Positions 1 through 64,000 of a DNA stretch of 64,000 bases are shown here, piece by piece. Both the position numbers and the translations under genes were made by a program. The notes beneath the pieces were generated by a model that did no database searches, was not told the DNA's origin, and saw only the letters and a program-made list of their open reading frames with translations. Numbering within the stretch: position 1 is the first letter of the stretch; every line of letters begins with the position of its first letter. The DNA is from Aureococcus anophagefferens (taxonomy: Eukaryota > Sar > Pelagophyceae > Pelagomonadales > Pelagomonadaceae): contig NW_008705593.1 in the NCBI RefSeq assembly GCF_000186865.1, positions 334,048-398,047 on the forward strand. Reading direction: 5' to 3'.

Positions 1-2
1 GC

Positions 3-632
3 GCCTACGCGCTGCCCTGCTTCGCGCCGGGCGCGCTCGAGGTCGTCGACGCGCTCCTCGTCGCGCGGCGCCGCGGCGACGCGACGCTGCGGATCGCGGC
101 GCTGCCGCCGGCCTACGTGCGCCACCCCTACACGTCCCTGGCCATGGTCCTCATCGACCGCGGCGCCGTGCCCGTGGGCATGCTCCGCCGGCCGACGCCG
201 GCGACCGCGGCGCTCGCGGCGTTCTACCCCGTGACGTGCAGCCCGCTCGAGCGCTACGCGCTTCGCGAGAGCGACCGCGTCGTCTTCGTGGCGTCCGACG
301 ACTGGGTCGCGGCGAACGGTGACCTCTGCGGGCCTCCGCCGCCCCGGGGCCCGCCGGGGTCCCCGCGGGCGGCGCCCGCGGCCGCGGACGCGGCGGACGC
401 GCCCGCGGCGGCCGCGGAACCGGAGGACGCCGCGCCGCTGGAGCCGCCCGCGCCCGAGTCGCCGGAGCCGTCGCCGGACAGGGCCCACCTCGAGATCGAG
501 AACGTCGGCGCGCCGCCGTCCGCCGCGGAGCCCGAGGACCTCACCTTCGACATGCTCCCCGCGCCGTCGCCGCCGGAGAACGGCGACGCGCTGTCCCAGT
601 GGACGCGCCAGTCCTGGGGGCTCTCGTGTTAG
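3..632 (+). CDS. BK-type (Slo-like) potassium channel, C-terminal part (5' partial)
   Basis: The reading frame is open from the left edge and stops at 630-632, so only the last ~209 residues are present. The first part reads like the end of the second RCK region of calcium-activated BK channels: a PCFAPGALEVVDALL segment, then SLAMVLIDRGAVPVGMLRRP, then a closing strand with ESDRVVFVASDDW, matching the Slo pattern where a DRV(F/V)V strand ends the gating-ring domain. The last ~100 residues are a Pro/Ala/Glu-rich tail with no fold I recognise. The transmembrane and pore parts lie outside the window, so the channel identity is an inference from this domain alone. The stop is one base from the stop of the opposite-strand LIS1 gene. 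Confidence 0.55.
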   Translation, partial: AYALPCFAPGALEVVDALLVARRRGDATLRIAALPPAYVRHPYTSLAMVLIDRGAVPVGMLRRPTPATAALAAFYPVTCSPLERYALRESDRVVFVASDDWVAANGDLCGPPPPRGPPGSPRAAPAAADAADAPAAAAEPEDAAPLEPPAPESPEPSPDRAHLEIENVGAPPSAAEPEDLTFDMLPAPSPPENGDALSQWTRQSWGLSC

Positions 633-633
633 C

Positions 634-1950
634 CTAGCGGCAGCTCCAGAGGCGGACGAGGCGGTCGTCGCCGCCGGAGACGAGCGTCTTGGCGTCGCCG
701 CAGAGCGCGAGCGCGGCGACGAAGCCCGCGTGGGCGTCGTCGAGGGACGCGACGACGCGGCCGTCGGGCACGTCCCAGACCTTGATGGACCGGTCGTCGG
801 ACGCCGTCGACAGGCGCCTGCCGCACGGGTGCCACGCGAGGCACCGGACCCAGGACCCGTGGGCCGCGAGGACGCGGAGGCACGCGGGCGCCGGCAGCCC
901 CGTCGCGCCCGCCGCCGGGTCCGGCGCGACGCGCCAGACGCGGGCCTCGCCGTCGCGCGCGCACGTCGCCACGACGACGCTTCGCCGCGCGGCCGCGCCG
1001 TCCGCGAGCGAGAGCTTCGCGTAGGCCGCGGCGTCGACGGCGCGCGTCGCCGCGTCCGGGCCGAAGGCGACGGCCTCGACGGCGTGGGCGTGGCCCGCGA
1101 GGGGTTGGGCCGCGTCGGCGAGCGCGCCGCCCGCGCCGAGCGCGAAGATCCGAGCCGTATTGCCGCCGCACGTCGCGACGAGCGCGGCGCAGTCGCCGCC
1201 GTAGCGCGCGCCCCGGGCGCAGCGCCGCGCCGCGCAGCCCCGCAACGCCTCGCCGGCGCCGTGGGGCGCGCGCGCGGCGCCGAGCGCGGCGCCGTCCGCG
1301 GGCCGCCAGCAGCGGACGTCGCCGTCGCGCGACGCCGTGACGACCGCGGCCGCGTCCGCGCCGCCGTCGCCGTGGGCGAAGCAGCCGCCGCTCACGGCGC
1401 CGCCGTGGCCCCGGAGCGTCGCGCCGGCGCCGCCGCCCGCGGCCACGGCGGCCGCGGGCCAGACCTTGGCCGTGCCGTCGGCCGAGCAGCTGAGGAGCGC
1501 GCCGCCGTCGTCGAAGGCGAGCGCGAGCACGGCGTCGACGTGGCCGCCGAGCGACCCGGCGGCGGCGCCACTCGCGCAGTCCCAGAGCCGGATCGCGCCG
1601 TCCTCGGCGCCCGTCGCCGCGAGGCCGCCGCTCGCCGCCGCGCAGGTCACGGCGCCGCGGTGGCCGCGGAGCGCGTGCGCGCAGGGCGCGCGCGGCGCGT
1701 AGGACCCGCCGGGCGGCGGCGTCGCGCGGCCGCCGGCCTTGGCCTTGGCCTCCAGGTCGAGGACGCGCCGCTGGAGCCGCACGACGGACACCCACTTGCG
1801 CTCGAGGGCGCCGGGCTGGGCGGCGGCGTCCGGCGGCGCCGGCGCGAAGGCGTCCGCCGCGGCCGGCGCGACTTTCTTGAGGTATTCTAATACTGCGGCG
1901 TCCAGCTGCGCGCGCTCCTTGCCGCTGAGGCCGCCGACGAGGGCGGACAT
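634..1950 (-). CDS. LIS1/PAFAH1B1-like WD40 dynein regulator
   Basis: 438 residues from the ATG at 1950; the frame stays open further upstream but without family similarity. A LisH-like helical segment lies at about 9-38. It is followed by a short helix containing ERKWVSVVRLQRRVLDLEAK, which matches the KKWTSVIRLQKKVMELE-type linker of LIS1. About seven WD40 blades fill residues 93-438, with repeated GH...W(D) signatures such as GHRGAVTC, DRSIKVWD and DRLVRLW. In other eukaryotes LIS1 binds cytoplasmic dynein and acts in nuclear and organelle positioning. No intron is needed. It is convergent with the channel gene (one base between stops) and divergent from the C2 gene (231 bp between starts). 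Confidence 0.85.
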   Translation of the reverse strand: MSALVGGLSGKERAQLDAAVLEYLKKVAPAAADAFAPAPPDAAAQPGALERKWVSVVRLQRRVLDLEAKAKAGGRATPPPGGSYAPRAPCAHALRGHRGAVTCAAASGGLAATGAEDGAIRLWDCASGAAAGSLGGHVDAVLALAFDDGGALLSCSADGTAKVWPAAAVAAGGGAGATLRGHGGAVSGGCFAHGDGGADAAAVVTASRDGDVRCWRPADGAALGAARAPHGAGEALRGCAARRCARGARYGGDCAALVATCGGNTARIFALGAGGALADAAQPLAGHAHAVEAVAFGPDAATRAVDAAAYAKLSLADGAAARRSVVVATCARDGEARVWRVAPDPAAGATGLPAPACLRVLAAHGSWVRCLAWHPCGRRLSTASDDRSIKVWDVPDGRVVASLDDAHAGFVAALALCGDAKTLVSGGDDRLVRLWSCR

Positions 1951-2181
1951 CGTTGCGGTGCTAGCTGCGGCAAGCGGGTCGCGCGATGAGCTTGTTGGGG
2001 CGCGGCGCACTGATCTTTTAGCCACTTTTTGTTGCACTTGTGGTAATTCGAGCCGCAGCATCCTTCGTCGCGAGCGCCGCCGCCGCCGCTGCCGCCGCGC
2101 CGCTGTCGTCATCGTCGTCGTCACGCGCCGCCGTCGTCGTCGTCACGCGCGCGTGGAAATTCGACTTCGAGAACGCAAATC
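1951..2181. promoter_or_regulatory. Divergent intergenic region between LIS1-like and C2-domain genes
   Basis: 231 bp separate the two start codons, so both promoters and 5' UTRs must lie here. It contains runs rich in GCC/GTC triplets (about 2080-2150) and a locally AT-richer patch (about 2010-2045). I see no clear TATA box. Confidence 0.4.
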
Positions 2182-3513
2182 ATGGGCGTTTACGCGACAA
2201 TTTTCGTCCTCTACCTGGCCCTGGACTACATCCTCGGCTTCGCGGCGACGCAGGCCATCAAATACTGCATGAATTACGACATCCAGATCACCTGGCTCTC
2301 GATCCACCTGGGCTGGAGCGAGGTCACGATCAGCCTGGGCCCGCTCATGTGGAGGAACCCGAAGAAGTTCCAGGAGACGCCCTTCCTGCTCAAGCTCGGC
2401 CGCGTGAGCCTGCGGCTCAGCCCGCGGAGCGTCTACGCGCACCTGGCCGGCGGCGGCGGCGGCGCCGCGCCGCCCGTCGACGTCGACAACTTCGAGGTCG
2501 AGGGCGTGAAGCTCCACCTGGAGCGCAACGCCAAGGGCCTGAACCTCTGGGCGGCGCTGGGCGTCTCGGACGAGGAGGGCCAGGCGCGCGCGGACGAGAG
2601 CCGCGCGTGCGACGCCGCGGGCCGCTTTGACCCGGCCGCCTTCGACGACGACGGCACGGACGAGGCGGCGCCGGGCGCCGCCGCCTGCGCGGCGGCCGAC
2701 GACGCCCTGGCGCGGCTCCGCGTCGAGCGCATCTGCGTCCGCGGCTGCCGCTTCAACGTCGACGCGTTCCTCAAGGCGTCGAAGACCAAGGCCGACGCGA
2801 AGGAGAACGTCGTCAAGATCCGGTGCCTCGAGCTCGTCCACGACGAGCTCCGGCCCTCCTCCAAGAGCGGCCGCGACGTCAAGGGCGGGCTCCACGCCGA
2901 CGAGGTCGTGAGCCGGCTGGTGTGGCGCGTCGTCGACGAGGTGACCAAGGGCAACGCGGGCGTGCTCCTGAAAGCCGCGGCGGGCGCGGCCGCGGACCAG
3001 TCCATCGCGGCCGTGAAGAACGCGTCGAACGCGGGCGTCAAGGCCACGGGCGGCGCGATCCTGAACGCGGGCCACCGCACGTCCGTGAAGGTAAACGACC
3101 GCCTCAAGGACGGCTTCACCGAGTTCGCCGCGGAGAAGCTCGAGATCTGGGTCCTCGGCGGCAAGCACCTCGCGGGCAAGCCCAGCGCCTACCTGAAACT
3201 CCAGATCGGCAAGAAGGGCGTCAAGGCCAAGACCAAGGTCGCGACGGCGTCGAGCAACCCGGCCTGGCACGAGCTCGTCGCGCTCGCGCCCGTCGAGAGC
3301 CTCGACCTCGACCTCCGCGTCCAGGTCTACGACCGGCGGCTCCTCCAGGGCGACGCGCAGCAGGGCGCGACGCTCAAGCTGCCGCTGGCGGAACTCGAGC
3401 CGAACGTCGAGCAGGACGCGTGGTTCGCCGTGCCGCCCGCGGACGGCGACGCGACGGCCGCCGGCGGGAAGGAGCCCGCGGTCCACCTCAAGCTCCGCCT
3501 CGTCGTGTCGTAA
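2182..3513 (+). CDS. Membrane-anchored C2-domain protein
   Basis: 443 residues. The N-terminus has one hydrophobic segment (about 3-25). Residues ~60-135 (a strand-rich part with VDNFEVEGVKLHLERN and KGLNLWAALG) resemble the repeated strands of lipid-transfer bridge/AsmA-type proteins, but only weakly. Residues ~318-440 look like a C2 domain: LEIWVLGGKHL, SNPAWHELV and DLDLRVQVYDRR follow the usual strand order, although the full set of calcium-binding aspartates is not obvious. The architecture suggests an endomembrane protein working at lipid surfaces or contact sites, which is inference. No intron is needed. Confidence 0.7.
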   Translation: MGVYATIFVLYLALDYILGFAATQAIKYCMNYDIQITWLSIHLGWSEVTISLGPLMWRNPKKFQETPFLLKLGRVSLRLSPRSVYAHLAGGGGGAAPPVDVDNFEVEGVKLHLERNAKGLNLWAALGVSDEEGQARADESRACDAAGRFDPAAFDDDGTDEAAPGAAACAAADDALARLRVERICVRGCRFNVDAFLKASKTKADAKENVVKIRCLELVHDELRPSSKSGRDVKGGLHADEVVSRLVWRVVDEVTKGNAGVLLKAAAGAAADQSIAAVKNASNAGVKATGGAILNAGHRTSVKVNDRLKDGFTEFAAEKLEIWVLGGKHLAGKPSAYLKLQIGKKGVKAKTKVATASSNPAWHELVALAPVESLDLDLRVQVYDRRLLQGDAQQGATLKLPLAELEPNVEQDAWFAVPPADGDATAAGGKEPAVHLKLRLVVS

Positions 3514-3642
3514 GGGGGCGCGTCTTTTTTTCCTGTGGAAGGGTTTTTAGCGTGTCCTTTACTTCATCTTGCATCGGGAACAAGCCGAGCTCGAGCCACT
3601 CTGGCGCATAGACCACCGCCGCGCACGTCGCCGCCAGCCAGC

Positions 3643-4626
3643 ATGCTGCTGCGCCGCCTCGCCCGGCGCGCGCCGTCCCTGGTCCTGGGCCGCGGCGCGC
3701 CGGCGCGCGCCTTCGCCGACGCGCCCTTCGACCACGTGAAGACGGAGCGCGAGATCGGCGAGCTGCAGCGCAGCGTGCGCGACGCGCTGGGCGCCCAGGA
3801 CGTGGCGACGGCGACGGCGGCGAGCGAGGCGCTGATGGCGCTCGCGCGCGAGTCCTACGGCGAGGAGCGGAACCCCGTGCTCGCCGCCGCGTACAACGAC
3901 GCCGCGCTCTGCGTCAAGGCCGCGGGCGACTACGAGGCCGCGGGCCTGCTGCTCGCGAGGTCCGTGCAGGCCTACGAGACCTGCGGCATGGGCGACCACG
4001 CGTCGACGGCGACGTCGCTCCACAACATGGGCGTCTGCTACAAGGAGCACGCGGCGCGGCCGCAGATCCGCGGCTTGGAGCGCGCGGCGCTCCTCGACCG
4101 CGCGGCCGAGGCGCTCGAGGAGTCGGTGCTCCGCCGGGAGCGGAGCGCGGGCTTCGACGCCAAGCGCGACGCGCCGGCCCTCGCGACGACGCAGGTCATC
4201 CGCGCGTCCGTGCTGCGGCTGTCGAAGAAGCCGGGCGACGCCGCGGACGTGCTGGACGGCGCGATCTCGTCGCTCCGCGTGGCGTTGGCGCACACGCCCG
4301 TCGACACCATACGCACGGCCCTGGCCGCGGCGCTGAACAACAAGGCCCTCTACGCCAAGCACGACGGCGACGCGGACAACGCCGCGGGGCCTCTCTACGC
4401 GGAGGCGCTCGCGCTCCGCGAGGCCGCGCTCGGCGCCGCGCACCCGCTCGTCATCCAGACGCTCCACAACATCGCCGAGCACCTCGACGCGGCGGGCGAC
4501 GACGACGACGCCAACGGCATCCGCGAGGAGATCCTCCGGCGCTTGGACGTCGACGCGGACGACGCGGACGAGGCCTTCGCGGGGGCCGCGCGCGCCTGGG
4601 CGGCGAAGAACGCGCCGCCAAAGTAA
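3643..4626 (+). CDS. Organelle-targeted TPR protein (kinesin-light-chain-type repeats)
   Basis: 327 residues using the ATG at 3643. An upstream in-frame start at 3535 would add 36 residues, but the downstream one gives a classic arginine-rich leader (MLLRRLARRAPSLVLGR) expected for a mitochondrial or plastid transit peptide. The body is TPR-like, with paired helices such as AYNDAALCVKAAGDYEAAG, SLHNMGVCYKEHA and ALNNKALYAKHDGDADNAA. The last, with HPLVIQTLHNIAEHL, resembles KLC-type TPRs. Partner unknown. Single exon. Confidence 0.7.
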   Translation: MLLRRLARRAPSLVLGRGAPARAFADAPFDHVKTEREIGELQRSVRDALGAQDVATATAASEALMALARESYGEERNPVLAAAYNDAALCVKAAGDYEAAGLLLARSVQAYETCGMGDHASTATSLHNMGVCYKEHAARPQIRGLERAALLDRAAEALEESVLRRERSAGFDAKRDAPALATTQVIRASVLRLSKKPGDAADVLDGAISSLRVALAHTPVDTIRTALAAALNNKALYAKHDGDADNAAGPLYAEALALREAALGAAHPLVIQTLHNIAEHLDAAGDDDDANGIREEILRRLDVDADDADEAFAGAARAWAAKNAPPK

Positions 4627-4763
4627 GCGGCGTCGTACTTTGGTTTCGGAGCGATCTTGTCGCATTCAGAGCCGCGCGCACGCCGCCGAGGCACATCAAC
4701 GTTGACCCTTGTAGCCTTCGTCGATGTCGTATTCCTCAACCAGATGGAGGTGGTCGAGTAAAA

Positions 4764-6406
4764 ATGGGTTTTCACAGGCCAAAGATGGCAAAACTCCGGC
4801 TGGCATGCACCTTGCTAGCGTGCGCCAAAGGATTAACCCCGCAGCGCATGCCAGCAGCGCCGAAAACGGCGCAAAAGGTCGCGACCGTCGAGGCGCTCGG
4901 CGAGGCCGTCGCGGTCGCGGCTCCGGACGCCTTCGACTGGTTCGACCACTGGTACCCCGTGAATGTCGTCGACAGCATGGACCCGTCGCGCCCCCACAAG
5001 GTGCAGCTGCTGGGCCTGAACCTCGTGCTCTGGAACGACGGCGCGACCGTCGGCGGCGAGAAGGCCGCGGGGTCGTGGCGCGCGTTCGAGGACTCGTGCC
5101 CGCACCGGCGGGGCCCGCTGAGCGAGGGCCGCGTCGAGGACGACGGGACGCTGCTGTGTTCCTACCACGGCTGGCGCTACGACGGCTCCGGCGCGTGCTC
5201 GGACCTGCCGTACTCGCCGGAGAGCAAGCGGGAGCGGCACCAGTGCTCGGCGTCGTGCGCGTCGTTCCCCACCCAGGTCGCCGACGGCATGGTCTGGGTC
5301 TTTCCCAACAGGGCGATCTCCGCCATCGAGGCGCTGCTCAAGCCCGCGCCTCTCGTCAGCGAGCTGCACGACCCGCGGCCGGGCGAGGACCGCGACTGGC
5401 AGGTGAAGATCCCGGCCGGCGTCCGCGACTTCCCCTGCGGCTGGGACACGATGGTCGAGAACACCCTGGACCCGGCCCACTTCTGCGCCGCGCACCACGG
5501 CACGCTCGGCGACCGCTACAGCGACCCGCGGGCCTACACCTTCAAGACCACGAAGAAGGTGTCGCGCGACGGCGGCTTCGAGCTCGACGGCGACATGGGC
5601 TCGCTGGAGTCAGCGTCGAGCGACGGGAGTGTTTTTTCGAGTGAATGTCGCCTGAAGATGTGAAGAAATCCGACCCCGTCGCACTTGGTAGGCTGGAGTT
5701 CGTGCCGCCGTGCCTCGTCAAGTACCGGCCCAACTACGGCGCCATGCCCTTTGAAGGCGCGCTGGTGCTGGCGACGTACTGCGTGCCCACGGCGCCGGGG
5801 AAGGTCCGGCCGCTCGCGACGGTGCTGCGCGATCGCGCGGCGCCCTTCGGGGAGACGCTCGCCGAGCGCGCGCTGGCCGTCTTCATGGGGCCGACGTGGT
5901 TTCCGGGGCTGGTGCCGAAGTGGTTCGGCCACATCGCGTCGTCCGTCGTGCTGCACCAGGACGCCGCGCTCCTCTACGAGCAGTACCGGAATCTGATCGA
6001 CGAGGGCTACGAGCCGACGAAGCCCGGCTCGAAATCCTTCAACCAGGTCTGCTACATGCCCAACGACGTCGACCGGGGCGTCACGGCCTACCGGCGCTGG
6101 CTCCAGGTCCACGCGGGCGGCGGCGTCCCCTGGGCCTGCGACGACGCGCTGCCGCCGCGGGGCTCCGAGGACATCTTCGACATGTGGGACGCCCACACGA
6201 GCCACTGCTCCCATTGCCTGGACGCCTACCGCAACTTCGGGATCGCGCGCGACGTCGCCGCGGGCGCGGTCGTCGTCGCCGCGCTCCTCCCGGACGCCGC
6301 GCCTCGGTTGCCCGTGGGCCTCGCCGCCGCGGCCCTCGCGCTCGGCATCGACCGGTTCATGGGCCTCTTCCGGCGCTACGAGTTCTCCCACCATGATAAT
6401 GATTAG
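4764..6406 (+). CDS. Rieske non-haem iron oxygenase, pheophorbide a oxygenase-like
   Basis: Two exons, 4764-5602 and 5692-6406, give 517 residues. A hydrophobic leader (from 4764, or from the ATG at 4785) suggests plastid targeting. The Rieske 2Fe-2S motif is CPH...CSYHGW at about residues 112-134. The mononuclear iron site is DPAHFCAAHH at about 238-247. Near the C-terminus (about 450) HCSHC supplies the CxxC typical of the PaO/Tic55/CAO group, followed by two hydrophobic stretches that fit a membrane anchor. Family members oxidise chlorophyll breakdown products or act at the plastid envelope; the substrate cannot be told from sequence. The intron is an introner insertion: without splicing the protein would stop 20 codons past the junction. 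Confidence 0.85.
5603..5691 (+). mobile_element. Introner (short family), copy A: intron in the Rieske oxygenase gene
   Basis: An 81-bp element (5611-5691) is flanked by a perfect 8-bp direct repeat GCTGGAGT (5603-5610 and 5692-5699). It begins CAGCGTCGAGCGAC and ends CTTGGTAG. Treating the first target copy plus element as an 89-nt intron (GC donor, AG acceptor) restores the frame as GSL|EFVPP. A GT at 5609 gives an alternative in-frame donor that adds two residues. Closely related to the element at 31485-31573. Confidence 0.85.
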
Positions 6407-6708
6407 GCTTCGGCAGCATGTCCCGCCGGCGCAGGGAGGAATCACTTGGAGAAGGGAGGCCTAAGGTAAGGGAACGAGGAACGAGAGCACGATCGGAAGA
6501 ACCAGCCGCCTCCTCTCTCTAGCGCTGTAGGCGACCAGGGCCGCGGAGAAGAGATCCCGGGACTCGCGGGCACTGCAGCGTCTTCGGAGCACTTTGGGCA
6601 AAGGCGTGGGCGGCGCGTCAGAGGTCCCCCGCAAGGCGTGAGCGGCGGTGTCGAGGTCCCTTTTGAAGTCATTTTAGCCGGCGGGATATGTCAAACGCCG
6701 CTAAAACT
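6407..6708. other. Intergenic, convergent 3' ends
   Basis: 302 bp between the Rieske stop and the stop of the GT8-like gene on the other strand. It should hold both 3' UTRs. I see no repeat and no convincing coding segment. Confidence 0.5.
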
Positions 6709-7863
6709 TCACATTGTGTGGTGCTCGCGGCGCGCGGTGCAGCGGGCGTCGCAGGCCGACGGGCACGCGAGCGACGCGCTCCGTCCCGCCGCGTCGACCC
6801 TGGCACACCGGCGGTCGGGGGCCTTGGCGACGTGCTTGCACGTGCCCCCCCCCACCGCGCCCGCGACCGCCGCGGCGGTCCAGGAGTCGTCGTCGACGCA
6901 CGCGCACCGCTCGTGCGGGTGTTGGAGGTGGCTGAAGGCGCGGGCGTGGCCGTAGCAGAGCTCACGCATGCACAGGTCCGCGAAGCCCTTCTGCAGGTTC
7001 CACACGCAGGGGTCGACCTGCGCGGGCCGCCACCGCGCCTGCGCGTCCGCGGCCGCGTCGCTCGCGCGGCTGCGGTAGAAGAACCAGTGGAAGAAGCCCT
7101 GCATGCGCGCCTGGAACCGGCGGGGGTTGTTGTTCGGGCCCCAGCCCTCGCCGTTCCAGCCCGTGCGGGCGTCGACGCGCGCCGTCTCGAGCGCCGCGTG
7201 GAGCCGGCGCCGGAGGAGCTCGCTCGGCGGGACGGCGAGGAACGCGCCGTTGACGGGCACCTCGGGCCCGCGCGTCGTGAGGACGCGGCCCTCGGCGACG
7301 CAGTCGAAGAGCGGGCCAAAGTCCGCGGTGTCCTCGGGGTCGTAGTCCAGGTCCATGACGATCATCGCGTCGTACTCGCCGTAGCCCATCGGCTCGAGCT
7401 TCAGGAACTCCCGGGCCCCGCAGCAACCGCCGCTCTCGACCTTGATGCCCGCGCTCAGCTTCGGCGGCACGACGTGTTCGCTGTAGCGGATTTCGATGCC
7501 GAGATCTTCGAGCGCGGCGATCGTTGCGTTGGCCACGGGCACGCGCTGTCGCTCGGGGACCGGGAGGACGACGACGCGGTCCGCGCCGTTGCGCCGGGCC
7601 ACGCGCGCGACCTTGGCCTCGTGCTCCAGGAGGCCCGGGCCCTTGCGCGACGTGAGCGGGAGCTTGACGTGGGCGTCGAAGACGGAGACGAAGGCCCGGC
7701 GCCGCGCCGTGCCGTTGACGCAGGCGCCCAGGTCCTGGCAGTCGACGCCTTCGTCGAAGGCGAGGCATCTCGTTTTCCGCGTCGCCAGCCGAAACGCGAC
7801 CGTCTCCGCGTCTTCGGCGCCCCGTCCGACGCACAACAGGGCGCAGAGCGCCCACGCCCGCAT
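6709..7863 (-). CDS. Secreted or Golgi GT8-like glycosyltransferase
   Basis: 384 residues from the ATG at 7863, which opens a signal-peptide-like leader (MRAWALCALLCVGRGA). The centre has GCCGAREFLKLEPMGYGEYD followed by MIVMDLDYDPED, whose DLD matches the DxD metal/nucleotide-sugar motif, then VLTTRGPEVPVNGAF. The C-terminal third is rich in cysteines, expected to form disulfides in the lumen. The GCCGA(R/W)E(F/L)LKL block and the DxD region are shared with the gene at 29063-30614, so the two are distant paralogues of one nucleotide-sugar transferase group. Donor and acceptor sugars are unknown. Single exon. Confidence 0.6.
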   Translation of the reverse strand: MRAWALCALLCVGRGAEDAETVAFRLATRKTRCLAFDEGVDCQDLGACVNGTARRRAFVSVFDAHVKLPLTSRKGPGLLEHEAKVARVARRNGADRVVVLPVPERQRVPVANATIAALEDLGIEIRYSEHVVPPKLSAGIKVESGGCCGAREFLKLEPMGYGEYDAMIVMDLDYDPEDTADFGPLFDCVAEGRVLTTRGPEVPVNGAFLAVPPSELLRRRLHAALETARVDARTGWNGEGWGPNNNPRRFQARMQGFFHWFFYRSRASDAAADAQARWRPAQVDPCVWNLQKGFADLCMRELCYGHARAFSHLQHPHERCACVDDDSWTAAAVAGAVGGGTCKHVAKAPDRRCARVDAAGRSASLACPSACDARCTARREHHTM

Positions 7864-8104
7864 CTCCTTCGGAACGTTTTCAACTGAGATCGGACCACGT
7901 CGTCGCGCCTGCAAAGGAGTCGCCAGGCAAAGTGCCCGCCGCGCGAGAGGAGTCACGCAGCGAGCGACGATTTTGTCGTAAGGCGCACGTCAGGAGCGCG
8001 CACCAGGGGACCTCATCAGGAGCCTGAGCAGCCCCTGATCGAATCTCCCGGCACTCTCCCGGAATAATATTGACTTTCTTCCTGCAACGTCGAATGCTCC
8101 ATCA

Positions 8105-8965
8105 GTGCACCTCTTCCAGTCGCCGATTTCTCACCTCAGCCCAGGGCCTGCTGGGCGCTGCCTCGTCGTCGCGCGCCTCAGCTCGCTGGCTCCTGCGCGC
8201 CTCAGCTCGCTGGCTCCTGCGCGCCTCGCCGTCGTCCTCGCCTCGGCGCTCGCCGCAGCCGGCGCCATGAGCCACGTGGGCCCGAAGCGCTGCCCGGCGC
8301 CGAAGGCGGCGCTCTTCGACGTCGACGGCACGCTGGTCGACTCCATGCCGCGCTTCTACCCGAGCTGGAACGAGGCCGGCAAGCTCCACGGCGGCCTGTC
8401 CATGTCGCTCGACGAGTTCTACGCCTACGGCGGCTGGCCGCTGCCCGAGATCACGCGCGACCTGCACCGCAAGTGCGTCGGCGCGGAGGCGAGCGACGAG
8501 TTCGTGGCGGCGTACCTCGCGACGCACAAGCGGCTCACGGGCGAGCACGAGGCCGTCGTCGGCCCGCCGCCGGTCATCGCGTGCACGGCGGCCATCGCCA
8601 GAGAGTGGCTGGCCAGGGGCGTGCCCGTGGTCGCGGCGACGTCGGGCCTGCGGTGCCACGTCGAGGCGCACCTCGCCGCCGCGGGCCTCGGCGAGGTCTT
8701 CCCGCCGGAGAAAATCGTCACGGCCGCGGACCTGCCGCCGGGCCGGGGCAAGCCCAACCCCGACATCTTCCAGCGCGCCGCGGCGCTCGTCGGCGCCGAC
8801 GCGGCGGAGTGCGTCGCCTACGAGGACGCGGAGGCCGGCTTCGAGGCCGCGTACCGCGCGGGCTGCGAGGTCGTCGACGTCCGCGACCTGGCGGGCTACC
8901 CGCTCCCGCCGGCGCTCGCGCGGACCATGGCGGCGCAGCGCGCCGCGCGGACCTGGATCTCGTAA
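8105..8965 (+). CDS. HAD-superfamily hydrolase (beta-phosphoglucomutase/phosphatase-like)
   Basis: 286 residues from 8105, or 232 from the ATG at 8267; the catalytic domain starts after the second. The extra N-terminus is hydrophobic and could be a targeting leader. All four HAD motifs are visible: DVDGTLVDS (nucleophile Asp, general acid Asp), ATSG (motif II Ser/Thr), the lysine in GKPNPD, and the acidic YEDAEAG. The insert between motifs I and II is helical, as in class C1 phosphatases such as PGMB/YqaB. The substrate is probably a small phosphorylated metabolite. The stop is 12 bp from the stop of the opposite gene. Confidence 0.8.
   Translation: MHLFQSPISHLSPGPAGRCLVVARLSSLAPARLSSLAPARLAVVLASALAAAGAMSHVGPKRCPAPKAALFDVDGTLVDSMPRFYPSWNEAGKLHGGLSMSLDEFYAYGGWPLPEITRDLHRKCVGAEASDEFVAAYLATHKRLTGEHEAVVGPPPVIACTAAIAREWLARGVPVVAATSGLRCHVEAHLAAAGLGEVFPPEKIVTAADLPPGRGKPNPDIFQRAAALVGADAAECVAYEDAEAGFEAAYRAGCEVVDVRDLAGYPLPPALARTMAAQRAARTWIS
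8173..8220. repeat. 24-bp tandem duplication in the HAD gene leader
   Basis: Two consecutive copies of a 24-bp unit (containing CTCAGCTCGCTGGCTCCTGC) encode the duplicated peptide ARLSSLAP within the putative targeting leader. Confidence 0.75.
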
Positions 8966-8977
8966 AAAACGGGCGCG

Positions 8978-10136
8978 TTAGTCGTAGGTCGCGGGCACCT
9001 GGTCCGCGGGCGCGCCGGCGATGCAGGCCGTGTCGACGCACCAGCGGGGCCCCTCGCCGTCGGGCAGGTAGGTGCCGAGGTGCGTGCCGCAGGACGACGT
9101 CACGAGCGTCGTCGTCGCGTCGACGCGGACGTGCTCGCCGACGACCTCGGCCGCGCGGAAGCTCGGCCAGCCGTGCTCGTCCGTGTCGGCCTTGAAGTCG
9201 GCGAAGGAGCGGTTCACCGGCGCCCGGAAGAGCGGCGCGCCGCAGACGGAGTCGTAGAACGTCGTCACGCCGTCGGCGTCGATCTTCGAGAAGAGCGCGA
9301 CGTCCGGCGCCTGGTAGAGGAACTGGGGCTCCGCGAAGGGCAGCGCGCGCGTGTCGCAGCAGACGACGTCCGCGAGCATCTCGTCGACGCCGACGGCGAC
9401 GGGCACGCCCGCGGGCGTGCGCCCGGAGATGCCGTACTTCAAGGTCTTTTGCACGGGCCCCGAGCACGCGTCGAAGGGCTTCGGCGGCGCGGACGCGACC
9501 GCCGCGGGGCGCGCGACGATGCTCGTCACCTCGAGGTCGACGTCGCCGTCGACGCCCTCCGCCCAGAGCTCGACGCGCGCGATCTTCTCGAGCTTCTCGG
9601 CCGTGAGGCACGCGTCGGCCTCGTCCTTGCAGTCGGCCGTGTGGTCGCCCGTCGCGGGGCTCCACTTGTCGGAGAAGGCGGAGAAGGGGACGACGATCTC
9701 GCTCGTGGACGCCGTGGCGTTGAAGCGCGCCTTGAAGCAGCCGCGCGACAGCGGGAGCTGATCCGCCGCCGGAGCACGCGTAGGCGGGCGCCATCGTGCC
9801 GGAGACGACCGACACCCGGTAGCCGCCGTAGGCCGTCGCGCTCCTGGCGGTGATGACGAGCGAGCCGCCGGCCGCCGCGGACGCGTCCGCGAAGGCGCCG
9901 TCGGCGGACGCCTTGATGAAGCCCGGCGCCTTGAGCGACGGCACGTCGACGATCGTGCCGTTCATGCGGCCCACGGTCGTCTGCGTCCAGGTGCCAACGG
10001 ACTCGCCGCCCATGACCGGGTCGTTGAGCTCCGCGAAGGTGAACGTCGTGCCCTCGGCGCCGTCGAAGGTGACGAGCGCGATGTCGGCGGCGGCGGCGGC
10101 GGTGGCGAGGAGGAGGAGGCGCATGGCTTGCTGCAT
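8978..10136 (-). CDS. Secreted CIA30-domain protein with MsrB-like C-terminus (apparent frameshift)
   Basis: The start at 10136 (or 10124) opens a signal peptide (MRLLLLATAAAAADIA). The first part is a CIA30/NADH-ubiquinone-intermediate-type galactose-binding-like domain: FAELNDPVMGGES, SLKAPGFIKAS, AYGGYRVSVVSG. The frame then shifts by one base near 9761-9772, and the domain continues in another frame (LPLSRGCFKARFNATAST, VVPFSAFSDKWSPATGD, EGVDGDVDLEVTSI). The final part, with YDSVCGAPLFRAP, FKADTDEHGWPSF and SSCGTHLGTYLPD...RWC, resembles an MsrB/SelR-like fold, though a methionine sulfoxide reductase activity is not proven. The single extra G in a GGCGGCGG run is the simplest cause of the break, probably a sequence error. 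Confidence 0.65.
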
Positions 10137-10160
10137 GGTGCGAATGCTGTCAGGTACGAT

Positions 10161-10310
10161 GGATGGATGCTGTGCTTGGTCTTTAGCGGTTGCTTGGCGA
10201 CGGCGACGACGGATGGATGCTGTGCTTGGTCTTTAGCGGTTGCTTGGCGACGGCGACGACGGATGGATGCTGTGCTTGGTCTTTAGCGGTTGCTTGGCGA
10301 CGGCGACGAC
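10161..10310. repeat. Minisatellite: 50-bp unit, three perfect copies
   Basis: Three identical head-to-tail 50-bp units (10161-10210, 10211-10260, 10261-10310), each starting GGATGGATGCTGTGC and ending GGCGACGGCGACGAC. The array occupies the shared region upstream of the CIA30 gene (minus) and the RRM gene (plus). Perfect identity means recent expansion or strong homogenisation. Confidence 0.95.
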
Positions 10311-10468
10311 GGTAATGTCTTCGGACGCTCTCGATGACGCGTTCACGTCGCGGTATGCGCGGCCAATCAGCGTCGCAGAGATGTCGCAGCATCATTGCGT
10401 CATCATCGACTCGAGGCTCGAGCGAATTGAGGTTGCGCATGGACTCGTCGTCAGCGCGCAGCCGTACT

Positions 10469-11212
10469 ATGCTGCGGCTCCTCCTCCTGGCCCTCTGCGC
10501 CACCCGACATGCGGCGCTCCTCCACGCGCCGCGCGCGTCCCTCGCGCCGCGCGCGTCGACCACCGCATTGAGCGCCGACGTCGCCGAGAACACGGAGGCG
10601 CAGCGCATCATCACCTGCGGCGCGTGCAAGGCGGTCTACGCCATCGACATGGACATGCTGGGCAGCGGCGCCGGCGCCAAGGTGCGCTGCGAGGTCTGCG
10701 GCAACGTCTGGTTCCAGTCGGCCGCGCGCGTGAATTCGCTCTTCGACGGCTTCGAGCTCAAGCCGTACGACGCGGAGAAGGCGAAGCAGTACGAGGAGAG
10801 CGCGGCGGGGCGGGCGCCGCCGCCGCGGCGCGTCGCCGGCGCGGCGACGCTCTTCGTCGCGAACCTGCCCTTCTCCTTCGGCGATGCGGACCTCGCGGAC
10901 CTCTTCGCCGGGTGCGGCGACCTCGCGTCCGCGACCGTCGTCCGCGACGACGACGGCCGGTCCCGCGGCTTCGGCTTCGTCGACGTCGTCGCCGAGGCCG
11001 ACGCCCAGCCCGCCATCGACAAGCTCAACGGGTCGGAGGTCGACGGCCGCGACATCATCGTCCGCATCGGCAACCGCGGCGGCGGCGGGCCCGGCGGCGG
11101 CCGCGGCGGCCGCGGCGGCCGCGGCGAGGGCCGCGGCGGCGGCCGCGGCGGCCGCGGCGACTTTGGCGGCCGCGGCGGCGGCCGGGGCCGCGGCGGCGAC
11201 CGCTTCGACTAG
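10469..11212 (+). CDS. Plastid-type RNA-binding protein: zinc ribbon + RRM + RGG tail
   Basis: 247 residues from the ATG at 10469; longer in-frame starts exist upstream. The leader MLRLLLLALCATRHAALLHA followed by basic residues fits a signal-plus-transit peptide. Residues ~50-80 hold a small zinc ribbon (CGACKAVY ... CEVCGNVW). An RRM follows, with RNP2 LFVANL and RNP1 RGFGFVDV, then a glycine/arginine-rich RGG tail. Chloroplast RRM proteins stabilise and process organellar RNAs; the added zinc ribbon may bind nucleic acid or protein. The role is inferred from domains. Confidence 0.75.
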   Translation: MLRLLLLALCATRHAALLHAPRASLAPRASTTALSADVAENTEAQRIITCGACKAVYAIDMDMLGSGAGAKVRCEVCGNVWFQSAARVNSLFDGFELKPYDAEKAKQYEESAAGRAPPPRRVAGAATLFVANLPFSFGDADLADLFAGCGDLASATVVRDDDGRSRGFGFVDVVAEADAQPAIDKLNGSEVDGRDIIVRIGNRGGGGPGGGRGGRGGRGEGRGGGRGGRGDFGGRGGGRGRGGDRFD

Positions 11213-11404
11213 AGCGCGCGCCGCGCGCGATCGTAATCCATCGCACGAGCGGCCGGCGCAAGTGCCGACGCATGCACTGGCAGCAGAGACGCCGCCGGCG
11301 AAGCGACGTCGCTCGATACCGGGTCTAGACCGGGGGGCAATGCGATTCGACTGGTGTTGGCCACTTCCCCGGCCTGCGGCCGTGTCGCTAGCAAGCACCA
11401 CCAC

Positions 11405-12748
11405 TTAGCTGGGGAGCTTCGCGAGGTTCGCCGCGGCGTCGGCGATGACGTCGAGGGAGCGGACGAAGGCGAAGCGGAGGTACTTCGCCCCGTGCGTCGC
11501 CTTGGACGCGCCGAGGTAGAAGTTGTCGCCGGGGACGCAGGCGACCTTGAAGTCGCGCGTCATCTTCAGCGCCGCGTCCGTCGGCGAGAGGCCCGCGAGC
11601 GCGGCGACGCCGCCGAAGGTCACGAAGAGGTAGTAGGAGCCCGCGGGCGTCGGCCCGAGGCCGAAGCCCGCGCGCGCGAGCGCCGCGGCCAGCGCGTCGC
11701 GCTTCGCCTCGTACTCGCCGGCGATCGCCGCGAGGACCGTCTCGTCCGTCTCGGGATGGTCGAGGAGCGCGGCGACGCCGTGCTGCAGCGGCGTCGGGCA
11801 GCAGGCGACGAGCTGGTCGTGGACGGCGCGGATTTTGGCCGTGCGGGCCGCGGACGCGACGACCCAGCCGATGCGCCAGCCCGTGGCCTTGGCGGTCTTG
11901 GAGATGGAGTTGACGACGACGGCGCGGCCCGCGCAGTCCGGCCGCGCGGCGAGCGTCGCGTAGGGCCCGCCGCGGAAGCACATGTGCTCGTAGATCTCGT
12001 CGGTGACGACGACGACGTCGTGCTTCGCGCAGAGCCGCGCGATGGCATCGCGCTCGGCGTCGGAGAAGCGGTGGCCCGTGGGATTGTGCGGATCGTTGAA
12101 GAGCAGGAGCTTCGCGCCCGCGAGCGATGCGTCGAGCTGGCTCTCGTCGAAGCCCCAGGCGTCCTTCCCGGCCGTGAGCGTCACGGCGCGGGGCGTGAGC
12201 CCGAAGATGGCGAGCTGGCTCGGGTAGAGCTCGTGGAAGGGCTCGAAGAACGCGACGACGTCGCCGGGCTCCGTCAGCGCGCGGATCGTCGCCGCGAAGC
12301 CCTCCGTCGCGCCCATGACCACCGTGACGTTCGCGTCGGCGTCGGCGGCGACGGTCGGGTACCAGCGCTTGTAGTAGGCCTCGATGGCGCGGCGCAGGGC
12401 CGGCGCGCCGTAGGGGAACGAGTACTGGTTCAGCGCGTCCTTGCGCTTGCCCGCGGGCACGAGCGCCTCCAGCCTCTTCGCCATGGCCGCCGCGGCGGCC
12501 TCCGAGTCGCCGGCGAGCAGCGCGCCGGCGGCCGCGCAGACCATGGCCGTCGGCGGCGCCTCGTTGGGGAAGCCCTGGCTCAGGTTGACGGCGCCGGACT
12601 GCATGGCGATGCGCGTCATGAGGCGGATCGTCGACTCCTTGACCGGGCCCGGCGCCGCGTCGTCGGTGCGGAGCTGTTTTACACGTTGGTAGAGCGGATA
12701 GGCGGCGAGGCCGCAGGCGAACCCAAAGGCTGCGGAGCGAGCGTCCAT
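11405..12748 (-). CDS. Class I/II aminotransferase (kynurenine/methionine aminotransferase-like)
   Basis: 447 residues. The start is the ATG at 12748; the frame is open a few codons further, but only with non-ATG codons. A PLP fold-type I aminotransferase: NLSQGFPNE and NQYSFPYGAPALRRAI near the N-terminus, NDPHNPTG for cofactor/substrate contact, DEIYEHM, the Schiff-base lysine in SISKTAKATGWRIGW, and the C-terminal substrate arginine in YLRFAF. The pattern is closest to kynurenine-oxoglutarate transaminase and related enzymes. A hydrophobic stretch at residues ~5-18 may be an anchor or leader. Single exon. Confidence 0.85.
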   Translation of the reverse strand: MDARSAAFGFACGLAAYPLYQRVKQLRTDDAAPGPVKESTIRLMTRIAMQSGAVNLSQGFPNEAPPTAMVCAAAGALLAGDSEAAAAAMAKRLEALVPAGKRKDALNQYSFPYGAPALRRAIEAYYKRWYPTVAADADANVTVVMGATEGFAATIRALTEPGDVVAFFEPFHELYPSQLAIFGLTPRAVTLTAGKDAWGFDESQLDASLAGAKLLLFNDPHNPTGHRFSDAERDAIARLCAKHDVVVVTDEIYEHMCFRGGPYATLAARPDCAGRAVVVNSISKTAKATGWRIGWVVASAARTAKIRAVHDQLVACCPTPLQHGVAALLDHPETDETVLAAIAGEYEAKRDALAAALARAGFGLGPTPAGSYYLFVTFGGVAALAGLSPTDAALKMTRDFKVACVPGDNFYLGASKATHGAKYLRFAFVRSLDVIADAAANLAKLPS

Positions 12749-12904
12749 GTTTTGCCACAAGAATCGTCAATGAAGGGGAAAGCAGCCGGCGTTGATGGTG
12801 GGCTGCTCTCAAAAGCCGACTCGGAAACAGGGTGAGGCGCGCGTCGAAGGAGTGGCCTGCGTCCTCGAGGGCCGTCGCGTCGCGCGGATTCGAGGCCCGA
12901 GACC

Positions 12905-13369
12905 ATGAGCTGGTTCGGCCCCTGCCCGGAGTACGGCTACCCCGACTACTGCCCGCCCTACGAGGTGCAGGAGGCGCCGTTCAAGAACCCGGAGAGCCTG
13001 AGCAAGGCGCAGAAGCGGCTCGTGCGCCTCGCCCAGGAGAAGGTCGTGGACCAGATCATCTGCGGCGACGACGAGCGGCGGCTTGCGGGCTGGCAGATCA
13101 TGCACGTGACCATCAAGAACCACGCGCACCAGCCCGGACGCTACGAGCTCGTCGGGCGCCCGCGCCGCGATTCCGCGCGCGCGCGCGCCGCGCCGCTTCC
13201 CGCGGCGCGCCGCTTCCCGCGCCGCCCCGCCTCCCGCGCTTCTCCTCCTCCCGCGCCGCGCCGTTCGCGCCGCGACGCGTACCGCGCGCAGGTGTCGCGC
13301 GAGGTCTGGGACGAGGAGTTCGACGCGTACTGGGAGCTCGTGAAGAAGATCAAGCCCCTCTACTACTAG
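12905..13369 (+). CDS. Small hypothetical protein, possibly with an unspliced intron
   Basis: The frame encodes 154 residues. The first ~82 (MSWFGPCPEYGYPDYCPPYE...) and last ~27 (VSREVWDEEFDAYWELVKK) have normal composition, but residues ~83-129 are almost purely Arg/Pro/Ala/Ser. This middle part fits an in-frame GT-AG intron of 141 nt (13151-13291), from CTC|GTCGGGCG to GCGCGCAG|GTGTCG, which would leave a 107-residue protein. I do not recognise the family. The stop is 16 bp from that of the opposite RNA methyltransferase gene. Confidence 0.55.
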   Translation: MSWFGPCPEYGYPDYCPPYEVQEAPFKNPESLSKAQKRLVRLAQEKVVDQIICGDDERRLAGWQIMHVTIKNHAHQPGRYELVGRPRRDSARARAAPLPAARRFPRRPASRASPPPAPRRSRRDAYRAQVSREVWDEEFDAYWELVKKIKPLYY

Positions 13370-13385
13370 GGCCGCGTGTAAGGAG

Positions 13386-14696
13386 CTAGCCGGGCCGCTC
13401 GTCGAGGACGACGAGCGTCTCGATGTGGTCCGCGCCGGGGAAGAGGACGTGGCCCTCGACGTGGACGGTGGCCCACCGCGTTTCGAGGGCCGCGAGGTCC
13501 CGCTGGAGCGCGTCGAAGCCGCAGGACACGTAGATGAGGCGCCGCGGCCGGCGGCCCGGCCTGTCGAGCGCGGCGCGGACGTCGGCGCAGAGGCCCTTGC
13601 GCGGCGGGTCGACGAGGACGACGTCGCAGTCCGCGAGCCGGCCCGCCCGCGCGAGGTCGCCCGCGGCCCGCGGCTCGTAGGTCAGCTTCGCCGCGAGCGC
13701 CGGCGGGAGCCGCGTCTTTAACAAGGCGACGCAGCCGTCGTTCCAGGGGTTCTCGTCGGAGCACGCGACGGACGCCGCGACGTCGAGCAGGTGCGCGCCG
13801 ATCGTGCCGACGCCGCCGTAGAACTCGACGACCGCGTCGCCGGGCCGCACGAAGCGCTTCGCGGCCTTGACGATCTCGAAGAACTGGCGCAGGTTCGCCT
13901 GGCGGAAGCACTGCGGCGCGAAGTGGAGCGGCACGGCGGCCGAGAGCGGCGCCTCCGTCGTGCACCCGGCCGCGTCGTAGGCGAAGCCGGAGGTGCGCGT
14001 CGCCGGCTTCGGATGCATCTGGCGCCAGGTCTCGGGCCCGCCCCGGCCGTAGATGGCGTTGTCGTGGGGCGACACGCTGTTGCAGTGCGCGTGGAGCGAG
14101 TGCAGCCACGGCGCGCCCGCCACCCTTCTCGCGACGGCCTCCGCGGCCGCGTCCGCGCCGCCCGGCGCCGCGTTGAACACGAGCGACACGGACACGGTGC
14201 GCGTCGCCGTCTCCTCGGCGAAGCCGACGTAGGTGAGCGCGCCGTTGCCCGCCGCGTCGCCCGTCTCGTAGACGGCGACGTCGCCGCACGCGCGCTCGAC
14301 GGCGGCGACGGCGACGTTGAGCGCGTCGGAGTGCGCCGCGGCGTCGCGCGCGCTCGCGCGGATCTCGTGCGTGCCCGGCGCGAAGAGCCCGAGCAGGACG
14401 CGGCCGCCGACGCGCCGCGCGGCCAGCTTGGCCACGGTCCGCCAGCCCCGCTTCGGGCCGACGCGGACCTCGCGCCCGGCGCCAAAGTAGCTCCGCCACC
14501 GCCCGACGATGGGCGCCGACAGCGGCTGCGCCAGGTACCGGGCCGACGGGTCGGCGTCGCCGCGCTTGCGCTTTTTTGTGTTTTGGCGCCGCGGCGGTGC
14601 CGTGCCGTGCTTTTCGCCGCCGCGCTTCTCCTCGCCTCCGCAGCGCGCCGTGAGCTTCGAGCTCATGGCCGCGAGCTTGGCTTTGAGCGACGACAT
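13386..14696 (-). CDS. RNA (uracil-5-)-methyltransferase, TrmA/RumA family
   Basis: 436 residues. The N-terminal ~55 are basic and Lys/Arg-rich, possibly nuclear targeting. The C-terminal half holds the SAM fold, with VEFYGGVGTIGAHLLD as motif I and DVVLVDPPRKGL. It also has the catalytic cysteine in IYVSCGFDALQRDL and the general-base glutamate in HIETLVVLD. These are diagnostic of 5-methyluridine methyltransferases acting on tRNA or rRNA (TRMT2/TrmA/RlmD type). CFRQAN upstream matches the F(R/F)Q(A/V)N family motif. Single exon. Confidence 0.88.
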   Translation of the reverse strand: MSSLKAKLAAMSSKLTARCGGEEKRGGEKHGTAPPRRQNTKKRKRGDADPSARYLAQPLSAPIVGRWRSYFGAGREVRVGPKRGWRTVAKLAARRVGGRVLLGLFAPGTHEIRASARDAAAHSDALNVAVAAVERACGDVAVYETGDAAGNGALTYVGFAEETATRTVSVSLVFNAAPGGADAAAEAVARRVAGAPWLHSLHAHCNSVSPHDNAIYGRGGPETWRQMHPKPATRTSGFAYDAAGCTTEAPLSAAVPLHFAPQCFRQANLRQFFEIVKAAKRFVRPGDAVVEFYGGVGTIGAHLLDVAASVACSDENPWNDGCVALLKTRLPPALAAKLTYEPRAAGDLARAGRLADCDVVLVDPPRKGLCADVRAALDRPGRRPRRLIYVSCGFDALQRDLAALETRWATVHVEGHVLFPGADHIETLVVLDERPG

Positions 14697-14811
14697 TGAG
14701 GTCGAAGTAGCCGCGCTATGCGGAGCTACTTAGCCGGGCTGTTTGGAGCTGATTCGAGCTCATCGACTCTCGGAGAGCTGCATCATCAACACGTTGACCT
14801 CCGAGAGCGCA
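14697..14811. promoter_or_regulatory. 115-bp divergent promoter region
   Basis: This gap separates the start codons of the RNA methyltransferase (minus) and the secreted-protein gene (plus). An in-frame start at 14743 exists for the latter but would delay its signal peptide, so the ATG at 14812 is preferred. Confidence 0.4.
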
Positions 14812-16225
14812 ATGGCGCGAATCGGGCTGCCTTCCAAGGCGTGCTGCTTGCTCCTTTCGCTGCTGGGTGGTGTCCCAGCGGCTACCCTGTCGGACATCGC
14901 GCGCGCGACGCGGACGCGGGTGAGCGACCGCCTCAGCGGCTCGGATGCCGCCGAAATCTCGGCGAAGATCAACGCAGCCCTGCGGGCTGCGAAGACGCCG
15001 CTGCGAGACTGCGCGACGCTCTCGCTCGGCGACGCGGTGGCGCTCGTTAACCTGCTCGCCGACGCGGCGGATCCGGACATCGGCGCGCTCTACGGCGCCG
15101 GCGACGGCCGCGGCCGCCGCGGCCGCGCGCGGCGGCCGCCGCCGTCGTCGCGCGACGGATTCGTCGCCGCGCGCGACGCCGCGTGCGCGGAGGCGCTGCT
15201 CCTGTGGACGCACCACCTCTCGGAGGACGCGCGCGCGGAGCTGCGACCCGTCGTCCGGCTGCCGACGCTGCCCGTCTTCGACGAAGAGATCGCCCGCGCG
15301 CTCGACCCCGACGCCGAGGACGCGTACCGCAAGGGCTTCACATGCCAAACGGGTGCGCGCCGGCGTCCCGTGGCCGTGATGACCTTTGAAGAGTTTCACG
15401 GGAGGAGTCGATGACATACACGGTAGGCCACGGCATCGTCGACGCGACGCGGACCGGCTCGGACCACCTGCTACCACACTGGCCCGCGGAGGTCCACTAC
15501 ACGGGCGTCGGCCACGGCCAGCGTCCTGCGGTCGTGACAAATTCGAGAGCTTTTGACTGGGAAATCGAAGAAAAATTTTCACCGACGAGCTTGTAGGCCA
15601 CGGCGCCTACCCGTTCTGGGCCGGGAGCGAGGGCGCCAAGACGTCGGCGCCGATCGAGGTCTGGTACAGCGAGGCCCTCGCGAGCGAGAAATTTTATCAC
15701 GCGGCGTGCCATCTCGACGAGGTGAAAGGCCCCTCCGACCCCGCGCCCTGCTTCCACCTCATGACGGGCACGGTGCACCCCCACGGCCCCCCGCGCGACG
15801 AGGCCGCGCCGCGCGCCGCCAAGGCCTACCTCTACAGCGCGGACTCGGATTTCTGCTGCAAGAGCTCGGGATCGCCCGAGGACCTCAGCGCGCCGAAGAG
15901 CGACTTCATGGACAAGATGACCCTGGACGCGAACCGGACGAGCGTCACGACGGAGTTCTACGACGGGCCGGCGCGGTGGTTCGCCATGAAGCTCGACAAG
16001 GGCGAGCTCGTCTCCGACTTCTGGTACGTGACGACGCCCGACGGACGGCCCCTCCAGCAGGGCGAGGGCGGCACGGGACCCGCTTCGAAGACGGGCCGCG
16101 GCAACCTCGTCTACCACGACTACAACGTCACGTCCTGGGGCGCGCCCGAGGCCCCGTTCGACGCCGCCATGTTCGACGTCCCCGCCGCGTGCCGGGCGAC
16201 GGAGAAGCGCTGCGCGTTTCCCTAA
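14812..16225 (+). CDS. Secreted protein of a local paralogue family, two introners
   Basis: Exons 14812-15352, 15427-15510 and 15597-16225 give 417 residues. A signal peptide follows the start (ACCLLLSLLGGVPAA). No known enzyme motif is seen. It is a paralogue of the gene at 30765-32032: both have an ISAKINAAL/VSSALNAAL-like helix, a short NLLADAADPDIGALYG/DVLAAVRDADLQDIYG block, a CAEALLLWTHHL/CNDAAFLFAHHL block, and a tryptophan-rich second half (IEVWYSEA versus VWEWYRDSE). The second half has several cysteines and a likely N-glycosylation site. Splicing both introners joins FTCQTG|HGIVDA and HYTGVG|HGAYPFW. The function is unknown. Confidence 0.7.
15353..15426 (+). mobile_element. Introner (short family), copy C1
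   Basis: 74-nt intron with GT donor and AG acceptor. The element (15361-15426) begins CGGCGTCCCGTGGCCGTGA, aligning closely with the start of copy C2 in the same gene, and ends CACGGTAG. The flanking octamers (GTGCGCGC and GCCACGGC) no longer match, so the target duplication is either eroded or obscured by local rearrangement. Confidence 0.65.
15511..15596 (+). mobile_element. Introner (short family), copy C2
   Basis: A 78-bp element (15519-15596) lies between perfect 8-bp repeats GCCACGGC (15511-15518 and 15597-15604). It begins CAGCGTCCTGCGG and ends CGAGCTTGTAG. The 86-nt intron starts with GC supplied by the target copy. Removing it restores a clean reading frame (VG|HGAYPFW). It is AT-richer than the neighbouring exons. 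Confidence 0.85.
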
Positions 16226-16227
16226 CT

Positions 16228-16593
16228 TTACTGGCCCTCTTCCCGTAGCCCGTCCTCCCACGCCTCGAACGCGTCGTGCGCGGCGACCGGCGGCGCGTCC
16301 GGTCGCGGCGGCGGTGGGTCCCGATCCTCGCCGCGGAGGAGCGCGTCGGCGTAGGCGCGGGCCGAGCCGTAGCGCGCGCTCTCGAGGCGCGTGAGCGCGT
16401 CGCGCAAGTTCCGCCACGTATAGTCGAGGCCTTCGACGGCGGCCGCGAACGCGTCGGCGCGCGGCCGCAGGAACCGCGCGAGGTCGTCGTCGCTTCGTTG
16501 TGCGCGGTCTACAAACGACGTCCACCCGGATGCGCTCTCCCCGTCGAAGCGCTCCCGCGCGATGCGTCGGAGCGTCTTGATCGAAGCATCCAT
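16228..16593 (-). CDS. Small hypothetical protein
   Basis: 121 residues, mostly predicted helix, with a C-terminal proline-rich patch (DPPPPRPDAPP). No known domain. It starts with ATG at 16593 and ends only 2 bp from the stop of the secreted-protein gene on the other strand. Such tight tail-to-tail packing is normal in this window and supports a real gene. The length is short enough that chance cannot be excluded in DNA this GC-rich. Confidence 0.5.
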   Translation of the reverse strand: MDASIKTLRRIARERFDGESASGWTSFVDRAQRSDDDLARFLRPRADAFAAAVEGLDYTWRNLRDALTRLESARYGSARAYADALLRGEDRDPPPPRPDAPPVAAHDAFEAWEDGLREEGQ

Positions 16594-16728
16594 TGCCGCG
16601 ACGCGATCGCGTCGCGATCAATTTTAATAAGCGCGACGCTTGATCGGTCCTGAGGCGAATTTGTTCAGCGAGCGGCGTTTCATGAGAGGGGCAGCCGCCA
16701 GCGTGAGGCTTCCGCCGAGCGCAGCGCG

Positions 16729-17568
16729 ATGGCGGCGCCGTCGGGTGGTCCCGACGGCGTCCAAGAAGCGTACACGACCTACGCCGCCCAGGGCGGCGAC
16801 GGCGCGGACAACTGGGCGACGCGCGCCAAGACCTGGGGCTACGCGCCCGCGGTGCTCGAGTCGCTGGGCCTCGAGGGCGCCGAACGACGGCTCTTCGCCG
16901 GCGCGTGCGGCGGCGGCTGCCCGCTCCGCGTCGACGGCGGCCCGCGGCCGGGCGAGACCGTCGTCGACCTCGGCTGCGGCTTCGGCCACGACCTCGTGCT
17001 CGCGAGCCGCATGACGCGCGGCGGGCGGATCGTGGGCGTCGACGTCACGGCGGCGATGCTCGACGCCGCGGCGAGGACCGTCGCGGCGTTTTCATTGCCG
17101 AACGTCGAGCTGCGGCGCGCGCCGCTCGACGACCCGAGCCTGGGCTCGGGCGTCGCCGACGTCGTCGTGAGCAACGGCGTCTTCAATCTGACGCGGGACA
17201 AGCGCGCCGCCTTCGCCGCGGCGTTCCGCTTGCTGAAGCCCGGCGGCCGCCTGCTGCTCGCGGACGTCTGCAAGACGGGCGCGCCGGCGTCGTGACGGCC
17301 CGCGGGGTCCTGCGCCGCGGGGCCCCGCGACGAGTGGAGCGGCTGAGTCAGCGGCTGCGAGAGCGTCGAGGCCTACCTGGACCACCTCCGCGCCGTCGGC
17401 TTCGTCGACGGCGCGCACCTGTCCTGGACGGCGTTCTACACGTCGCCGACGACGCGCGGCGCGCACTTCTTCGCCGTCAAGCCGGATCCCCGCCGGCGCC
17501 TCGCCGCCGCCGCCGTGCTCGCCGCGGCCGCGGCCGTCGTCGCCGTCATCTTCGCGCGCCGGCGATGA
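16729..17568 (+). CDS. Class I SAM methyltransferase with C-terminal membrane anchor
   Basis: The first frame (16729-17295) holds a Rossmann methyltransferase: motif I VVDLGCGFGHDL, IVGVDVTAAML, then DVVVSNGVFNLT and LLKPGGRLLLADV. It resembles arsenite/ubiquinone-type methyltransferases. Two in-frame stops follow, but the same frame resumes with SVEAYLDHLRAVGFVD and ends in a hydrophobic tail (RRLAAAAVLAAAAAVV) and RRR, a tail-anchor-like end. A 60-nt GT-AG intron at 17292-17351 joins GAPAS|GCESVEA in frame and gives 259 residues. The intron placement is inferred. The substrate is unknown. Confidence 0.65.
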
Positions 17569-17655
17569 GCACGCCGATCCCCGACCCCATGGCGGCGCGC
17601 CGCGTTCCCGAACAGCGCGGCGCGCCCGACCGTCGGGGGACATTGTACAGTTGGT

Positions 17656-19512
17656 TTACGCCGACTCGGAGGCGAGCTTCTCCCGGAGGAGGTCCGCGTT
17701 CTGCTCGATGACCCAGGACGCCATGTGGGCGAGGAGCGCGACCTGGACCGGCGCGAGCGCGAGCTGCGTGAACGTGTCGTAGAAGGGGAAGTTCGGGAAG
17801 TCGTCGCCCTTTTTGATGGCCTCGCGCGTCTCCGACGGGAGCGCCGCGAGCCACTTCGACGGCAGGTCCAGGTAGACCAGGGTCAGGTCGACGCTCCGGC
17901 CCGCCTCGACGCCGAAGAGGTCGTTGCGCACCGTGACGACGGACGCGGACGCGACGGCGCCCGTGCCGCGCGCGGCCGCGTCCTGGAGCGCGAGGCAGAG
18001 CGGCGCGAAGCCGCGCGCGTCGAAGACGTGGTTGTGCGAGAGCTCGGCCTCGAGGTCGCGGCCCACGTCCATGCCGAAGAGCGCGGGGACGTACTCGTCG
18101 ACGTCCGCGGCCGTCGGCGCGCGCGCCGCGGGGTCCCACCGCGTCCGGGGCGCGAGCGGCGACAAAGTCGCGTCAAACACGACCGCGCGCGTCGCGCCCC
18201 GTTGCAGCAGCTGGACGAGGCCGAAGTTCTCGACGTCGCCGCCGTCGCCGAGCACAAAGTAGGGCGGCAGCGCGAGCGACGGCGGCGCCCAGAGCCGCTT
18301 CGTCGGCACGAGGTTGGACAGCGTCGCCGCCGCCGCGCCCGTCGCCGTCCCGTCGCTCGCCCCGCCCGCGCCGAAGATCTGGGTCAGCACGCCGCCCGGC
18401 GCCATCGACGCGACGCCGACGGCGTCCGCGAGCGAGAAGAGGTGCGTCGGCAGCGCCACCGCCGTCGACTCGTTGCGCGCCGCCGCGCGGAGGGGCACGG
18501 CGCCGAGCGCCCACGTCTCCTGGAGGCCGCCGACGGCGAGCGTCTCGTTGCCGCCGCCGCCGCGCTTCGCGTAGGTCACGTCGACGGCGCTGGGGCTGCC
18601 CGTCGCGTCGGCGCCGAGGGCCAGGGGCAGGTAGATCTTCTTCTGCAAGGGCACGAGATCCGCGGGGCCCTCCACGGAGCCGCCGAGGACGAGCGTCGGC
18701 GACGGCGACCGCGGCGCGAGGGGCGCGGACTCGCCGCCGTAGAGCGCCGGGTTCCGCGCGACGGCGGCCTTCGCCGCGCCGTCCGACGCGAAGAAGGGCT
18801 GGTGGCTCCCGACGCCGAAGGGCTCGAGGTAGGACGCGAAGATCGCGTCGCGCCAGATCTCGTCGAGGGGCTTGTGGCTGTAGACCGCGCGCTCCGCGAG
18901 GAGCTCGACGCAGGTCTTGAGGATGGCGCCCGGCGCGGAGAAGAGCTTCGGCGTCGCGGACGCTGCGAGGGCCGCGAGGGTCAGCGTCTCCGGCGGCGTC
19001 GTCGCGCCGAGGTCCGCGGCGGCGTCGTCGCCGTAGTAGTGCGGCCCGAAGAACCAGCCGCCGCCGGACACGGCGGCGAGGAGGCCCGACGCGGGCCAGA
19101 GGTCGAGGGCCTTCAAGGCCCGCGTCCAGCCCAGCGCGAGCGTGAAGGCCCGCGCGCCGCCGCCGGAGAACGCGAGCGCGGGGCGGGTCCCGGCGCGCGA
19201 CGACGCGAACGCCGACGCGTCGCTGAGCACCGTCGCCGCCGCGCCGTCGCACGCGCCGAGGCCCGCGAGCTCGCTCTGCGCGCACCGCGACGCCGCGCCC
19301 CGGGCCACGCAGCATTCTTTTTCGCATTCGTTGTAGACGCTGCCCACGGGGTGGCAGCCCCGGCTCCCGGGGGCGGCGCACCAGGCGCAGACGTGGAAGC
19401 CGGAGACCGTCGTGTCGACGCACTCCGCGGGGTCTGTAGTCAGAGTGCATGGGAACGAGGGGACGAAGGACGCCCCGGCCCCAGCGGCCAGGAGGACGAG
19501 GGCCCGCCACAT
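17656..19512 (-). CDS. Secreted patatin/cPLA2-like lipase
   Basis: 618 residues from the ATG at 19512, which opens a signal peptide (MWRALVLLAAGAGA). A cysteine-rich N-terminal module of ~90 residues (CAWCAAPGSRGC, ECEKECC) precedes the catalytic part. FSGGGARAF gives the glycine-rich oxyanion segment, AAVSGGGWFFG the nucleophile serine turn, and LGDGGDVENFGL the catalytic Asp (DGG) of the Ser-Asp dyad used by patatins, cPLA2 and fungal lysophospholipases. It likely hydrolyses phospholipid or other acyl esters outside the cell or in the secretory route. Single exon. Confidence 0.72.
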   Translation of the reverse strand: MWRALVLLAAGAGASFVPSFPCTLTTDPAECVDTTVSGFHVCAWCAAPGSRGCHPVGSVYNECEKECCVARGAASRCAQSELAGLGACDGAAATVLSDASAFASSRAGTRPALAFSGGGARAFTLALGWTRALKALDLWPASGLLAAVSGGGWFFGPHYYGDDAAADLGATTPPETLTLAALAASATPKLFSAPGAILKTCVELLAERAVYSHKPLDEIWRDAIFASYLEPFGVGSHQPFFASDGAAKAAVARNPALYGGESAPLAPRSPSPTLVLGGSVEGPADLVPLQKKIYLPLALGADATGSPSAVDVTYAKRGGGGNETLAVGGLQETWALGAVPLRAAARNESTAVALPTHLFSLADAVGVASMAPGGVLTQIFGAGGASDGTATGAAAATLSNLVPTKRLWAPPSLALPPYFVLGDGGDVENFGLVQLLQRGATRAVVFDATLSPLAPRTRWDPAARAPTAADVDEYVPALFGMDVGRDLEAELSHNHVFDARGFAPLCLALQDAAARGTGAVASASVVTVRNDLFGVEAGRSVDLTLVYLDLPSKWLAALPSETREAIKKGDDFPNFPFYDTFTQLALAPVQVALLAHMASWVIEQNADLLREKLASESA

Positions 19513-19688
19513 CTTGCTCCGCGGGCGGCACGAAGAACGCGAGGCCGCGGAGGTGGATCGTGAAGTGCCGGTTCCGTGCTCGTGCAAAACTCTCGGACAG
19601 CAAGCTCGCAAGCAAGCCGAGAAACTGCTCGCGTGCCACCGGTCGCCGAGGACCCCCGGGGCATTATTAGCTCGCTCACCAAAACACG

Positions 19689-22364
19689 ATGACGAGCGAG
19701 GCATTGAAAGAGCCCGAGGGCCTCCGCTCCCCGTCCAAGGCGATTACCATGCTCGAGCGTGCGCTCGCTTTAAAAGAGCGCGAGTTGGGCCGCGACCACC
19801 CCGAGGTGGCCATCACGCTGACGAAGCTCGCGAACGCGCACGGCTCCCTCGGCGCCGCGGCGAAGCAGCGCGACCTCCTCGACCGCGCGCGCGCGATCCG
19901 GGAGCGCGAGTTGTCGTCGCCGGCGACCCCGTCGTCGCCGGTTTTTTTCCTCGACCGCGCGCGCGCGATCCGGGAGCGCGAGCCGTCGACGCCGGCGAGC
20001 CCGTCGACGCCGGCGAAAACCGGGGACAAGGCGAGCGACGCGCCGCCGCCGAACGAGGCCGCCCGCGAGCCGTCATCGCCGGCGAGCCCGTCGTCGCCGG
20101 CGAAAACCGGGGACAAGGCGAGCGCCGCGCCGCCGCCGAACGAGGCCACGCCCCTCGCCGCGCACCTCGTCATCTGGGCGACGCTCGCCGCCGTCGTCGC
20201 CGGCTTCGTCGCGCTCTTCACGGGCATGGGCGTCGGCGTCTGGTACGTGATCCGCACGCGGCGCCTCGAGCCCGTGGGCTTCTGGTGCGGCTCCGCCGCC
20301 GCGGTCCTCTTGCTCGCCATGGGCGTGCTCGACGCGGGCGAGTGGCGGCGGACGTGGCTCCGCAACGGCGTCGCGGGCGTCGCGGGCGCGTGCCTCGTCG
20401 TCTACGCGCTCCTCAACGTGGACCACTACGCCTACGGACCGCTGTGCTTCTTCGTGCTGGGCGTGCCCGTCGCCCTGTGCGTCGCGGGCGCGGCCGCGGG
20501 CGGCGACCTCGACGGCCGCCTCGAATCGTTCGGGCGGTTGGGGTTCGCGCCGCTCGCGACGTGCGGCCTCGTCGCGGGCGTCGCCTGGGGCCTCTGGGTC
20601 GGCGGCGTGCCGTTCGTCAAACGCAGCGGCAACACGTGGCCGGAGTCGCGCGACGCCTACGGCGAGCGGCTCAGCGCGAACGGCGTCCGCTGCCGCGAGA
20701 CGCACGAGGAACATTGGATGGACGACGACGAGATCGAGGATTTGACGCCCTACGCGCGGTGCCTCGAGGTCGCGTTGCTCTGGGTGTCGCCGTGCATCTA
20801 CGCCTTGGCGCTCCTCGTCTTCGCGGCCGTCGCCCGGCTCGTCGCCCGGACGGAAAAAGTCGCGAAGAAGCTCGGGGTGCTCGTGGCGTTCTTAGGGGCG
20901 GGCGCCTGGTGCGCGGCGTCGCTCGCGGGCGCGGCCCACGGCGTGTCGACGGCGCTCTTCGCGGCGTGCTTCGCCGGGTGCCTCGGCCTCGCCTTCGTGG
21001 CGGCGCACGTCCACGGCCTCAAAGGTCTCGTCGCGGCGCTCGCGGTCGACGGCTCCGCGGCGCGCGGCGCCTTCGACAAGTTCGTCGCGCCGTATTTGGA
21101 CGCGTGGAAGGGCCTGCTCGTCCTGGTCGCCTGGCCGCCGTTCCTCGGCTACCTCCTGTTCTCGTGCCTCCGGCGCGCCGTCCGCGGCGCGCGGGGCACG
21201 CACAAGAAAGACGGCGCGATCACTGGCGAAGCGGCGGCGGTCGTCGGCGCGCTGCTGTCCTGGGACCTGACGCCCGTGCTCCGCTTCGCCGCGCTCTGGG
21301 GGTTCGGCGTCGTCGCGCTGACCGTCGTCGTGTCCAAGTTTACGGTGCTGCTCATGTCCGTCGTCGTGTCCATGGCCGCGGACTCGACCGTCGGCGTCGC
21401 GACGGCGATCATCGTGCTCGTGGGTCTAGGCCTCTTCCTGCTGCCGCCCGTGCCCGGCGCGCCCATCTACCTCGCCGCGGGCGTCCTGCTCACGGAGAAC
21501 GGCACGAAGAACGGCATGACCGTGGTCATGGCGGTGTGCTACGCGAACGCGATCTCGCTCGGCACGAAATTGGTCGCCTGCACGCTCCAGCAGAAGGTGA
21601 TTGGTTCGAATCTGAAGCACCGCCTCGCCGTGCGGCGCCTCTGCAGCGTGAACTCGGCCGTCGTGCGCACGATGCGGCTGGTGTTGTTGGAGCCGGGGCT
21701 GTCGCTGGCCAAGGTGACGATCTTAGTCGGCGGGCCCGACTGGCCCACGTCCGTGCTCTGCGGCATCCTGGGGCTGGACCTGCTGCCCATCCTGCTGGGC
21801 ACGCTCCCCGTCTTCCTCCTCATCCTCCCGACGGTCATGGGCGGCGCCTTCCTGTCCATCGACGAGTCGTACGCGCAGGTCGCGTCCGTGCTGAGCGTCG
21901 CCTGCGCGGCGGCCGTGCAGACGGGGTCGCTGGTCGTGGCCGCCGTGGAGCTCGACAGGCAGATGGCGGCGCGCAAAGACGAGCTCGACGACGTGCCCAT
22001 CGACGAGGAGGTGCGCGCCGCGGACGACGCGGACGCGGAGCGGCGGCGCCGCCTCGCGGCGAACACGCGCTGGGCGCGCGTGCCGGGGAGCTGGAGGGCC
22101 GCGCTCGCGGCCGCGACCGTCTTCATGACGGCGTCGTCCTACCTCTGCACCTACTGGTCCTCGGACTGCTTCCGCGAGTTCGCGATCGACGACTCCGTCG
22201 CGAAGCGCCTCGGGCACTGGTCGCGCATCCTCAAGCCGCCGGGCGTCTTCGCGCTCGCGCTCTTCACGGTGTCGTGCGTCATCCACGGCGCCTTCCACTT
22301 CGGCTGGTTCCGCCACCAGACCCACGCGACCGCCGCCGACGGCGGCGACGGGGCGGACGCGTAG
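19689..22364 (+). CDS. Polytopic membrane protein with N-terminal TPR-like segment
   Basis: 891 residues. The first ~60 read like one kinesin-light-chain TPR (ITMLERALALKERELGRDHP, VAITLTKLANAHG). A low-complexity Ser/Thr/Pro linker built from DNA repeats follows (residues ~64-155). The rest holds about twelve or more hydrophobic helices. The stretch FLLPPVPGAPIYLAAGVLL with following helices is reminiscent of the VTT/TVP38 (SNARE-associated Golgi protein) fold, suggesting an endomembrane or lipid-scramblase-like role. That link is tentative. No intron needed. Divergent from the lipase gene with 176 bp between starts. Confidence 0.65.
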   Translation: MTSEALKEPEGLRSPSKAITMLERALALKERELGRDHPEVAITLTKLANAHGSLGAAAKQRDLLDRARAIRERELSSPATPSSPVFFLDRARAIREREPSTPASPSTPAKTGDKASDAPPPNEAAREPSSPASPSSPAKTGDKASAAPPPNEATPLAAHLVIWATLAAVVAGFVALFTGMGVGVWYVIRTRRLEPVGFWCGSAAAVLLLAMGVLDAGEWRRTWLRNGVAGVAGACLVVYALLNVDHYAYGPLCFFVLGVPVALCVAGAAAGGDLDGRLESFGRLGFAPLATCGLVAGVAWGLWVGGVPFVKRSGNTWPESRDAYGERLSANGVRCRETHEEHWMDDDEIEDLTPYARCLEVALLWVSPCIYALALLVFAAVARLVARTEKVAKKLGVLVAFLGAGAWCAASLAGAAHGVSTALFAACFAGCLGLAFVAAHVHGLKGLVAALAVDGSAARGAFDKFVAPYLDAWKGLLVLVAWPPFLGYLLFSCLRRAVRGARGTHKKDGAITGEAAAVVGALLSWDLTPVLRFAALWGFGVVALTVVVSKFTVLLMSVVVSMAADSTVGVATAIIVLVGLGLFLLPPVPGAPIYLAAGVLLTENGTKNGMTVVMAVCYANAISLGTKLVACTLQQKVIGSNLKHRLAVRRLCSVNSAVVRTMRLVLLEPGLSLAKVTILVGGPDWPTSVLCGILGLDLLPILLGTLPVFLLILPTVMGGAFLSIDESYAQVASVLSVACAAAVQTGSLVVAAVELDRQMAARKDELDDVPIDEEVRAADDADAERRRRLAANTRWARVPGSWRAALAAATVFMTASSYLCTYWSSDCFREFAIDDSVAKRLGHWSRILKPPGVFALALFTVSCVIHGAFHFGWFRHQTHATAADGGDGADA
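19877..20145. repeat. In-frame degenerate tandem repeats in the TPR membrane protein gene
   Basis: Two near-identical ~60-bp blocks start CTCGACCGCGCGCGCGCGAT (near 19878 and 19951). They are followed by two ~100-bp blocks sharing GCGAAAACCGGGGACAAGGC (near 20014 and 20099). They encode repeated LDRARAIRERE and SPAKTGDKAS peptides in the linker before the membrane domain. Confidence 0.8.
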
Positions 22365-22462
22365 CGGACACGCGGCCCGCGGCGTTCTGCGCGGGCGACC
22401 CTCTAATAACCCAGCGAGACGGCTTAGTCTCGCGGCGCAGTGCCGGGTCGCGATTCCCCGGG

Positions 22463-25400
22463 TCACGCGGCCTCGAGGGCGGCCTCGAGGGCGGGCGCGG
22501 GCGCGGCGGCGCCCGGCGCGCCCGGCGGCGGCATGCCCCGGAAGCGCTTGCGGCGCTCGCCGAGGAACTCGACGCGGGGCGCGCCGTCGTCGTCCAGGGG
22601 CGGCTCGGCGGCGGAGCCGTCCGGCGGCGCGCGCGGCGCCGCGCCCGGCCGCGCGTCGACGATGGCCTCGACGATGTCGTCGGCCTCGCCGCGGAAGACG
22701 GCGCGCAGCCGTTCGACCATGGCGTCGAAGGACTGGGGCGGCGGCCCGCCGCCGTCGCAGGCGCCGAGCACCGCCGCGGCGAACGCGTCGAACGTCTCCG
22801 CGTCGTCCGCGTAGCGGTCCCAGACCTGGGCAGCAAAAGGGTGATTCAACGTCGCCTTAATCTTGAGTGTTCCGCGCGCGCGCGTTCCAAAAAAAGCATC
22901 CATGCTTCGAGACCGCTCCGAGAGATGATCGCTCGTCCAAAAATCAGCCGAAACGAGTGGAAACCAGCCGAGATATGAGCCTCCAAAGTTGGGAATGTCG
23001 CACTCTTTTGCTGCCCGGTCCCAGACCTCGTAGACGAGCGCGCGCATGCGCGCGTAGTCCGTGCGCACGGCGGCGCGCCGGCGCTTCGTCCGCAGCGGGC
23101 CCGCGCCGAGGAGCTCGGCGACGGACTCGGGCGCGCGGCCCGCGTCCGCGACCTCGTCGAGCGATCGGCCCGTCGCGGCCGCCATGGCGCCCGCGGCCGC
23201 GCGGAGCGACGGCCGCCGCCGCACGGCGGCGTCGCGGGCCGCCCGCGCCGCCGCGCGGCTCGCGAGGGACGCGACGAGGGCGTCGAGCGTCGCGCGCTTG
23301 GCGCCCGTGTCGTCCGCGGCGGCGTCGCCGGCGCCGCGCGCGACGTCGAGCGCGTCGTCGTCGTCGTCGTCGTCGCTGGCGTCGCCGTCGCCGGGCGCGG
23401 GGGCCGGCGCGTGGTTCGAGGCGTCGCCGTCGCTGTCGCTGTAGGCGTCGAGGTCGCTCGACTCGCCCGTGCCGCCGTGGAAGAAGCGCGGGTCGTCGGC
23501 GGCGCGCGGCGCCGCGCGGGGCCCGACGCCGTAGCGGGCCGCGAGGAGCTCGCGCTGGCGCCGGAGGAGCTCCGCGGCGTCCGGCCGCGGCGGGGGGGCG
23601 GCGGCCGGCGGCGGCGGCGGCGGCGGCGCGGGCGGCGCCGCGGGCCGCGCGGCGGCCGGCGGCGGCGGCGCCGCGCCCGGCGGCGCCGCGCACGTGAGCG
23701 CCGCGATGGTGTTGGCCGCGGCGACGGCGGACATGGCCGGCGCGCCGACGTTGTTGGCCGGCGGCGGCGCGCCGCCCGCGAGCGGCGCCGCGCGCGGCGC
23801 CAGCGCCGCGATCGTCCTCGCCGCGGCGATGACGCGCGACGCCGCGGCGACGACCTCGCGGACGCCGGCGTCGGCGGCCGGCGCGCCCGCGGCCTGGAGC
23901 CGCGCGAGCGTGCCGTTGTAGTCGACCCAGGCCCCGCGCCACGCGTCGTGCGCGGCCGCCGGGTCGACGAAGGGCGGCGCGGGCCCGGCGAGCTGCCGCT
24001 GCCGCTCGAGGAGCTGCCGCGTGTGCTCCTGCTGGAGCTGGTAGGCCTGCAGCTGCCGGTACTGGGCCGCGCGCGCCGCGTCCGCGGCCGGCGGCGGCGC
24101 CGCGGCGCGCGGCGGCGGCGGCGGCGCCGCGGCCGGCGGCGCCGCGGCCGGCGGCGCCGCGGCCGGCGGCGCCGCGGCCGGCGCGAAGGCGAGGAGGTCG
24201 AGGCGCGGCGCGGCGCCGCCGGCGCGGTCGCGCCAGGCGCGCGTGTAGTCGGACTCGCGCGGCTCCGGCGGCGGCGCCGCGGCGGCGGCCGCGCGGCGCG
24301 CGGCGGCCGCGCGGTCCGCGTCCGCGGCCGGCGGCGCGGGCGGCGCGGGGGCGGCGCCGTCGGGCGCGTCGTGGACGGGGAGGAAGTTGTCGAAGTCCTT
24401 GATGAGGTCCGGGTAGCCGTGGAGGAGCGTCGCGATGCGCCGGCTCACGTCCGCCGCGGAGAAGACCTTGCGCTTGTAGGCCTTGAGGAGCTCCACGAAG
24501 GTCGCGATGGTCCGCGGCGAGAGCTTGTGGACGCTCCGCATGCGCGCGACGTACTCCAGGGCCTCCTTGTTCGACGGCGCCTTGTGCCGCGGCGGCCGCG
24601 GCGCCGCGGCCGCGGGCGCCGCGGCCGCGGGCGCCGCGCGGGCCGGCTCCGCGGCGGGCGCCGCGGGGGCCGGCGCCGCCGGNNNNNNNNNNNNNNNNNN
24701 NNNNNNNNNNNNNNNNNNNNNNNNNNNNNNNNCGCGGCGTCGGGGCGGGGCGGCCGCGCGTCGCCGGGCGCGGGGGCCGCGCGGCGGCGCGGGCGGCGCG
24801 GGCGCGCCGTCGTCGTCGTCGTCGGCGACGGCGACGGCGGCGGCGCGGCCGTCGTCGCCGACGTGGACGCGGAGCAGGAGCTTGGGCTGGTGGGGCTCCG
24901 GCGGCGGCGGCGGCGGCGCGTCGTCCGCGGCGCTGCGGCGCTCGGCCCGGGCGTCGCGGGTCTCGGGCGGCGGCGGCCGCGGCGGCGCGGGCGCGCCGAG
25001 CGTCGACCGGTAGAGCTCGAGCTGGTACTCCTCCTCCTGGACGCGGCGGCGGTACTCGTTGGTCCGCTTGCGGTCCAGCGTGCCCTTGCCCGTCGTGAAG
25101 GAGCAGGCCTCGGGCCGGAGCGACGCGAGCACGCTCTCCGCGCGCGCGACGCGCTCGAGGACGTGCGGCGGGAGCTCGGCGGCGTAGATGACGGAGCCGC
25201 CGCGGAGCCGCGCGGCCTCGCCGCCGGGCACGCGCCACGTCTTGCCGTGCGCGAGCGGGGCCCCGCCCCGGCGCGGCGCGTCGTCGGACCGCGGCGGCTC
25301 CGCGGGCGCGCGCTGCGCGCGCGGCGCGGCGGCGCGCGGCGCCGCGGGCGCCGCGGCGCCGCGGGGCCGCGGCGCGGGCCGCGGCGCGGCGCGCTTCGTC

Positions 25401-25723
25401 GGCGGCGCCCGGCCGGCGGCGCCGTAATCTAGAAAGGGCGCGTATTCGTTGCCGCCTTCCTCTCCCGTCCCGCGGCGGCCGGCGCGCGCGGCGCCCCGAC
25501 CGGACGCGGCGCGCGCGCCGAGGCCGCCGCCCGGCGGGGCCCGTCCGCGTCCCGTCGTCGCCTCCAGCTCGTCGACGTACGTCGATGCCGCGCAGCGGTC
25601 CGCGTGCTCGGCGATGCGATTCGTCGGGAACGACAGCCCGCAGATGGGGCACGTCGACGTCGCGCCGACGCCCGTCCCCGTGTGGCGCGTCGTACGCCGC
25701 GCCTGGCGCGTCGGGTCCTCCAT
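22463..25723 (-). CDS. PAH-domain (SIN3-like) protein with UBZ-like zinc finger; contains an introner and a gap
   Basis: Exons 25723-23027 and 22825-22463, with 50 Ns at 24683-24732, so the exact length is unknown (about 1,019 codons). The N-terminus has CPICGLSFPTNRIAEHADRC, a CxxC...HxxxC finger like UBZ/Rad18-type ubiquitin-binding fingers. After the gap, YVARMRSVHKL through LIKDFDNFLPVH matches a single paired amphipathic helix, the corepressor-binding module of SIN3. Very long Ala/Pro-rich low-complexity tracts surround it. A chromatin-associated adaptor role is plausible but inferred. The 201-nt introner is stop-free in frame, so intron retention would add 67 residues. Confidence 0.6.
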   Translation of the reverse strand: MEDPTRQARRTTRHTGTGVGATSTCPICGLSFPTNRIAEHADRCAASTYVDELEATTGRGRAPPGGGLGARAASGRGAARAGRRGTGEEGGNEYAPFLDYGAAGRAPPTKRAAPRPAPRPRGAAAPAAPRAAAPRAQRAPAEPPRSDDAPRRGGAPLAHGKTWRVPGGEAARLRGGSVIYAAELPPHVLERVARAESVLASLRPEACSFTTGKGTLDRKRTNEYRRRVQEEEYQLELYRSTLGAPAPPRPPPPETRDARAERRSAADDAPPPPPPEPHQPKLLLRVHVGDDGRAAAVAVADDDDDGAPAPPAPPRGPRARRRAAAPPRRRXXXXXXXXXXXXXXXXXPAAPAPAAPAAEPARAAPAAAAPAAAAPRPPRHKAPSNKEALEYVARMRSVHKLSPRTIATFVELLKAYKRKVFSAADVSRRIATLLHGYPDLIKDFDNFLPVHDAPDGAAPAPPAPPAADADRAAAARRAAAAAAPPPEPRESDYTRAWRDRAGGAAPRLDLLAFAPAAAPPAAAPPAAAPPAAAPPPPPRAAAPPPAADAARAAQYRQLQAYQLQQEHTRQLLERQRQLAGPAPPFVDPAAAHDAWRGAWVDYNGTLARLQAAGAPAADAGVREVVAAASRVIAAARTIAALAPRAAPLAGGAPPPANNVGAPAMSAVAAANTIAALTCAAPPGAAPPPPAAARPAAPPAPPPPPPPAAAPPPRPDAAELLRRQRELLAARYGVGPRAAPRAADDPRFFHGGTGESSDLDAYSDSDGDASNHAPAPAPGDGDASDDDDDDDALDVARGAGDAAADDTGAKRATLDALVASLASRAAARAARDAAVRRRPSLRAAAGAMAAATGRSLDEVADAGRAPESVAELLGAGPLRTKRRRAAVRTDYARMRALVYEVWDRAAKECDIPNFGGSYLGWFPLVSADFWTSDHLSERSRSMDAFFGTRARGTLKIKATLNHPFAAQVWDRYADDAETFDAFAAAVLGACDGGGPPPQSFDAMVERLRAVFRGEADDIVEAIVDARPGAAPRAPPDGSAAEPPLDDDGAPRVEFLGERRKRFRGMPPPGAPGAAAPAPALEAALEAA
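22826..23026 (-). mobile_element. Introner (long, TIR-bearing family), copy 1
   Basis: A 193-bp element (22826-23018) between perfect 8-bp repeats, sense GTCTGGGA (23019-23026 and 22818-22825). Sense ends are CCGGGCAGCAAAAG and CTTTTGCTGCCCAG, which are inverted repeats. GT comes from the target copy and AG from the element. The interior is AT-rich and ~85% identical to copy 2 at 63762-63961. Confidence 0.9.
24683..24732. other. Assembly gap (50 N)
   Basis: A run of exactly 50 N inside an extremely GC-rich Ala/Pro-coding tract of the PAH gene. The true length is unknown, so frame continuity across it is assumed only from the same frame being open on both sides. Confidence 0.98.
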
Positions 25724-26050
25724 GGGCCGCGGACGCGATGGGCCGACGGGCGCGGTCGCGGGCGCGGCGCGACCCGGGTCACCCGGGCAGCGGCGCGCGG
25801 CGGTGCGGAAGGGCGACGCGACTTTGTCAAGGTTTTCGGGTGAAGCATTTAAGTTCGGTTTGATACACTAGAATCTGATGATAAAGTTTTTTAACATAAA
25901 CAGGTACAAGGAGCAGCATTGATTCGACGTCGATCGTCGTGCTGCCGGCAAAAAACAATTCGTTTTCGGGCTGCTCGAGCATGTTGAATTCAATTTGATC
26001 TTTGTTAAAGGCAAACATTGACGCGACACATAGCACAGCGAGCTGTGGCC
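25724..26050. promoter_or_regulatory. 327-bp AT-rich divergent region
   Basis: Between the start codons of the PAH gene (minus) and the ABC transporter gene (plus). The part at about 25825-26030 is clearly AT-richer than its surroundings (TTAAG, AAAGTTTTTTAAC and CAAAAAACAATTCG runs). This fits two promoters. No coding signal. Confidence 0.45.
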
Positions 26051-27691
26051 ATGGCCGGCAGCGTCGTGCGCGTCTCCGCGCGGTGCGTCGACGCGTCCAA
26101 ATGCCCCTTCGCCGAGACCGCCGTGTCCTTCGAATTGGGCCCCGGCGACGTCGTCTGGCTGCAGGGCCCGAGCGGCGTGGGCAAGAGCACGATCGCGGCG
26201 GAGGTCGCGGGCCTCGGCGCGCGGCGCGGCGCCCTCGAAAAGTCCCTGGGCGTGTCCGTCGCCGTCGACTGGGCGGCGGGCGTGCCCGTCGCAGAGCGGT
26301 GCGGCGCCATGTTCCAGCAGACGACGCTCGTCGACGCGCTGAGCGTCGAGGGCAACGTGCGCTGCGCGCTCGCCGCGGCGGCGCGGCCCGCGGGCGACGC
26401 GCTATCCGAGGCGAAGCGGCTCGTCGAGGCCGTGGGCCTCGACTGGGCGCGCGACCGGCGGAAGATGCCGCAGGAGCTGAGCGGCGGCATGGCGCGGCGC
26501 GCGTCGCTCGCGCTGCAGCTGGCGCAGCGGAAGCGCGTCGTCGTCCTCGACGAGCCCTTCACGGGTCTCGACGAGTCGAGCGCCCGGGCCGTCGCCGGCG
26601 AGCTCCGGGCCCTGCGGGAGCGCCACGGCGCCGCGCTCCTGCTCGTGAGCCACCAGCCGTCGCTCGTCGCGCTGGTCGACGCGGCGCCGACGCGCGTCGC
26701 GCTCGCGCCGCGGCGCGCCGGCGGCGACGCGCCGGCGGCCGGCGGCCTCGCGGCGCTGCTGCTCGGCGACGCGCGGTCGGGGACGGCCTACGAGTTCGGG
26801 CCGCGCGCGCGGGCCAAGCTCGCGGACTACCTCTGCTTCTCGCTGCCGCTCATCCTGCTCGCGTTCGCCGCGGCGGGCGTCGCCATCGCCATGCTCTCCG
26901 CGGACCTGCTGTCGCGCCTCGACGTGTCCACGCAGGTCGACGCGGTGCTCGACGCGGAGGTGCTGCCCCTCGTGGACTCGCTCCTCAAGGACGCGTCCAC
27001 GATGCAGAAGACGATGACGAAGATGATGGTCAAGACCAAGGCCCGATTGATGGTCTCCACAGCGCTGCCCCGGGCCAAGCGCGCGCTCTACGCCATCGGC
27101 ATCGCGAAGCTCTTCACGATCGAGCTCGGCCCGCTCCTCGCGGCGCTGCTCCTCAGCGGCCGCGTGGGCGGCTCCTACGCGGGCGAGGTCGCGACGATGC
27201 AGGCGACGTCGCAGAACAAGCTCCTGCGGACGCTGGGCATCTCGCCGCGGCGCTTCACGCTCGCGCCGGCGCTCCTCGCGGCGCTCGCGGCCGCGCCCGT
27301 GCTCACGGCGCTGGGCAGCGGCCTGGCCATCGCCCTGGGCGGCCCCATCGGCGAGGCCTACGGCATCGGCGACGCCGACGACGCCGCGTGGTACTGGGCG
27401 GCCGCGCGGGACGCGCTCACGCCGCCGCTGCGCTGCGACCGCGCGTGGCCGCTGCGGCGCAACGCCGTCGAGCTCGCGACCTGGCCCCTGTTCCACAACG
27501 CCCTCAAGTCCATGACCTACATGGCGCTGATCATCGCCGTCGCGGAGCTCATCGCCCGCGCGCGGAACATCGCGCCGCGCGACGTGCCCCGGGCCATCAC
27601 GGCCTCCGTCGTCGCGGGGGGGCTGGCCGTCATCCTCGGCGACTGGGCCTTCTCCCAGCTCCTTTTGCTCCGCGAGGGCGAGCTTGTTTGA
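26051..27691 (+). CDS. Fused MlaF-type ATPase and MlaE-type permease (lipid-import ABC transporter)
   Basis: 546 residues from the ATG at 26051, in a good context; the frame is open from 26018. Residues ~1-225 are an ABC ATPase: Walker A GPSGVGKS, Q-loop MFQQTT, signature LSGGMARR, Walker B VVVLDEP, H-loop VSHQPS. Residues ~245-546 are an MlaE/TGD1-type permease with its hallmark ELGPLLAALLLSGRVGGSYA followed by GEVATM and several membrane helices. In bacteria (MlaF, MlaE) and plants (TGD3, TGD1) these are separate proteins of a phospholipid transporter, which in plants moves ER lipids across the plastid inner envelope. A plastid or mitochondrial site is inferred. Single exon. Confidence 0.82.
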   Translation: MAGSVVRVSARCVDASKCPFAETAVSFELGPGDVVWLQGPSGVGKSTIAAEVAGLGARRGALEKSLGVSVAVDWAAGVPVAERCGAMFQQTTLVDALSVEGNVRCALAAAARPAGDALSEAKRLVEAVGLDWARDRRKMPQELSGGMARRASLALQLAQRKRVVVLDEPFTGLDESSARAVAGELRALRERHGAALLLVSHQPSLVALVDAAPTRVALAPRRAGGDAPAAGGLAALLLGDARSGTAYEFGPRARAKLADYLCFSLPLILLAFAAAGVAIAMLSADLLSRLDVSTQVDAVLDAEVLPLVDSLLKDASTMQKTMTKMMVKTKARLMVSTALPRAKRALYAIGIAKLFTIELGPLLAALLLSGRVGGSYAGEVATMQATSQNKLLRTLGISPRRFTLAPALLAALAAAPVLTALGSGLAIALGGPIGEAYGIGDADDAAWYWAAARDALTPPLRCDRAWPLRRNAVELATWPLFHNALKSMTYMALIIAVAELIARARNIAPRDVPRAITASVVAGGLAVILGDWAFSQLLLLREGELV

Positions 27692-27771
27692 GCGTTTCTT
27701 TTAATATTTTAGCCAGCTTGCAGGCTTGCTTGAACCAGTAATTCTTCGACTCGGTCTTCCTTCCGACCGCA

Positions 27772-29058
27772 ATGGGCTGCCTGCGCCTCTTATTGGCCAC
27801 CTCCCTCGCCGTGGCCGGCGCCCTGCCGTCCTGGAGCTGGGACACGATCCAGAACTACGTCCACTGCGCCAACACGACCGGCGAGTGGAACGCCGGCGCC
27901 CTCGCGACCCTCGCGTCCAAGCCCTTCGTCGTCTTCGAGAAGAACCACAAGCTCACGCAAGCCCCCGTGTCCGACGACGCCGAGGGCAAGATCGCCGCGA
28001 GCTGCGCGGAAGTCAAGAAGCTGAGCCCGACGACGGACTGCTACATGTACGTCGAATCGGACGTCGCGCGGTCGTTTTACGGTCTGGGCCACTGGGTCGA
28101 GGCGAACAAGGCGACGGCGGCTCTCAAGTGCAACGGGTCCTACGTCACCCAGACCTGGTCCGAGGAGGGCCTCGACTTCACGTTCTACGCCTACGACTTC
28201 CGCGACGCGGCGATGCAGGCGAAGTGGGTCGCGCGCGTCGCGGACGCCGTACAAGCGGGCGCCGTCGACGGCGCGTTCATCGACGGCGACCGCAACGGCT
28301 TCTGGTCGAGCGTGACCAACGGCTGCGCGAAGGACGAGCAGGACGCCTGGGCCGCGGGGCTCAACGCGTCCGTCGCGGCGCTCGCCGCGGCCATCGGGCC
28401 GGACAAGACGCGAATTCCCGCGTCCCGCGTTTGTGCCATGTTCCGAGACGACGGCGAAATATATAGGCTCATCTCAAATTATCCTACCACCAGCGCGCTC
28501 GCGCTCTGCCAGGGCGGCATGCTCGAGCGCGGCGGCAGCATGCTCGACGTCGACGCCTGGAACGCGGCGAAGACCTGCGCGGGCGGGCCGTGTCTGTTGG
28601 ACTTCCACGCGCAGAACGCGCAGCAGTCGCTCCGCAACTTCAATTCGAGCCTGGCCAACTTCCTCATCGGCGTCCACGAGCACGGATACTTCGGCGTCGG
28701 CGGCGGCTGGAGCGGCGCCGGGGAGAGCGCCTGCGACACGTGGCTCTACCAGTACCCCGAATATTCCAAGAGCCTCGGCGCGCCCAAGTCGGACTTCACC
28801 GTCGCGAAGGGCAGCCACGGCCTCAACTGCACGCTCCTCGACGACAAGCCGAGCCACAAGGACGTCTCCGGCTGCCTCTTCCGCCGCGAGTTCGCGTCGG
28901 GCACGAAGGTCTTCCTCGGCCAATACGCGGCGCCGGCCTTTGGCGCGGACGCGGACGACGCCGTCGGCGCGCTCCTCGGCACGTCGAACTACGGCGCCTG
29001 CGTCTTCTGGTCCGACGGCACGACGACGGGCAACACTACCCTGTGCCCTTCCGAGTAA
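27772..29058 (+). CDS. Secreted hydrolase-like protein (possible glycoside hydrolase), one introner
   Basis: Exons 27772-28409 and 28467-29058 give 409 residues. The signal peptide is MGCLRLLLATSLAVAGALP. The first half looks like a TIM-barrel-type strand/helix series with FTFYAYDFRD and an acidic FIDGDRNGFW where catalytic carboxylates would be expected; the second half has LDFHAQNAQQS and VHEHGYFGVGGGW. Several N-x-S/T sites and paired cysteines fit a secreted enzyme. I cannot assign a numbered family. The 57-nt introner is in frame without a stop, so an unspliced reading also gives an open frame of 428 residues. Confidence 0.6.
   Translation: MGCLRLLLATSLAVAGALPSWSWDTIQNYVHCANTTGEWNAGALATLASKPFVVFEKNHKLTQAPVSDDAEGKIAASCAEVKKLSPTTDCYMYVESDVARSFYGLGHWVEANKATAALKCNGSYVTQTWSEEGLDFTFYAYDFRDAAMQAKWVARVADAVQAGAVDGAFIDGDRNGFWSSVTNGCAKDEQDAWAAGLNASVAALAAAIGPDKTRIPASRVCAMFRDDGEIYRLISNYPTTSALALCQGGMLERGGSMLDVDAWNAAKTCAGGPCLLDFHAQNAQQSLRNFNSSLANFLIGVHEHGYFGVGGGWSGAGESACDTWLYQYPEYSKSLGAPKSDFTVAKGSHGLNCTLLDDKPSHKDVSGCLFRREFASGTKVFLGQYAAPAFGADADDAVGALLGTSNYGACVFWSDGTTTGNTTLCPSE
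28410..28466 (+). mobile_element. Introner (short family), copy D (eroded)
   Basis: 57-nt GC-AG intron. After an octamer GCGAATTC the element begins CCGCGTCCCGCGTTTGTG, aligning with the 5' end of copy C2, and ends AAATATATAG. The downstream octamer GCTCATCT matches only in part. Removal joins DKT|LISNYPTTS and eliminates a locally AT-rich, atypical peptide. Confidence 0.6.
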
Positions 29059-29062
29059 AATG

Positions 29063-30614
29063 TTACGACTCCGGGAGGTGGTCGACGTCGATGGGGATGT
29101 AGCCGGCCTCGGAGAACTTCGTGCACATGCCGCGGCGCTGCGCCGTCTTCGGGTTGTCGTACTTTCTCGCGTCGTAGACGCCGCGCTCGCGCTCGAACTC
29201 CTCGCGGATGGCGAACCAGAGCTTGTGGAACTCGTTGCAGATCTTGCAGTAGTAGCAGCTCGTCGACGTGCCGTGGCAGATCCACGGCTTCTGGCAGATC
29301 GTGAAGTGGACGACCTTGACGGCCGCGACGTCCGTCAGGCGGCAGTCGTCGCAGTCGCCTTTCGCGATGTCGCCCGTGTAGGCGCCGGCGCCGGGCACCG
29401 TGCCGTCGCGGCACTCGCCCTTGCCGAAGCCGCCCGCGGACCGCGGGTTCGACGCCATGTTGTTGTAGACGCAGCCCCGGACCTCGCGGCCGAGCCGGGG
29501 CCGCACGTGGCGGAAGTAGTAGGGCAGCAGGCCCTGGATCGTCATGCCGCCGTAGAAGGACCCCGCGCGCGTGCCGCCCCAGCCGCCGCGGAAGTCGCCC
29601 TTCCTGACGATGGCGACCATCTCCTCGAAGACGTCCAGGTTCGGCCGGGCGACGAAGAAGCCGCCCTGGACGGGCGGGTTCGCGCCCCAGGGCCTCTGGG
29701 CCATGTTCCAGTCGAAAGTGTACTGGCCGTGGACGCCGGCGATCGGTGGCAGGCTCGCGTCGACGTTCTTCAGGTTCCGGTCGTTCGCGGCGACGGCCGC
29801 GGCGCTGAGCGTCGCCGCGCCCTCGACGGGTTCGTCGTCGAAGAGCTCGTCGAAGTTCTGGAGCACGAGCGAGTCCATGTCGAGGTGGACGACGCGGTGG
29901 TACTCCGTGAGGGACCACGCGTAGAGCTTGAGCAGCTCCCACGCGCCGCAGCAGCCGTTCGAGGAAATCCGCGACCGCAAAAAGTCGCCCTCGATGTCCT
30001 CGACCTCGACCGGCAACGGCTTCTCGAGCACGCGGAACCCGACGCGCCGCAGCTTGCTCCGCCCGGCCTCGGAGACCTGCGGCGCCACGAAGGCGACCAG
30101 AGCCGCGTCGTAGCGCGAGCCGTTGCGGTGGCGCGCTGTGCCCGAGCACGGCCGCGCCGTCGATGCCGTTCCAGTTGCCGCCGTCGGAGGTGACGGAGAT
30201 GGCGTAGGCGATGGTCTTCTTCTTGCCGCCGCTCGCCGCGCCGCGGAGCGCCGGCGCGCGCGGCGGCGGCGGCGGCGGCGGTTTTCGCGGCGGCGGCGGC
30301 GGCGGCGGGGGCGGCGGCGGCGCGCGCGGCGGCGGCGCGCCGGCGGGCTCGTTGCAGACCGTCGCCTTCCAGCACTTGCCGCTCGCCGTGTGGCACTTGA
30401 GGCCGTCCTCCTTGCAATAGTAGCCGCTGTATCCCGGCTGCGGCTCGCCGCGCGGCAGCTCGAGCTCCAGGACCGTCGCGTCGCTCCCGCCGGCAGCGCT
30501 CGCCGGCTGGTGCGAGCTCAGCGCCCAGAGCTGGATCGCGGCGACGGCGGCCAGAAAGCATAGTAGGATGGTGCGTGGACGCACGCCGCTTGGTTTGTGT
30601 CGCGAGGCGCCCAT
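29063..30614 (-). CDS. Type II membrane GT8-like glycosyltransferase (apparent frameshift)
   Basis: The start is the ATG at 30614, giving MGASRHKPSGVRPRTILLCF, a cytosolic tail plus signal anchor (about residues 15-32). A cysteine-containing stem and a poly-Pro linker (about residues 85-125) follow. The catalytic domain has KKKTIAYAISVTSDGGNW, NGCCGAWELLKL, HLDMDSLVLQNFDELF (DxD) and PPVQGGFFVARP. The frame changes near 30125-30138, within a GCGCGC run, and the domain continues in another frame as SRYDAALVAFVAPQ. One missing or two extra bases would explain it, likely a sequence error. It is related to the gene at 6709-7863. Its stop lies 4 bp from that of the hydrolase-like gene. Confidence 0.62.
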
Positions 30615-30764
30615 AGCGTCCCGCACCCTCAACAGGTCAAATCACTGTGCAAAGCGCTGCCATTGCACGCAAAATTGCAAAACTCCACAGGGAGCGGCGA
30701 GCAGGTCAAAATTTGCCCCTTAAAAAGTCTTCAAAGTAGAACGGTGCCGTGCCCATTCGATGTC

Positions 30765-32032
30765 ATGGCGAGCTTCTTGGGATCCATTTTCCTGCTCCTG
30801 CTCGTCGCTGCGGAGAGCCGCGAGTTGACGGATTCGGACCTCGCGCGTGCGCACCGGCCGAAGCCGCTGGGTCTGCGCTTCGCGCTGGAACGCGACGTCT
30901 CGAGCGCCTTAAATGCAGCCCTTTCAACAGCTTGGACCATCCCCACGAAGCCCTGCGCGTCATTCCACCTCGACGAGTTGCACAACATTATAGATGTCCT
31001 CGCGGCCGTGCGCGACGCTGACCTCCAAGACATCTACGGCGCGAGCGGCGACCGCCGGTCGCTGCCGGACTGGCTGGCGACGTCCGCGTCGCGCCGCGGG
31101 AAACGGGCCGCGGACGGCGCCGCCCCGTCGGACGCCCTGCGCGCGGCGCGCTGCAACGACGCCGCATTCCTCTTCGCCCATCATCTCGGCGCCGAGGCGC
31201 GCCGCGAGGCCGCGGCGGTGCTGGCCGCGGCGCCGCTGGTGAGCGAGCTCCCGCCCGCTTCCGGCGACGCGTACGGCGCGCTCGAGCTCGCGGGGTCCAT
31301 GAGCTGCCGCGCGTGCCACTACGTCGACGATTTGCCGGCGAACGCGTCGCACCCCGTCGCGACGCCCGACAACTACAACACGACCATGTACATGTACGCC
31401 GAGGCGCACGGCTCTTCCATCGCGGACGTCGACTACCGCTACCCGACCCGGCAGGCGCTCTACACGACGACCTGGGCCGAGAAGGCGCGCTCCAGCGTCG
31501 AGCGACAGAAGTGTCGTTTCGTGTGAATTTTGCCCGAAGATGTGAAGAAATCCGACCCCGTCGCACTCGGTAGGCACATTCCCGGGACTGCTCGCTGCTC
31601 TTCGAGAGCGACGGCTCGGTCTGGGAGTGGTACCGCGACAGCGAGATCTGCGCCAAGCTCATGGACGGCGCGCCCGTCTTCCCGCCGGACATGGCGCGCG
31701 GCGCGCGGATGACGGAGCTCGTCGCCGAGGCGCCGCTCGTCGTCCTCAACCCGTTCACGAACGCGTCGATGCCGCCGTGCAGGCTCTACTGCGCGCCGGA
31801 CGACGGGCCCTGCTACTGCGAGAGTCTTGTGGAACCGTTCCAGCCCGTGCTCCACACGCACGCGTCCCGCAACCTCTCCGGCTCGCGGTCCTACTACGGG
31901 CCCTACGTCCCGACGCCCGGCGACGTCGCGCCCATCGCCAGGCCCGCCTACTGCCCGGGAGCGGACGCGCCGGCGAAGTTCCCCAACGACACCACGGGCC
32001 TCGAGTGCTCCTGTAACCGGTGCTGGGTTTAG
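30765..32032 (+). CDS. Secreted cysteine-rich protein, paralogue of the 14.8-kb gene, one introner
   Basis: Exons 30765-31484 and 31574-32032 give 392 residues. The signal peptide is MASFLGSIFLLLLVAAESRE. A CRACHYVDD motif, the aromatic VWEWYRDSE, and a C-terminal half with about ten cysteines (LYCAPDDGPCYC, LECSCNRCW) suggest a disulfide-stabilised extracellular or vacuolar protein. No enzyme family is recognised. It shares block order with the gene at 14812-16225, but its introner sits at a different site (WAEK|AHSRD), so the insertions happened separately. Confidence 0.7.
31485..31573 (+). mobile_element. Introner (short family), copy B
   Basis: Same 81-bp length as copy A and ~88% identical to it: starts CAGCGTCGAGCGAC and ends GCACTCGGTAG. 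The flanking octamers GCGCGCTC and GCACATTC agree at five of eight positions, and all three differences are transitions. The 89-nt GC-AG intron restores frame WAEK|AHSRDCSLLF. The unspliced frame meets a stop at 31524-31526. Confidence 0.82.
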
Positions 32033-32126
32033 TCGGCTTGAACTTCATGTTGCAGAGGTGCTGCCTTTGCGGCTTTGCCCATGCATGATGTCTCTCGCAT
32101 TCCCGCGCCGCTAGTGCAGAGCATCG

Positions 32127-32963
32127 ATGAGCTTCGTCGCCTCCGGCGGCGGCGGCGGCGGCGGCGCTGATCAGTTTCCCAATTTCCCGCAGCAAGGCGG
32201 CAACGGCAACCCGCGCACCGGCGGCGGCGGCGGCGGCGGCCGTGGTCGCGGTCGCGGTCGCGGCCGCGGTCGGCGCGGCCCGCGCGGGCCGAAGCGGTCG
32301 CTCGTCGTCATGGTCGACGTGCCCGAGCACCGCCGCGGCCGCGTCGTCGGCGCGCGCGGCGCGACGATCAAGCGCATCGAGCGCGACAGCGGCGCGCGGC
32401 TCCAGCTGCCGCGGCGCGACGACCCGGACGGGTCGCTCCGGCTCGCGGGCGCGGACGCCGCGAGCGTCTTCCGCGCCGCCGCGGCCGTCGCGGCGGCCGC
32501 GGGCGCCGGCCCGCTCGCCGCGCGCTGCCGGCTCGACGGCGCGGAGGTCTCCGCGACGCTCGAAGCCGTCGACCTCGAGCGCCACGCGCTCTTCGAGGGC
32601 GACGGCGGCTTCGCGTGCCGCGCGGTGCCCAACCCCGGCGGCGTACTGCCCGCCGACGTCGTCGCGACGGTCCTCGACAACCGCGCCTTCGCCGCCGGCG
32701 ACGGCGCGGCCGTCGCGGCCCTCGCGGACGGCGACCGCGTCTGGGTCTTCGGCTGGGGCGCGGGCGTCGCCGGCGCGCGCGACGTCGCCGACGACCTCCT
32801 CGCGCTCCCGGAGCTCGCGGCGGCCATCGCCGACGCGATCGCGGCGACGCCGAATGGCGACGTCGCCGCGCCACCGCCGCCGCCGCCCGACGACGCCGCG
32901 GCCGGAGCCGTCGCGCCGCCTCCGCCCGACGACGCCGCCCCCTCGCCGCCCGTAGACACTTAG
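32127..32963 (+). CDS. KH-domain RNA-binding protein with RGG-type N-terminus
   Basis: 278 residues. A Gly/Arg-rich N-terminal third (GRGRGRGRGRGRRGPRGP) precedes a KH-like domain: VVMVDVPEHRRGRVVGARGA, then TIKRIERDSGARLQLPR. GARG provides the GxxG loop that contacts RNA. The rest is alanine-rich and ends in a Pro/Asp-rich tail. It may act in nuclear or cytosolic mRNA handling. The stop is 2 bp from that of the RidA-like gene on the other strand. Confidence 0.72.
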   Translation: MSFVASGGGGGGGADQFPNFPQQGGNGNPRTGGGGGGGRGRGRGRGRGRRGPRGPKRSLVVMVDVPEHRRGRVVGARGATIKRIERDSGARLQLPRRDDPDGSLRLAGADAASVFRAAAAVAAAAGAGPLAARCRLDGAEVSATLEAVDLERHALFEGDGGFACRAVPNPGGVLPADVVATVLDNRAFAAGDGAAVAALADGDRVWVFGWGAGVAGARDVADDLLALPELAAAIADAIAATPNGDVAAPPPPPPDDAAAGAVAPPPPDDAAPSPPVDT

Positions 32964-32965
32964 CA

Positions 32966-33278
32966 CTAGGCCGCGGCGTTCGCGCGGATCTCGACGAGCC
33001 AGCCGTGGCCGAGCTTCGTCTGGACGCAGGCGCGCGTGGGCTTCTCGTCGCCGAGCCACGCGTCGTAGACGGCGTTCATGCCCTCGAAGTCGCGGTCCAG
33101 GTCCTTGAGGTAGATGGTGACGGAGAGGAGCTGGTTCTTGGACGAGCCGGCCTCGTCGAGGATCGCGCCGAGGCGTTCGAGCGCCTGGCGCGGTCTGCTC
33201 GCCGACGGTGCCGTTGTTGTCCGTGCCCACGAGGCCCTGCGTCTCGACGCGGCCGTTGTGCTTGATCCATTTGGACAT
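32966..33278 (-). CDS. RidA/YoaB-like protein (5' end unresolved, apparent frameshift)
   Basis: The C-terminal part (QALERLGAILDEAGSSKNQL, VTIYLKDLDRDFEGMNAVYD, KPTRACVQTKL, WLVEIRANAA) is a clear RidA/YjgF-type sequence, closest to the YoaB group. The N-terminal part (MSKWIKHNGRVETQGLVG, NNGTVGEQ) lies in another frame; one extra base near 33188-33192 (CAGACCGCGCCAG) explains the change. The frame stays open upstream to 33413 without an ATG, including a hydrophobic stretch, so the real start may be in a 5' exon. RidA proteins deaminate reactive imines, but the YoaB branch is poorly characterised. Confidence 0.6.
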
Positions 33279-33407
33279 GCGCCAGGCCTTGAAGCCCGGC
33301 GCGCGCGTGATGCGCAGGCTGCGCCGCACGCGCACGCGCTCGCAGAAGACGCCGACGAGCGCCGCGGCGAGGGCCGTCGCGAGCTGCGGGCGGGGAGATT
33401 GTGTTTT

Positions 33408-33461
33408 TGGCACTGCAAAACGATGTCAGGAGGTGTTTTGTGGCACGGCAAAACGATGTCA
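33408..33461. repeat. Direct repeat, 33-bp spacing, upstream of RidA-like gene
   Basis: Two copies of GCAAAACGATGTCA (33415-33428 and 33448-33461), each preceded by a nearly identical TGGCAC segment (one mismatch), with starts 33 bp apart. They lie in the divergent region between the RidA-like and AP-3 delta genes. Possible promoter element or small tandem duplication. Confidence 0.6.
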
Positions 33462-33753
33462 TTGCGCGCGCGTTTCCAGCATCGATTGAACAAGACGCTG
33501 CGTGTGCGCATGGCTCATCGCGATCGGCGGACCCATGCTGCTGCAAATGCGACGTGCGACGCGGCTCGGTGCGCGAGGCGCCGATGCGGCTTGCCACAGC
33601 GAGGTTTGCAGCTCGCCCAAACCGAGCCGGACTTGGCGTCGCCTCGATCGATCGTCTCGGCAGCGTCGCCGCGGCCGACGACACGTTCCTAAAGCCGCCG
33701 GGCGTCGCGGGGCTCCCTGAACTCGGGCGCGCCGCCCGCGGCCCGTCGGCGCC

Positions 33754-35367
33754 ATGTTCGAGAAGAGCCTGCAGGACCTCGCGCGGCGCCGGCGCCGGGG
33801 AAACTGTTCCCGCGCGAACCGGGAGAGCGCGCACGACGCGCGCGCGCGCGCGGCGGAGCGCGCGCGCCGTCGCGACCGCGCGCCCGCGCCGCCCGCGCCG
33901 CCCCGACGACGACGGTAAACCGCCCCCGCGCGCAGGTCAAGGGCATCCGCGCGAACAAGCGCGAGCCCGGCGCGTTCATCTCGCAGGCCATCGCGGAATG
34001 CAAGCAGGAGCTGCGGAACGTGGACCCCTACGTCAAGGCCCAGGCCGTGCGGAAGCTGACGTACCTGCAGATGATGGGCTACGACGTGTCGTGGGCGTCG
34101 TTCGCGATCGTCGAGACGATGTCGCAGGCGCGGTTCGCGCACAAGCGCATCGGCTACCTCGCGGCGTGCCAGTGCTTCAGCGAGTCCACGGACGTCGTGC
34201 TGCTGACGACGAACCTGCTCAAGAAAGAGTTCCAGAGCACGTCGCAGTACGAGGTGGGCCTCGCGGTCAACTGCCTCGCGAACATCGTCACGAAGGACCT
34301 GGCCCGCGACCTGCTGCAGGACTCCGTGCTCCTCATGTCCCACAGCAAGCCCTACGTGCGCAAGAAGGCCGTGTCGTCCATGTTCAAGCTCTTCGTCAAG
34401 TACCCGCAGGGCCTGCGCCTCACCTTCGAGAAGCTCAAGGAGCGGTTGGCGGACGGCGAGCCGGCCGTGACGTCGTGCGCGGTCAACGTCGTCTGCGAGC
34501 TCGCGAACAAGAACCCGAACAACTACCTCTCCATGGCGCCCCAGTTCTTCCGGCTGCTGACGACGTCGTCGAACAACTGGATGCTCATCAAGGTCGTCAA
34601 GCTCATGGGCGCGCTCGTGCCCCAGGAGCCGCGGCTCGCGCGGAAGCTCCTGGAGCCGCTCGCGACGATCATCCAGAACACGGCGGCCAAGTCGCTCCAG
34701 TACGAGTGCATCCACACGCTGACCTTAGCCTTACCGTTCACGAAGAAGGCCGACGGCACGGAGAGCCGCAACGTGCCGGGGGTCGTGCGATTGTGCGCGG
34801 ACCACCTCCGCCAGTTCATCGACGACGCGGACCAGAATCTGAAGTATCTGGGGCTCGTGGGCTTCGTGGAGCTCATGAAGTCGCACCCCAAGGCCGTCGT
34901 CGAGCACAAGGAGCTCGTGCTGCTCTGCCTGAGCGACGACGACGTGACGATCCGCACGCGGGCTTTGGAGCTGCTGACGGGCATGGTGACGCGGAAGAAT
35001 TTGGAGGAGCTCGTCGTCAAGCTGCTGGCGCACGTGAACCGCGCCGAGGGCGCCTACCGCGACGAGCTCATCTCGCGCATCGTCCACATGTGCAGCCGCG
35101 ACAAGTACTCCTACCTGTCGGACTTTGTCTGGTACCTCTCCGTCCTCGTGCGGCTGGCGCACCTCCGGGGGTCCGCGCACGGCGCGCTCCTCGCGGAGCA
35201 GCTCGTGGACATCACGATGCGCGTGCGGCCCGTGCGGCGCTACGCGGCGCGCGACATGGTCTGCCTGCTGCTCGACGACAAGCTCGCCGTCGGCCAGGGC
35301 CTGGAGTCGATCGCGGACGTGCTGTCCGCGGCCGCGTGGATCGCGGGCGAGTACGCGGCGGAGCTCT

Positions 35368-35399
<32 letters not shown>

Positions 35400-37858
35400 G
35401 ACGACGACGACGGCGACCTGCCCAAGTTCCCCAAGGAGCGGCCGCGGTACCGCGTCGTCGACATCCTCACGCACCCGCGCGTGACGAATTTGCCGGCGCG
35501 CGTGCAGAACGTCTACCTCCAGAACGCGCTCAAGGTGCTGGCCCTCTTCTGCGACGACGACGACGGCGACGACGGCGAGCTCGAGGACTGCCTGACGCTG
35601 GCCGCGCGGCGCCTCGACGTCTTCCTCCAGTCGGTCCACGTCGAGGTGCAGGAGCGCGCGACGGCGTTCCGCGGGCTGTTGGTCGCTTTTGGCGCATTAA
35701 AGCCCACGGAGCGCTTGGTGGAGGCGAAGGCGCCGCCGCCGCGCGACGACGACGACAGCGACGAGGAGGGGGACGCGCGGCCGGCGCCGGCGCCGACGGT
35801 CGTCGTCGAGGATTTGGCGGATTTGGCCGCGGCCAAGGCCGCGGCGGGCTCGCTGTCGGCCATCGCCGCGGAGAAGATGGTGCCCGTGAACCCCAAGGCC
35901 CAGGGCCGCGTGCCCGCGCCCGCGGACATCGACCTGGGGCTGGCGCTCAACGGCGCGGCGCTCGACGCGTTCTTCGCGGCCGCGGACCCGGACGAGGAAG
36001 CGATGGCAAAGTCCGACAAGGACCCGCTGGGCCGCGTCCACTTCGTCGACGCGCCGCCGACCTACGGCGGTGATAATGATGACGGCTACCTCGGCGACGA
36101 CTTCGAGGAGCGCGGCGGCCCGCGCTTCGAGGGGCTGGATTTGCGCGGCAGCGACGACAGCGACGACGGCGGCGACGACGAGGCCGCGAAGAAGACGAAG
36201 AAGAAGAAGAAGAAGGACAAGAAGAAGCGGGGCGATGACGCGCCGGCGCCCGCGGACCGCGACACCGACGACCCCTTCTACCTCGCGGGCCGGTCCGTCG
36301 ACCCCGACGACGTCTCCGTCGACGACGTGCCCGTCGTCCGCCTCACGGCCGCGGACCTCAAGAAGGACAAAAAGTCGAAGAAGGAGAAGAAGAAGAAGGG
36401 CCGCAAGGTCCAGCGCGGCGACGTCGACGTCTTCGAGTTGATGCCCGAGGGCGCGTTGAATTCCGACGACGAGGCGAAGAAGAAGCGGAAGGACAAGAAG
36501 AAGAAGAAGGGCCTCGCGACGAACGCGCTCCTCGACATGGACGCGACGGACCTGTCGCAGATCGACATCACGACGCCCCTGCGCGACGACGAGGTCATGC
36601 CGAGCCAGCGCCACCGCGTCGTCGCCGCCGCGCCCGGCGCGCCGCCGCAAACCCGCGGCGACGACGTCATGTACCTCGGCGGCTCCGCGCCGCCGCCCGC
36701 GCCCGTGGACAAGCCCAAGAAGGACAAGGCCAAGAAGGAGAAGAAGGCCAAGGAGCCCAAGAAGAAGAAGGAGAAGAAGGCCTCGAAAGCCGCGGCCGCC
36801 GGCGGCGGCGGCGACCTCCTCGACCTCCTCGACTTCGGCGGCGGCCCGCAGATCCCCGCGGCGTCGTCGAAGCCCGCGGCCGCGGCGCCGCGCGTCGAGT
36901 CCTTCGAGAACTTCGACCTCCTCGGCGACGGCCTCGGCGCCGCGCCGCCCGCGGCGAAGCCCGCGGCGAAGCCGGCGAAGAAGGCCGCCGGCGGCTACAA
37001 GCCGCTCTTCTCCCAGGGCGCGATGCGCGCGGACTACCGCGCGGCCGCCGACGGCCTGGAGGTCAAGGTGTCGAACACGTCGGCGTCGGACCTCTTCTCC
37101 AACGTGTCCCTCGCGCCGAGCGCGAGCGCCGGCGTCGCGCTCGCGAGTAGCGGCGCGCTGACCATCGCCGCGTCGCTGCCCGCGGGCGCGTCCGCGTCCG
37201 CGACGCTCCGGGGCGTCGGCCCGGCGCCGGACGCGGGCGCCGCGCCCGTCCTCGACGCCGTCGTCGCCTACTACGTCGAGGGCCTCGTCGCGGACCTCGT
37301 CCAGGCGCGAGCGCCGCGTCCGTGTCTTTTTTCCCGAGAGATCCGCGGCCGGGGACGAACCGCCGAACAACCAAGCTTTTTAACTGCAAGCGGACGCGCG
37401 AGTAACGCCGCGCGTCTGAAGAGACGAGGAACGAAACGAGGCCGCGCTGGTTTCTTCAAACTGCCATCGGAATACCGCGCCGCGCCCGCGACCGCCCCCG
37501 CGCGCAGGTGCCCGTGAAGCTCGCGCTGCCCGTGAAGCTCTCGCTGTCGTCCAAGGCCATCGACGCGGGCGCCTTCGCCACGCTCCTCACGACCCACAGC
37601 TGGCACGGCGCGGCCGCCAAGCTCTCGTGCAAGTCCGCGAAGCGCGACCCCATCGACGCCGTCGCGGCCGCGCTGAACGCGTCCGTCGTCGAGCGCCAGG
37701 CGAGCTCCGCGTCCATGTACGCCGTCGCGCGGGGCGGCGCCCACCTCGCGCTCCTCGCCAAGCTCAAGGACGGCAAGAGCCTCAAGGTCGACATCAAGTC
37801 CACGGACGCGGCGCTCGCGGACGCCGTCGCCGGCGAGCTCCCCTTCCTCGCGCTCTGA
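33754..37858 (+). CDS. AP-3 adaptor complex delta subunit
   Basis: Exons 33754-33780, 33936-37304 and 37508-37858 give 1,248 residues. The first tiny exon encodes MFEKSLQDL, matching the MFDKNLQDLVRGIR start of delta-adaptin; exon 2 continues with VKGIRANKREPGAFISQAI and KLTYLQMMGYDVSWASFAIV. About 550 residues of HEAT/ARM-like helices follow, then long Asp/Glu- and Lys-rich linkers (KKTKKKKKKDKKKRG) as in delta subunits, then a C-terminal ear-like domain. AP-3 sorts cargo from Golgi/endosomes to lysosome-like vacuoles. Both introns (155 and 203 nt) start with GC and end in CCGCCCCCGCGCGCAG. Exon calls rest on frame and family alignment. Confidence 0.85.
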
Positions 37859-38025
37859 CGACGCGCGGGCATTTTCTCCCCTCCCCGGGCCCCGTGCGCG
37901 CGCGTGAGAGCTAAACGGCGCGAGCTTGCTATAGAGTGGACTCGCGCTCTGAAAAGTCCGTGGGATGTTCCCTGGTGCCAGTGGTGGTGAAGCCGCCGCC
38001 AGGGCAGGGGAGCAGCAGCGCGCGC
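37859..38025. other. Short intergenic region
   Basis: Between the AP-3 delta stop and the end of the broken sulfatase-like gene. It holds a pyrimidine-rich patch just after the stop (TTTTCTCCCCTCCCC), probably part of a 3' UTR. Confidence 0.4.
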
Positions 38026-39003
38026 GACTCAGTATCCCCTCATGAAGAGTTCGTCAGGGTCTGCAAAGCGGCCGCCGCGGCTTTTGAGGAGGGCCTCGAT
38101 TGCCGCTTCTGGCCCGTCCCTGGGAATTCCTTCACTGAGGTAGTCCCAAAATTCGCCGATGTCGTAGCAATCGAGCACGCGGACAGACGTCAGGCCGAGG
38201 TGATGGAAAACCGCATTTATTACGTGTCAACGCCCTCCACGCTGTGGTGATCGTCCGCTTCGAAGAATCCTTTCGTCCACCACCCGCTCTAGCCATTTAG
38301 TCGCGTCTCGAGCCGGGTCGCCCATAAGCACGTCGTCGCGGAACCAAGCGAAGGGTGGAGCTTGGATTCCGGAGGGCAATATTAATGATGTTTCAAATCC
38401 GTGCCATCGAGGCCCTCCTTGGAGGCGATGACCGAATGCACGTGCCTCGGGCGATAGAACCCAGGTGGATCGCTCATACCAACTCAAATCCGGCCTGGAT
38501 CCCATGCCTTCTGGCTGTCCTCCGACACCCCATTTGCCGAAAAATCCAGTCCGATAGCCTGCGGCTGACAGCGGAGCTGCAAGTGACCGTTGGTTGTCCC
38601 TGAAAGCTGATTTTGCGCCTGGGCCCCAACCACTCAACCCGGGCCGGCGTTCGTTCGGATGCCGGCCGCTGAGGAGGGCGTAACGCGAGGGACTGCACAG
38701 AGGTTGCGAGTGTGCGTCCGTGAAGTTGACACCACGTGCTGCGAGCTTGGAGACCGACGGCAGGCTTCGGACATCGCCCACACCAAGGTCGTCCGCAAGG
38801 ATGATGAGTAAATTGGGGCCTGGAGCCGAAGCGGCCCGAGGTGCACCGCGTAATTTGGGTTCCCCATGCCGTGCATTATATTCCCGTAATGGAGCATTCG
38901 TTACCGAACCGGTTCGTCCAGTCCGCGAGGGAATTCGGCGCTGTACTAGCGCTCCACCAAAAACTACGGTGCGAAATACAAATAGCACCAAAAGATTTTT
39001 CAT
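38026..39003 (-). pseudogene. Sulfatase-like gene, truncated and interrupted
   Basis: From the ATG at 39003: signal peptide MKNLLVLFVFRTVVFGGALV, then a sulfatase start with NLLIILADDLGVGD (metal-binding Asp pair) and LCSPSRYALLSGRH, the C-x-P-S-R site where Cys becomes formylglycine. GKWGVGG follows. After ~259 residues the frame stops at 38227-38229, far short of a normal sulfatase. The same frame then continues stop-free to 38026 (NAVFHHLGLTSVRVLDCYDI). Most of the middle and the C-terminal catalytic residues are missing. The segment is visibly less GC-rich than its neighbours. A missed intron is possible, but I find no good splice pair. Confidence 0.55.
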
Positions 39004-39630
39004 ACCCGACGGGCAGGGGCGAGGCGGTGCAGGTGCGGCGGCACGAGGTGGCGCGGCGCGACGGCACCTGCGTGGGGCACGCGCTCGTGGGCCGGAGGGC
39101 GGGGGGCACCTGCGCGGCGCGCGCCCGACGAAGCGTCGACCCGTCGCCGCCGTCGACGCGCCGAGAGCGGCCGCCGGGGCGGGGCCGTGGGCCCGACGGC
39201 GCCGCGCGCGCGCGCCGCGCTGTGCTCAAGACGCTGGGGTCACGCGAGGACGTGGAGCTGCTTGGCGACGAGTGCGACGCCGAGCCGCAGCGGGGAGCTT
39301 GGAGGACTTCGACCGGGACCTGCGGGGAAGCGGCGCGTCGGCGCACCTCGGGCCAACGAGCGCCGTGTTCACGTGGCCCTGGGACGCTGCGGCGCGCAAA
39401 AAAAACGAGCGGTGTGGTCGATGCGGCGCGCGCCCGACGACGAGATAGACCCCACGCTCGAGGGCACTGCGGCGGCGTCGGCACCCGCCGCGGACCCCGG
39501 CCAAGCTCGGGCCATGGCCAAAGGACGATGACCGCGCGCTTCCGAGAGCTCATGTGGAGAAGCGAGCAAGCCCACTACGAGAAGCAGCAGGCGGGTGTCT
39601 CGCCGAGAAATCTCAGAAACGTGCTGCCAG
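39004..39630. other. 627-bp GC-rich region without a confident gene
   Basis: Several frames are open because stops are rare at this GC content. Short gene-like snippets appear on the plus strand (LKTLGSREDVELLGDE near 39235; LEDFDRDLRGSG near 39300) but in different frames and with no start or conserved domain. They could be a decayed gene or chance. A stretch of A residues lies at about 39399-39406. Confidence 0.4.
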
Positions 39631-42519
39631 CTACACCCCCAGGCCCTGGTTCTCCGCGAGGTGCTCGACCCGGAGCGACCGCGCGAGAAGCGCGGCGTCG
39701 AATGAATCGAAGGGGAGGAAGCGGACGGACCGCGGCTCCGAGGGCAGGAGGAGGAAGCTGTTGTCGTCGAAGGCGCCGTTGGCCAGCGTCGTCAGCGTCA
39801 CGTAGAGCGCCGTCGCGTTCGTCGACAGCGACACCGTGTCGTTGGCGACGCTCAGCGCGACGCGCGCGGCGGGGAGCGCGAGGCGCCCGGGCGTCGCGAA
39901 CGGCGCCTCGTTCCGCGCGACGACCTCGCCCTGCTCGACGCAGGAGATCACGAGGATCTCGCGGGCGCCGTCGACGTCGCGCGCGAGGTCGAAGAAGTGG
40001 ATCGCCGCGGGGCCCGGCCCGAGGTCCGCGCGCTCCGTCTGCACATGCGACAGTCGCCCGGACGCGAGGTCCAGGGCTTCGACGACGACGGTCCCGTCGA
40101 AGGGCGCGCCGCCGCGGTCGTTGCGCACGTAGCAGCCGCCCGCGCCGCAGGTCGCGAGGACGTCGCCGTAGAGGAACCGCTTGTACCAGTAGTGCAGCGG
40201 CTTCCAGCGGCCGCCGAGGACCTGGCCCGGCGTGTGGCCCACGGTGCCGTACTCGAGCGACCCCCAGCCGCCCGTGGGCCAGATCTCGTTGAGCTGCCAG
40301 ACGAGGCAGCCGAGCTCGTTGCGCGACCGCCGCGCCTCGATGGTGGCTTTCGTCCAGAGCGCGTGCGACAGGAGGCACTGATAGAGCTGTCTCTTGAAGC
40401 GCGCCTCGCCCGTCGCGTTGAGGTAGGGGTCCAGGCTCGTCTCGTTGTTGAAGTAGACGCCGATGAGGTTGTCGCAGGGGTAGTTGCGCTCGGCCATGAC
40501 GTTCGTGCCCGCGCAGGTGTTCGCGAACTCGGAAGTGCACGCGTCGCTCGGCTCGCCGCCGTGGAGGCCCCAGTGGGCCTCCGCGAGCGTCGGCGCCGTC
40601 GACTCGAAGGACGAGTAGGCGATGACGCCGAACTCGCTCGCGAAGACGTTCGGATGCTGCAACCCCACGGCCGACGTCGAGATCGGCACGGGGAGCTTCG
40701 GGTCGAAGCTTTCGTAGGCGGACGCGCCGTTGACCGCGGGGAAGCCCGTGCCGTGCTGGTAGGGGCCGTGCGTCTCGATCTCCGGCGAGGACAGGTTCAG
40801 CGTGACGAGCGGCTCGCCCGTGGGCCGCGCGTCGAGGCGCCGGACGCCCGACGCCCAGCCGCGCGCGGGGCACGACGGCCAGACGGACCGCGAGCGGTCC
40901 TCCTCCGCGACGACGCGCAGCGCGAACGTCGCGTAGATCGCCGTCGGCGTGTGCATCAACACCTGGCACTCGTTGCAGCCGTCCCAGATGGCGATGGACG
41001 CGTGCGCGCCTACGAACGCGTCGCTCGCTCTCTCTCGGCGAAGGCCGAAAAGCGACGATGGCCGCGCTCTCTCTCGGCGAGGCGAGGCCGGAAACATGGC
41101 TGCTCTCACCGGAAAACGCCGGCGCGCGCTCAGCCGGCGGACCTGGTGCCGCAGCTCCGCCTCCTGCGTCGCCGTCGCCGCGGGCGCGTGGCCCTCCTGC
41201 GCGTACTGGAGGTCGTGGTACACGAGGAGCCCGAGCTCGTCGCAGGCGTCGTAGAAGGCAAAGGGGAAGAAGATGCCGCCGCCCCAGACCCGGAGCGTGT
41301 TGAAGCGCGCGTCCCGCGCGGACGCGACCATGCGCCGGTACGCCGCGGCGGTCGCGCGGCCCTCGAGCTCCTCCATGGGGATGACGTTCGCGCCGCGCGC
41401 GAAGAACGCGACGCCGTTGACGCGGAAGTACATGCCGTGGGAGGCCGTGCCCGTCTCGTCCGCGGCCGCGGCGACGTACGCGGGATCGGTGTCGTCGCCG
41501 GTGACGAGCGCGAAATAGCGGAAGCCGACGCGGCGCCGGACGACGACGTCGGCGCCGCCCGCGGCGACGGTAACGTTGAGGCCGTAGAGCGGCTGCGCGC
41601 CGAGGCCGCTGGGCCACCAGAGCCGGACGTCGTCCGCGTCGACGGACAGCGACACCGTCGACGCGCCGGCCTCGAGGACGACGTCCGCGGCCGCGGCCGC
41701 GCCCCAGGCCGTGCGCAGCGAGATTTTCGCGGGCGCGCGGCGGTCCGCGGAGACGTGGACGCGGACGTCGACGCGGAAGCCGCCGTGGCCGCCGTCCGCG
41801 AGGCGCGCCGTCGGGTAGGCGCCCTTGTAGGCGATCGAGGGGGAGACGTGGTCGACGACGACGCCCGGCGACGTCGCGAGGTAGACCTCTCTCCAGAGCC
41901 CCTTGGAGAAGGTGTGGGACCCGTTGAGGAACGTGTGGCTGTAGGGCGCCCAGTCCCAGCCGCCCGTGCAGGCCATGAAGCGGCCGCCGACGTCCTCGCC
42001 CGGCGCGAACGCGACCTCGACGACGTTCGTCGCTCGCAGGAGGTCGCGCGTGGCGTTCCTCAGGTCGAAGGCGTAGCGCAGGAACTGGTCCGCCGCGGCG
42101 CCGACGACGACGCCGTTGACGGAGACGACCGCGTGCATCTTCACGCCCTCGAAGACCAGCGTCGCGCGCGCCGCGGGTGAGCCGGCGAAGGTCGCCGCGT
42201 AGGTCCACGTGGCCTCGTTCCAGAGCGGCTCGCCCTCGAGGAAGGTGCGCTCGTAGAGCGGGTCGCCGATGATGTTGTTACGTTCGAGGTCGCTGATGAG
42301 GTCGCCGGGCACGGAGACCTGGCGCAGGGCGAGGCCCGTGGAGCTCGACGCCGTCCAGTGTGTGATCGGTGCGATCTGCGCCGCGCCGACGGGTGGCTCG
42401 GCCGTCTGCGCCAGTGCTCTTGTGATCGGTGCGATCTGCGCCGCGCCGACGGGTGGCTCGGCCGTCTGCGCCAGTGCTCTGGAGAGCAGGAGCCACCACA
42501 CGACGCGCATGAGAAGCAT
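39631..42519 (-). CDS. Secreted beta-mannosidase, GH2 family, one introner
   Basis: Exons 42519-41130 and 41009-39631 give 922 residues. The signal peptide is MLLMRVVWWLLLSRALAQT. The GH2 order is visible: jelly-roll with WTYAATFAG, FEGVKMHAVVSVNGVVVG and CTGGWDWAPYSH, then RLWWPSGLGAQPLYGLNV, the barrel with FNTLRVWGGGIFFP, the acid/base glutamate in AIWDGCNEC, and the nucleophile region ASEFGVIAYSSFEST. These fit beta-mannosidase, which releases terminal beta-mannose from N-glycan cores or mannans. The introner lies between RRLSA and HASIAIWDG, beside the acid/base residue. An exact 60-bp duplication near the start repeats 20 residues. Confidence 0.88.
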   Translation of the reverse strand: MLLMRVVWWLLLSRALAQTAEPPVGAAQIAPITRALAQTAEPPVGAAQIAPITHWTASSSTGLALRQVSVPGDLISDLERNNIIGDPLYERTFLEGEPLWNEATWTYAATFAGSPAARATLVFEGVKMHAVVSVNGVVVGAAADQFLRYAFDLRNATRDLLRATNVVEVAFAPGEDVGGRFMACTGGWDWAPYSHTFLNGSHTFSKGLWREVYLATSPGVVVDHVSPSIAYKGAYPTARLADGGHGGFRVDVRVHVSADRRAPAKISLRTAWGAAAAADVVLEAGASTVSLSVDADDVRLWWPSGLGAQPLYGLNVTVAAGGADVVVRRRVGFRYFALVTGDDTDPAYVAAAADETGTASHGMYFRVNGVAFFARGANVIPMEELEGRATAAAYRRMVASARDARFNTLRVWGGGIFFPFAFYDACDELGLLVYHDLQYAQEGHAPAATATQEAELRHQVRRLSARRRFPVRAAMFPASPRRERARPSSLFGLRRERASDAFVGAHASIAIWDGCNECQVLMHTPTAIYATFALRVVAEEDRSRSVWPSCPARGWASGVRRLDARPTGEPLVTLNLSSPEIETHGPYQHGTGFPAVNGASAYESFDPKLPVPISTSAVGLQHPNVFASEFGVIAYSSFESTAPTLAEAHWGLHGGEPSDACTSEFANTCAGTNVMAERNYPCDNLIGVYFNNETSLDPYLNATGEARFKRQLYQCLLSHALWTKATIEARRSRNELGCLVWQLNEIWPTGGWGSLEYGTVGHTPGQVLGGRWKPLHYWYKRFLYGDVLATCGAGGCYVRNDRGGAPFDGTVVVEALDLASGRLSHVQTERADLGPGPAAIHFFDLARDVDGAREILVISCVEQGEVVARNEAPFATPGRLALPAARVALSVANDTVSLSTNATALYVTLTTLANGAFDDNSFLLLPSEPRSVRFLPFDSFDAALLARSLRVEHLAENQGLGV
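41010..41129 (-). mobile_element. Introner (short family), copy E
   Basis: 120-nt GC-AG intron in the beta-mannosidase gene. Sense octamers GCGCGCGC (41122-41129) and GCGCGCAC (41002-41009) match at 7 of 8. The sense element starts CGGCGTTTTCCGG and ends GTTCGTAG, and carries an internal repeat around GCCGAGAGAGAGCG. It is open in frame (40 codons), so the coding frame is continuous with or without it, but the GH2 alignment is contiguous only when it is removed. Confidence 0.8.
42361..42480. repeat. Exact 60-bp tandem duplication in the beta-mannosidase signal region
   Basis: 42361-42420 and 42421-42480 are identical. In the minus-strand gene they encode two copies of a 20-residue unit starting RALAQTAEPPV just after the signal peptide. 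Confidence 0.97.
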
Positions 42520-42631
42520 GGTCTTCCAAATGGGCTGCTCGAAACTTCATCAGAGGGGCACGTTCGATGTTGAAGTTCAACATAAATCCTCCCTAAAGAC
42601 AACTGCACACACACCGGGCTTTACTACGACG

Positions 42632-43171
42632 TCAGTCGAAGGTGAGGATGCGGTCGATGCGGCCCGTGTACTCGTACTCGGGCTGGTCCTCGTCCGCGAC
42701 CGCGGTCTCGCCCGCGGCCGCGGCCTCCTCGCGCCGCCGCTTCGCGCCGACCTCCTGGGCCGTCGTGAGCTCCTTCTCCGTGAAGAAGTAGTGCGTGCCG
42801 AGGGGCATCTCGTACTTGCCCGCGTGCGACCGCCCGGCGAGCTCGAGCGTCGGCCGCGACGACGACAAGTTCTTGAGGTGCTGGATGCTGAAGTCCGCCG
42901 GCACCTTCGACCCCTTGGGCAGGTCGATGGCGACGTAGATGACCTCCGTGTCCGAGTCGTCGCCGTCCGCCGGCGCCGCGACGGCGCGCGGCGGCGGCGG
43001 CGGGCCGGAGTTTGCCACGAGCGGCGGCGGCGGCCCGGCGTTCGCCACGAGCGGCGGCGGCGGCCCGGCGTTTGCCACGAGCGGCGGCGGCGGCATCGTG
43101 GGAGGCGCGGCGTTGAGGATGGATGGCGGCGGGGCGTCGGGCGCTTGCGAGCTCGATTGCTCGTCCGCCAT
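42632..43171 (-). CDS. Small nuclear-type protein, possible TFIIIC subunit-6-like
   Basis: 179 residues from the ATG at 43171. The N-terminal ~70 residues are Pro-rich with three copies of LVAN(A/S)GPPPP (a 30-bp DNA repeat). Residues ~80-150 (DTEVIYVAIDLPKGSK, LKNLSSSRPTLELAGRSHAG, YEMPLGTHYFFTEKE) resemble the triple-barrel strand pattern of TFIIIC tau55/GTF3C6, a subunit of the RNA polymerase III initiation complex. A KRRREE nuclear-localisation-like patch follows. The family call is tentative. Only 73 bp separate its start from the divergent GYF-like gene. Confidence 0.5.
   Translation of the reverse strand: MADEQSSSQAPDAPPPSILNAAPPTMPPPPLVANAGPPPPLVANAGPPPPLVANSGPPPPPRAVAAPADGDDSDTEVIYVAIDLPKGSKVPADFSIQHLKNLSSSRPTLELAGRSHAGKYEMPLGTHYFFTEKELTTAQEVGAKRRREEAAAAGETAVADEDQPEYEYTGRIDRILTFD
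43009..43095. repeat. 30-bp tandem repeat, three near-perfect copies
   Basis: Three copies of a unit with TT(T/C)GCCACGAGCGGCGGC starting near 43012, 43042 and 43072. They encode the LVAN(A/S)GPPPP repeats of the minus-strand gene. Confidence 0.85.
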
Positions 43172-43244
43172 CGTGCGGCGGCGCCGAGTGGCCGCGCGTC
43201 GCTGGTGCCGGCAAGGTCGGCGGGTCGCTTGCGGCAAGAGCGCG
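43172..43244. promoter_or_regulatory. 73-bp bidirectional promoter
   Basis: The whole distance between the ATGs of the TFIIIC-like gene (minus) and the GYF-like gene (plus). Transcription start sites may therefore lie inside the opposite gene's transcribed region. Confidence 0.45.
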
Positions 43245-44588
43245 ATGCGCGCACGCTTCGCCTGCTGCGCCTTCCTGGCAACGCTCACCTTTGCATCGAC
43301 CCCGCGAAGCCCACGGCAGGGTCGCATCTACGTGCGCGACGCGCGGACGAAGGCGCTGCACGGCCCGCTCGACGCGCCGCCGCCGTCGGTGCCCGCAGGC
43401 TACGAGGTCGTCGAGCTGTCGCCGTCGCCGCGCGCGGCGCGCGACGTGCGCGAGGGCGGCGGCTGGTTCGTGCGGTGCCCCGACGGCGTCGTGCGCGGGC
43501 CCTACGCGGCGGCGGAGGTCGCGCGGTTCCTCGAGGGCCGGCGAATAGCGCCCGACGCCCAGGCGTTCGCCGGTCGGCCGGCCGGTCCCGCGGCCGCCGC
43601 GGCGGCCGCCGACGAGGCGCCCGCGCCGCCGCGGCCGATGCCGCCGCAGCCGCCGCGGCCCGGCGCCGCGCCGCCGCCGCCGACGCCGCCGCGGCCCGGC
43701 GCCGCGCCGCCGCCGCCGCCCCGAACCTACGGCTACGCGCCCTACGCGCCGCCGCCGCCGCACTACGGAGCGCCGCCGCAGCACTCCTACTACGACTCCG
43801 GCGCGCCGCCGCCCGGCGACGGGAAGAAGAAGACGTGGAAGCGGCACCTGCGGCCGCACCGGTGGCGCGCGAGCCGTTTCGTGGGGACGAAGATGAAGCG
43901 CACGGCGCGGCGCACGGCCAAGGTCGCGACCGTCGTCGCCGAGGCGACGGCGAGCGCCGCGCCGGCCGTCGTCTACAAGACGTGGGCCGAGGAGGAGGCC
44001 GAGTGGGCGCGCGAGGTCACGAAGCAGTGCGCCATCGTCCGCGTGCCGAAGAAGCCGGGCCGGCGGCGGCCGCCGCCCGGCGCGCGCGCGCCGCCGCCGG
44101 GGCACCCGGGCCGCCGCGGCCCGCCGCCCGCGCGGCCCGCGACGCGGCCCGACGGCACGCCGCGCGGCCCGCCGCGGTCCGTGGACGCGCGCGCGAAGCC
44201 CCGGGACCCGGCGACGCTGGGGTGGATCGCCGACGACGCCGCCGAGAGCCGCCGGGCGCTGGCGCGGACGACGACGGGCGTCGCGGCCGTCGTTGCGGCC
44301 GCGGCGGGCGGCGCGGGCGCCTACTACGGCGGCCTGGTCCCCGCGGCGGTCTTCGACGCGGGCGGCCTCGAAATCGTCGACGCCGCGCGGCGCGCTGCGG
44401 CGCTCGTCGTCGCGCACGCGCGCGCGCTCGAGCTCCCGGCCGTCGCGCTCGCGTGCCGCGGCGCCGTCGTCCTCGTCCTGCGGCGGATCGTGGCGCTGCT
44501 CCCGGAACGCTGGCGGCCCGCGGCCGACGTCGTCGCCGAGGCGCTCGACGCCGTCGAGGAGAGCACGCCGCGGAGCTTCCTCGACTAA
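43245..44588 (+). CDS. Targeted membrane-associated protein with GYF-like domain
   Basis: 447 residues from the ATG at 43245, with leader MRARFACCAFLATLTFAS. Residues ~75-110 (GWFVRCPDGVVRGPYAAAEV, ARFLEGRRIAPDAQAF) follow the GYF/GYF_2 pattern that binds proline-rich peptides. A long Pro/Ala-rich stretch with tyrosine-rich YAPPPPHYG follows, then a basic segment, helices and hydrophobic stretches (GVAAVVAAAAGGAGAYYGGL). The function is unknown. Its stop is 3 bp from that of the giant coiled-coil gene. Confidence 0.6.
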   Translation: MRARFACCAFLATLTFASTPRSPRQGRIYVRDARTKALHGPLDAPPPSVPAGYEVVELSPSPRAARDVREGGGWFVRCPDGVVRGPYAAAEVARFLEGRRIAPDAQAFAGRPAGPAAAAAAADEAPAPPRPMPPQPPRPGAAPPPPTPPRPGAAPPPPPRTYGYAPYAPPPPHYGAPPQHSYYDSGAPPPGDGKKKTWKRHLRPHRWRASRFVGTKMKRTARRTAKVATVVAEATASAAPAVVYKTWAEEEAEWAREVTKQCAIVRVPKKPGRRRPPPGARAPPPGHPGRRGPPPARPATRPDGTPRGPPRSVDARAKPRDPATLGWIADDAAESRRALARTTTGVAAVVAAAAGGAGAYYGGLVPAAVFDAGGLEIVDAARRAAALVVAHARALELPAVALACRGAVVLVLRRIVALLPERWRPAADVVAEALDAVEESTPRSFLD

Positions 44589-44591
44589 ACC

Positions 44592-47500
44592 TTAGTCGTC
44601 CTTTTTGGGTTCCTCTTGGGGCGGCGTCTCCTTCTCGGGGCCGTCGTCGTCGGACGGCGGCTCCTCGAACGTCGACGCCTTCGCGGCCTCCTTCCCCGCC
44701 TTGTCCGCGCTCTTCTCCGCCTTGTCCGCCTTCTCCCTGGCGTCGCGGATCTCGGCCTCGAGGGACGCCTTCACGTCGCCGACGCGCTTCGAGACGTCGT
44801 CGGTGAGCTCCGACTTGAGCGCCGCGACCTTGGCCTCCGCGGCGGCCTTGCAGCCGTCGACGGCCGCGGCGCGGCTCGACGCCTCGTCCGCGAGCTTGTG
44901 CTCCACGTCGGCCAGCTTGGTCTCGAGCGCCTTGGCCTTGGCGTCGGCGTCCTCGACCTTGGACTCGAGCGCGCCAAATTTGCCGTCCAAATCCTCCGAG
45001 AGCTTCGCGGAGAGCTCCGCGCGCTTGACCTCCTCGGTCGTCGCGATCTCGTCCTTGAGCACCTGGAGCGCGTCCGTCGACGACGCGCCCGCGGCGCGGA
45101 TCTCCTCGTCGATCTTGTGGTCCAGGCCGCTGCACCGCTCCTCGAGCGTCGCGTCCAGGAGGCCGACCTCCTTCGAGAGCTCGGCCCGCGCGGCCGTCTC
45201 GGAGGCGAGCGCCTCGGCCCGCGCGGCCGTCTCGGAGGCCAGCGCCTCGGTCCGCGCGGCCGATTCCGCGGCGAGCGCCTCGGTGAGCTCGGCCTTGAGG
45301 GCGTCGCGCTTCTCCTCGTTCTCCTGGGTCGTCTCGTAGAACCGCTGCTGCTCCGCGTCCTTGGCGGCGACGAGCGCGGAGTCGCGCGCGGCGGCCTCGG
45401 CGGCGACGGCGTCGGTGAGCGCCGCCGCCTTGGCCTCGAGGTCCTCCGTGACCCGCTGGAAGTCCGCGCCGCGGCTCGTCGCCTCCTCGGCGAGCTTCTC
45501 CTCGAGCTCGGCCGCGCGCGCCTCGAGCGACGACCCGCGGCTCGCGAGGTCCTCCTCGAGCTTCGCCTCGAGCTCCGACGTCCGCGCCAGCAACTTGACC
45601 TCGACGTCGGACGTGAGCGCCGCCGCGGCCGTCCGCGCCTCGGCGACGTCGACGCCCAAGGCGGACGTCGTCTCGTCGGTCTTCTCCGCGTGCGCCGCGA
45701 GCGCCGCGACGCGGTCCCGCACCTCGTCGTCGACGCGCCCGGCGAGCGCCGACGCGCGCTCGTCGAGGGAATCGCCCAGGCGGGCGTCCGTCGCGAAGAG
45801 CGCGTCGCGCGTCGCCGCGTCGGCCGCCGCGGCCGTCGCCGCCAGCCGCAGGTCCGCGTCCTCGAGCTCGTCCTCGAGGGTCGACACCGCCTCCGCCAGG
45901 GCGGCTTGGTCGTCCGTCCGCCGACGCTGGAGCTCCGCGGCCTCGCTCGCGAGGGCCGCGTCCGACGCCGCGGCGCGCGCGCGCGAGCCCGCGACCGCGG
46001 CGGCCGCGGCGCCGCGGTCCGCGGCCGCGTCCGCCCTTTGCGACCGCGCCTCCGACGCGAGCGCCGCCTCGGCGGCGCGGGCCCGGTCGTTCTCCGCGGC
46101 GATGTCCGTGGCGATGGCGTCGCAGACGGTTCGCAGCGTCGCGGCCCGGGCCTCGTCGGCGACGCGGTCCGCGGCGCGGTCGAGCGCCGCGGCGCTCTCC
46201 GCGCGCGCTCGCGCGTCGGCGAAGGCCTCCTCGGACGCCGCGCGCGCCGCCGCGTCGGCGCCGATGCGCTCCTCCTCCTCGTCGTCGATGCGCTCGCCGA
46301 GGGCCGCGTCGCCGTGGATCCGCGTCTCCTCCTCGTCGTCGATCCGCCGGTGGATCGCGGCCTCGGCGCGGCCCCGCGCGTCCGTCTCGTTCTCGCGCCA
46401 CGCGGCGCTCGCCGTCGCCTCCGCGTCCGTCGCGCGCGCCTGCGCGTCGCGCCAGGCCTGGGCCGCCGCTTCCCCGGCGTCGTCGCCGGCCTGCCGCCAG
46501 CTTTCCTCGTTCGCTCGCCAGGCCGCCGCGGCCGTCGCGGCCGCGTCGGCGGCGCGGTCCCGCTTGTCCGTCTCGTTGCTCCGCCAGGCGGCCGTCGCTG
46601 TCGCCTCCGCGTCCGCCGCGCGCTCCCGCGCGTCGCGCCAGGCGCGCGCCGCGGCCTCGCCTGCGTCGTCGGAGCGCCGGCGCCAGTTCTCCTCGTTCGT
46701 GCGCCAGGCGAGCGTCGCCGCGGCCTCCGCGGCCGCGGCGCGGTCCCGGAGGTCCGTCTCGTTGGTCCGCCACGCGGACGTCGCCGTCGCCTCCGCGTCC
46801 GCCGCGCGCTCCTGCTTGTCGCGCCAGGCCCGGGCCGCGGCCTCGCCCGCGTCGTCGGAGCGGCGGCGCCAGTTCTCCTCGTTGGTCCGCCACGCAAAGG
46901 CCGCCGTCGCGTCGGCGTCGGCCGCCTTCTCCTGCTTGTCGCGCCAGGCGCGCGCCGCCGCTTCGCCCGCGTCGTCCGCGCGCAGCCGCCGGTCCGCCTC
47001 GTCGTCCTTCCAGCGCTGGAGGTCGTCGTCGGCGACGTGGTTCACCGTCGACCGCACGGCGCGCGACACGAGGCGCTCGCGCTGGATGGTCTCGTCGGAG
47101 ACTTCGCGGTCGCGCTTCTCGATGGCGAGCGCGGCCGCGAGGCCCTGGTCCCGCGACATGGAGCGCCGCGAGCACGCGTCGACGTCGCGGCCGAGCTGCG
47201 CGCGGCGCGCGGCCGCGTCGCCGTCGGCGACGCGGTCGAGCGCGGCGCCGAGCGCCGCGCGCGCGTGGTCCCGGCGGTCGAGGGCGTCGTCGGCCGCCGC
47301 GCGGTCCGCGGCCTCGGCCCGGAGGCGCCGGCCGTTGGCCTCGAAGCGCCGCCGGGACCGGTCCTCCGTCGCGTCGATCTCCCTCGCCAGCGCGGCGTTC
47401 TTGGCGCCCTGGGCCTCGTCGGCGACGCGGTGCAGCAGGTAGGCCGCGGCGTCGCGCGCCGCGGCCTCGCGCTCCCTGGACCGGCGGCGCTCCTCGGCTT

Positions 47501-50090
47501 CCAGGCGCAGGTCCGCGGCCACGCGCACGCGCGCGGCGGCCTCGTCTTCGACGAGCGCGCGCGCGAGCGTCTTCGCGTCGCTGTGGCGGCTCTCCGTGTG
47601 GGCCTCGAGCCGCTTCGCCGTCGCGGCGACGAGCGCGCGGGCGGCCTCGGCGTCGTCCGCGTCCGCGGTTTTCCGGTCGCGCGCTTCGGCCTCGACCATC
47701 GCGCGCGCGGCGGACCGCGCGGCGCGGCCCTCGGCGGCCGTCGCCTGGGCCGCCTCGCCCCGCGCGTCGTCGAGGGCCCGGAGCACGCCGTCGTGGCGCG
47801 CGTCGGCGACCGCGCGCGCGGCCGCGCCGCGAGTGTCCGCGGCGGCCGCGAGCGCGGCCCCGGCGACGGCGATGCCCGACGCGCGCGCGTCGGCCTCGCG
47901 GGCGACGAGGCCCTCGCAGACGCTCGCGCAGGACGCCGCGTTCTTGGCCAAGAGGTCGCGCACGGCCGCGGCCTCGCGGCGCTCGCGCGCGTCGAGCGCG
48001 GCGACCGCCGCGGCCGCGTCCGCGAGCCCCCCGCGCGTCGCCGCGGCGAGCGCCGACGACCGCGCGCGGGCCGCGGCGACGGCGGCGTCGACGCTCGCCT
48101 GGAAGCGGCCCGCCTCGGCGGCGAGCGCGGCCTCGAGCGCGGTCCGGGACTCGTCGGCCGCGACCGTGACGGCCGCGCGGAGCGCCGCGGCCGAGGCGTC
48201 GTGCTTCGCGTCCGCTGTCGCCGTCGCGTCCGCCGCGGTGCGCGCGGCGGCGTCGAGGTCGTCGGCGAGCTGGCGCGACGCCGCCGCGGCGGCCGCGCGC
48301 GCGCCGCGGTACCACGCCTCCGCGTCCTTCCGGCAGTTCGCGACGGCCGCGTCGCAGTCGTCCCGGAGCTTCGGGAGGGCGTCCCGCTCGAGGGCTCGCA
48401 CGCGGTGCTCCAGCGCGAGCGTCCGCAGGTCCGCCGCGGCGACGGCGGCGGCCCGCTTCGCGTCCTGCGACGCCGCGACGGCGTCCGCGGCGGCGCGGAC
48501 GTGGTCGCCGCGCGCCGCGTCCGCGGCGGAGAGCTCCACCCGACACTGGGCGACGGCCTTGGCCGTGGTCAGCGCCGACTCCTGCATGGCCCGGAGGCCG
48601 TCGCCGACGCGGTGGTCGACGTCCTCGATCCTCGCGCCGAGCTTCGAGCACGACTTGAGCAGGTCGTCGCGCGCCGCGTCTTCCACCGCGACCTGGCGCG
48701 CGGCGAGCTTGCTCGCGCCGTCGCGCCGCGCGGCGATCTCCGCGCTCAACACGCGCTCGAGCTCGTCGAAGCGCTTCGTCGCCACCTTCTGGTACGCGTC
48801 GATGCGCTCCCTCTCCGCCTTTTCGACGGTCTTCGCGCGGTCCTCGAAGGCGCGCTTCGCGGCCCGGACCTCGTCGCCCAGATCGTCGACGGCGCGGTTC
48901 GTCTGGCGGTGGGCGAGGGCGATGGCCGTGCGCAGCGCCTCGCCCTCGGCCTGGCGCGCCTGCTGGTCCTGGACCCTCACCTCGTGGATCGCGTCCCACC
49001 GCCGGACGACGTCCGTCGCGACCTCCCCGACGGCCTTCTCGCGGTCCGACACCTCCTGGACGACCCGGGCGTCGACGCCGTCGATGGTCGTCTGCACGTC
49101 GAGGAACCGCTCGTGCTCGCGGCGCTCGAGCTCGCGGACGTTCGCGACGGCGTTCTCCTCGGCCCTTGCAACCGCGTCGCGCCGCGCGGACGACTCGTCG
49201 GTCAGCGCGGCGCGCGCCTGGGCCTCGGCGCCGCTCAGGCTCGTCCGCAGGTTGTCCGCGACCTTGGCGCCCTCGTCGCGGACGCGCTCCGCGAGCTTCT
49301 TCGACGACTCGACGCCCTGGCCGACGCGCGCGACGTCCGCCTTGACGCCGTCCAAATGGTTCTCCTGGAGCTCGATGGCGACGGAGTTGTTCGCCGCCTC
49401 CTCCGCCGTCCGCTTCGCGGCCACGGCGAGCTGGCCCACGTCGCCGACGCCGCCGAGGCGCGCCTCGAGCGCGTTGAGCCGCCGCTGGCCTACCTCCAAA
49501 TAGCCCTCGGACTGGCGCTCGAGGACCTTGATGCGGTCCGCCATGGCCTTGAAGACGTTGGCGAACTCCTCGAGGCGCCGCTCGTCCGTGGACAGGCGCG
49601 CGGCGACCTTGTAGACCGCGGCCGCGGCGGGCGCCTCGTTCCGCGCGTCGCGGTCGCGCGCCTCGCGCAGCGCCGCGATCTCCTCGCGCAGCTCCACGAG
49701 CGTGCGCCGCTGGACGGCGAGCTCGAGCTCCGCGCGCCGCACGGACACGAGCACGTCGGCCGCGCGGTTCACGATCGGGCCCGGGTCGTACTCGGGGCCG
49801 ACGTCGAGGCCCCGCGCGGGCCGCCGCGGGACGAGCGCGAGGTCGTCGTCCTCCGGCGCCGCGCCGCCCTCGCGCGGCGCCGGCGCCTGCTTGCGCGCGT
49901 CCTCCGCCGGCGGCCGCGGCGGCGGGTTCGCCGCGCGCGGCGCCGCGCCGGGCACGGCGGGCAGGCCGCCGCGCTGGTTGTAGGCCGCGAAGGCCGCCGC
50001 GGGGTCCACGGGCGGGTTCCGCCCGGCGCCGGGCGGCAGGCCGCCGAGCGCGCCGGCGACGCCGCCGCCGCCGCGGAACCGCTGGGCCAT
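44592..50090 (-). CDS. Giant coiled-coil protein (1,832 residues)
   Basis: One uninterrupted frame. The first ~110 residues are Gly/Pro-rich and disordered; the rest is almost entirely charged Ala/Glu/Arg/Lys helix with heptad character. Around residues 1030-1270 tandem units recur, with alternating phrases AWRDKQEKAADA..., AWRTNEENWRRRSDD and AWRTNETD (about five W-containing pairs), then RIDDEEE repeats. The C-terminus is acidic. This looks like a long fibrous scaffold (cytoskeletal, basal-body or centrosomal type). I do not recognise a named family. The strand is chosen because the opposite 1,825-residue frame is Arg/Gly/Leu noise. Confidence 0.75.
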   Translation of the reverse strand: MAQRFRGGGGVAGALGGLPPGAGRNPPVDPAAAFAAYNQRGGLPAVPGAAPRAANPPPRPPAEDARKQAPAPREGGAAPEDDDLALVPRRPARGLDVGPEYDPGPIVNRAADVLVSVRRAELELAVQRRTLVELREEIAALREARDRDARNEAPAAAAVYKVAARLSTDERRLEEFANVFKAMADRIKVLERQSEGYLEVGQRRLNALEARLGGVGDVGQLAVAAKRTAEEAANNSVAIELQENHLDGVKADVARVGQGVESSKKLAERVRDEGAKVADNLRTSLSGAEAQARAALTDESSARRDAVARAEENAVANVRELERREHERFLDVQTTIDGVDARVVQEVSDREKAVGEVATDVVRRWDAIHEVRVQDQQARQAEGEALRTAIALAHRQTNRAVDDLGDEVRAAKRAFEDRAKTVEKAERERIDAYQKVATKRFDELERVLSAEIAARRDGASKLAARQVAVEDAARDDLLKSCSKLGARIEDVDHRVGDGLRAMQESALTTAKAVAQCRVELSAADAARGDHVRAAADAVAASQDAKRAAAVAAADLRTLALEHRVRALERDALPKLRDDCDAAVANCRKDAEAWYRGARAAAAAASRQLADDLDAAARTAADATATADAKHDASAAALRAAVTVAADESRTALEAALAAEAGRFQASVDAAVAAARARSSALAAATRGGLADAAAAVAALDARERREAAAVRDLLAKNAASCASVCEGLVAREADARASGIAVAGAALAAAADTRGAAARAVADARHDGVLRALDDARGEAAQATAAEGRAARSAARAMVEAEARDRKTADADDAEAARALVAATAKRLEAHTESRHSDAKTLARALVEDEAAARVRVAADLRLEAEERRRSREREAAARDAAAYLLHRVADEAQGAKNAALAREIDATEDRSRRRFEANGRRLRAEAADRAAADDALDRRDHARAALGAALDRVADGDAAARRAQLGRDVDACSRRSMSRDQGLAAALAIEKRDREVSDETIQRERLVSRAVRSTVNHVADDDLQRWKDDEADRRLRADDAGEAAARAWRDKQEKAADADATAAFAWRTNEENWRRRSDDAGEAAARAWRDKQERAADAEATATSAWRTNETDLRDRAAAAEAAATLAWRTNEENWRRRSDDAGEAAARAWRDARERAADAEATATAAWRSNETDKRDRAADAAATAAAAWRANEESWRQAGDDAGEAAAQAWRDAQARATDAEATASAAWRENETDARGRAEAAIHRRIDDEEETRIHGDAALGERIDDEEEERIGADAAARAASEEAFADARARAESAAALDRAADRVADEARAATLRTVCDAIATDIAAENDRARAAEAALASEARSQRADAAADRGAAAAAVAGSRARAAASDAALASEAAELQRRRTDDQAALAEAVSTLEDELEDADLRLAATAAAADAATRDALFATDARLGDSLDERASALAGRVDDEVRDRVAALAAHAEKTDETTSALGVDVAEARTAAAALTSDVEVKLLARTSELEAKLEEDLASRGSSLEARAAELEEKLAEEATSRGADFQRVTEDLEAKAAALTDAVAAEAAARDSALVAAKDAEQQRFYETTQENEEKRDALKAELTEALAAESAARTEALASETAARAEALASETAARAELSKEVGLLDATLEERCSGLDHKIDEEIRAAGASSTDALQVLKDEIATTEEVKRAELSAKLSEDLDGKFGALESKVEDADAKAKALETKLADVEHKLADEASSRAAAVDGCKAAAEAKVAALKSELTDDVSKRVGDVKASLEAEIRDAREKADKAEKSADKAGKEAAKASTFEEPPSDDDGPEKETPPQEEPKKDD

Positions 50091-50218
50091 TGAGTGCTTG
50101 GTGCTAGCGCTGGGGCTGCCCGAGGGTGACCATGCCGGGGCGCAAACAGGCGCTGCACCGTGAACATACGGTACCTTGATGGTGCCGTGCGGGGTGGAAG
50201 TGTTGACGCTTCAAGGCG

Positions 50219-52633
50219 ATGCGACCAGCTCTGTTCGCGTGCCTGGCGGTCGGCGTGCTGGCCCTGCGGGCCCCCGCGCCCGTGCGGACCGCCTCCACGC
50301 ACTTGTACTCGACGACGGAGCCGTCGTCGCGCCGGGGCCAGGTGCCGCCGGCGGACCGGGAGGCGTCGGCGGACTGGCTCGCGCGCCAGGGCCTCGTCGC
50401 GCCCGGGGCGTCGCCCGAGATGCACGAGAAGGCGAAAGCCGCGCGCCTCAAGCGCAAGGGCGGCGGCGCCCTCGTCGTGCGGGAGAAGCGCGCGCGCTGG
50501 GGCGACGCGGCGCGCGTCCGCGACGTGCCCATCGACGGCGGGTGGTCCGGTAACGTCGCGCGCGGGACGTCGACGTCGAGCGCGGCCATCGTCGGCGGCG
50601 AGCGCGCGCGGCACCTGTCGCAGATCGTCGTCGCGACGCGGGACGTCGCGCGGGAGCTCCGGCTGGCCGCCGCGGCCGCGGCGTGCGACTTCGGCGCGCT
50701 GGCCAAAGCCATGAGCCTCGAGCCCGTGTCCGGCGGCGAGGAGGGCCGCATCGGCTGGGTCGAGCACGGGGCCGGCGAGCAGCTGGCGACGGACGGCATG
50801 CTCCCCGCGGAGGCGCGCGCTGCGGTGATGGCCGAGCCGTTGAAGCCCGGGGACGTCACCGTCGTCGCGAGCGGCCTCGGCTTCCACGTCGTCAAGGTCG
50901 ACGACGCGATGCACGACCTCGACCTCGCCACGAAGCCCCGGAAGAAGGTCCGGGGCGCGGCGACGGATCTCGCCGGCGCCTGCGCGGGCAAGACCTACGC
51001 GATGGTGACCATGGGCTGCCAGATGAACGCGGCCGACAGCGAGCGGCTCGAGGGGTCGCTGCGGCAGCTCGGCCTCGTCGAGGCCCCGGACCCGAAGCTG
51101 GCCAACGTCGTCGTGCTCAACACCTGCAGCATCCGCGAGCACGCCGAGACGAAGGTCTACTCCTACGTGGGGCCCCAGGCGAAGCGGAAGCGCAACGGCG
51201 AGGACGTGACGATCGTCGTCGCGGGCTGCGTGGCCCAGCAGGAGGGCGCGCGCCTGCTGCGACGGGCGCCCGAGGTCGACGTCGTCATGGGGCCCCAGTA
51301 CGCGAACCGGCTGCCGGACGTGCTCGAGCGCGCGATGGTCCACGGCGAGCAGGTCGCGGCGACGTCCGCGTCGTACGGCGCGACGTCGACGTCCAGTGCG
51401 GCGTCGGGCGCGGCGCTCGACGCGCCGACGGCGCCGCGGCGCGCGTCGGGCGTCGTCGCCTGGGTGACGATCACGCACGGCTGCAACGAGCGCTGCACGT
51501 ACTGCGTCGTCCCCAACACGCGCGGCGTCGAGCAGTCGCGCGCGCCCGACGAGATCCTGGCGGAGATCGACGACTTGGGGAACCGGGGCTACCGCGAGGT
51601 CACGCTCCTGGGCCAGAACGTCGACGCCTACGGCCGCGACATGCGGCCCCGGCGCCACTTCCACGACCTGCTCGCCGCCGTCGCGGACGTCGCGCGGCGG
51701 CACGGCGACATGCGCGTGCGCTTCGTGACGAGCCACCCGCGCTATATTACAGATGCCGTCATCGACGCCGTCGCGGACCACGGCGACGTGATCATGCCCG
51801 TGTTCCACATGCCCGCGCAGTCGGGCGACGACGCGATGCTCCGTTTGATGGGCCGGGGCTACACGGCGGACCGCTACCGGTCCATCGTCGCCAAGATCCG
51901 GAAACGGCTGCCGGACGCGACGATCTCGAGCGACTTCATCGTCGGCTGCCCCGGCGAGTCGGAGGCGGCCTTCGAGGCGACGCTCGCGTTGATGGACGAC
52001 GTCGAATTCGACGCGTGCATGACGGCGGCCTACTCGCCGCGGCCGGGCACGCCCATGGCGCACTGGGACGGCGCCGCGGACGCCTTCGCGACGCTCGGCG
52101 TCGACGTGTCGAAGCTCGCGGACCGCGAGACGGCCGTCGACGACGCGAAGGCGCGCGTCCGCGGCGACTTCCGGGCGCTGGCCGAGGCGCGCCTGGGGGC
52201 CCTGCGGAACGGCGACGACGACGAGGACGCCTGGGACGCCACGGTCAAGGCCAAGGCCGACGCGCTCGCGGCGCTCGACCGCGCCGCGGCCGCGCCGCGG
52301 TCCGCGTTCCACCCTCTGACGGCCGTCGGGCCGAGGCAGTGCGACGACGACGTCAAGGAGGACCGCCTGCGGCGCATCAACGCCAAGTCCGACGCCCACG
52401 TCAAGCGCCGCGCGGAGCGCTACCTCGGCCGCGTCGAGCCCGTCCTCGTCGAGCAGCGCAACACGCGCGCGCCGACCCAGGTCGTCGGCCGGACGCGGGG
52501 CAACAAGCTCGTCTTCTTCGAGGGCGACGCGGACGACCTCGTCGGCCGCACGGTCGACGTCGAGATCACCGAGGCGAACACGTTCTCCCTCGTGGGGGTC
52601 CGCGTCGTTGGCGACGCCGAGTTCCTCGAGTAA
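50219..52633 (+). CDS. MiaB-type tRNA methylthiotransferase with N-terminal parvulin-like domain
   Basis: 804 residues. The leader MRPALFACLAVGVLALRAPA suggests plastid targeting. Residues ~125-222 read like a PpiC/parvulin prolyl isomerase: ARHLSQIVVATRD, CDFGALAKAMSLEPVSGGE, GRIGWVEHG, GFHVVKVDD. Then comes a complete MiaB: UPF0004 cysteines in TMGCQMNAADSE, LNTCSIREHA and VAGCVAQQE; radical-SAM CNERCTYC (about 421-428); MPAQSGDDAMLRLMGRGYT; and a C-terminal TRAM-like domain (TRGNKLVFFEGDADDLVG). MiaB adds a methylthio group to i6A37 of tRNA. A ~100-residue charged insert lies before TRAM. The isomerase-MiaB fusion is unusual. Confidence 0.85.
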   Translation: MRPALFACLAVGVLALRAPAPVRTASTHLYSTTEPSSRRGQVPPADREASADWLARQGLVAPGASPEMHEKAKAARLKRKGGGALVVREKRARWGDAARVRDVPIDGGWSGNVARGTSTSSAAIVGGERARHLSQIVVATRDVARELRLAAAAAACDFGALAKAMSLEPVSGGEEGRIGWVEHGAGEQLATDGMLPAEARAAVMAEPLKPGDVTVVASGLGFHVVKVDDAMHDLDLATKPRKKVRGAATDLAGACAGKTYAMVTMGCQMNAADSERLEGSLRQLGLVEAPDPKLANVVVLNTCSIREHAETKVYSYVGPQAKRKRNGEDVTIVVAGCVAQQEGARLLRRAPEVDVVMGPQYANRLPDVLERAMVHGEQVAATSASYGATSTSSAASGAALDAPTAPRRASGVVAWVTITHGCNERCTYCVVPNTRGVEQSRAPDEILAEIDDLGNRGYREVTLLGQNVDAYGRDMRPRRHFHDLLAAVADVARRHGDMRVRFVTSHPRYITDAVIDAVADHGDVIMPVFHMPAQSGDDAMLRLMGRGYTADRYRSIVAKIRKRLPDATISSDFIVGCPGESEAAFEATLALMDDVEFDACMTAAYSPRPGTPMAHWDGAADAFATLGVDVSKLADRETAVDDAKARVRGDFRALAEARLGALRNGDDDEDAWDATVKAKADALAALDRAAAAPRSAFHPLTAVGPRQCDDDVKEDRLRRINAKSDAHVKRRAERYLGRVEPVLVEQRNTRAPTQVVGRTRGNKLVFFEGDADDLVGRTVDVEITEANTFSLVGVRVVGDAEFLE

Positions 52634-52750
52634 ACTTGAAGGCATGTTTCCTTGAAGTTTTCCCTGCTTGAGGACAAAGCCGAAACTTCTTTTGTCGCGT
52701 CACATCAATCCTGCTGTACGCCTGATCGCGCGGCTTCCATTCACGCAGTC

Positions 52751-53458
52751 ATGGCCGAGGGCGCGGATCACGTCGCCCTCGAAGGCATGAGCGAGGAGGA
52801 GATCGCCGAGGCCGCCGAGGCCTTTGAATTGTTCGACCAAGACGGCGACGGGTGCGCTGCCCCCGCCCCCTCCCGCAGCCCCCTTGACCACCGCAGCCTC
52901 GTGCGCTGCCCCCGCCCCCTCCCGCAGCCCCCTTGACCACCGCAGCCTCGCAGGCTCATCACGGCCGAGGACCTCGAAGGCGTCATGGACCGCTTCGGCG
53001 TGGACGCCGAGGCCGTGCGGCGCATGCTCGAGGACATGCGGGCGGAGCGCGGCATCACGTTCGAGGCGTACCTCCGCTACGCGAAACGGCAGAAGAAGTC
53101 GGACTACGCGGAGGTCTTCGACCTCATCGACAAGGATCGCGACGGGCGCATCGACCGCGCGGACCTCAAGGCCTTCCTGAAGAGCTTCGGCGGAACGTAC
53201 GCGCTGGTCACGACCATGGCCCTCGACGTGGACTACGACGACGTCTGCGACGACGTGATCGGCGGGAGCGACGAGGCGGGCGGCAGCATGTCCCTCGAGA
53301 CCTTCACGAAGGCCATGCGCCGGGCGTCGCGCGCCTCCCGCGCCTCCCGCGCCTCCCGGAGCTCGCGGGCGTCGCTCGGCTCGCGGTTCTCCCGAAGCTC
53401 CTTCGCGTCGCCGGTCAAGCGGCCCGAGGGGGTCGAGGCGCCGGTCGCCGAAGTTTAG
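52751..53458 (+). CDS. EF-hand calcium-binding protein
   Basis: Exons 52751-52851 and 52954-53458 give 201 residues. The intron splits the first EF loop: FDQDGDG|LITAEDL. A second clear loop, DKDRDGRIDRADL, follows, and weaker EF-like helices lie between and after. The layout is calmodulin/centrin-like up to about residue 150. The C-terminus is a Ser/Arg-rich tail with repeated RAS units (RASRASRASRSSRAS). The 102-nt intron is GT-AG and consists of two exact 49-bp copies plus GCAG. Confidence 0.8.
52852..52949 (+). repeat. Exact 49-bp tandem duplication filling an intron
   Basis: 52852-52900 and 52901-52949 are identical (starting GTGCGCTGCCCCCGCC). Both copies begin with the 5' splice site GT, so the EF-hand intron has a duplicated donor. 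Confidence 0.95.
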
Positions 53459-53551
53459 GCCACCGAGGCCCCGCCGCGAGTCGCGACGGTCCAGCCTCTC
53501 CGAGGAGCAGCGGCGCACGTTTCTTAGTTTCCAAGTTTATGGGGGTCCTGG

Positions 53552-54949
53552 TTAGGGCGGCGTCCCGTGGGCGGCGAGGTACGCCTTGTTCGGGATGCGG
53601 AACGCGAGCGCCTCCGCGAGGCGCGGGTCCTGGCCGCCCGCGGCCGCGGCGGCCTCGTCCGCCTCGAGCGTCGTCGCGCAGGCCGCGAGCGCGCGGCCGA
53701 GGAGCGCCGCGTAGTCGATGCCCAGCGCCGCCGCCGCGGCCTCGAGGTTCGGCCCCGCGCGCTGCCAGCGGTCGACGGCGCGGCGCGCGTCGCGCGCGAG
53801 GAGCCCCTCGACGGCGCACGCGTCGACGGCCGCGGCGTCCGCCGCCGCGAGCGCGTCGGCGACGTCGAGCAGGGGCGCGTCGTCGTCGTCGAGCGGCAGC
53901 TGGAAGCCGAACTGCGCGAGGAGCGCGCGGTTCGGCAGCGCGCCGTAGGACACGCGGATCTCCTCGCCGGCCCTCACGCGCCGCGACGCCGCGACGACGA
54001 AGTGGCCCCACGGCGCGAGCGCCTCGGCCGCGTTGCTGCCCGCGGGGTCGCGGTGGTTGCAGAGGTCCGCGAGGGGCACGAGCATGTAGGAGCTGCGCTC
54101 CCGCTGCGCCTTGGCCGTGCGCTCGCCCTTGGCGCGGCTCGTGATTGTCGCGACGGCGATCTTGAACGCGTCCCGCGTCGGCGGATCGCCAAAGTCCGCC
54201 GCGGTCCAGCCCGGCACGACCACGTCGTCGTACGCGGCGTCGTCCGCCGCGACCTGCGCGCCGACGCGCTCCACGAGCTGCGGGTCCTGCGTCTCCGCGA
54301 CCTCGGCCGGCGCCCAGAGCCGCATGGGCCCGGGCGCCGACAGGTCCGCCGGCGACGGGAGCACGTCGAGCAGGGGCGCCCAGGCCTTGCGCTCGACGCG
54401 CTCGAGGTAGAGCAGCAGCAGCGCCACGCGGACGTGCGGCGCCGGCGCGGGCAGGACGCGCCAGACCTCCGCGACGGGCGACGCGTCCGCGCGGCCCTCG
54501 GAGAGCACGCACTCGGCCTTGGGCACGCTGAAGACCGTGTCGCCGACGGCGAAGTCCCGCGTCGCGACGACGCCGCGCAGGCCGCCGCCGACGTCGCCCA
54601 CGGCCACGCCGTCGCTCTTGCCCCCCTTCTTCGCGACCCAGCGGCAGAGCTTGCCGAACGCGCCGTCCGGCGCCGCCGCCGCCGCGGCGGCGAAGCCCTT
54701 CTTGCCGCTCGCCGCGCGCCTGGGCTTGTGCGGCTTGATGGGAAAGGGGTCGCCGACGCCGTCGGTGATGTAGATCGTCTGCGTGGTCTTGGCGCCGAGC
54801 GCTGCGCCTCGCCTCGGCCCGCGGCGCGGCGACGTGAGAAGCGCATCTGCGCCGCCGATCACGCACGCTGCGGCGAGGAGCAAGCACCGCTGGCCGATGC
54901 AGTGCACGCGGGCCCCGGTCTGGGCGCCGTTCGTGCAGGGCGCGGTCAT
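53552..54949 (-). CDS. SET-domain protein methyltransferase (Rubisco LSMT/SETD3-like)
   Basis: 465 residues from the ATG at 54949. A hydrophobic leader (CLLLAAACVIGGADALL) followed by basic residues suggests plastid targeting. SET features: GGGLRGVVATRDFAVGDTVF near the start, then the iSET helical insert with ALLLLYLERVERKAWAPLLD, YMLVPLADLCNHRDPAGSNA (the NH-like motif), and GEEIRVSYGALPNRALLAQF (the EE..SYG catalytic tyrosine region). A Rubisco-LSMT substrate-binding-like helical domain follows. The likely target is a lysine or histidine of a plastid or cytosolic protein. Single exon. Confidence 0.8.
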   Translation of the reverse strand: MTAPCTNGAQTGARVHCIGQRCLLLAAACVIGGADALLTSPRRGPRRGAALGAKTTQTIYITDGVGDPFPIKPHKPRRAASGKKGFAAAAAAAPDGAFGKLCRWVAKKGGKSDGVAVGDVGGGLRGVVATRDFAVGDTVFSVPKAECVLSEGRADASPVAEVWRVLPAPAPHVRVALLLLYLERVERKAWAPLLDVLPSPADLSAPGPMRLWAPAEVAETQDPQLVERVGAQVAADDAAYDDVVVPGWTAADFGDPPTRDAFKIAVATITSRAKGERTAKAQRERSSYMLVPLADLCNHRDPAGSNAAEALAPWGHFVVAASRRVRAGEEIRVSYGALPNRALLAQFGFQLPLDDDDAPLLDVADALAAADAAAVDACAVEGLLARDARRAVDRWQRAGPNLEAAAAALGIDYAALLGRALAACATTLEADEAAAAAGGQDPRLAEALAFRIPNKAYLAAHGTPP

Positions 54950-55274
54950 TCTATGTCTTTTCCTATTTGGAGTTGCGTCCATCTTGCGGGCGGGCGGTCC
55001 CAAGTACAACATTGATGAGATATTGATGCTGCAGTATCTTAACCTGTTGGTTTCTCCCAGCCAAAGCGCCGCCTGCGGCTCCCCGCCTCTCGGTGGTGGT
55101 GCTCTTCGGTGCACGGGCTCGGGGCGACCGCCGTCGAGCGACCGCGCGGCGAGGTCATTTTCTGAGCGTCGCGAGCGCCCCCGCAGCGGCAGGGCGCCGG
55201 CGCCTGGCCTCGGACCCGCGCCCACCGACGCGCCGGCGCAGCCCGCGCGCGGCAGAACAGGCGCTCGTCGAGCC
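54950..55274. promoter_or_regulatory. 325-bp divergent region
   Basis: Between the SET gene (minus) and the CNBD channel gene (plus). The part nearest the SET gene is AT-richer (TATTGATGCTGCAGTATCTTAACC). The channel frame is open upstream through this region, but without channel-like sequence. Confidence 0.4.
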
Positions 55275-57830
55275 ATGGGGCGGGGCGGCAGCGACGGCCA
55301 CGGCCACGGGGGCGGCGGCCACGCGCCGCGGGTGACGGTGAACCAGCGGGACGGGGCCATGTTCACCCTCGAGGGCGTCAAGGGGAAGACGATCGAGGCG
55401 GTGATGCAGGAGTGCGCCGACGCCGACAAGAAGGACGTCAAGGACATGTTCCGCGGCATGAAGGGCCAGTGCCGGATGCCGACGCCCATGGAGGTGGTGC
55501 GGAGCTTCGACATGTTGCACAACCCCGAGGGCGTCCAGAAGCGCTGCTGGGACGTGCTCATCGTCCTGCTCGTGCTCGCGGTGTGCATCACGCTGCCCCT
55601 CAAGGTCACCGTCGAGTTCTGGCACCCGGACAAGGAGTACTACTGGTACTTCGAGAAACCCATGGACGCCATCTTCTGGGCCGACATGGTCGTCAACTTC
55701 ACCGCGAGCTTCGTCGACCACCACGGACACGTGTGCCACGACCGGCGCCACATCGTCGAGCACTACGTTTACGGGAACCCCTTCAAGGACAACACGGGCT
55801 GGTTCTGGGTCGACCTGTTCGGCAACATTCCCTTCGAGGAGTTCTGGACGGGAGCAGACAAGCGCCACCGGAAGACGGCCAAGGTCATCAAGCTCGCGAA
55901 GCTCCCGAAGCTTTTGCGCATCGGCAAGCTCAAGAAGTATTTAGGCCACTACGTGAACTTCGCCATGTTCATCCAGCACACGTTCATGACCCTCTTCTTC
56001 CTCCACTGCGTCGCGTGCTGGTACATCGGGCTCTACTACAAGCACATCACCTGCGAGAAGTACTACCCGGACGTCCCCGCGGGGAACCTCAACGTCGACT
56101 CGCACGGAAACCGCGCGTGGAAGCACAACTGGGACGACCACGCCTGGTACGACCACTACTGCTCGCCGGGCCACCGGCGCCTGGCGGGCGGCGGCTGCAC
56201 GGACGACTCCGGCGGGTGCTACGACGACGACGGCCACCGGCGCCTCGCGGGCGACCCCGCGTGCTACGACGACCACGCCGACGACTACCACGCGGACGAC
56301 TACCACGACGACCACGCGGACGACTACCACGCGGACGACGACCACCGCCGCCTGAGCGGGGGCATCGAGGGCGACCCGAACTGCGTCGAGCTGAGCGTGG
56401 CCTACATCGAGGCCATCGGGAGCGTCGTGTCGATGATCGTCGGCGGCCTGCCGACCGTCGACGGCGTCAACTACAACGAGGTGATGATCACGGGCGGCGT
56501 CGGCGACTACTGGCTCCGCGTGCTCGCCGTCACGGTCGGCACGGTGCTCTTCTGGACCATGCAGGCGGACCTCGTCGTCATCCTGCTCAACAGCTCGAAC
56601 GCGTACACGTCGCACCGTTCTCGCATCGACCGCGCGTCGCACGAGCTCAACTACTTCGGCGTGCCCCACCACATCACGGAGAAGGTCAAGAGCGCCATGG
56701 AGTACCAGTGGCGCGCCATGATGCCGAGCCGGTGCACGGTCTTCAAGGACGAGTCGCTGAGCCCGCACCTCCGGCAGGAGATCGTCATGCACTTCCACGG
56801 CCGCGAGCTGAGGAACACGGCGCTCTTCGCGGGCTGCTCCAACGGCTGCGTCGCCGCGGCCGCGCTGAAGCTGAATTCGATCGTCGTGCGGTCCTTCGAC
56901 TACATCATCCGCCAGGGCGAGGTCGGCCGCGAGCTCTTCCTGCTGTCGCGCGGCAAGGCGGCCGTGTCGTCGAACGACGTCGTCGTGGCCCTGGTCGAGG
57001 AGGGCAACTTCTTCGGCGAGACAGCTTTAGTGTCGAAGACGTCGCCCTACCGCACGGTCGACGTCGTCGCCCTCGTCTGGTGCGAGCTCCAGATGCTCAG
57101 CCGCGACGACTTCCGCGAGCTCTGCCACGACTACCCGGCCGTGCTCGCGAACGCGGAGATGATGATGACCATGCTCGAGCAGGAGCCGGCCATGTGCGAC
57201 GTGCTCTGGTCCTACTACCTGCGCAAGAAGAACGACATCCTCATGGAGTCCATCGCGGCCGCGCTCGGCACGGACGAATTGGGCGCGAAGGCGCACGCGC
57301 ACCACACGCCCGGCGGCTTCGAGCCGCCCAAGCCGGCCAAGGCCGGCGCCGTCGCGCCGGACTCGCCCCACGGCCACGGCGACACGGGCTTCAAGCAGAA
57401 GCAGCTCCAGGCCGTCGACGCGGCGACGTACAAGCAGAAGACGCAGGAGCTCTACGAGAACGTCAAGAACGGCACGCTCCGCGGCGCGGCGCTCAAGGAG
57501 ATGATCGCCCAGAGCGGCGCGACCAAGTCCAAGACGGCGTCGACGCTCGACCCGACGCCCGAGCACGCGCCGCCCGCGGCCGCGGGCCCGCCGCCCGCGG
57601 GGGCCGTCGCGGGCTCGCTCGCCAACTCCATGGACCACACGATCCCCGAGACGTCCGCGACGACCGACGAGGAGCTCCAGGTCCTCCCGGCGAACGACGC
57701 GCAATCCTACCCCCGCGACGTCGAGGACCTCCTCACCGAGGTCGTCGAGGAGGAGGGCAAGGACAGCGCCGAGACGAACGCGCGCGCGAGCCGCATCCGG
57801 GCGTCCTTCCGCCATAGCGGCTGCCTGTGA
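55275..57830 (+). CDS. Six-TM cyclic-nucleotide-binding-domain channel, atypical pore
   Basis: 851 residues from the ATG at 55275. S1 is at ~VLIVLLVLAVCITLPL, S2/S3 around AIFWADMVVNFTASFV and WVDLFGNIPFEEF, and a Lys-rich S4-like segment contains KVIKLAKLPKLLRIGKLKK. S5 contains FLHCVACWYIGLYY. Between S5 and S6 (about residues 285-365) lies a long loop full of His and Asp (YHADDYHDDHADDYHADDDH). No GYG/GFG filter is visible; the pore region reads AIGSVVSMIVGGLPTV. A C-linker and CNBD follow (RQGEVGRELFLLSRGKAAV, EEGNFFGETALV, about 535-610), then a disordered tail. Ion selectivity is uncertain. Confidence 0.75.
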   Translation: MGRGGSDGHGHGGGGHAPRVTVNQRDGAMFTLEGVKGKTIEAVMQECADADKKDVKDMFRGMKGQCRMPTPMEVVRSFDMLHNPEGVQKRCWDVLIVLLVLAVCITLPLKVTVEFWHPDKEYYWYFEKPMDAIFWADMVVNFTASFVDHHGHVCHDRRHIVEHYVYGNPFKDNTGWFWVDLFGNIPFEEFWTGADKRHRKTAKVIKLAKLPKLLRIGKLKKYLGHYVNFAMFIQHTFMTLFFLHCVACWYIGLYYKHITCEKYYPDVPAGNLNVDSHGNRAWKHNWDDHAWYDHYCSPGHRRLAGGGCTDDSGGCYDDDGHRRLAGDPACYDDHADDYHADDYHDDHADDYHADDDHRRLSGGIEGDPNCVELSVAYIEAIGSVVSMIVGGLPTVDGVNYNEVMITGGVGDYWLRVLAVTVGTVLFWTMQADLVVILLNSSNAYTSHRSRIDRASHELNYFGVPHHITEKVKSAMEYQWRAMMPSRCTVFKDESLSPHLRQEIVMHFHGRELRNTALFAGCSNGCVAAAALKLNSIVVRSFDYIIRQGEVGRELFLLSRGKAAVSSNDVVVALVEEGNFFGETALVSKTSPYRTVDVVALVWCELQMLSRDDFRELCHDYPAVLANAEMMMTMLEQEPAMCDVLWSYYLRKKNDILMESIAAALGTDELGAKAHAHHTPGGFEPPKPAKAGAVAPDSPHGHGDTGFKQKQLQAVDAATYKQKTQELYENVKNGTLRGAALKEMIAQSGATKSKTASTLDPTPEHAPPAAAGPPPAGAVAGSLANSMDHTIPETSATTDEELQVLPANDAQSYPRDVEDLLTEVVEEEGKDSAETNARASRIRASFRHSGCL

Positions 57831-58915
57831 AGGCGGCGCCCGCCCCGCCCACTCCCCCCCCGCTACCCCCGCCACGGCGGCGGACCGCGCGGCGCCCGCG
57901 CGGCCGCGGCGCCGCGCCCGGCCGCGCGCGCCGCCCACTTACCAATCGTCGGCCGGAACGCAACATTAACTTATTGAACCTAGAATTTTACTTTCGAAAA
58001 GTGGTTGGACGTCGTCGATGATGGTCGCACGATCTCTGATGCTGGGTTTGGCATGTTCCAGGCCAGGGGGAGAGAAACTGAGCACACTTCGCAGTGGGAA
58101 TCCGGGGTCGGGCATTCCAAAACTTCAGCCCGCTCGTTTCGGGAACACGCAGAAGCTGAGATCATTTTCCCCTCTCTCTCCCCCGCGCGCAAGGCGGTCC
58201 CCGCGGCGAGGTTCTGGGTGCTCGAACATGCTACACTTTTCAGACCGCGCGCTCGTCGCCCCGATTCCGGCCGGCAGCCGAAAGAGTGTAGCATGTTCGC
58301 GCCCCCCGAACCCCGGACGCAGCCCCGCGCCGCCGGCCAACCACATCGTCCCGAGCGAAAGACACGTTTCAGCCGAGCGATACATTTCACTGCAACTTGG
58401 TCCGTCGATTAGCAAGTGCCGCCGTCGCCCCTTTTGTAACGCCGCGCGATCTCACCATATATATATGCGGGCGCGCGCGCGAGAGAGCCCCGGAGGCTTC
58501 GCGGTTGCCCCGTCCGGGCGACGACATCAGGCGCGCCGGCGGCGCGGGCGCCAGCTGCAGGGGCCAATGAACAGCGCGACTCGTGTTCAATTCAAGTGGG
58601 CGACGTGGCGGAAATGGTTGCCACGAGATTGCCGGCCGTAATTGTAAGTTCACGAGAAGTTGCAAACCAATTAACCGCCGTCGCGCAGCCACTCGATCTC
58701 TCAAGCTACGCCGTCGGCCTCAGTGAAAAGCTGGCCCATCCACCGCTGCGGCCCAGACACTCCTCGGAGGGGCGCCTGGCTTCTCGTCGGGGCTGCCTCG
58801 CGCTGCCCCCGCCGCCCGGTTCGGGGCGCGTCGCCGCCCGGAGCCGCCCGCGGTCCGGGGCCGGGGCGCTGCGTCGGGCCCCGGCGCCGGGGCCCGCGCG
58901 GCCCCCCCGAGGACC
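57831..58915. other. 1,085-bp intergenic region with inverted repeat
   Basis: No convincing coding segment. It holds the channel 3' UTR, a Pro/Arg-codon-like GC-rich tract just after the stop, an inverted repeat around 58211-58311, a CATATATATATG run near 58455, and probably the promoter and GC-rich 5' UTR of the kinase gene. Confidence 0.5.
58211..58311. repeat. Inverted repeat (hairpin or small palindromic element)
   Basis: Perfect 15-bp arms CGAACATGCTACACT (58223-58237) and AGTGTAGCATGTTCG (58285-58299) with a 47-bp loop. The similarity extends imperfectly outward to about 27 bp per arm (GTTC.GGG.GC). Confidence 0.8.
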
Positions 58916-59393
58916 ATGATGACCGGCGACTGGACGGAGAGCGCCTGGCGGACCCAGGCGTCGATCCCGCCCGAGGAGAAGCACCCGGAGACGAGCCGGC
59001 GCATCGCGGACTTCGAGCTCGTCAAGGGCCTCGGGCGGGGCGAGTTCGCCGAGGTCTACCTCTGCCGGCGCGCGGGCCAGCCGGAGTCCGCGCTCGCGGC
59101 GAAGCGCATCAACAAGGCGCGCGTCTACGCGGACGCGGACATCCGGAAGCGCATCCGGTCCATCAAGCGCATCAACAGCGAGATCGAGGCCATGCGCGCC
59201 CTGGACCACCCGGCGATCTGCACCCTCGAGGCGACGTACCACACGCCCAAGTACGTCTACCTTGTCATGGAGAAGGGCGGCCGCGACCTCTACGACGCGC
59301 TCACCGCGGAGCACGCGAGCTTCGGCGTCGGCGTCGTGCTGCGCGTCGCCTACGCCGTCGCCGGGGCGCTGGGCCACTGCGCGGCGCGGGGCG

Positions 59394-59424
<31 letters not shown>

Positions 59425-60343
59425 GCTCCTTGCGGGCGAAGTCGCCGCGGGCGACGTCGTCGTCAAGGTCTGCGACTTCGGGCTCTGCGGGCGGGCCAAG
59501 GACGGGTCCTGGGCCATGAGCGACTTCGTCGGGTCGCCGGGCTTCTTCGCGCCGGAGATTCTGTTCGACGACCTCTACCACGCGGAGAAGGTCGACGTCT
59601 GGAGTTTGGGGTGCGTCGTGCTGGAGATGGCCGAGGGCCACGAGGGCTTCGAGCACGGCTGGCTCAACCGCTGCTACTCGTCGGGCCTGCTCTACAGCGC
59701 GGCGCGGTTCCACGACGCGCTCCACGAGACCGTGGGCGCGCTCCACCGGCGGCCGACGCTCCAGGAGCCGTCCATCAAGGCGCTCGTCGGCGCGCTCCTC
59801 GTCATCGACGTCGAGCGCCGCGTCGCGCCGACGGCGCTCGCCGACGTGCCCGTCTTCGACGCCGTGCGCCGGTCCACCGTCAAGGCGCCGGCGCCGAGCC
59901 CGGCACAGTCGCCCGAGGGCGGCTTCTTCGGGCTGGCGGACCGCGCGAGCGACGAGCGCCGCGCGCCCTTCGACAAGACGCCGACGATCAAGGGCCGCAC
60001 GCACCACCCCGCGGGCAGCTCGAGCGACGCGCTGCCGGCCATCGGCGCCGCCCGGTCGACGCAGGGCTCCGCCGCGTCCCTCCTGTCCCTCGCGCCCAAG
60101 CTCGACGGCGACGCGGACGAGGGCACGGCGCGGACGCACGCGTCGCGCGACGACGGCAAGCTCGACGAGTCCGTCGACGACAGCCCCAACTCCGTCCACT
60201 CGCCCATCGCCGCGACGCCGGCGAAGCCGCGCAAGCCCCACTCGCCCGAGGAGAAGGACTTCCACATCCCGCCCTTCAGGGGCGTCGGCGCGCGGAGCGT
60301 CGTCGACCCCAACGACCGGAGCGACCGGGGCCCCGCGAGATGA
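58916..60343 (+). CDS. Serine/threonine protein kinase
   Basis: 475 residues. The kinase domain spans about 30-325: glycine loop GLGRGEFAEV, lysine in ALAAKRI, catalytic VVHRDLKPENVLL, CDFGLCG (DFG), SPGFFAPEI (APE) and DVWSLGCVVLEM. All catalytic residues are present. The C-terminal ~150 residues are disordered, with many SP/TP sites (TPTIKG, NSVHSPIAATPAK). The short S-x-GF activation segment is unlike CaMK or AGC consensus, so the group is unclear. Single exon. Confidence 0.88.
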
Positions 60344-60439
60344 GCGACCCCCTGTGTGCCCCCCGCCCCCCTCTTTTCTTTCGCCCCCGGCCGCGACGCC
60401 TCCGTCGCCCTAAGTGCCACTTTTGCTGCCGCCCCGCCG

Positions 60440-61690
60440 TTACGACGCGCCCTCCCGGATCATGGCCTCGACGTGGTCCGCGAGGATGCGCTTGCGCTCG
60501 CCGTCGATGGCGTGCTCCGCGCAGACCGCGTCGAGGAACGCGACGATGGCGTCGGGCGCGACGCCGAACTCGTGCATGGCGTGGACGATGCCGCCGAGCT
60601 GGGACCAGAGCGCGTCCGCCGCCGCGGCCTTGCCGTCGTCCGCGGCGCCGTAGAAGAGCGCGGCGAAGAGGCCCGGGCTGCAGCCCGGGTCGTCGCCGGC
60701 GTCCGGGTCGTCGCCCGGCGCCGCCCGGTGCGCGTTCTGCTTGGACACGCAGAGCGCGAGCGCCTCGCGCCAGAAGAGCGCGTCGCCCCAGACGGGGTGC
60801 GTCTGGATCGCGGACTTGAGGTACTCGCGCCGCGCGGCGGGCGCGTCGCCGCCGCCGGTCCGCGACCGGTAGAAGGACTGGGCGAGCATCATGGACACGA
60901 GGATGGAGTCGACGTCCCGCAGCCGCATGCACCGGTCGAGCGCCGTCAGCAGCAAACCGGCGAGGAACGGGTAGGCCGCGCCGACGTCGACCATGCGCGT
61001 CCGCTGGCGGTTCAGCGCCTCGACGAAGCGCCGCGCGCCGCTCGGCGCCTGCAGGTGCTCCGCGAGCTCCGTCGTGCACGCGTTCAGCACCTCGAGCTCG
61101 AACGCGCGCGCCGTGCCGCCCGCCGGCGCCGCCTCGCCGCCGCCGTCGCGCGCGACGAGGCGGAAGAGCGTGGCCACGAGCGCGTCGACGCGCCGCCGCG
61201 TCGCCGCCTCCGCCGCCGCGTCCGCGGGGGCCTCCACCGGCTTCGGCCCGCCGTCGTCGCCCGCGGCGTCCGCGGCCGCCCAGCGGCCGGACCACGTCTC
61301 GTTGGGCTCGAAGAGGGCGCAGGACGCGCGCGGCGCCGCGTCCGACGACGGGATCTCGACGACGACGACGCCGCGATGTTCCTCCTCGTCGCCGCGGCGC
61401 CGCTCGGCGTCGACGGCCTCGCGCGCGACGGCCGCGACGCGCTCGGACACGAGCACGACGCCGCCGCGCGCGACGAGGCGCCCGAAGGCCGCGGTCACGG
61501 CGTCCCCGGCCGCGCCCTCGTCGACGCGCTCCCAGTTGCAGCCGCGCGCCTCGCGCTTCGCCCAGCCGGCCAGGAGGAAGAGGCCCACGTGCGCCTCGTC
61601 GCCCAGGAGGCTCAGGCGGAGCGCCGACTCCTGGGGGGGCTCCGCGTCGGCGTCGTCGACCGTCGCGTCGTCCTCGGCGAGCGCGGCCAT
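60440..61690 (-). CDS. SBF2-like (KIAA0513-type) domain protein
   Basis: 416 residues from the ATG at 61690. The N-terminal half is acidic with no known domain. From ~residue 215 the helices CMRLRDVDSILVSMMLAQSF, REYLKSAIQTHPVWGDALFW and REALALCVSKQN fit the SBF2-like helical domain seen in KIAA0513 and myotubularin-related MTMR5/13 proteins. The C-terminal part (FGVAPDAIVAFLDAVCAEHA) is helical. A vesicle-trafficking or GEF-associated role is possible, but the family call is by pattern only. Single exon. Confidence 0.5.
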   Translation of the reverse strand: MAALAEDDATVDDADAEPPQESALRLSLLGDEAHVGLFLLAGWAKREARGCNWERVDEGAAGDAVTAAFGRLVARGGVVLVSERVAAVAREAVDAERRRGDEEEHRGVVVVEIPSSDAAPRASCALFEPNETWSGRWAAADAAGDDGGPKPVEAPADAAAEAATRRRVDALVATLFRLVARDGGGEAAPAGGTARAFELEVLNACTTELAEHLQAPSGARRFVEALNRQRTRMVDVGAAYPFLAGLLLTALDRCMRLRDVDSILVSMMLAQSFYRSRTGGGDAPAARREYLKSAIQTHPVWGDALFWREALALCVSKQNAHRAAPGDDPDAGDDPGCSPGLFAALFYGAADDGKAAAADALWSQLGGIVHAMHEFGVAPDAIVAFLDAVCAEHAIDGERKRILADHVEAMIREGAS

Positions 61691-62490
61691 GGTTTTGGGT
61701 GCTTGTGGCAAGTGTCGGGCGTCGGTGGCGCTGGCCTTGGGCTCACTCAAACACCCGAGGCGCGCACATCACTGCGGCAAATGCCGCAGAGAGATGCGCA
61801 GCGTGTGGGGGGGTCTTTGCGCCGCCCGGGCGCGACGCAGTTGCGCCTGGGCGCTACGCAGTAGCGCCCGGGAAAAGGAACGCTTGACCTAGCCCAATAC
61901 GAACGGCCGTACCGCGCTTCGCGACTCCAGTCCGACGAGCACGCAGCCCACCGTTTCGTAAAGAGTCGGCTCGTGACGCGCCGCGACGTCGAGCCTCTCC
62001 AGCTGTGTCGCCCAGGTTCTTTAGAGTCAAGGGCGAGCTGGTTTTCCTTCTTCGGCAGCATGGCCTTTTTTATCTTGATGTACTTGCGGAGCTCGTTGAA
62101 CGAATAGAGGCTGTTTGGCACGTCTCGCTTTTGCTCGTCCACCGTGACAGACTCGGATCTATGCAGGCGCCTGGGACGTCGACAGCCTCCTGCGCTACAT
62201 CGAGATCGGCTATGCGCGACTGGAAGAAGCGCGCGTCCGCGAAGCGCGGCAGCCGCTACGGCATGAAGCTCTAAGGCGCGGCCTCTCTTCGCGCGCGTCG
62301 GTCTCGAATCCGCCTCACAACCAGCAGGGGCGGCCGCGGCGAAGGACGCGCGGGGTCATCGACGGGCCGGTGACGCATCGACGAGTCGGAGCGTACGCGT
62401 GACGCAGTCTCTCTCGGACCAGCCCGGCTCGCCCAGATCGACGCACCAGACGCTCCTCGTCCTAACGACGACACACGCGAAACACACAAG
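61691..62490. other. 800-bp region with gene-like fragments only
   Basis: It contains a plus-strand stretch LFYLDVLAELVERIEAVWHV near 62060 and, in another frame, AWDVDSLLRYIEIGYARLEE near 62170. The latter is faintly like the C-terminal end of TPR/O-GlcNAc-transferase-type proteins. No start, splice or full domain supports a gene, so these may be relics. The direct repeat GCGCC(C/T)GGGCG(C/A)TACGCAGT near 61835-61870 is also visible. Confidence 0.35.
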
Positions 62491-62916
62491 TTACCCCAGC
62501 TCGAAGCCGGAGAGGAACTGGACCGCGAGCGTCGTCGCGACGGCGACGCAGGCGCCCATGAAGTTGATGGAGAAGGCGAAGGCGGCGCGGTCGTTGGCGA
62601 CGTCCGTCGGCAGGCCGTAGATCTCGTCCTCGGAGCGCCGGCCCACGGTGAGGCCGCCGACGGCCGCGCCCGCGCTCAGGAGCGCCTGCACGACGCTCGG
62701 CGCGGGGCACGTCGTCGCCCAGAGGCCGATCATGACGCAGACGAGCCAGCAGCCGGACCGCGGCATCCAGATGGACCGCACGGACGTGAGTAGGAACGTG
62801 TCGCAGTAGGGCGCCCGCCCCCGCGCCGTGCCGTCGGCCCCGGCCGGCGCGTCGCAGTCCGTCGCGGCGAAGAAGCAGTGGTGCGCGTCGTTGGGCGCTG
62901 GCGCCGCGGGCGCCAT
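62491..62916 (-). CDS. Small membrane protein (hypothetical)
   Basis: 141 residues from the ATG at 62916. Two or three hydrophobic segments: GCWLVCVMIGLWATT, VVQALLSAGAAVGGLTVG and FAFSINFMGACVAVATTLAV. Three cysteines lie in the N-terminal part. No family recognised. The composition is typical of neighbouring genes and the frame has a clear ATG and stop, so it is probably real. It shares a 206-bp divergent region with the right-edge gene. Confidence 0.55.
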   Translation of the reverse strand: MAPAAPAPNDAHHCFFAATDCDAPAGADGTARGRAPYCDTFLLTSVRSIWMPRSGCWLVCVMIGLWATTCPAPSVVQALLSAGAAVGGLTVGRRSEDEIYGLPTDVANDRAAFAFSINFMGACVAVATTLAVQFLSGFELG

Positions 62917-63122
62917 GATGTGCCGCAGCGCTGCGGCTGCTGCGAGATGCGGTTCTCGGCGGCGCGGTGCTACTCGGAGGCGCCGTCCATCAAGCTCTTG
63001 ATCAAAAAAACTCTTGCGGCAAAATTAAAGTTGCTTTGGCGAGCATGTAAATGGTGCCTCGTTGCACTCCTAGTATCTACGCGCCTCGCAGCGCTAGCTA
63101 TAGGGAGAGCGTCTGGGCAGCT

Positions 63123-64000
63123 ATGCACCTCCTCGTGACGGTCAAGTGCGGGCAGCGCGAGAGCCGGTTCCGCATCCCCTGCGGCAACGGGCAGAAGACG
63201 TTCAAGTGGCTGGGCCTCGTGAGCGCGGCGCGCTACAGCAGCGAGAGCCCCAAGGGGTCGCTGCGCATGCGCGAGTCGCGGCAGGCGCAGGCCGCGGGCA
63301 CGGCGCTGATCCCGAGCAACATCACGACGAGCGACACGTCCTTCTTCCACCCCGAGGCGCTCCTCGGCGAGCAGCTCGAGGACGGCGCCGAGGTGTGCGT
63401 CGCGCTCGCGCCGCGCGTCGCCGTCGACGCCGCCGGCCACCCCAAAACCTCCCGCTGGAGCACCATCGCCTTCGAGCTCAGCGACCCGCGCAAGCCCTTC
63501 CGGGAGCAGGCCATGCGCGACGAGTACAGCGCCCAGGAGGCGAAGCGCACGGCCCTCGAGGCCATGGAGGCCGACAAGCGGCGCGGCACGATGGCGCGGA
63601 AAGGGTCGCGGCTCCGCGAGGTCATCAAGAGCCAGCTCCCGGACCGCAACGCCGTCCACGAGGCCATGCACGAGGACTGGTTCGCCATGGGCAAGCACCG
63701 CGTCCTCGAGGCCTTGGTGGCCGACAAGCAGGAGCAGCAGAAGGTCAAGGCCGTCTTCACGGCGCACTACAGGGCAGCACAAGAGAGCGAAATTCCCAAC
63801 TTCAAAGGCTCCGATCTCGGCCGTTTTCCACTCGTTTCGGCTGATTTTTGGACGGACGATCATCTCTCGGAACGATCTCGAAGCGTGGAGGTTTTTCTCG
63901 TAACGCGCGCGCGCGGAACACGCACGTTAAAGCGACGTTGAATCACCCTTGTGCTGCCCAGGGGCACTACGTCCAGCTCGACGAGCTCTTCAAGACCTAC
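63123..64000 (+). CDS. Unrecognised gene running off the right edge (3' partial), one introner
   Basis: The ATG at 63123 is preferred; the frame is open from an ATG at 63051. Exon 1 ends at 63761, and exon 2 starts at 63962 and continues to the window end. The start MHLLVTVKCGQRESRFRIPC and GNGQKTFKWLGLVSAARY suggest a small ubiquitin-like or strand-rich N-terminal domain (tentative). LEDGAEVCVALAPRV and long charged helices (QEAKRTALEAMEADKRRGTM) follow. Splicing out the introner joins VFT|GHYVQLDELFKTY; without it the frame stops at 63939-63941. No family assigned. Confidence 0.6.
63762..63961 (+). mobile_element. Introner (long, TIR-bearing family), copy 2
   Basis: A 192-bp element (63770-63961) flanked by GCGCACTA and GGGCACTA (7 of 8 match). 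Ends are CAGGGCAGCACAAG and CTTGTGCTGCCCAG, a near-perfect inverted repeat. The GC donor comes from the target copy and the AG acceptor from the element. The internal sequence aligns along its whole length with copy 1 (for example GTTTCGGCTGATTTTTGGAC). Confidence 0.9.

Follow-up and report, generated by a model that had tools for sequence, protein, structure and literature searches.

The window, the whole 64,000-nt stretch of DNA analysed here, holds six located copies of repeated elements within predicted introns, four of a short family (A, B, C1 and C2) and two of a long family (copies 1 and 2). Coordinates are positions within this window, and octamers are scored by the letters matching between the upstream and the second octamer. 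A Rieske/pheophorbide a oxygenase gene on the plus strand (4764..6406), with both ATG and stop present, is split by intron A (5603..5691, plus strand). This intron opens with the octamer GCTGGAGT (5603-5610), which supplies a GC donor, and continues into an 81-bp element (5611-5691) that ends in TAG and is followed by GCTGGAGT again at 5692-5699 (8/8). Introns C1 (15353..15426) and C2 (15511..15596) both lie on the plus strand. C1 is eroded and consists of the octamer GTGCGCGC and a 66-bp element, its second octamer, GCCACGGC at 15427-15434, matching GTGCGCGC in only 3/8 letters; C2 joins GCCACGGC to a 78-bp element (15519-15596), and GCCACGGC recurs at 15597-15604 (8/8). The last short copy, intron B (31485..31573, plus strand), combines GCGCGCTC with an 81-bp element and has GCACATTC (31574-31581) as second octamer, a 5/8 match. 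The intron of long copy 1 (22826..23026, minus strand) contains GTCTGGGA at 23019-23026 and a 193-bp element with terminal inverted repeats (TIRs) CCGGGCAGC and GCTGCCCAG, and its second octamer at 22818-22825 is again GTCTGGGA on the minus strand (8/8). That of long copy 2 (63762..63961, plus strand) contains GCGCACTA and a 192-bp element with TIRs CAGGGCAGCACAAG and CTTGTGCTGCCCAG, followed by GGGCACTA at 63962-63969 (7/8 against GCGCACTA).

All six share one geometry: the intron starts with G[CT], the element starts with CNG eight bases further on, and it ends in (T/C)AG. The initial annotation had described this arrangement for eight transposon-derived introns, and it is borne out in the six that were located, as are the octamer grades given for them (perfect in A, C2 and copy 1, one mismatch in copy 2, eroded in B and C1). 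The two others, D and E, which had been listed without coordinates, were not recovered by window scans for octamer matches of 7-8/8, or of at least 4/8 with coding flanks, and profile searches of the window with the short family returned no further believable copy. One 7/8 candidate at 55735-55944 was rejected by eye, as its "element" looks coding throughout.

The long family was followed through the same 49-Mb genome in a table of 46 copies, from which five loci with T..A ends and locus L071 (by eye, GTCGCTGC twice) were left out. The upstream octamer opens with G[CT] in 46/46, a dinucleotide class that makes up 19% of sense-coding dinucleotides in the window, which confirms that this start is more than chance. 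The AG at the element end was built into the search pattern, and the alternative A..T ends gave 0 matches. Target site duplications (TSDs) are perfect in 38 copies, 7/8 in six and 6/8 in two; genome-wide copies lacking 8-bp duplications, which had been named beforehand as contrary evidence, did not occur in the samples tested. Strict-ended long-family copies number 1009 + 192 + 5 in the genome, and backward-read controls for the genome-wide end-pattern searches gave 0. Beyond G[CT] the donors have no strong consensus, and half of them are GC.

The short family was searched with a query holding copy A, which gave at least 41 matches including the window itself, and the best 40 candidates were scored. 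Among the nine copies of A type (two in the window and L002-L008), the octamer before the first family base opens with G[CT] in 9/9, although the placement procedure used for these and for the 203-bp copies itself demanded G[CT] and AG; the bounds it found coincide with the family ends. Octamers are perfect in eight of the nine, with B at 5/8, the coding strand agrees with the element direction in all nine, and the frame is kept in eight. In an open scan, 24 perfect octamer pairs came up that have coding flanks and AG but lack G[CT]. None of them has family ends, some overlap true copies, and they look like repeats inside coding sequence. The proposal that two families share the rule was correct but understated, since a 203-bp family follows it as well: ten copies were long enough to score, and the duplication is 8/8 in nine (including L029) and 7/8 in one. 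The rule thus holds for no fewer than three families in the genome, namely the short (about 66-81 bp), the long (192 bp) and the 203-bp family. TIRs are present in the latter two, but in the short family inverted repeats are weak, with only a subterminal GCGACGGG match by eye.

The frame was said to be restored in every case, and the spliced reading is indeed open in the five window gene models tried (5/5). Openness is weak evidence, because the GC-rich genome leaves nearly every frame open: among the 46 long copies the plain test passed in 45 in sense, 44 in antisense and 45 when frame-shifted. It was therefore replaced by a codon-position GC test, in which 44 of the 45 testable long copies (the 46th being too short) show a coding signal on the predicted strand, in the same frame across the predicted intron. 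The failures were L057 among these and L008 among the nine A-type copies, and C2 failed with one flank setting and passed with another. The spliced Rieske protein, in which the Rieske and PaO domains both score above cut-off, aligns without gaps at the junction of intron A with P0001 (505/513 identical) and P0002 (368/513 identical). Spliced gene C is gapless against P0086 at both the C1 and the C2 junctions, and P0087, P0089 and P0091 agree. One window protein differs from its NCBI Aureococcus anophagefferens counterpart mainly where the NCBI gene model lacks or misframes pieces, so on this one protein the window probably belongs to that species or to a conspecific strain. That an 8-bp target copy contributes the donor and the element itself the acceptor is well supported, both by the genome-wide copies and by the gapless protein alignments at the junctions.

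Geometry, duplications, coding context and sense, and frame are direct observations, and the copies in the window and the genome are very probably introners, non-autonomous DNA transposons with an 8-bp TSD that are removed as spliceosomal introns. A short non-autonomous element would insert and duplicate 8 bp of its target; the upstream target copy, an octamer opening with GC or GT, would provide the 5′ splice site, and the element's own terminal CAG or TAG the 3′ splice site. A single target copy would then be left in the mRNA, so that the reading frame would stay unchanged at any element length. Excision would be by the spliceosome, with protein-level evidence confined to A, C1 and C2. The elements would move through the action of a cut-and-paste transposase, possibly of hAT type, and insertions unable to splice would presumably have been purged by selection.

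It has close to an even chance that one transposase superfamily of hAT type moves all three families, which would account for the shared rule. Typical hAT-like features are an 8-bp TSD and ends starting with CAG or CTG, and hAT TIRs start with YARNG at both ends. The long family has the 8-bp duplication of the hAT superfamily and its left end (CAGGG) fits that pattern, but its right end, read inward (CTGGG), does not. The three families agree in TSD length and resemble one another in their end letters, which speaks for a common mover, as do the 0 genome matches to MULE and IS1595-type transposase domains and four hAT C-terminal matches in the genome, which are barely above cut-off and one of which is supported by itself. 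Against it, the hAT matches are weak, none was seen with introner ends within the sequence retrieved around them, and other superfamilies, such as P elements, also make 8-bp duplications; a genome search for an autonomous partner with matching ends yielded only these weak matches. The hAT loci include C1:943540 and C13:599794. Over about 2.7 kb, two hAT-bearing loci share 98.6% identity, and element ends are not placeable there because the similarity extends to the locus edge.

A route through reverse splicing, in which introns spread as RNA copies instead of by DNA transposition, is very unlikely. The long copies do lie in the coding sense strand in 44/45 cases, where a rough model puts the coding fraction at about 0.83, so that a link to transcripts is conceivable. 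Reverse splicing, however, makes no 8-bp target duplication, which is perfect in 38/46 long copies, nor does it sit well with TIRs and with interiors in both orientations relative to transcription. That old ordinary introns acquired chance direct repeats, or that transposons merely interrupt pseudogenes, can practically be dismissed: half of the six copies in the window (B, C1 and copy 2) have no perfect repeat, but near-identical copies genome-wide carry matching octamers, the flanks are coding and in frame, and homologues are gapless at the junctions.

In these introners the ends of the elements may also determine the direction of splicing. In the long family the interior occurs in both orientations, but the second and second-last bases stay A..A along transcription (1009 A..A copies against 0 A..T and five T..A loci), whereas the ends of the 203-bp family are symmetric, T..A, in 255 of 291 strict-ended loci and different in 36. 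It is tentatively proposed, at somewhat less than even probability, that the outermost base pairs of the element dictate the direction of splicing, independently of what lies inside. Symmetric 203-bp ends (CTG..CAG) would give an acceptor on either strand, and the element would therefore make an intron in whichever direction it lands. In the long family, a one-base change would have created polarity (CAG..CAG along transcription); it would have struck either one end or the other, which would explain why the interior now occurs in both orientations. Splicing would require no more than G[CT] from the target, perhaps because pairing of the terminal repeats in the pre-mRNA draws the two sites together.

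Evidence that selection disfavours a T in second position of the long element is suggestive at most: an overwhelming first result rested on shared polymorphic columns, and once these are removed low-frequency A-to-T changes are 2/24 (hand count), with T expected at about 16/197 and seen at 5. An RNA account, in which T pairs with and hides the acceptor A, is weakened, since the 203-bp family has that pair in 255/291 strict copies. The long-family tree requires eight changes of interior orientation (bootstrap 5-8; starred branches force two), 0 polymorphic columns are fixed between orientations, and one opposite-orientation pair is identical at all 29 columns compared. Repeated flipping of the interior is not claimed, as an AU test does not reject a single R clade (p 0.248).

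The novelty of the rule had been overstated, as the mechanism is already published for probably this species, and the main finding is a rediscovery. Introners of Aureococcus anophagefferens were reportedly described by Huff, Zilberman and Roy in 2016 as non-autonomous DNA transposons in which the element brings one splice site and the duplicated target provides the other, which is the arrangement found here. Their characteristic length is given as about 210 bp in PMC9481584. A survey of introner families in diverse eukaryotes includes a Symbiodinium example with a 4-bp TSD, gives GC donors as 0 to 50% per family, and uses a search method that permits insertion in the opposite orientation (Gozashti et al., 2022; PMC9860276). 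In its Aureococcus sp. example (Fig. 2F) both splice sites belong to the element and the transcript gains 12 bp, whereas the geometry of the present copies adds 0 bp. Amoebophrya introners (PMC7789003) similarly have direct repeats at their borders and inverted repeats, with a possible hairpin joining the exon boundaries, but their splice sites are non-canonical and their repeats 3-5 nt long, in contrast to GC/GT-AG and 8 bp here. No mention of locked end bases was met in the accessible parts of these three sources (PMC9860276, PMC9481584, PMC7789003), although it may still be published. The A..A ends of the long family with two interior orientations, and the symmetric T..A ends of the 203-bp family, may be two new details.

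Why introns are gained en masse in episodes has long been puzzling, and the genome studied here offers a strong case in which introns made by DNA transposons can be read directly from the sequence. Possible additions are three families in one genome under one rule, of which two contrast in the symmetry of their ends, a donor with little consensus past G[CT], and end bases that follow transcription although the interior may run either way. A one-base change in a minigene could thus test which minimal signals a new intron requires, and if the proposed role of the ends is true, a single base would decide between a one-way and a two-way intron maker among transposon families.

The initial annotation had counted eight introner copies in the window, each intron comprising the upstream copy of an 8-bp target, which opens with G[CT], and an element ending in AG; the second octamer stays exonic. 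Six of these copies could be located, and copies D and E were not recovered in the window. The octamer-pair scan finds short copies A (starting at 5603) and C2 (starting at 15511) and long copy 1 (22826-23026, minus strand), all with 8/8 octamers, and long copy 2 (starting at 63762) with 7/8. Short copy B (starting at 31485, octamers 5/8) was placed by similarity to A, and C1 (starting at 15353, octamers 3/8) by the family start motif. The gene holding C1 and C2 (gene C, 14800-16230, plus strand) and that holding B (30570-32030, plus strand) are apparent distant paralogues with 28% identity, in which short introners occupy differing positions. The window also contains an apparently intergenic 50-bp tandem repeat in three copies (10162-10311; starts 10162, 10212, and 10262), a run of 50 N (24683-24732) within a very GC-rich, low-complexity gene, and an aminotransferase gene (11408-12760, minus strand) matching the NCBI protein "transferase [Aureococcus anophagefferens]" at 400 of 447 aligned positions, with mismatches confined almost wholly to parts that the NCBI gene model drops or misframes. 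By this one protein, the window probably belongs to that species or to a strain conspecific with it.

Removal of the introns is reflected in homologous proteins. The Rieske/PaO protein spliced without intron A contains both the Rieske and PaO domains and is identical to P0001 at 505 of 513 positions with zero gaps, junction included; the source of P0001 may be either a cDNA or a gene copy that lacks intron A. Against P0002 the identity is 368/513, and all 16 gap positions lie away from the junction. When C1 and C2 are removed from gene C, both junctions align gap-free to P0086, and P0087, P0089, and P0091 are concordant. The first part of P0088 is 96% identical to gene C, diverges past the C1 position and ends in RPRPASCGRDKFESF, an exact reading of the C2 intron of the window as far as the first stop; the close relative behind this protein thus apparently shares C2, and probably C1 as well.

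The assembly, in which the window occupies C33:334048-398047, comprises 49.05 Mb in 86 contigs, with a GC content of 66% in a 200-kb sample (20 evenly spaced 10-kb stretches, contigs C1-C4). Strict end patterns were searched across the whole genome for the long family, each copy being read with its acceptor on the right and classed by its second and second-last bases. A..A ends number 1009 (516 + 493), C-or-G..A ends 192 (89 + 103) and A..T ends 0; the class A..C/G was left out of the counts, and backward-read controls were all 0. T..A ends occur at five loci, each found on both strands, with 8/8 octamers in three and, in the other two, only when one octamer is moved by one base. Flanks were tabulated for 46 copies whose second base is not T: the strict-ended copies of the sample and window, one in locus L010, 20 taken in list order on contig C1, and 14 of the 15 fetched C/G-class copies (the fifteenth, L071, fits the rule by eye). 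The upstream octamer opens with G[CT] in all 46 (23 GC, 23 GT), and octamer identity is 8/8 in 38, 7/8 in six and 6/8 in two. No strong consensus emerges at octamer positions 3 to 8, and the exon ends in C in 28/46. Sense-coding DNA contains 3.7 GC dinucleotides for every GT, yet the two donors are used 1:1, which means that GT is favored but not required.

Interiors run forward, as in the long copies of the window, in 30 of the 46 (two assigned via a second motif) and in reverse in 16; among 100 listed A..A copies, 31 are reversed by eye. By a codon-position GC test both flanks are coding on the predicted strand, with the frame kept after removal, in 44/45 copies, including all 16 reversed ones, and phases 0/1/2 number 18/10/12 among 40 confident copies. 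The rough coding model assigns about 0.83 of 264 kb to coding sequence, making 0/45 intergenic copies unlikely under random insertion and retention (p = 0.0002 by that model); against this stand four decayed or partial copies, roughly inspected, for two of which (in L029 and L027) one flank is modeled as noncoding. Two old or trimmed copies with altered ends, L023 8715-8910 (octamers GCGTCGAC/GCATCGAC) and L029 7612-7810 (GCCACCGA twice), keep the AG acceptor. Shortened long-family-like elements with perfect octamer pairs, of 176 bp at L023 5377-5560 and 80 bp at L027 7219-7306 (both minus strand), suggest that internal deletion derivatives became introns too. Two variable bases within the terminal inverted repeat (TIR) are the same at both ends of a copy in 36/46 (mean 12.8, maximum 25 in 20,000 shuffles), so the two ends evolve together, via conversion between ends or selection for pairing; the second base does not follow.

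The proposal that two families share the rule holds for the sharing, but its count is too low, as a third family also obeys. An open scan of 264 kb for perfect octamer pairs flanking low-GC stretches, with the first letters of the element unconstrained, gave in-frame coding flanks for 20/49 pairs of the G[CT]..AG class, 65/554 with G[CT] and no AG, 24/103 with AG and no G[CT], and 359/1962 with neither. Seven of the 20 belong to the third family, with TIR CTGTGTGGAAATCA (length 203-204 bp in six copies and 184 bp in the seventh), which was not seen in the window; the others are seven strict long copies, two shortened long-like elements, A and C2, and two apparent chance pairs. Similarity yields 10 third-family copies of sufficient length, four forward and six reversed relative to the strand given by the coding signal; the frame is the same across the intron in nine, and the tenth, in L029, is misplaced by this test and passes in the open scan. 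Across the genome, 255 loci of this 203-bp family have T..A ends and 36 carry another left base, a pattern opposite to that of the long family. Parts of the two interiors are 64-84% similar over 50-92 bases, and the families may therefore be related; no equivalent similarity link was seen for the short family.

The window introns resemble Symbiodinium introners in their splice-site recruitment and differ in scheme from an Aureococcus sp. example, both in a passage of PMC9860276. Passages elsewhere give A. anophagefferens introners as ~210 bp, citing Huff 2016 (PMC9481584), and direct repeats and TIRs as always present in them (PMC7789003). On these accounts the introner mechanism is already known in A. 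anophagefferens; the passages of these three sources mention neither the contrast in end polarity between families nor a donor reduced almost to G[CT].

In the most likely mechanism, a cut-and-paste transposase would insert the element and duplicate 8 bp. Where, read along the transcribed strand, the upstream copy opens with GC or GT and the element closes with AG, the spliceosome would excise octamer and element, leaving one octamer, and insertions not meeting these conditions would be purged from coding DNA by selection. Loci L014 (C1:943540) and L015 (C13:599794), 98.6% identical over 2.7 kb, carry a hAT-type dimerisation domain beside a tandem protein repeat and are possible transposase remnants. 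On a simple account, the ancestor would have had symmetric CTG..CAG ends, still seen in the 203-bp family, and a T-to-A change at either end would have made the long family one-way. The A..T count of 0 fits this account because such copies would have no AG acceptor at their terminus on either strand; the tree of long copies allows repeated interior flips and does not prove them. For one long intron (z -2.4 relative to shuffles) and one 203-bp intron (z -4.5) the termini are predicted to pair, and this prediction, together with the weak donor consensus, suggests that intron definition may be mostly the work of the element.
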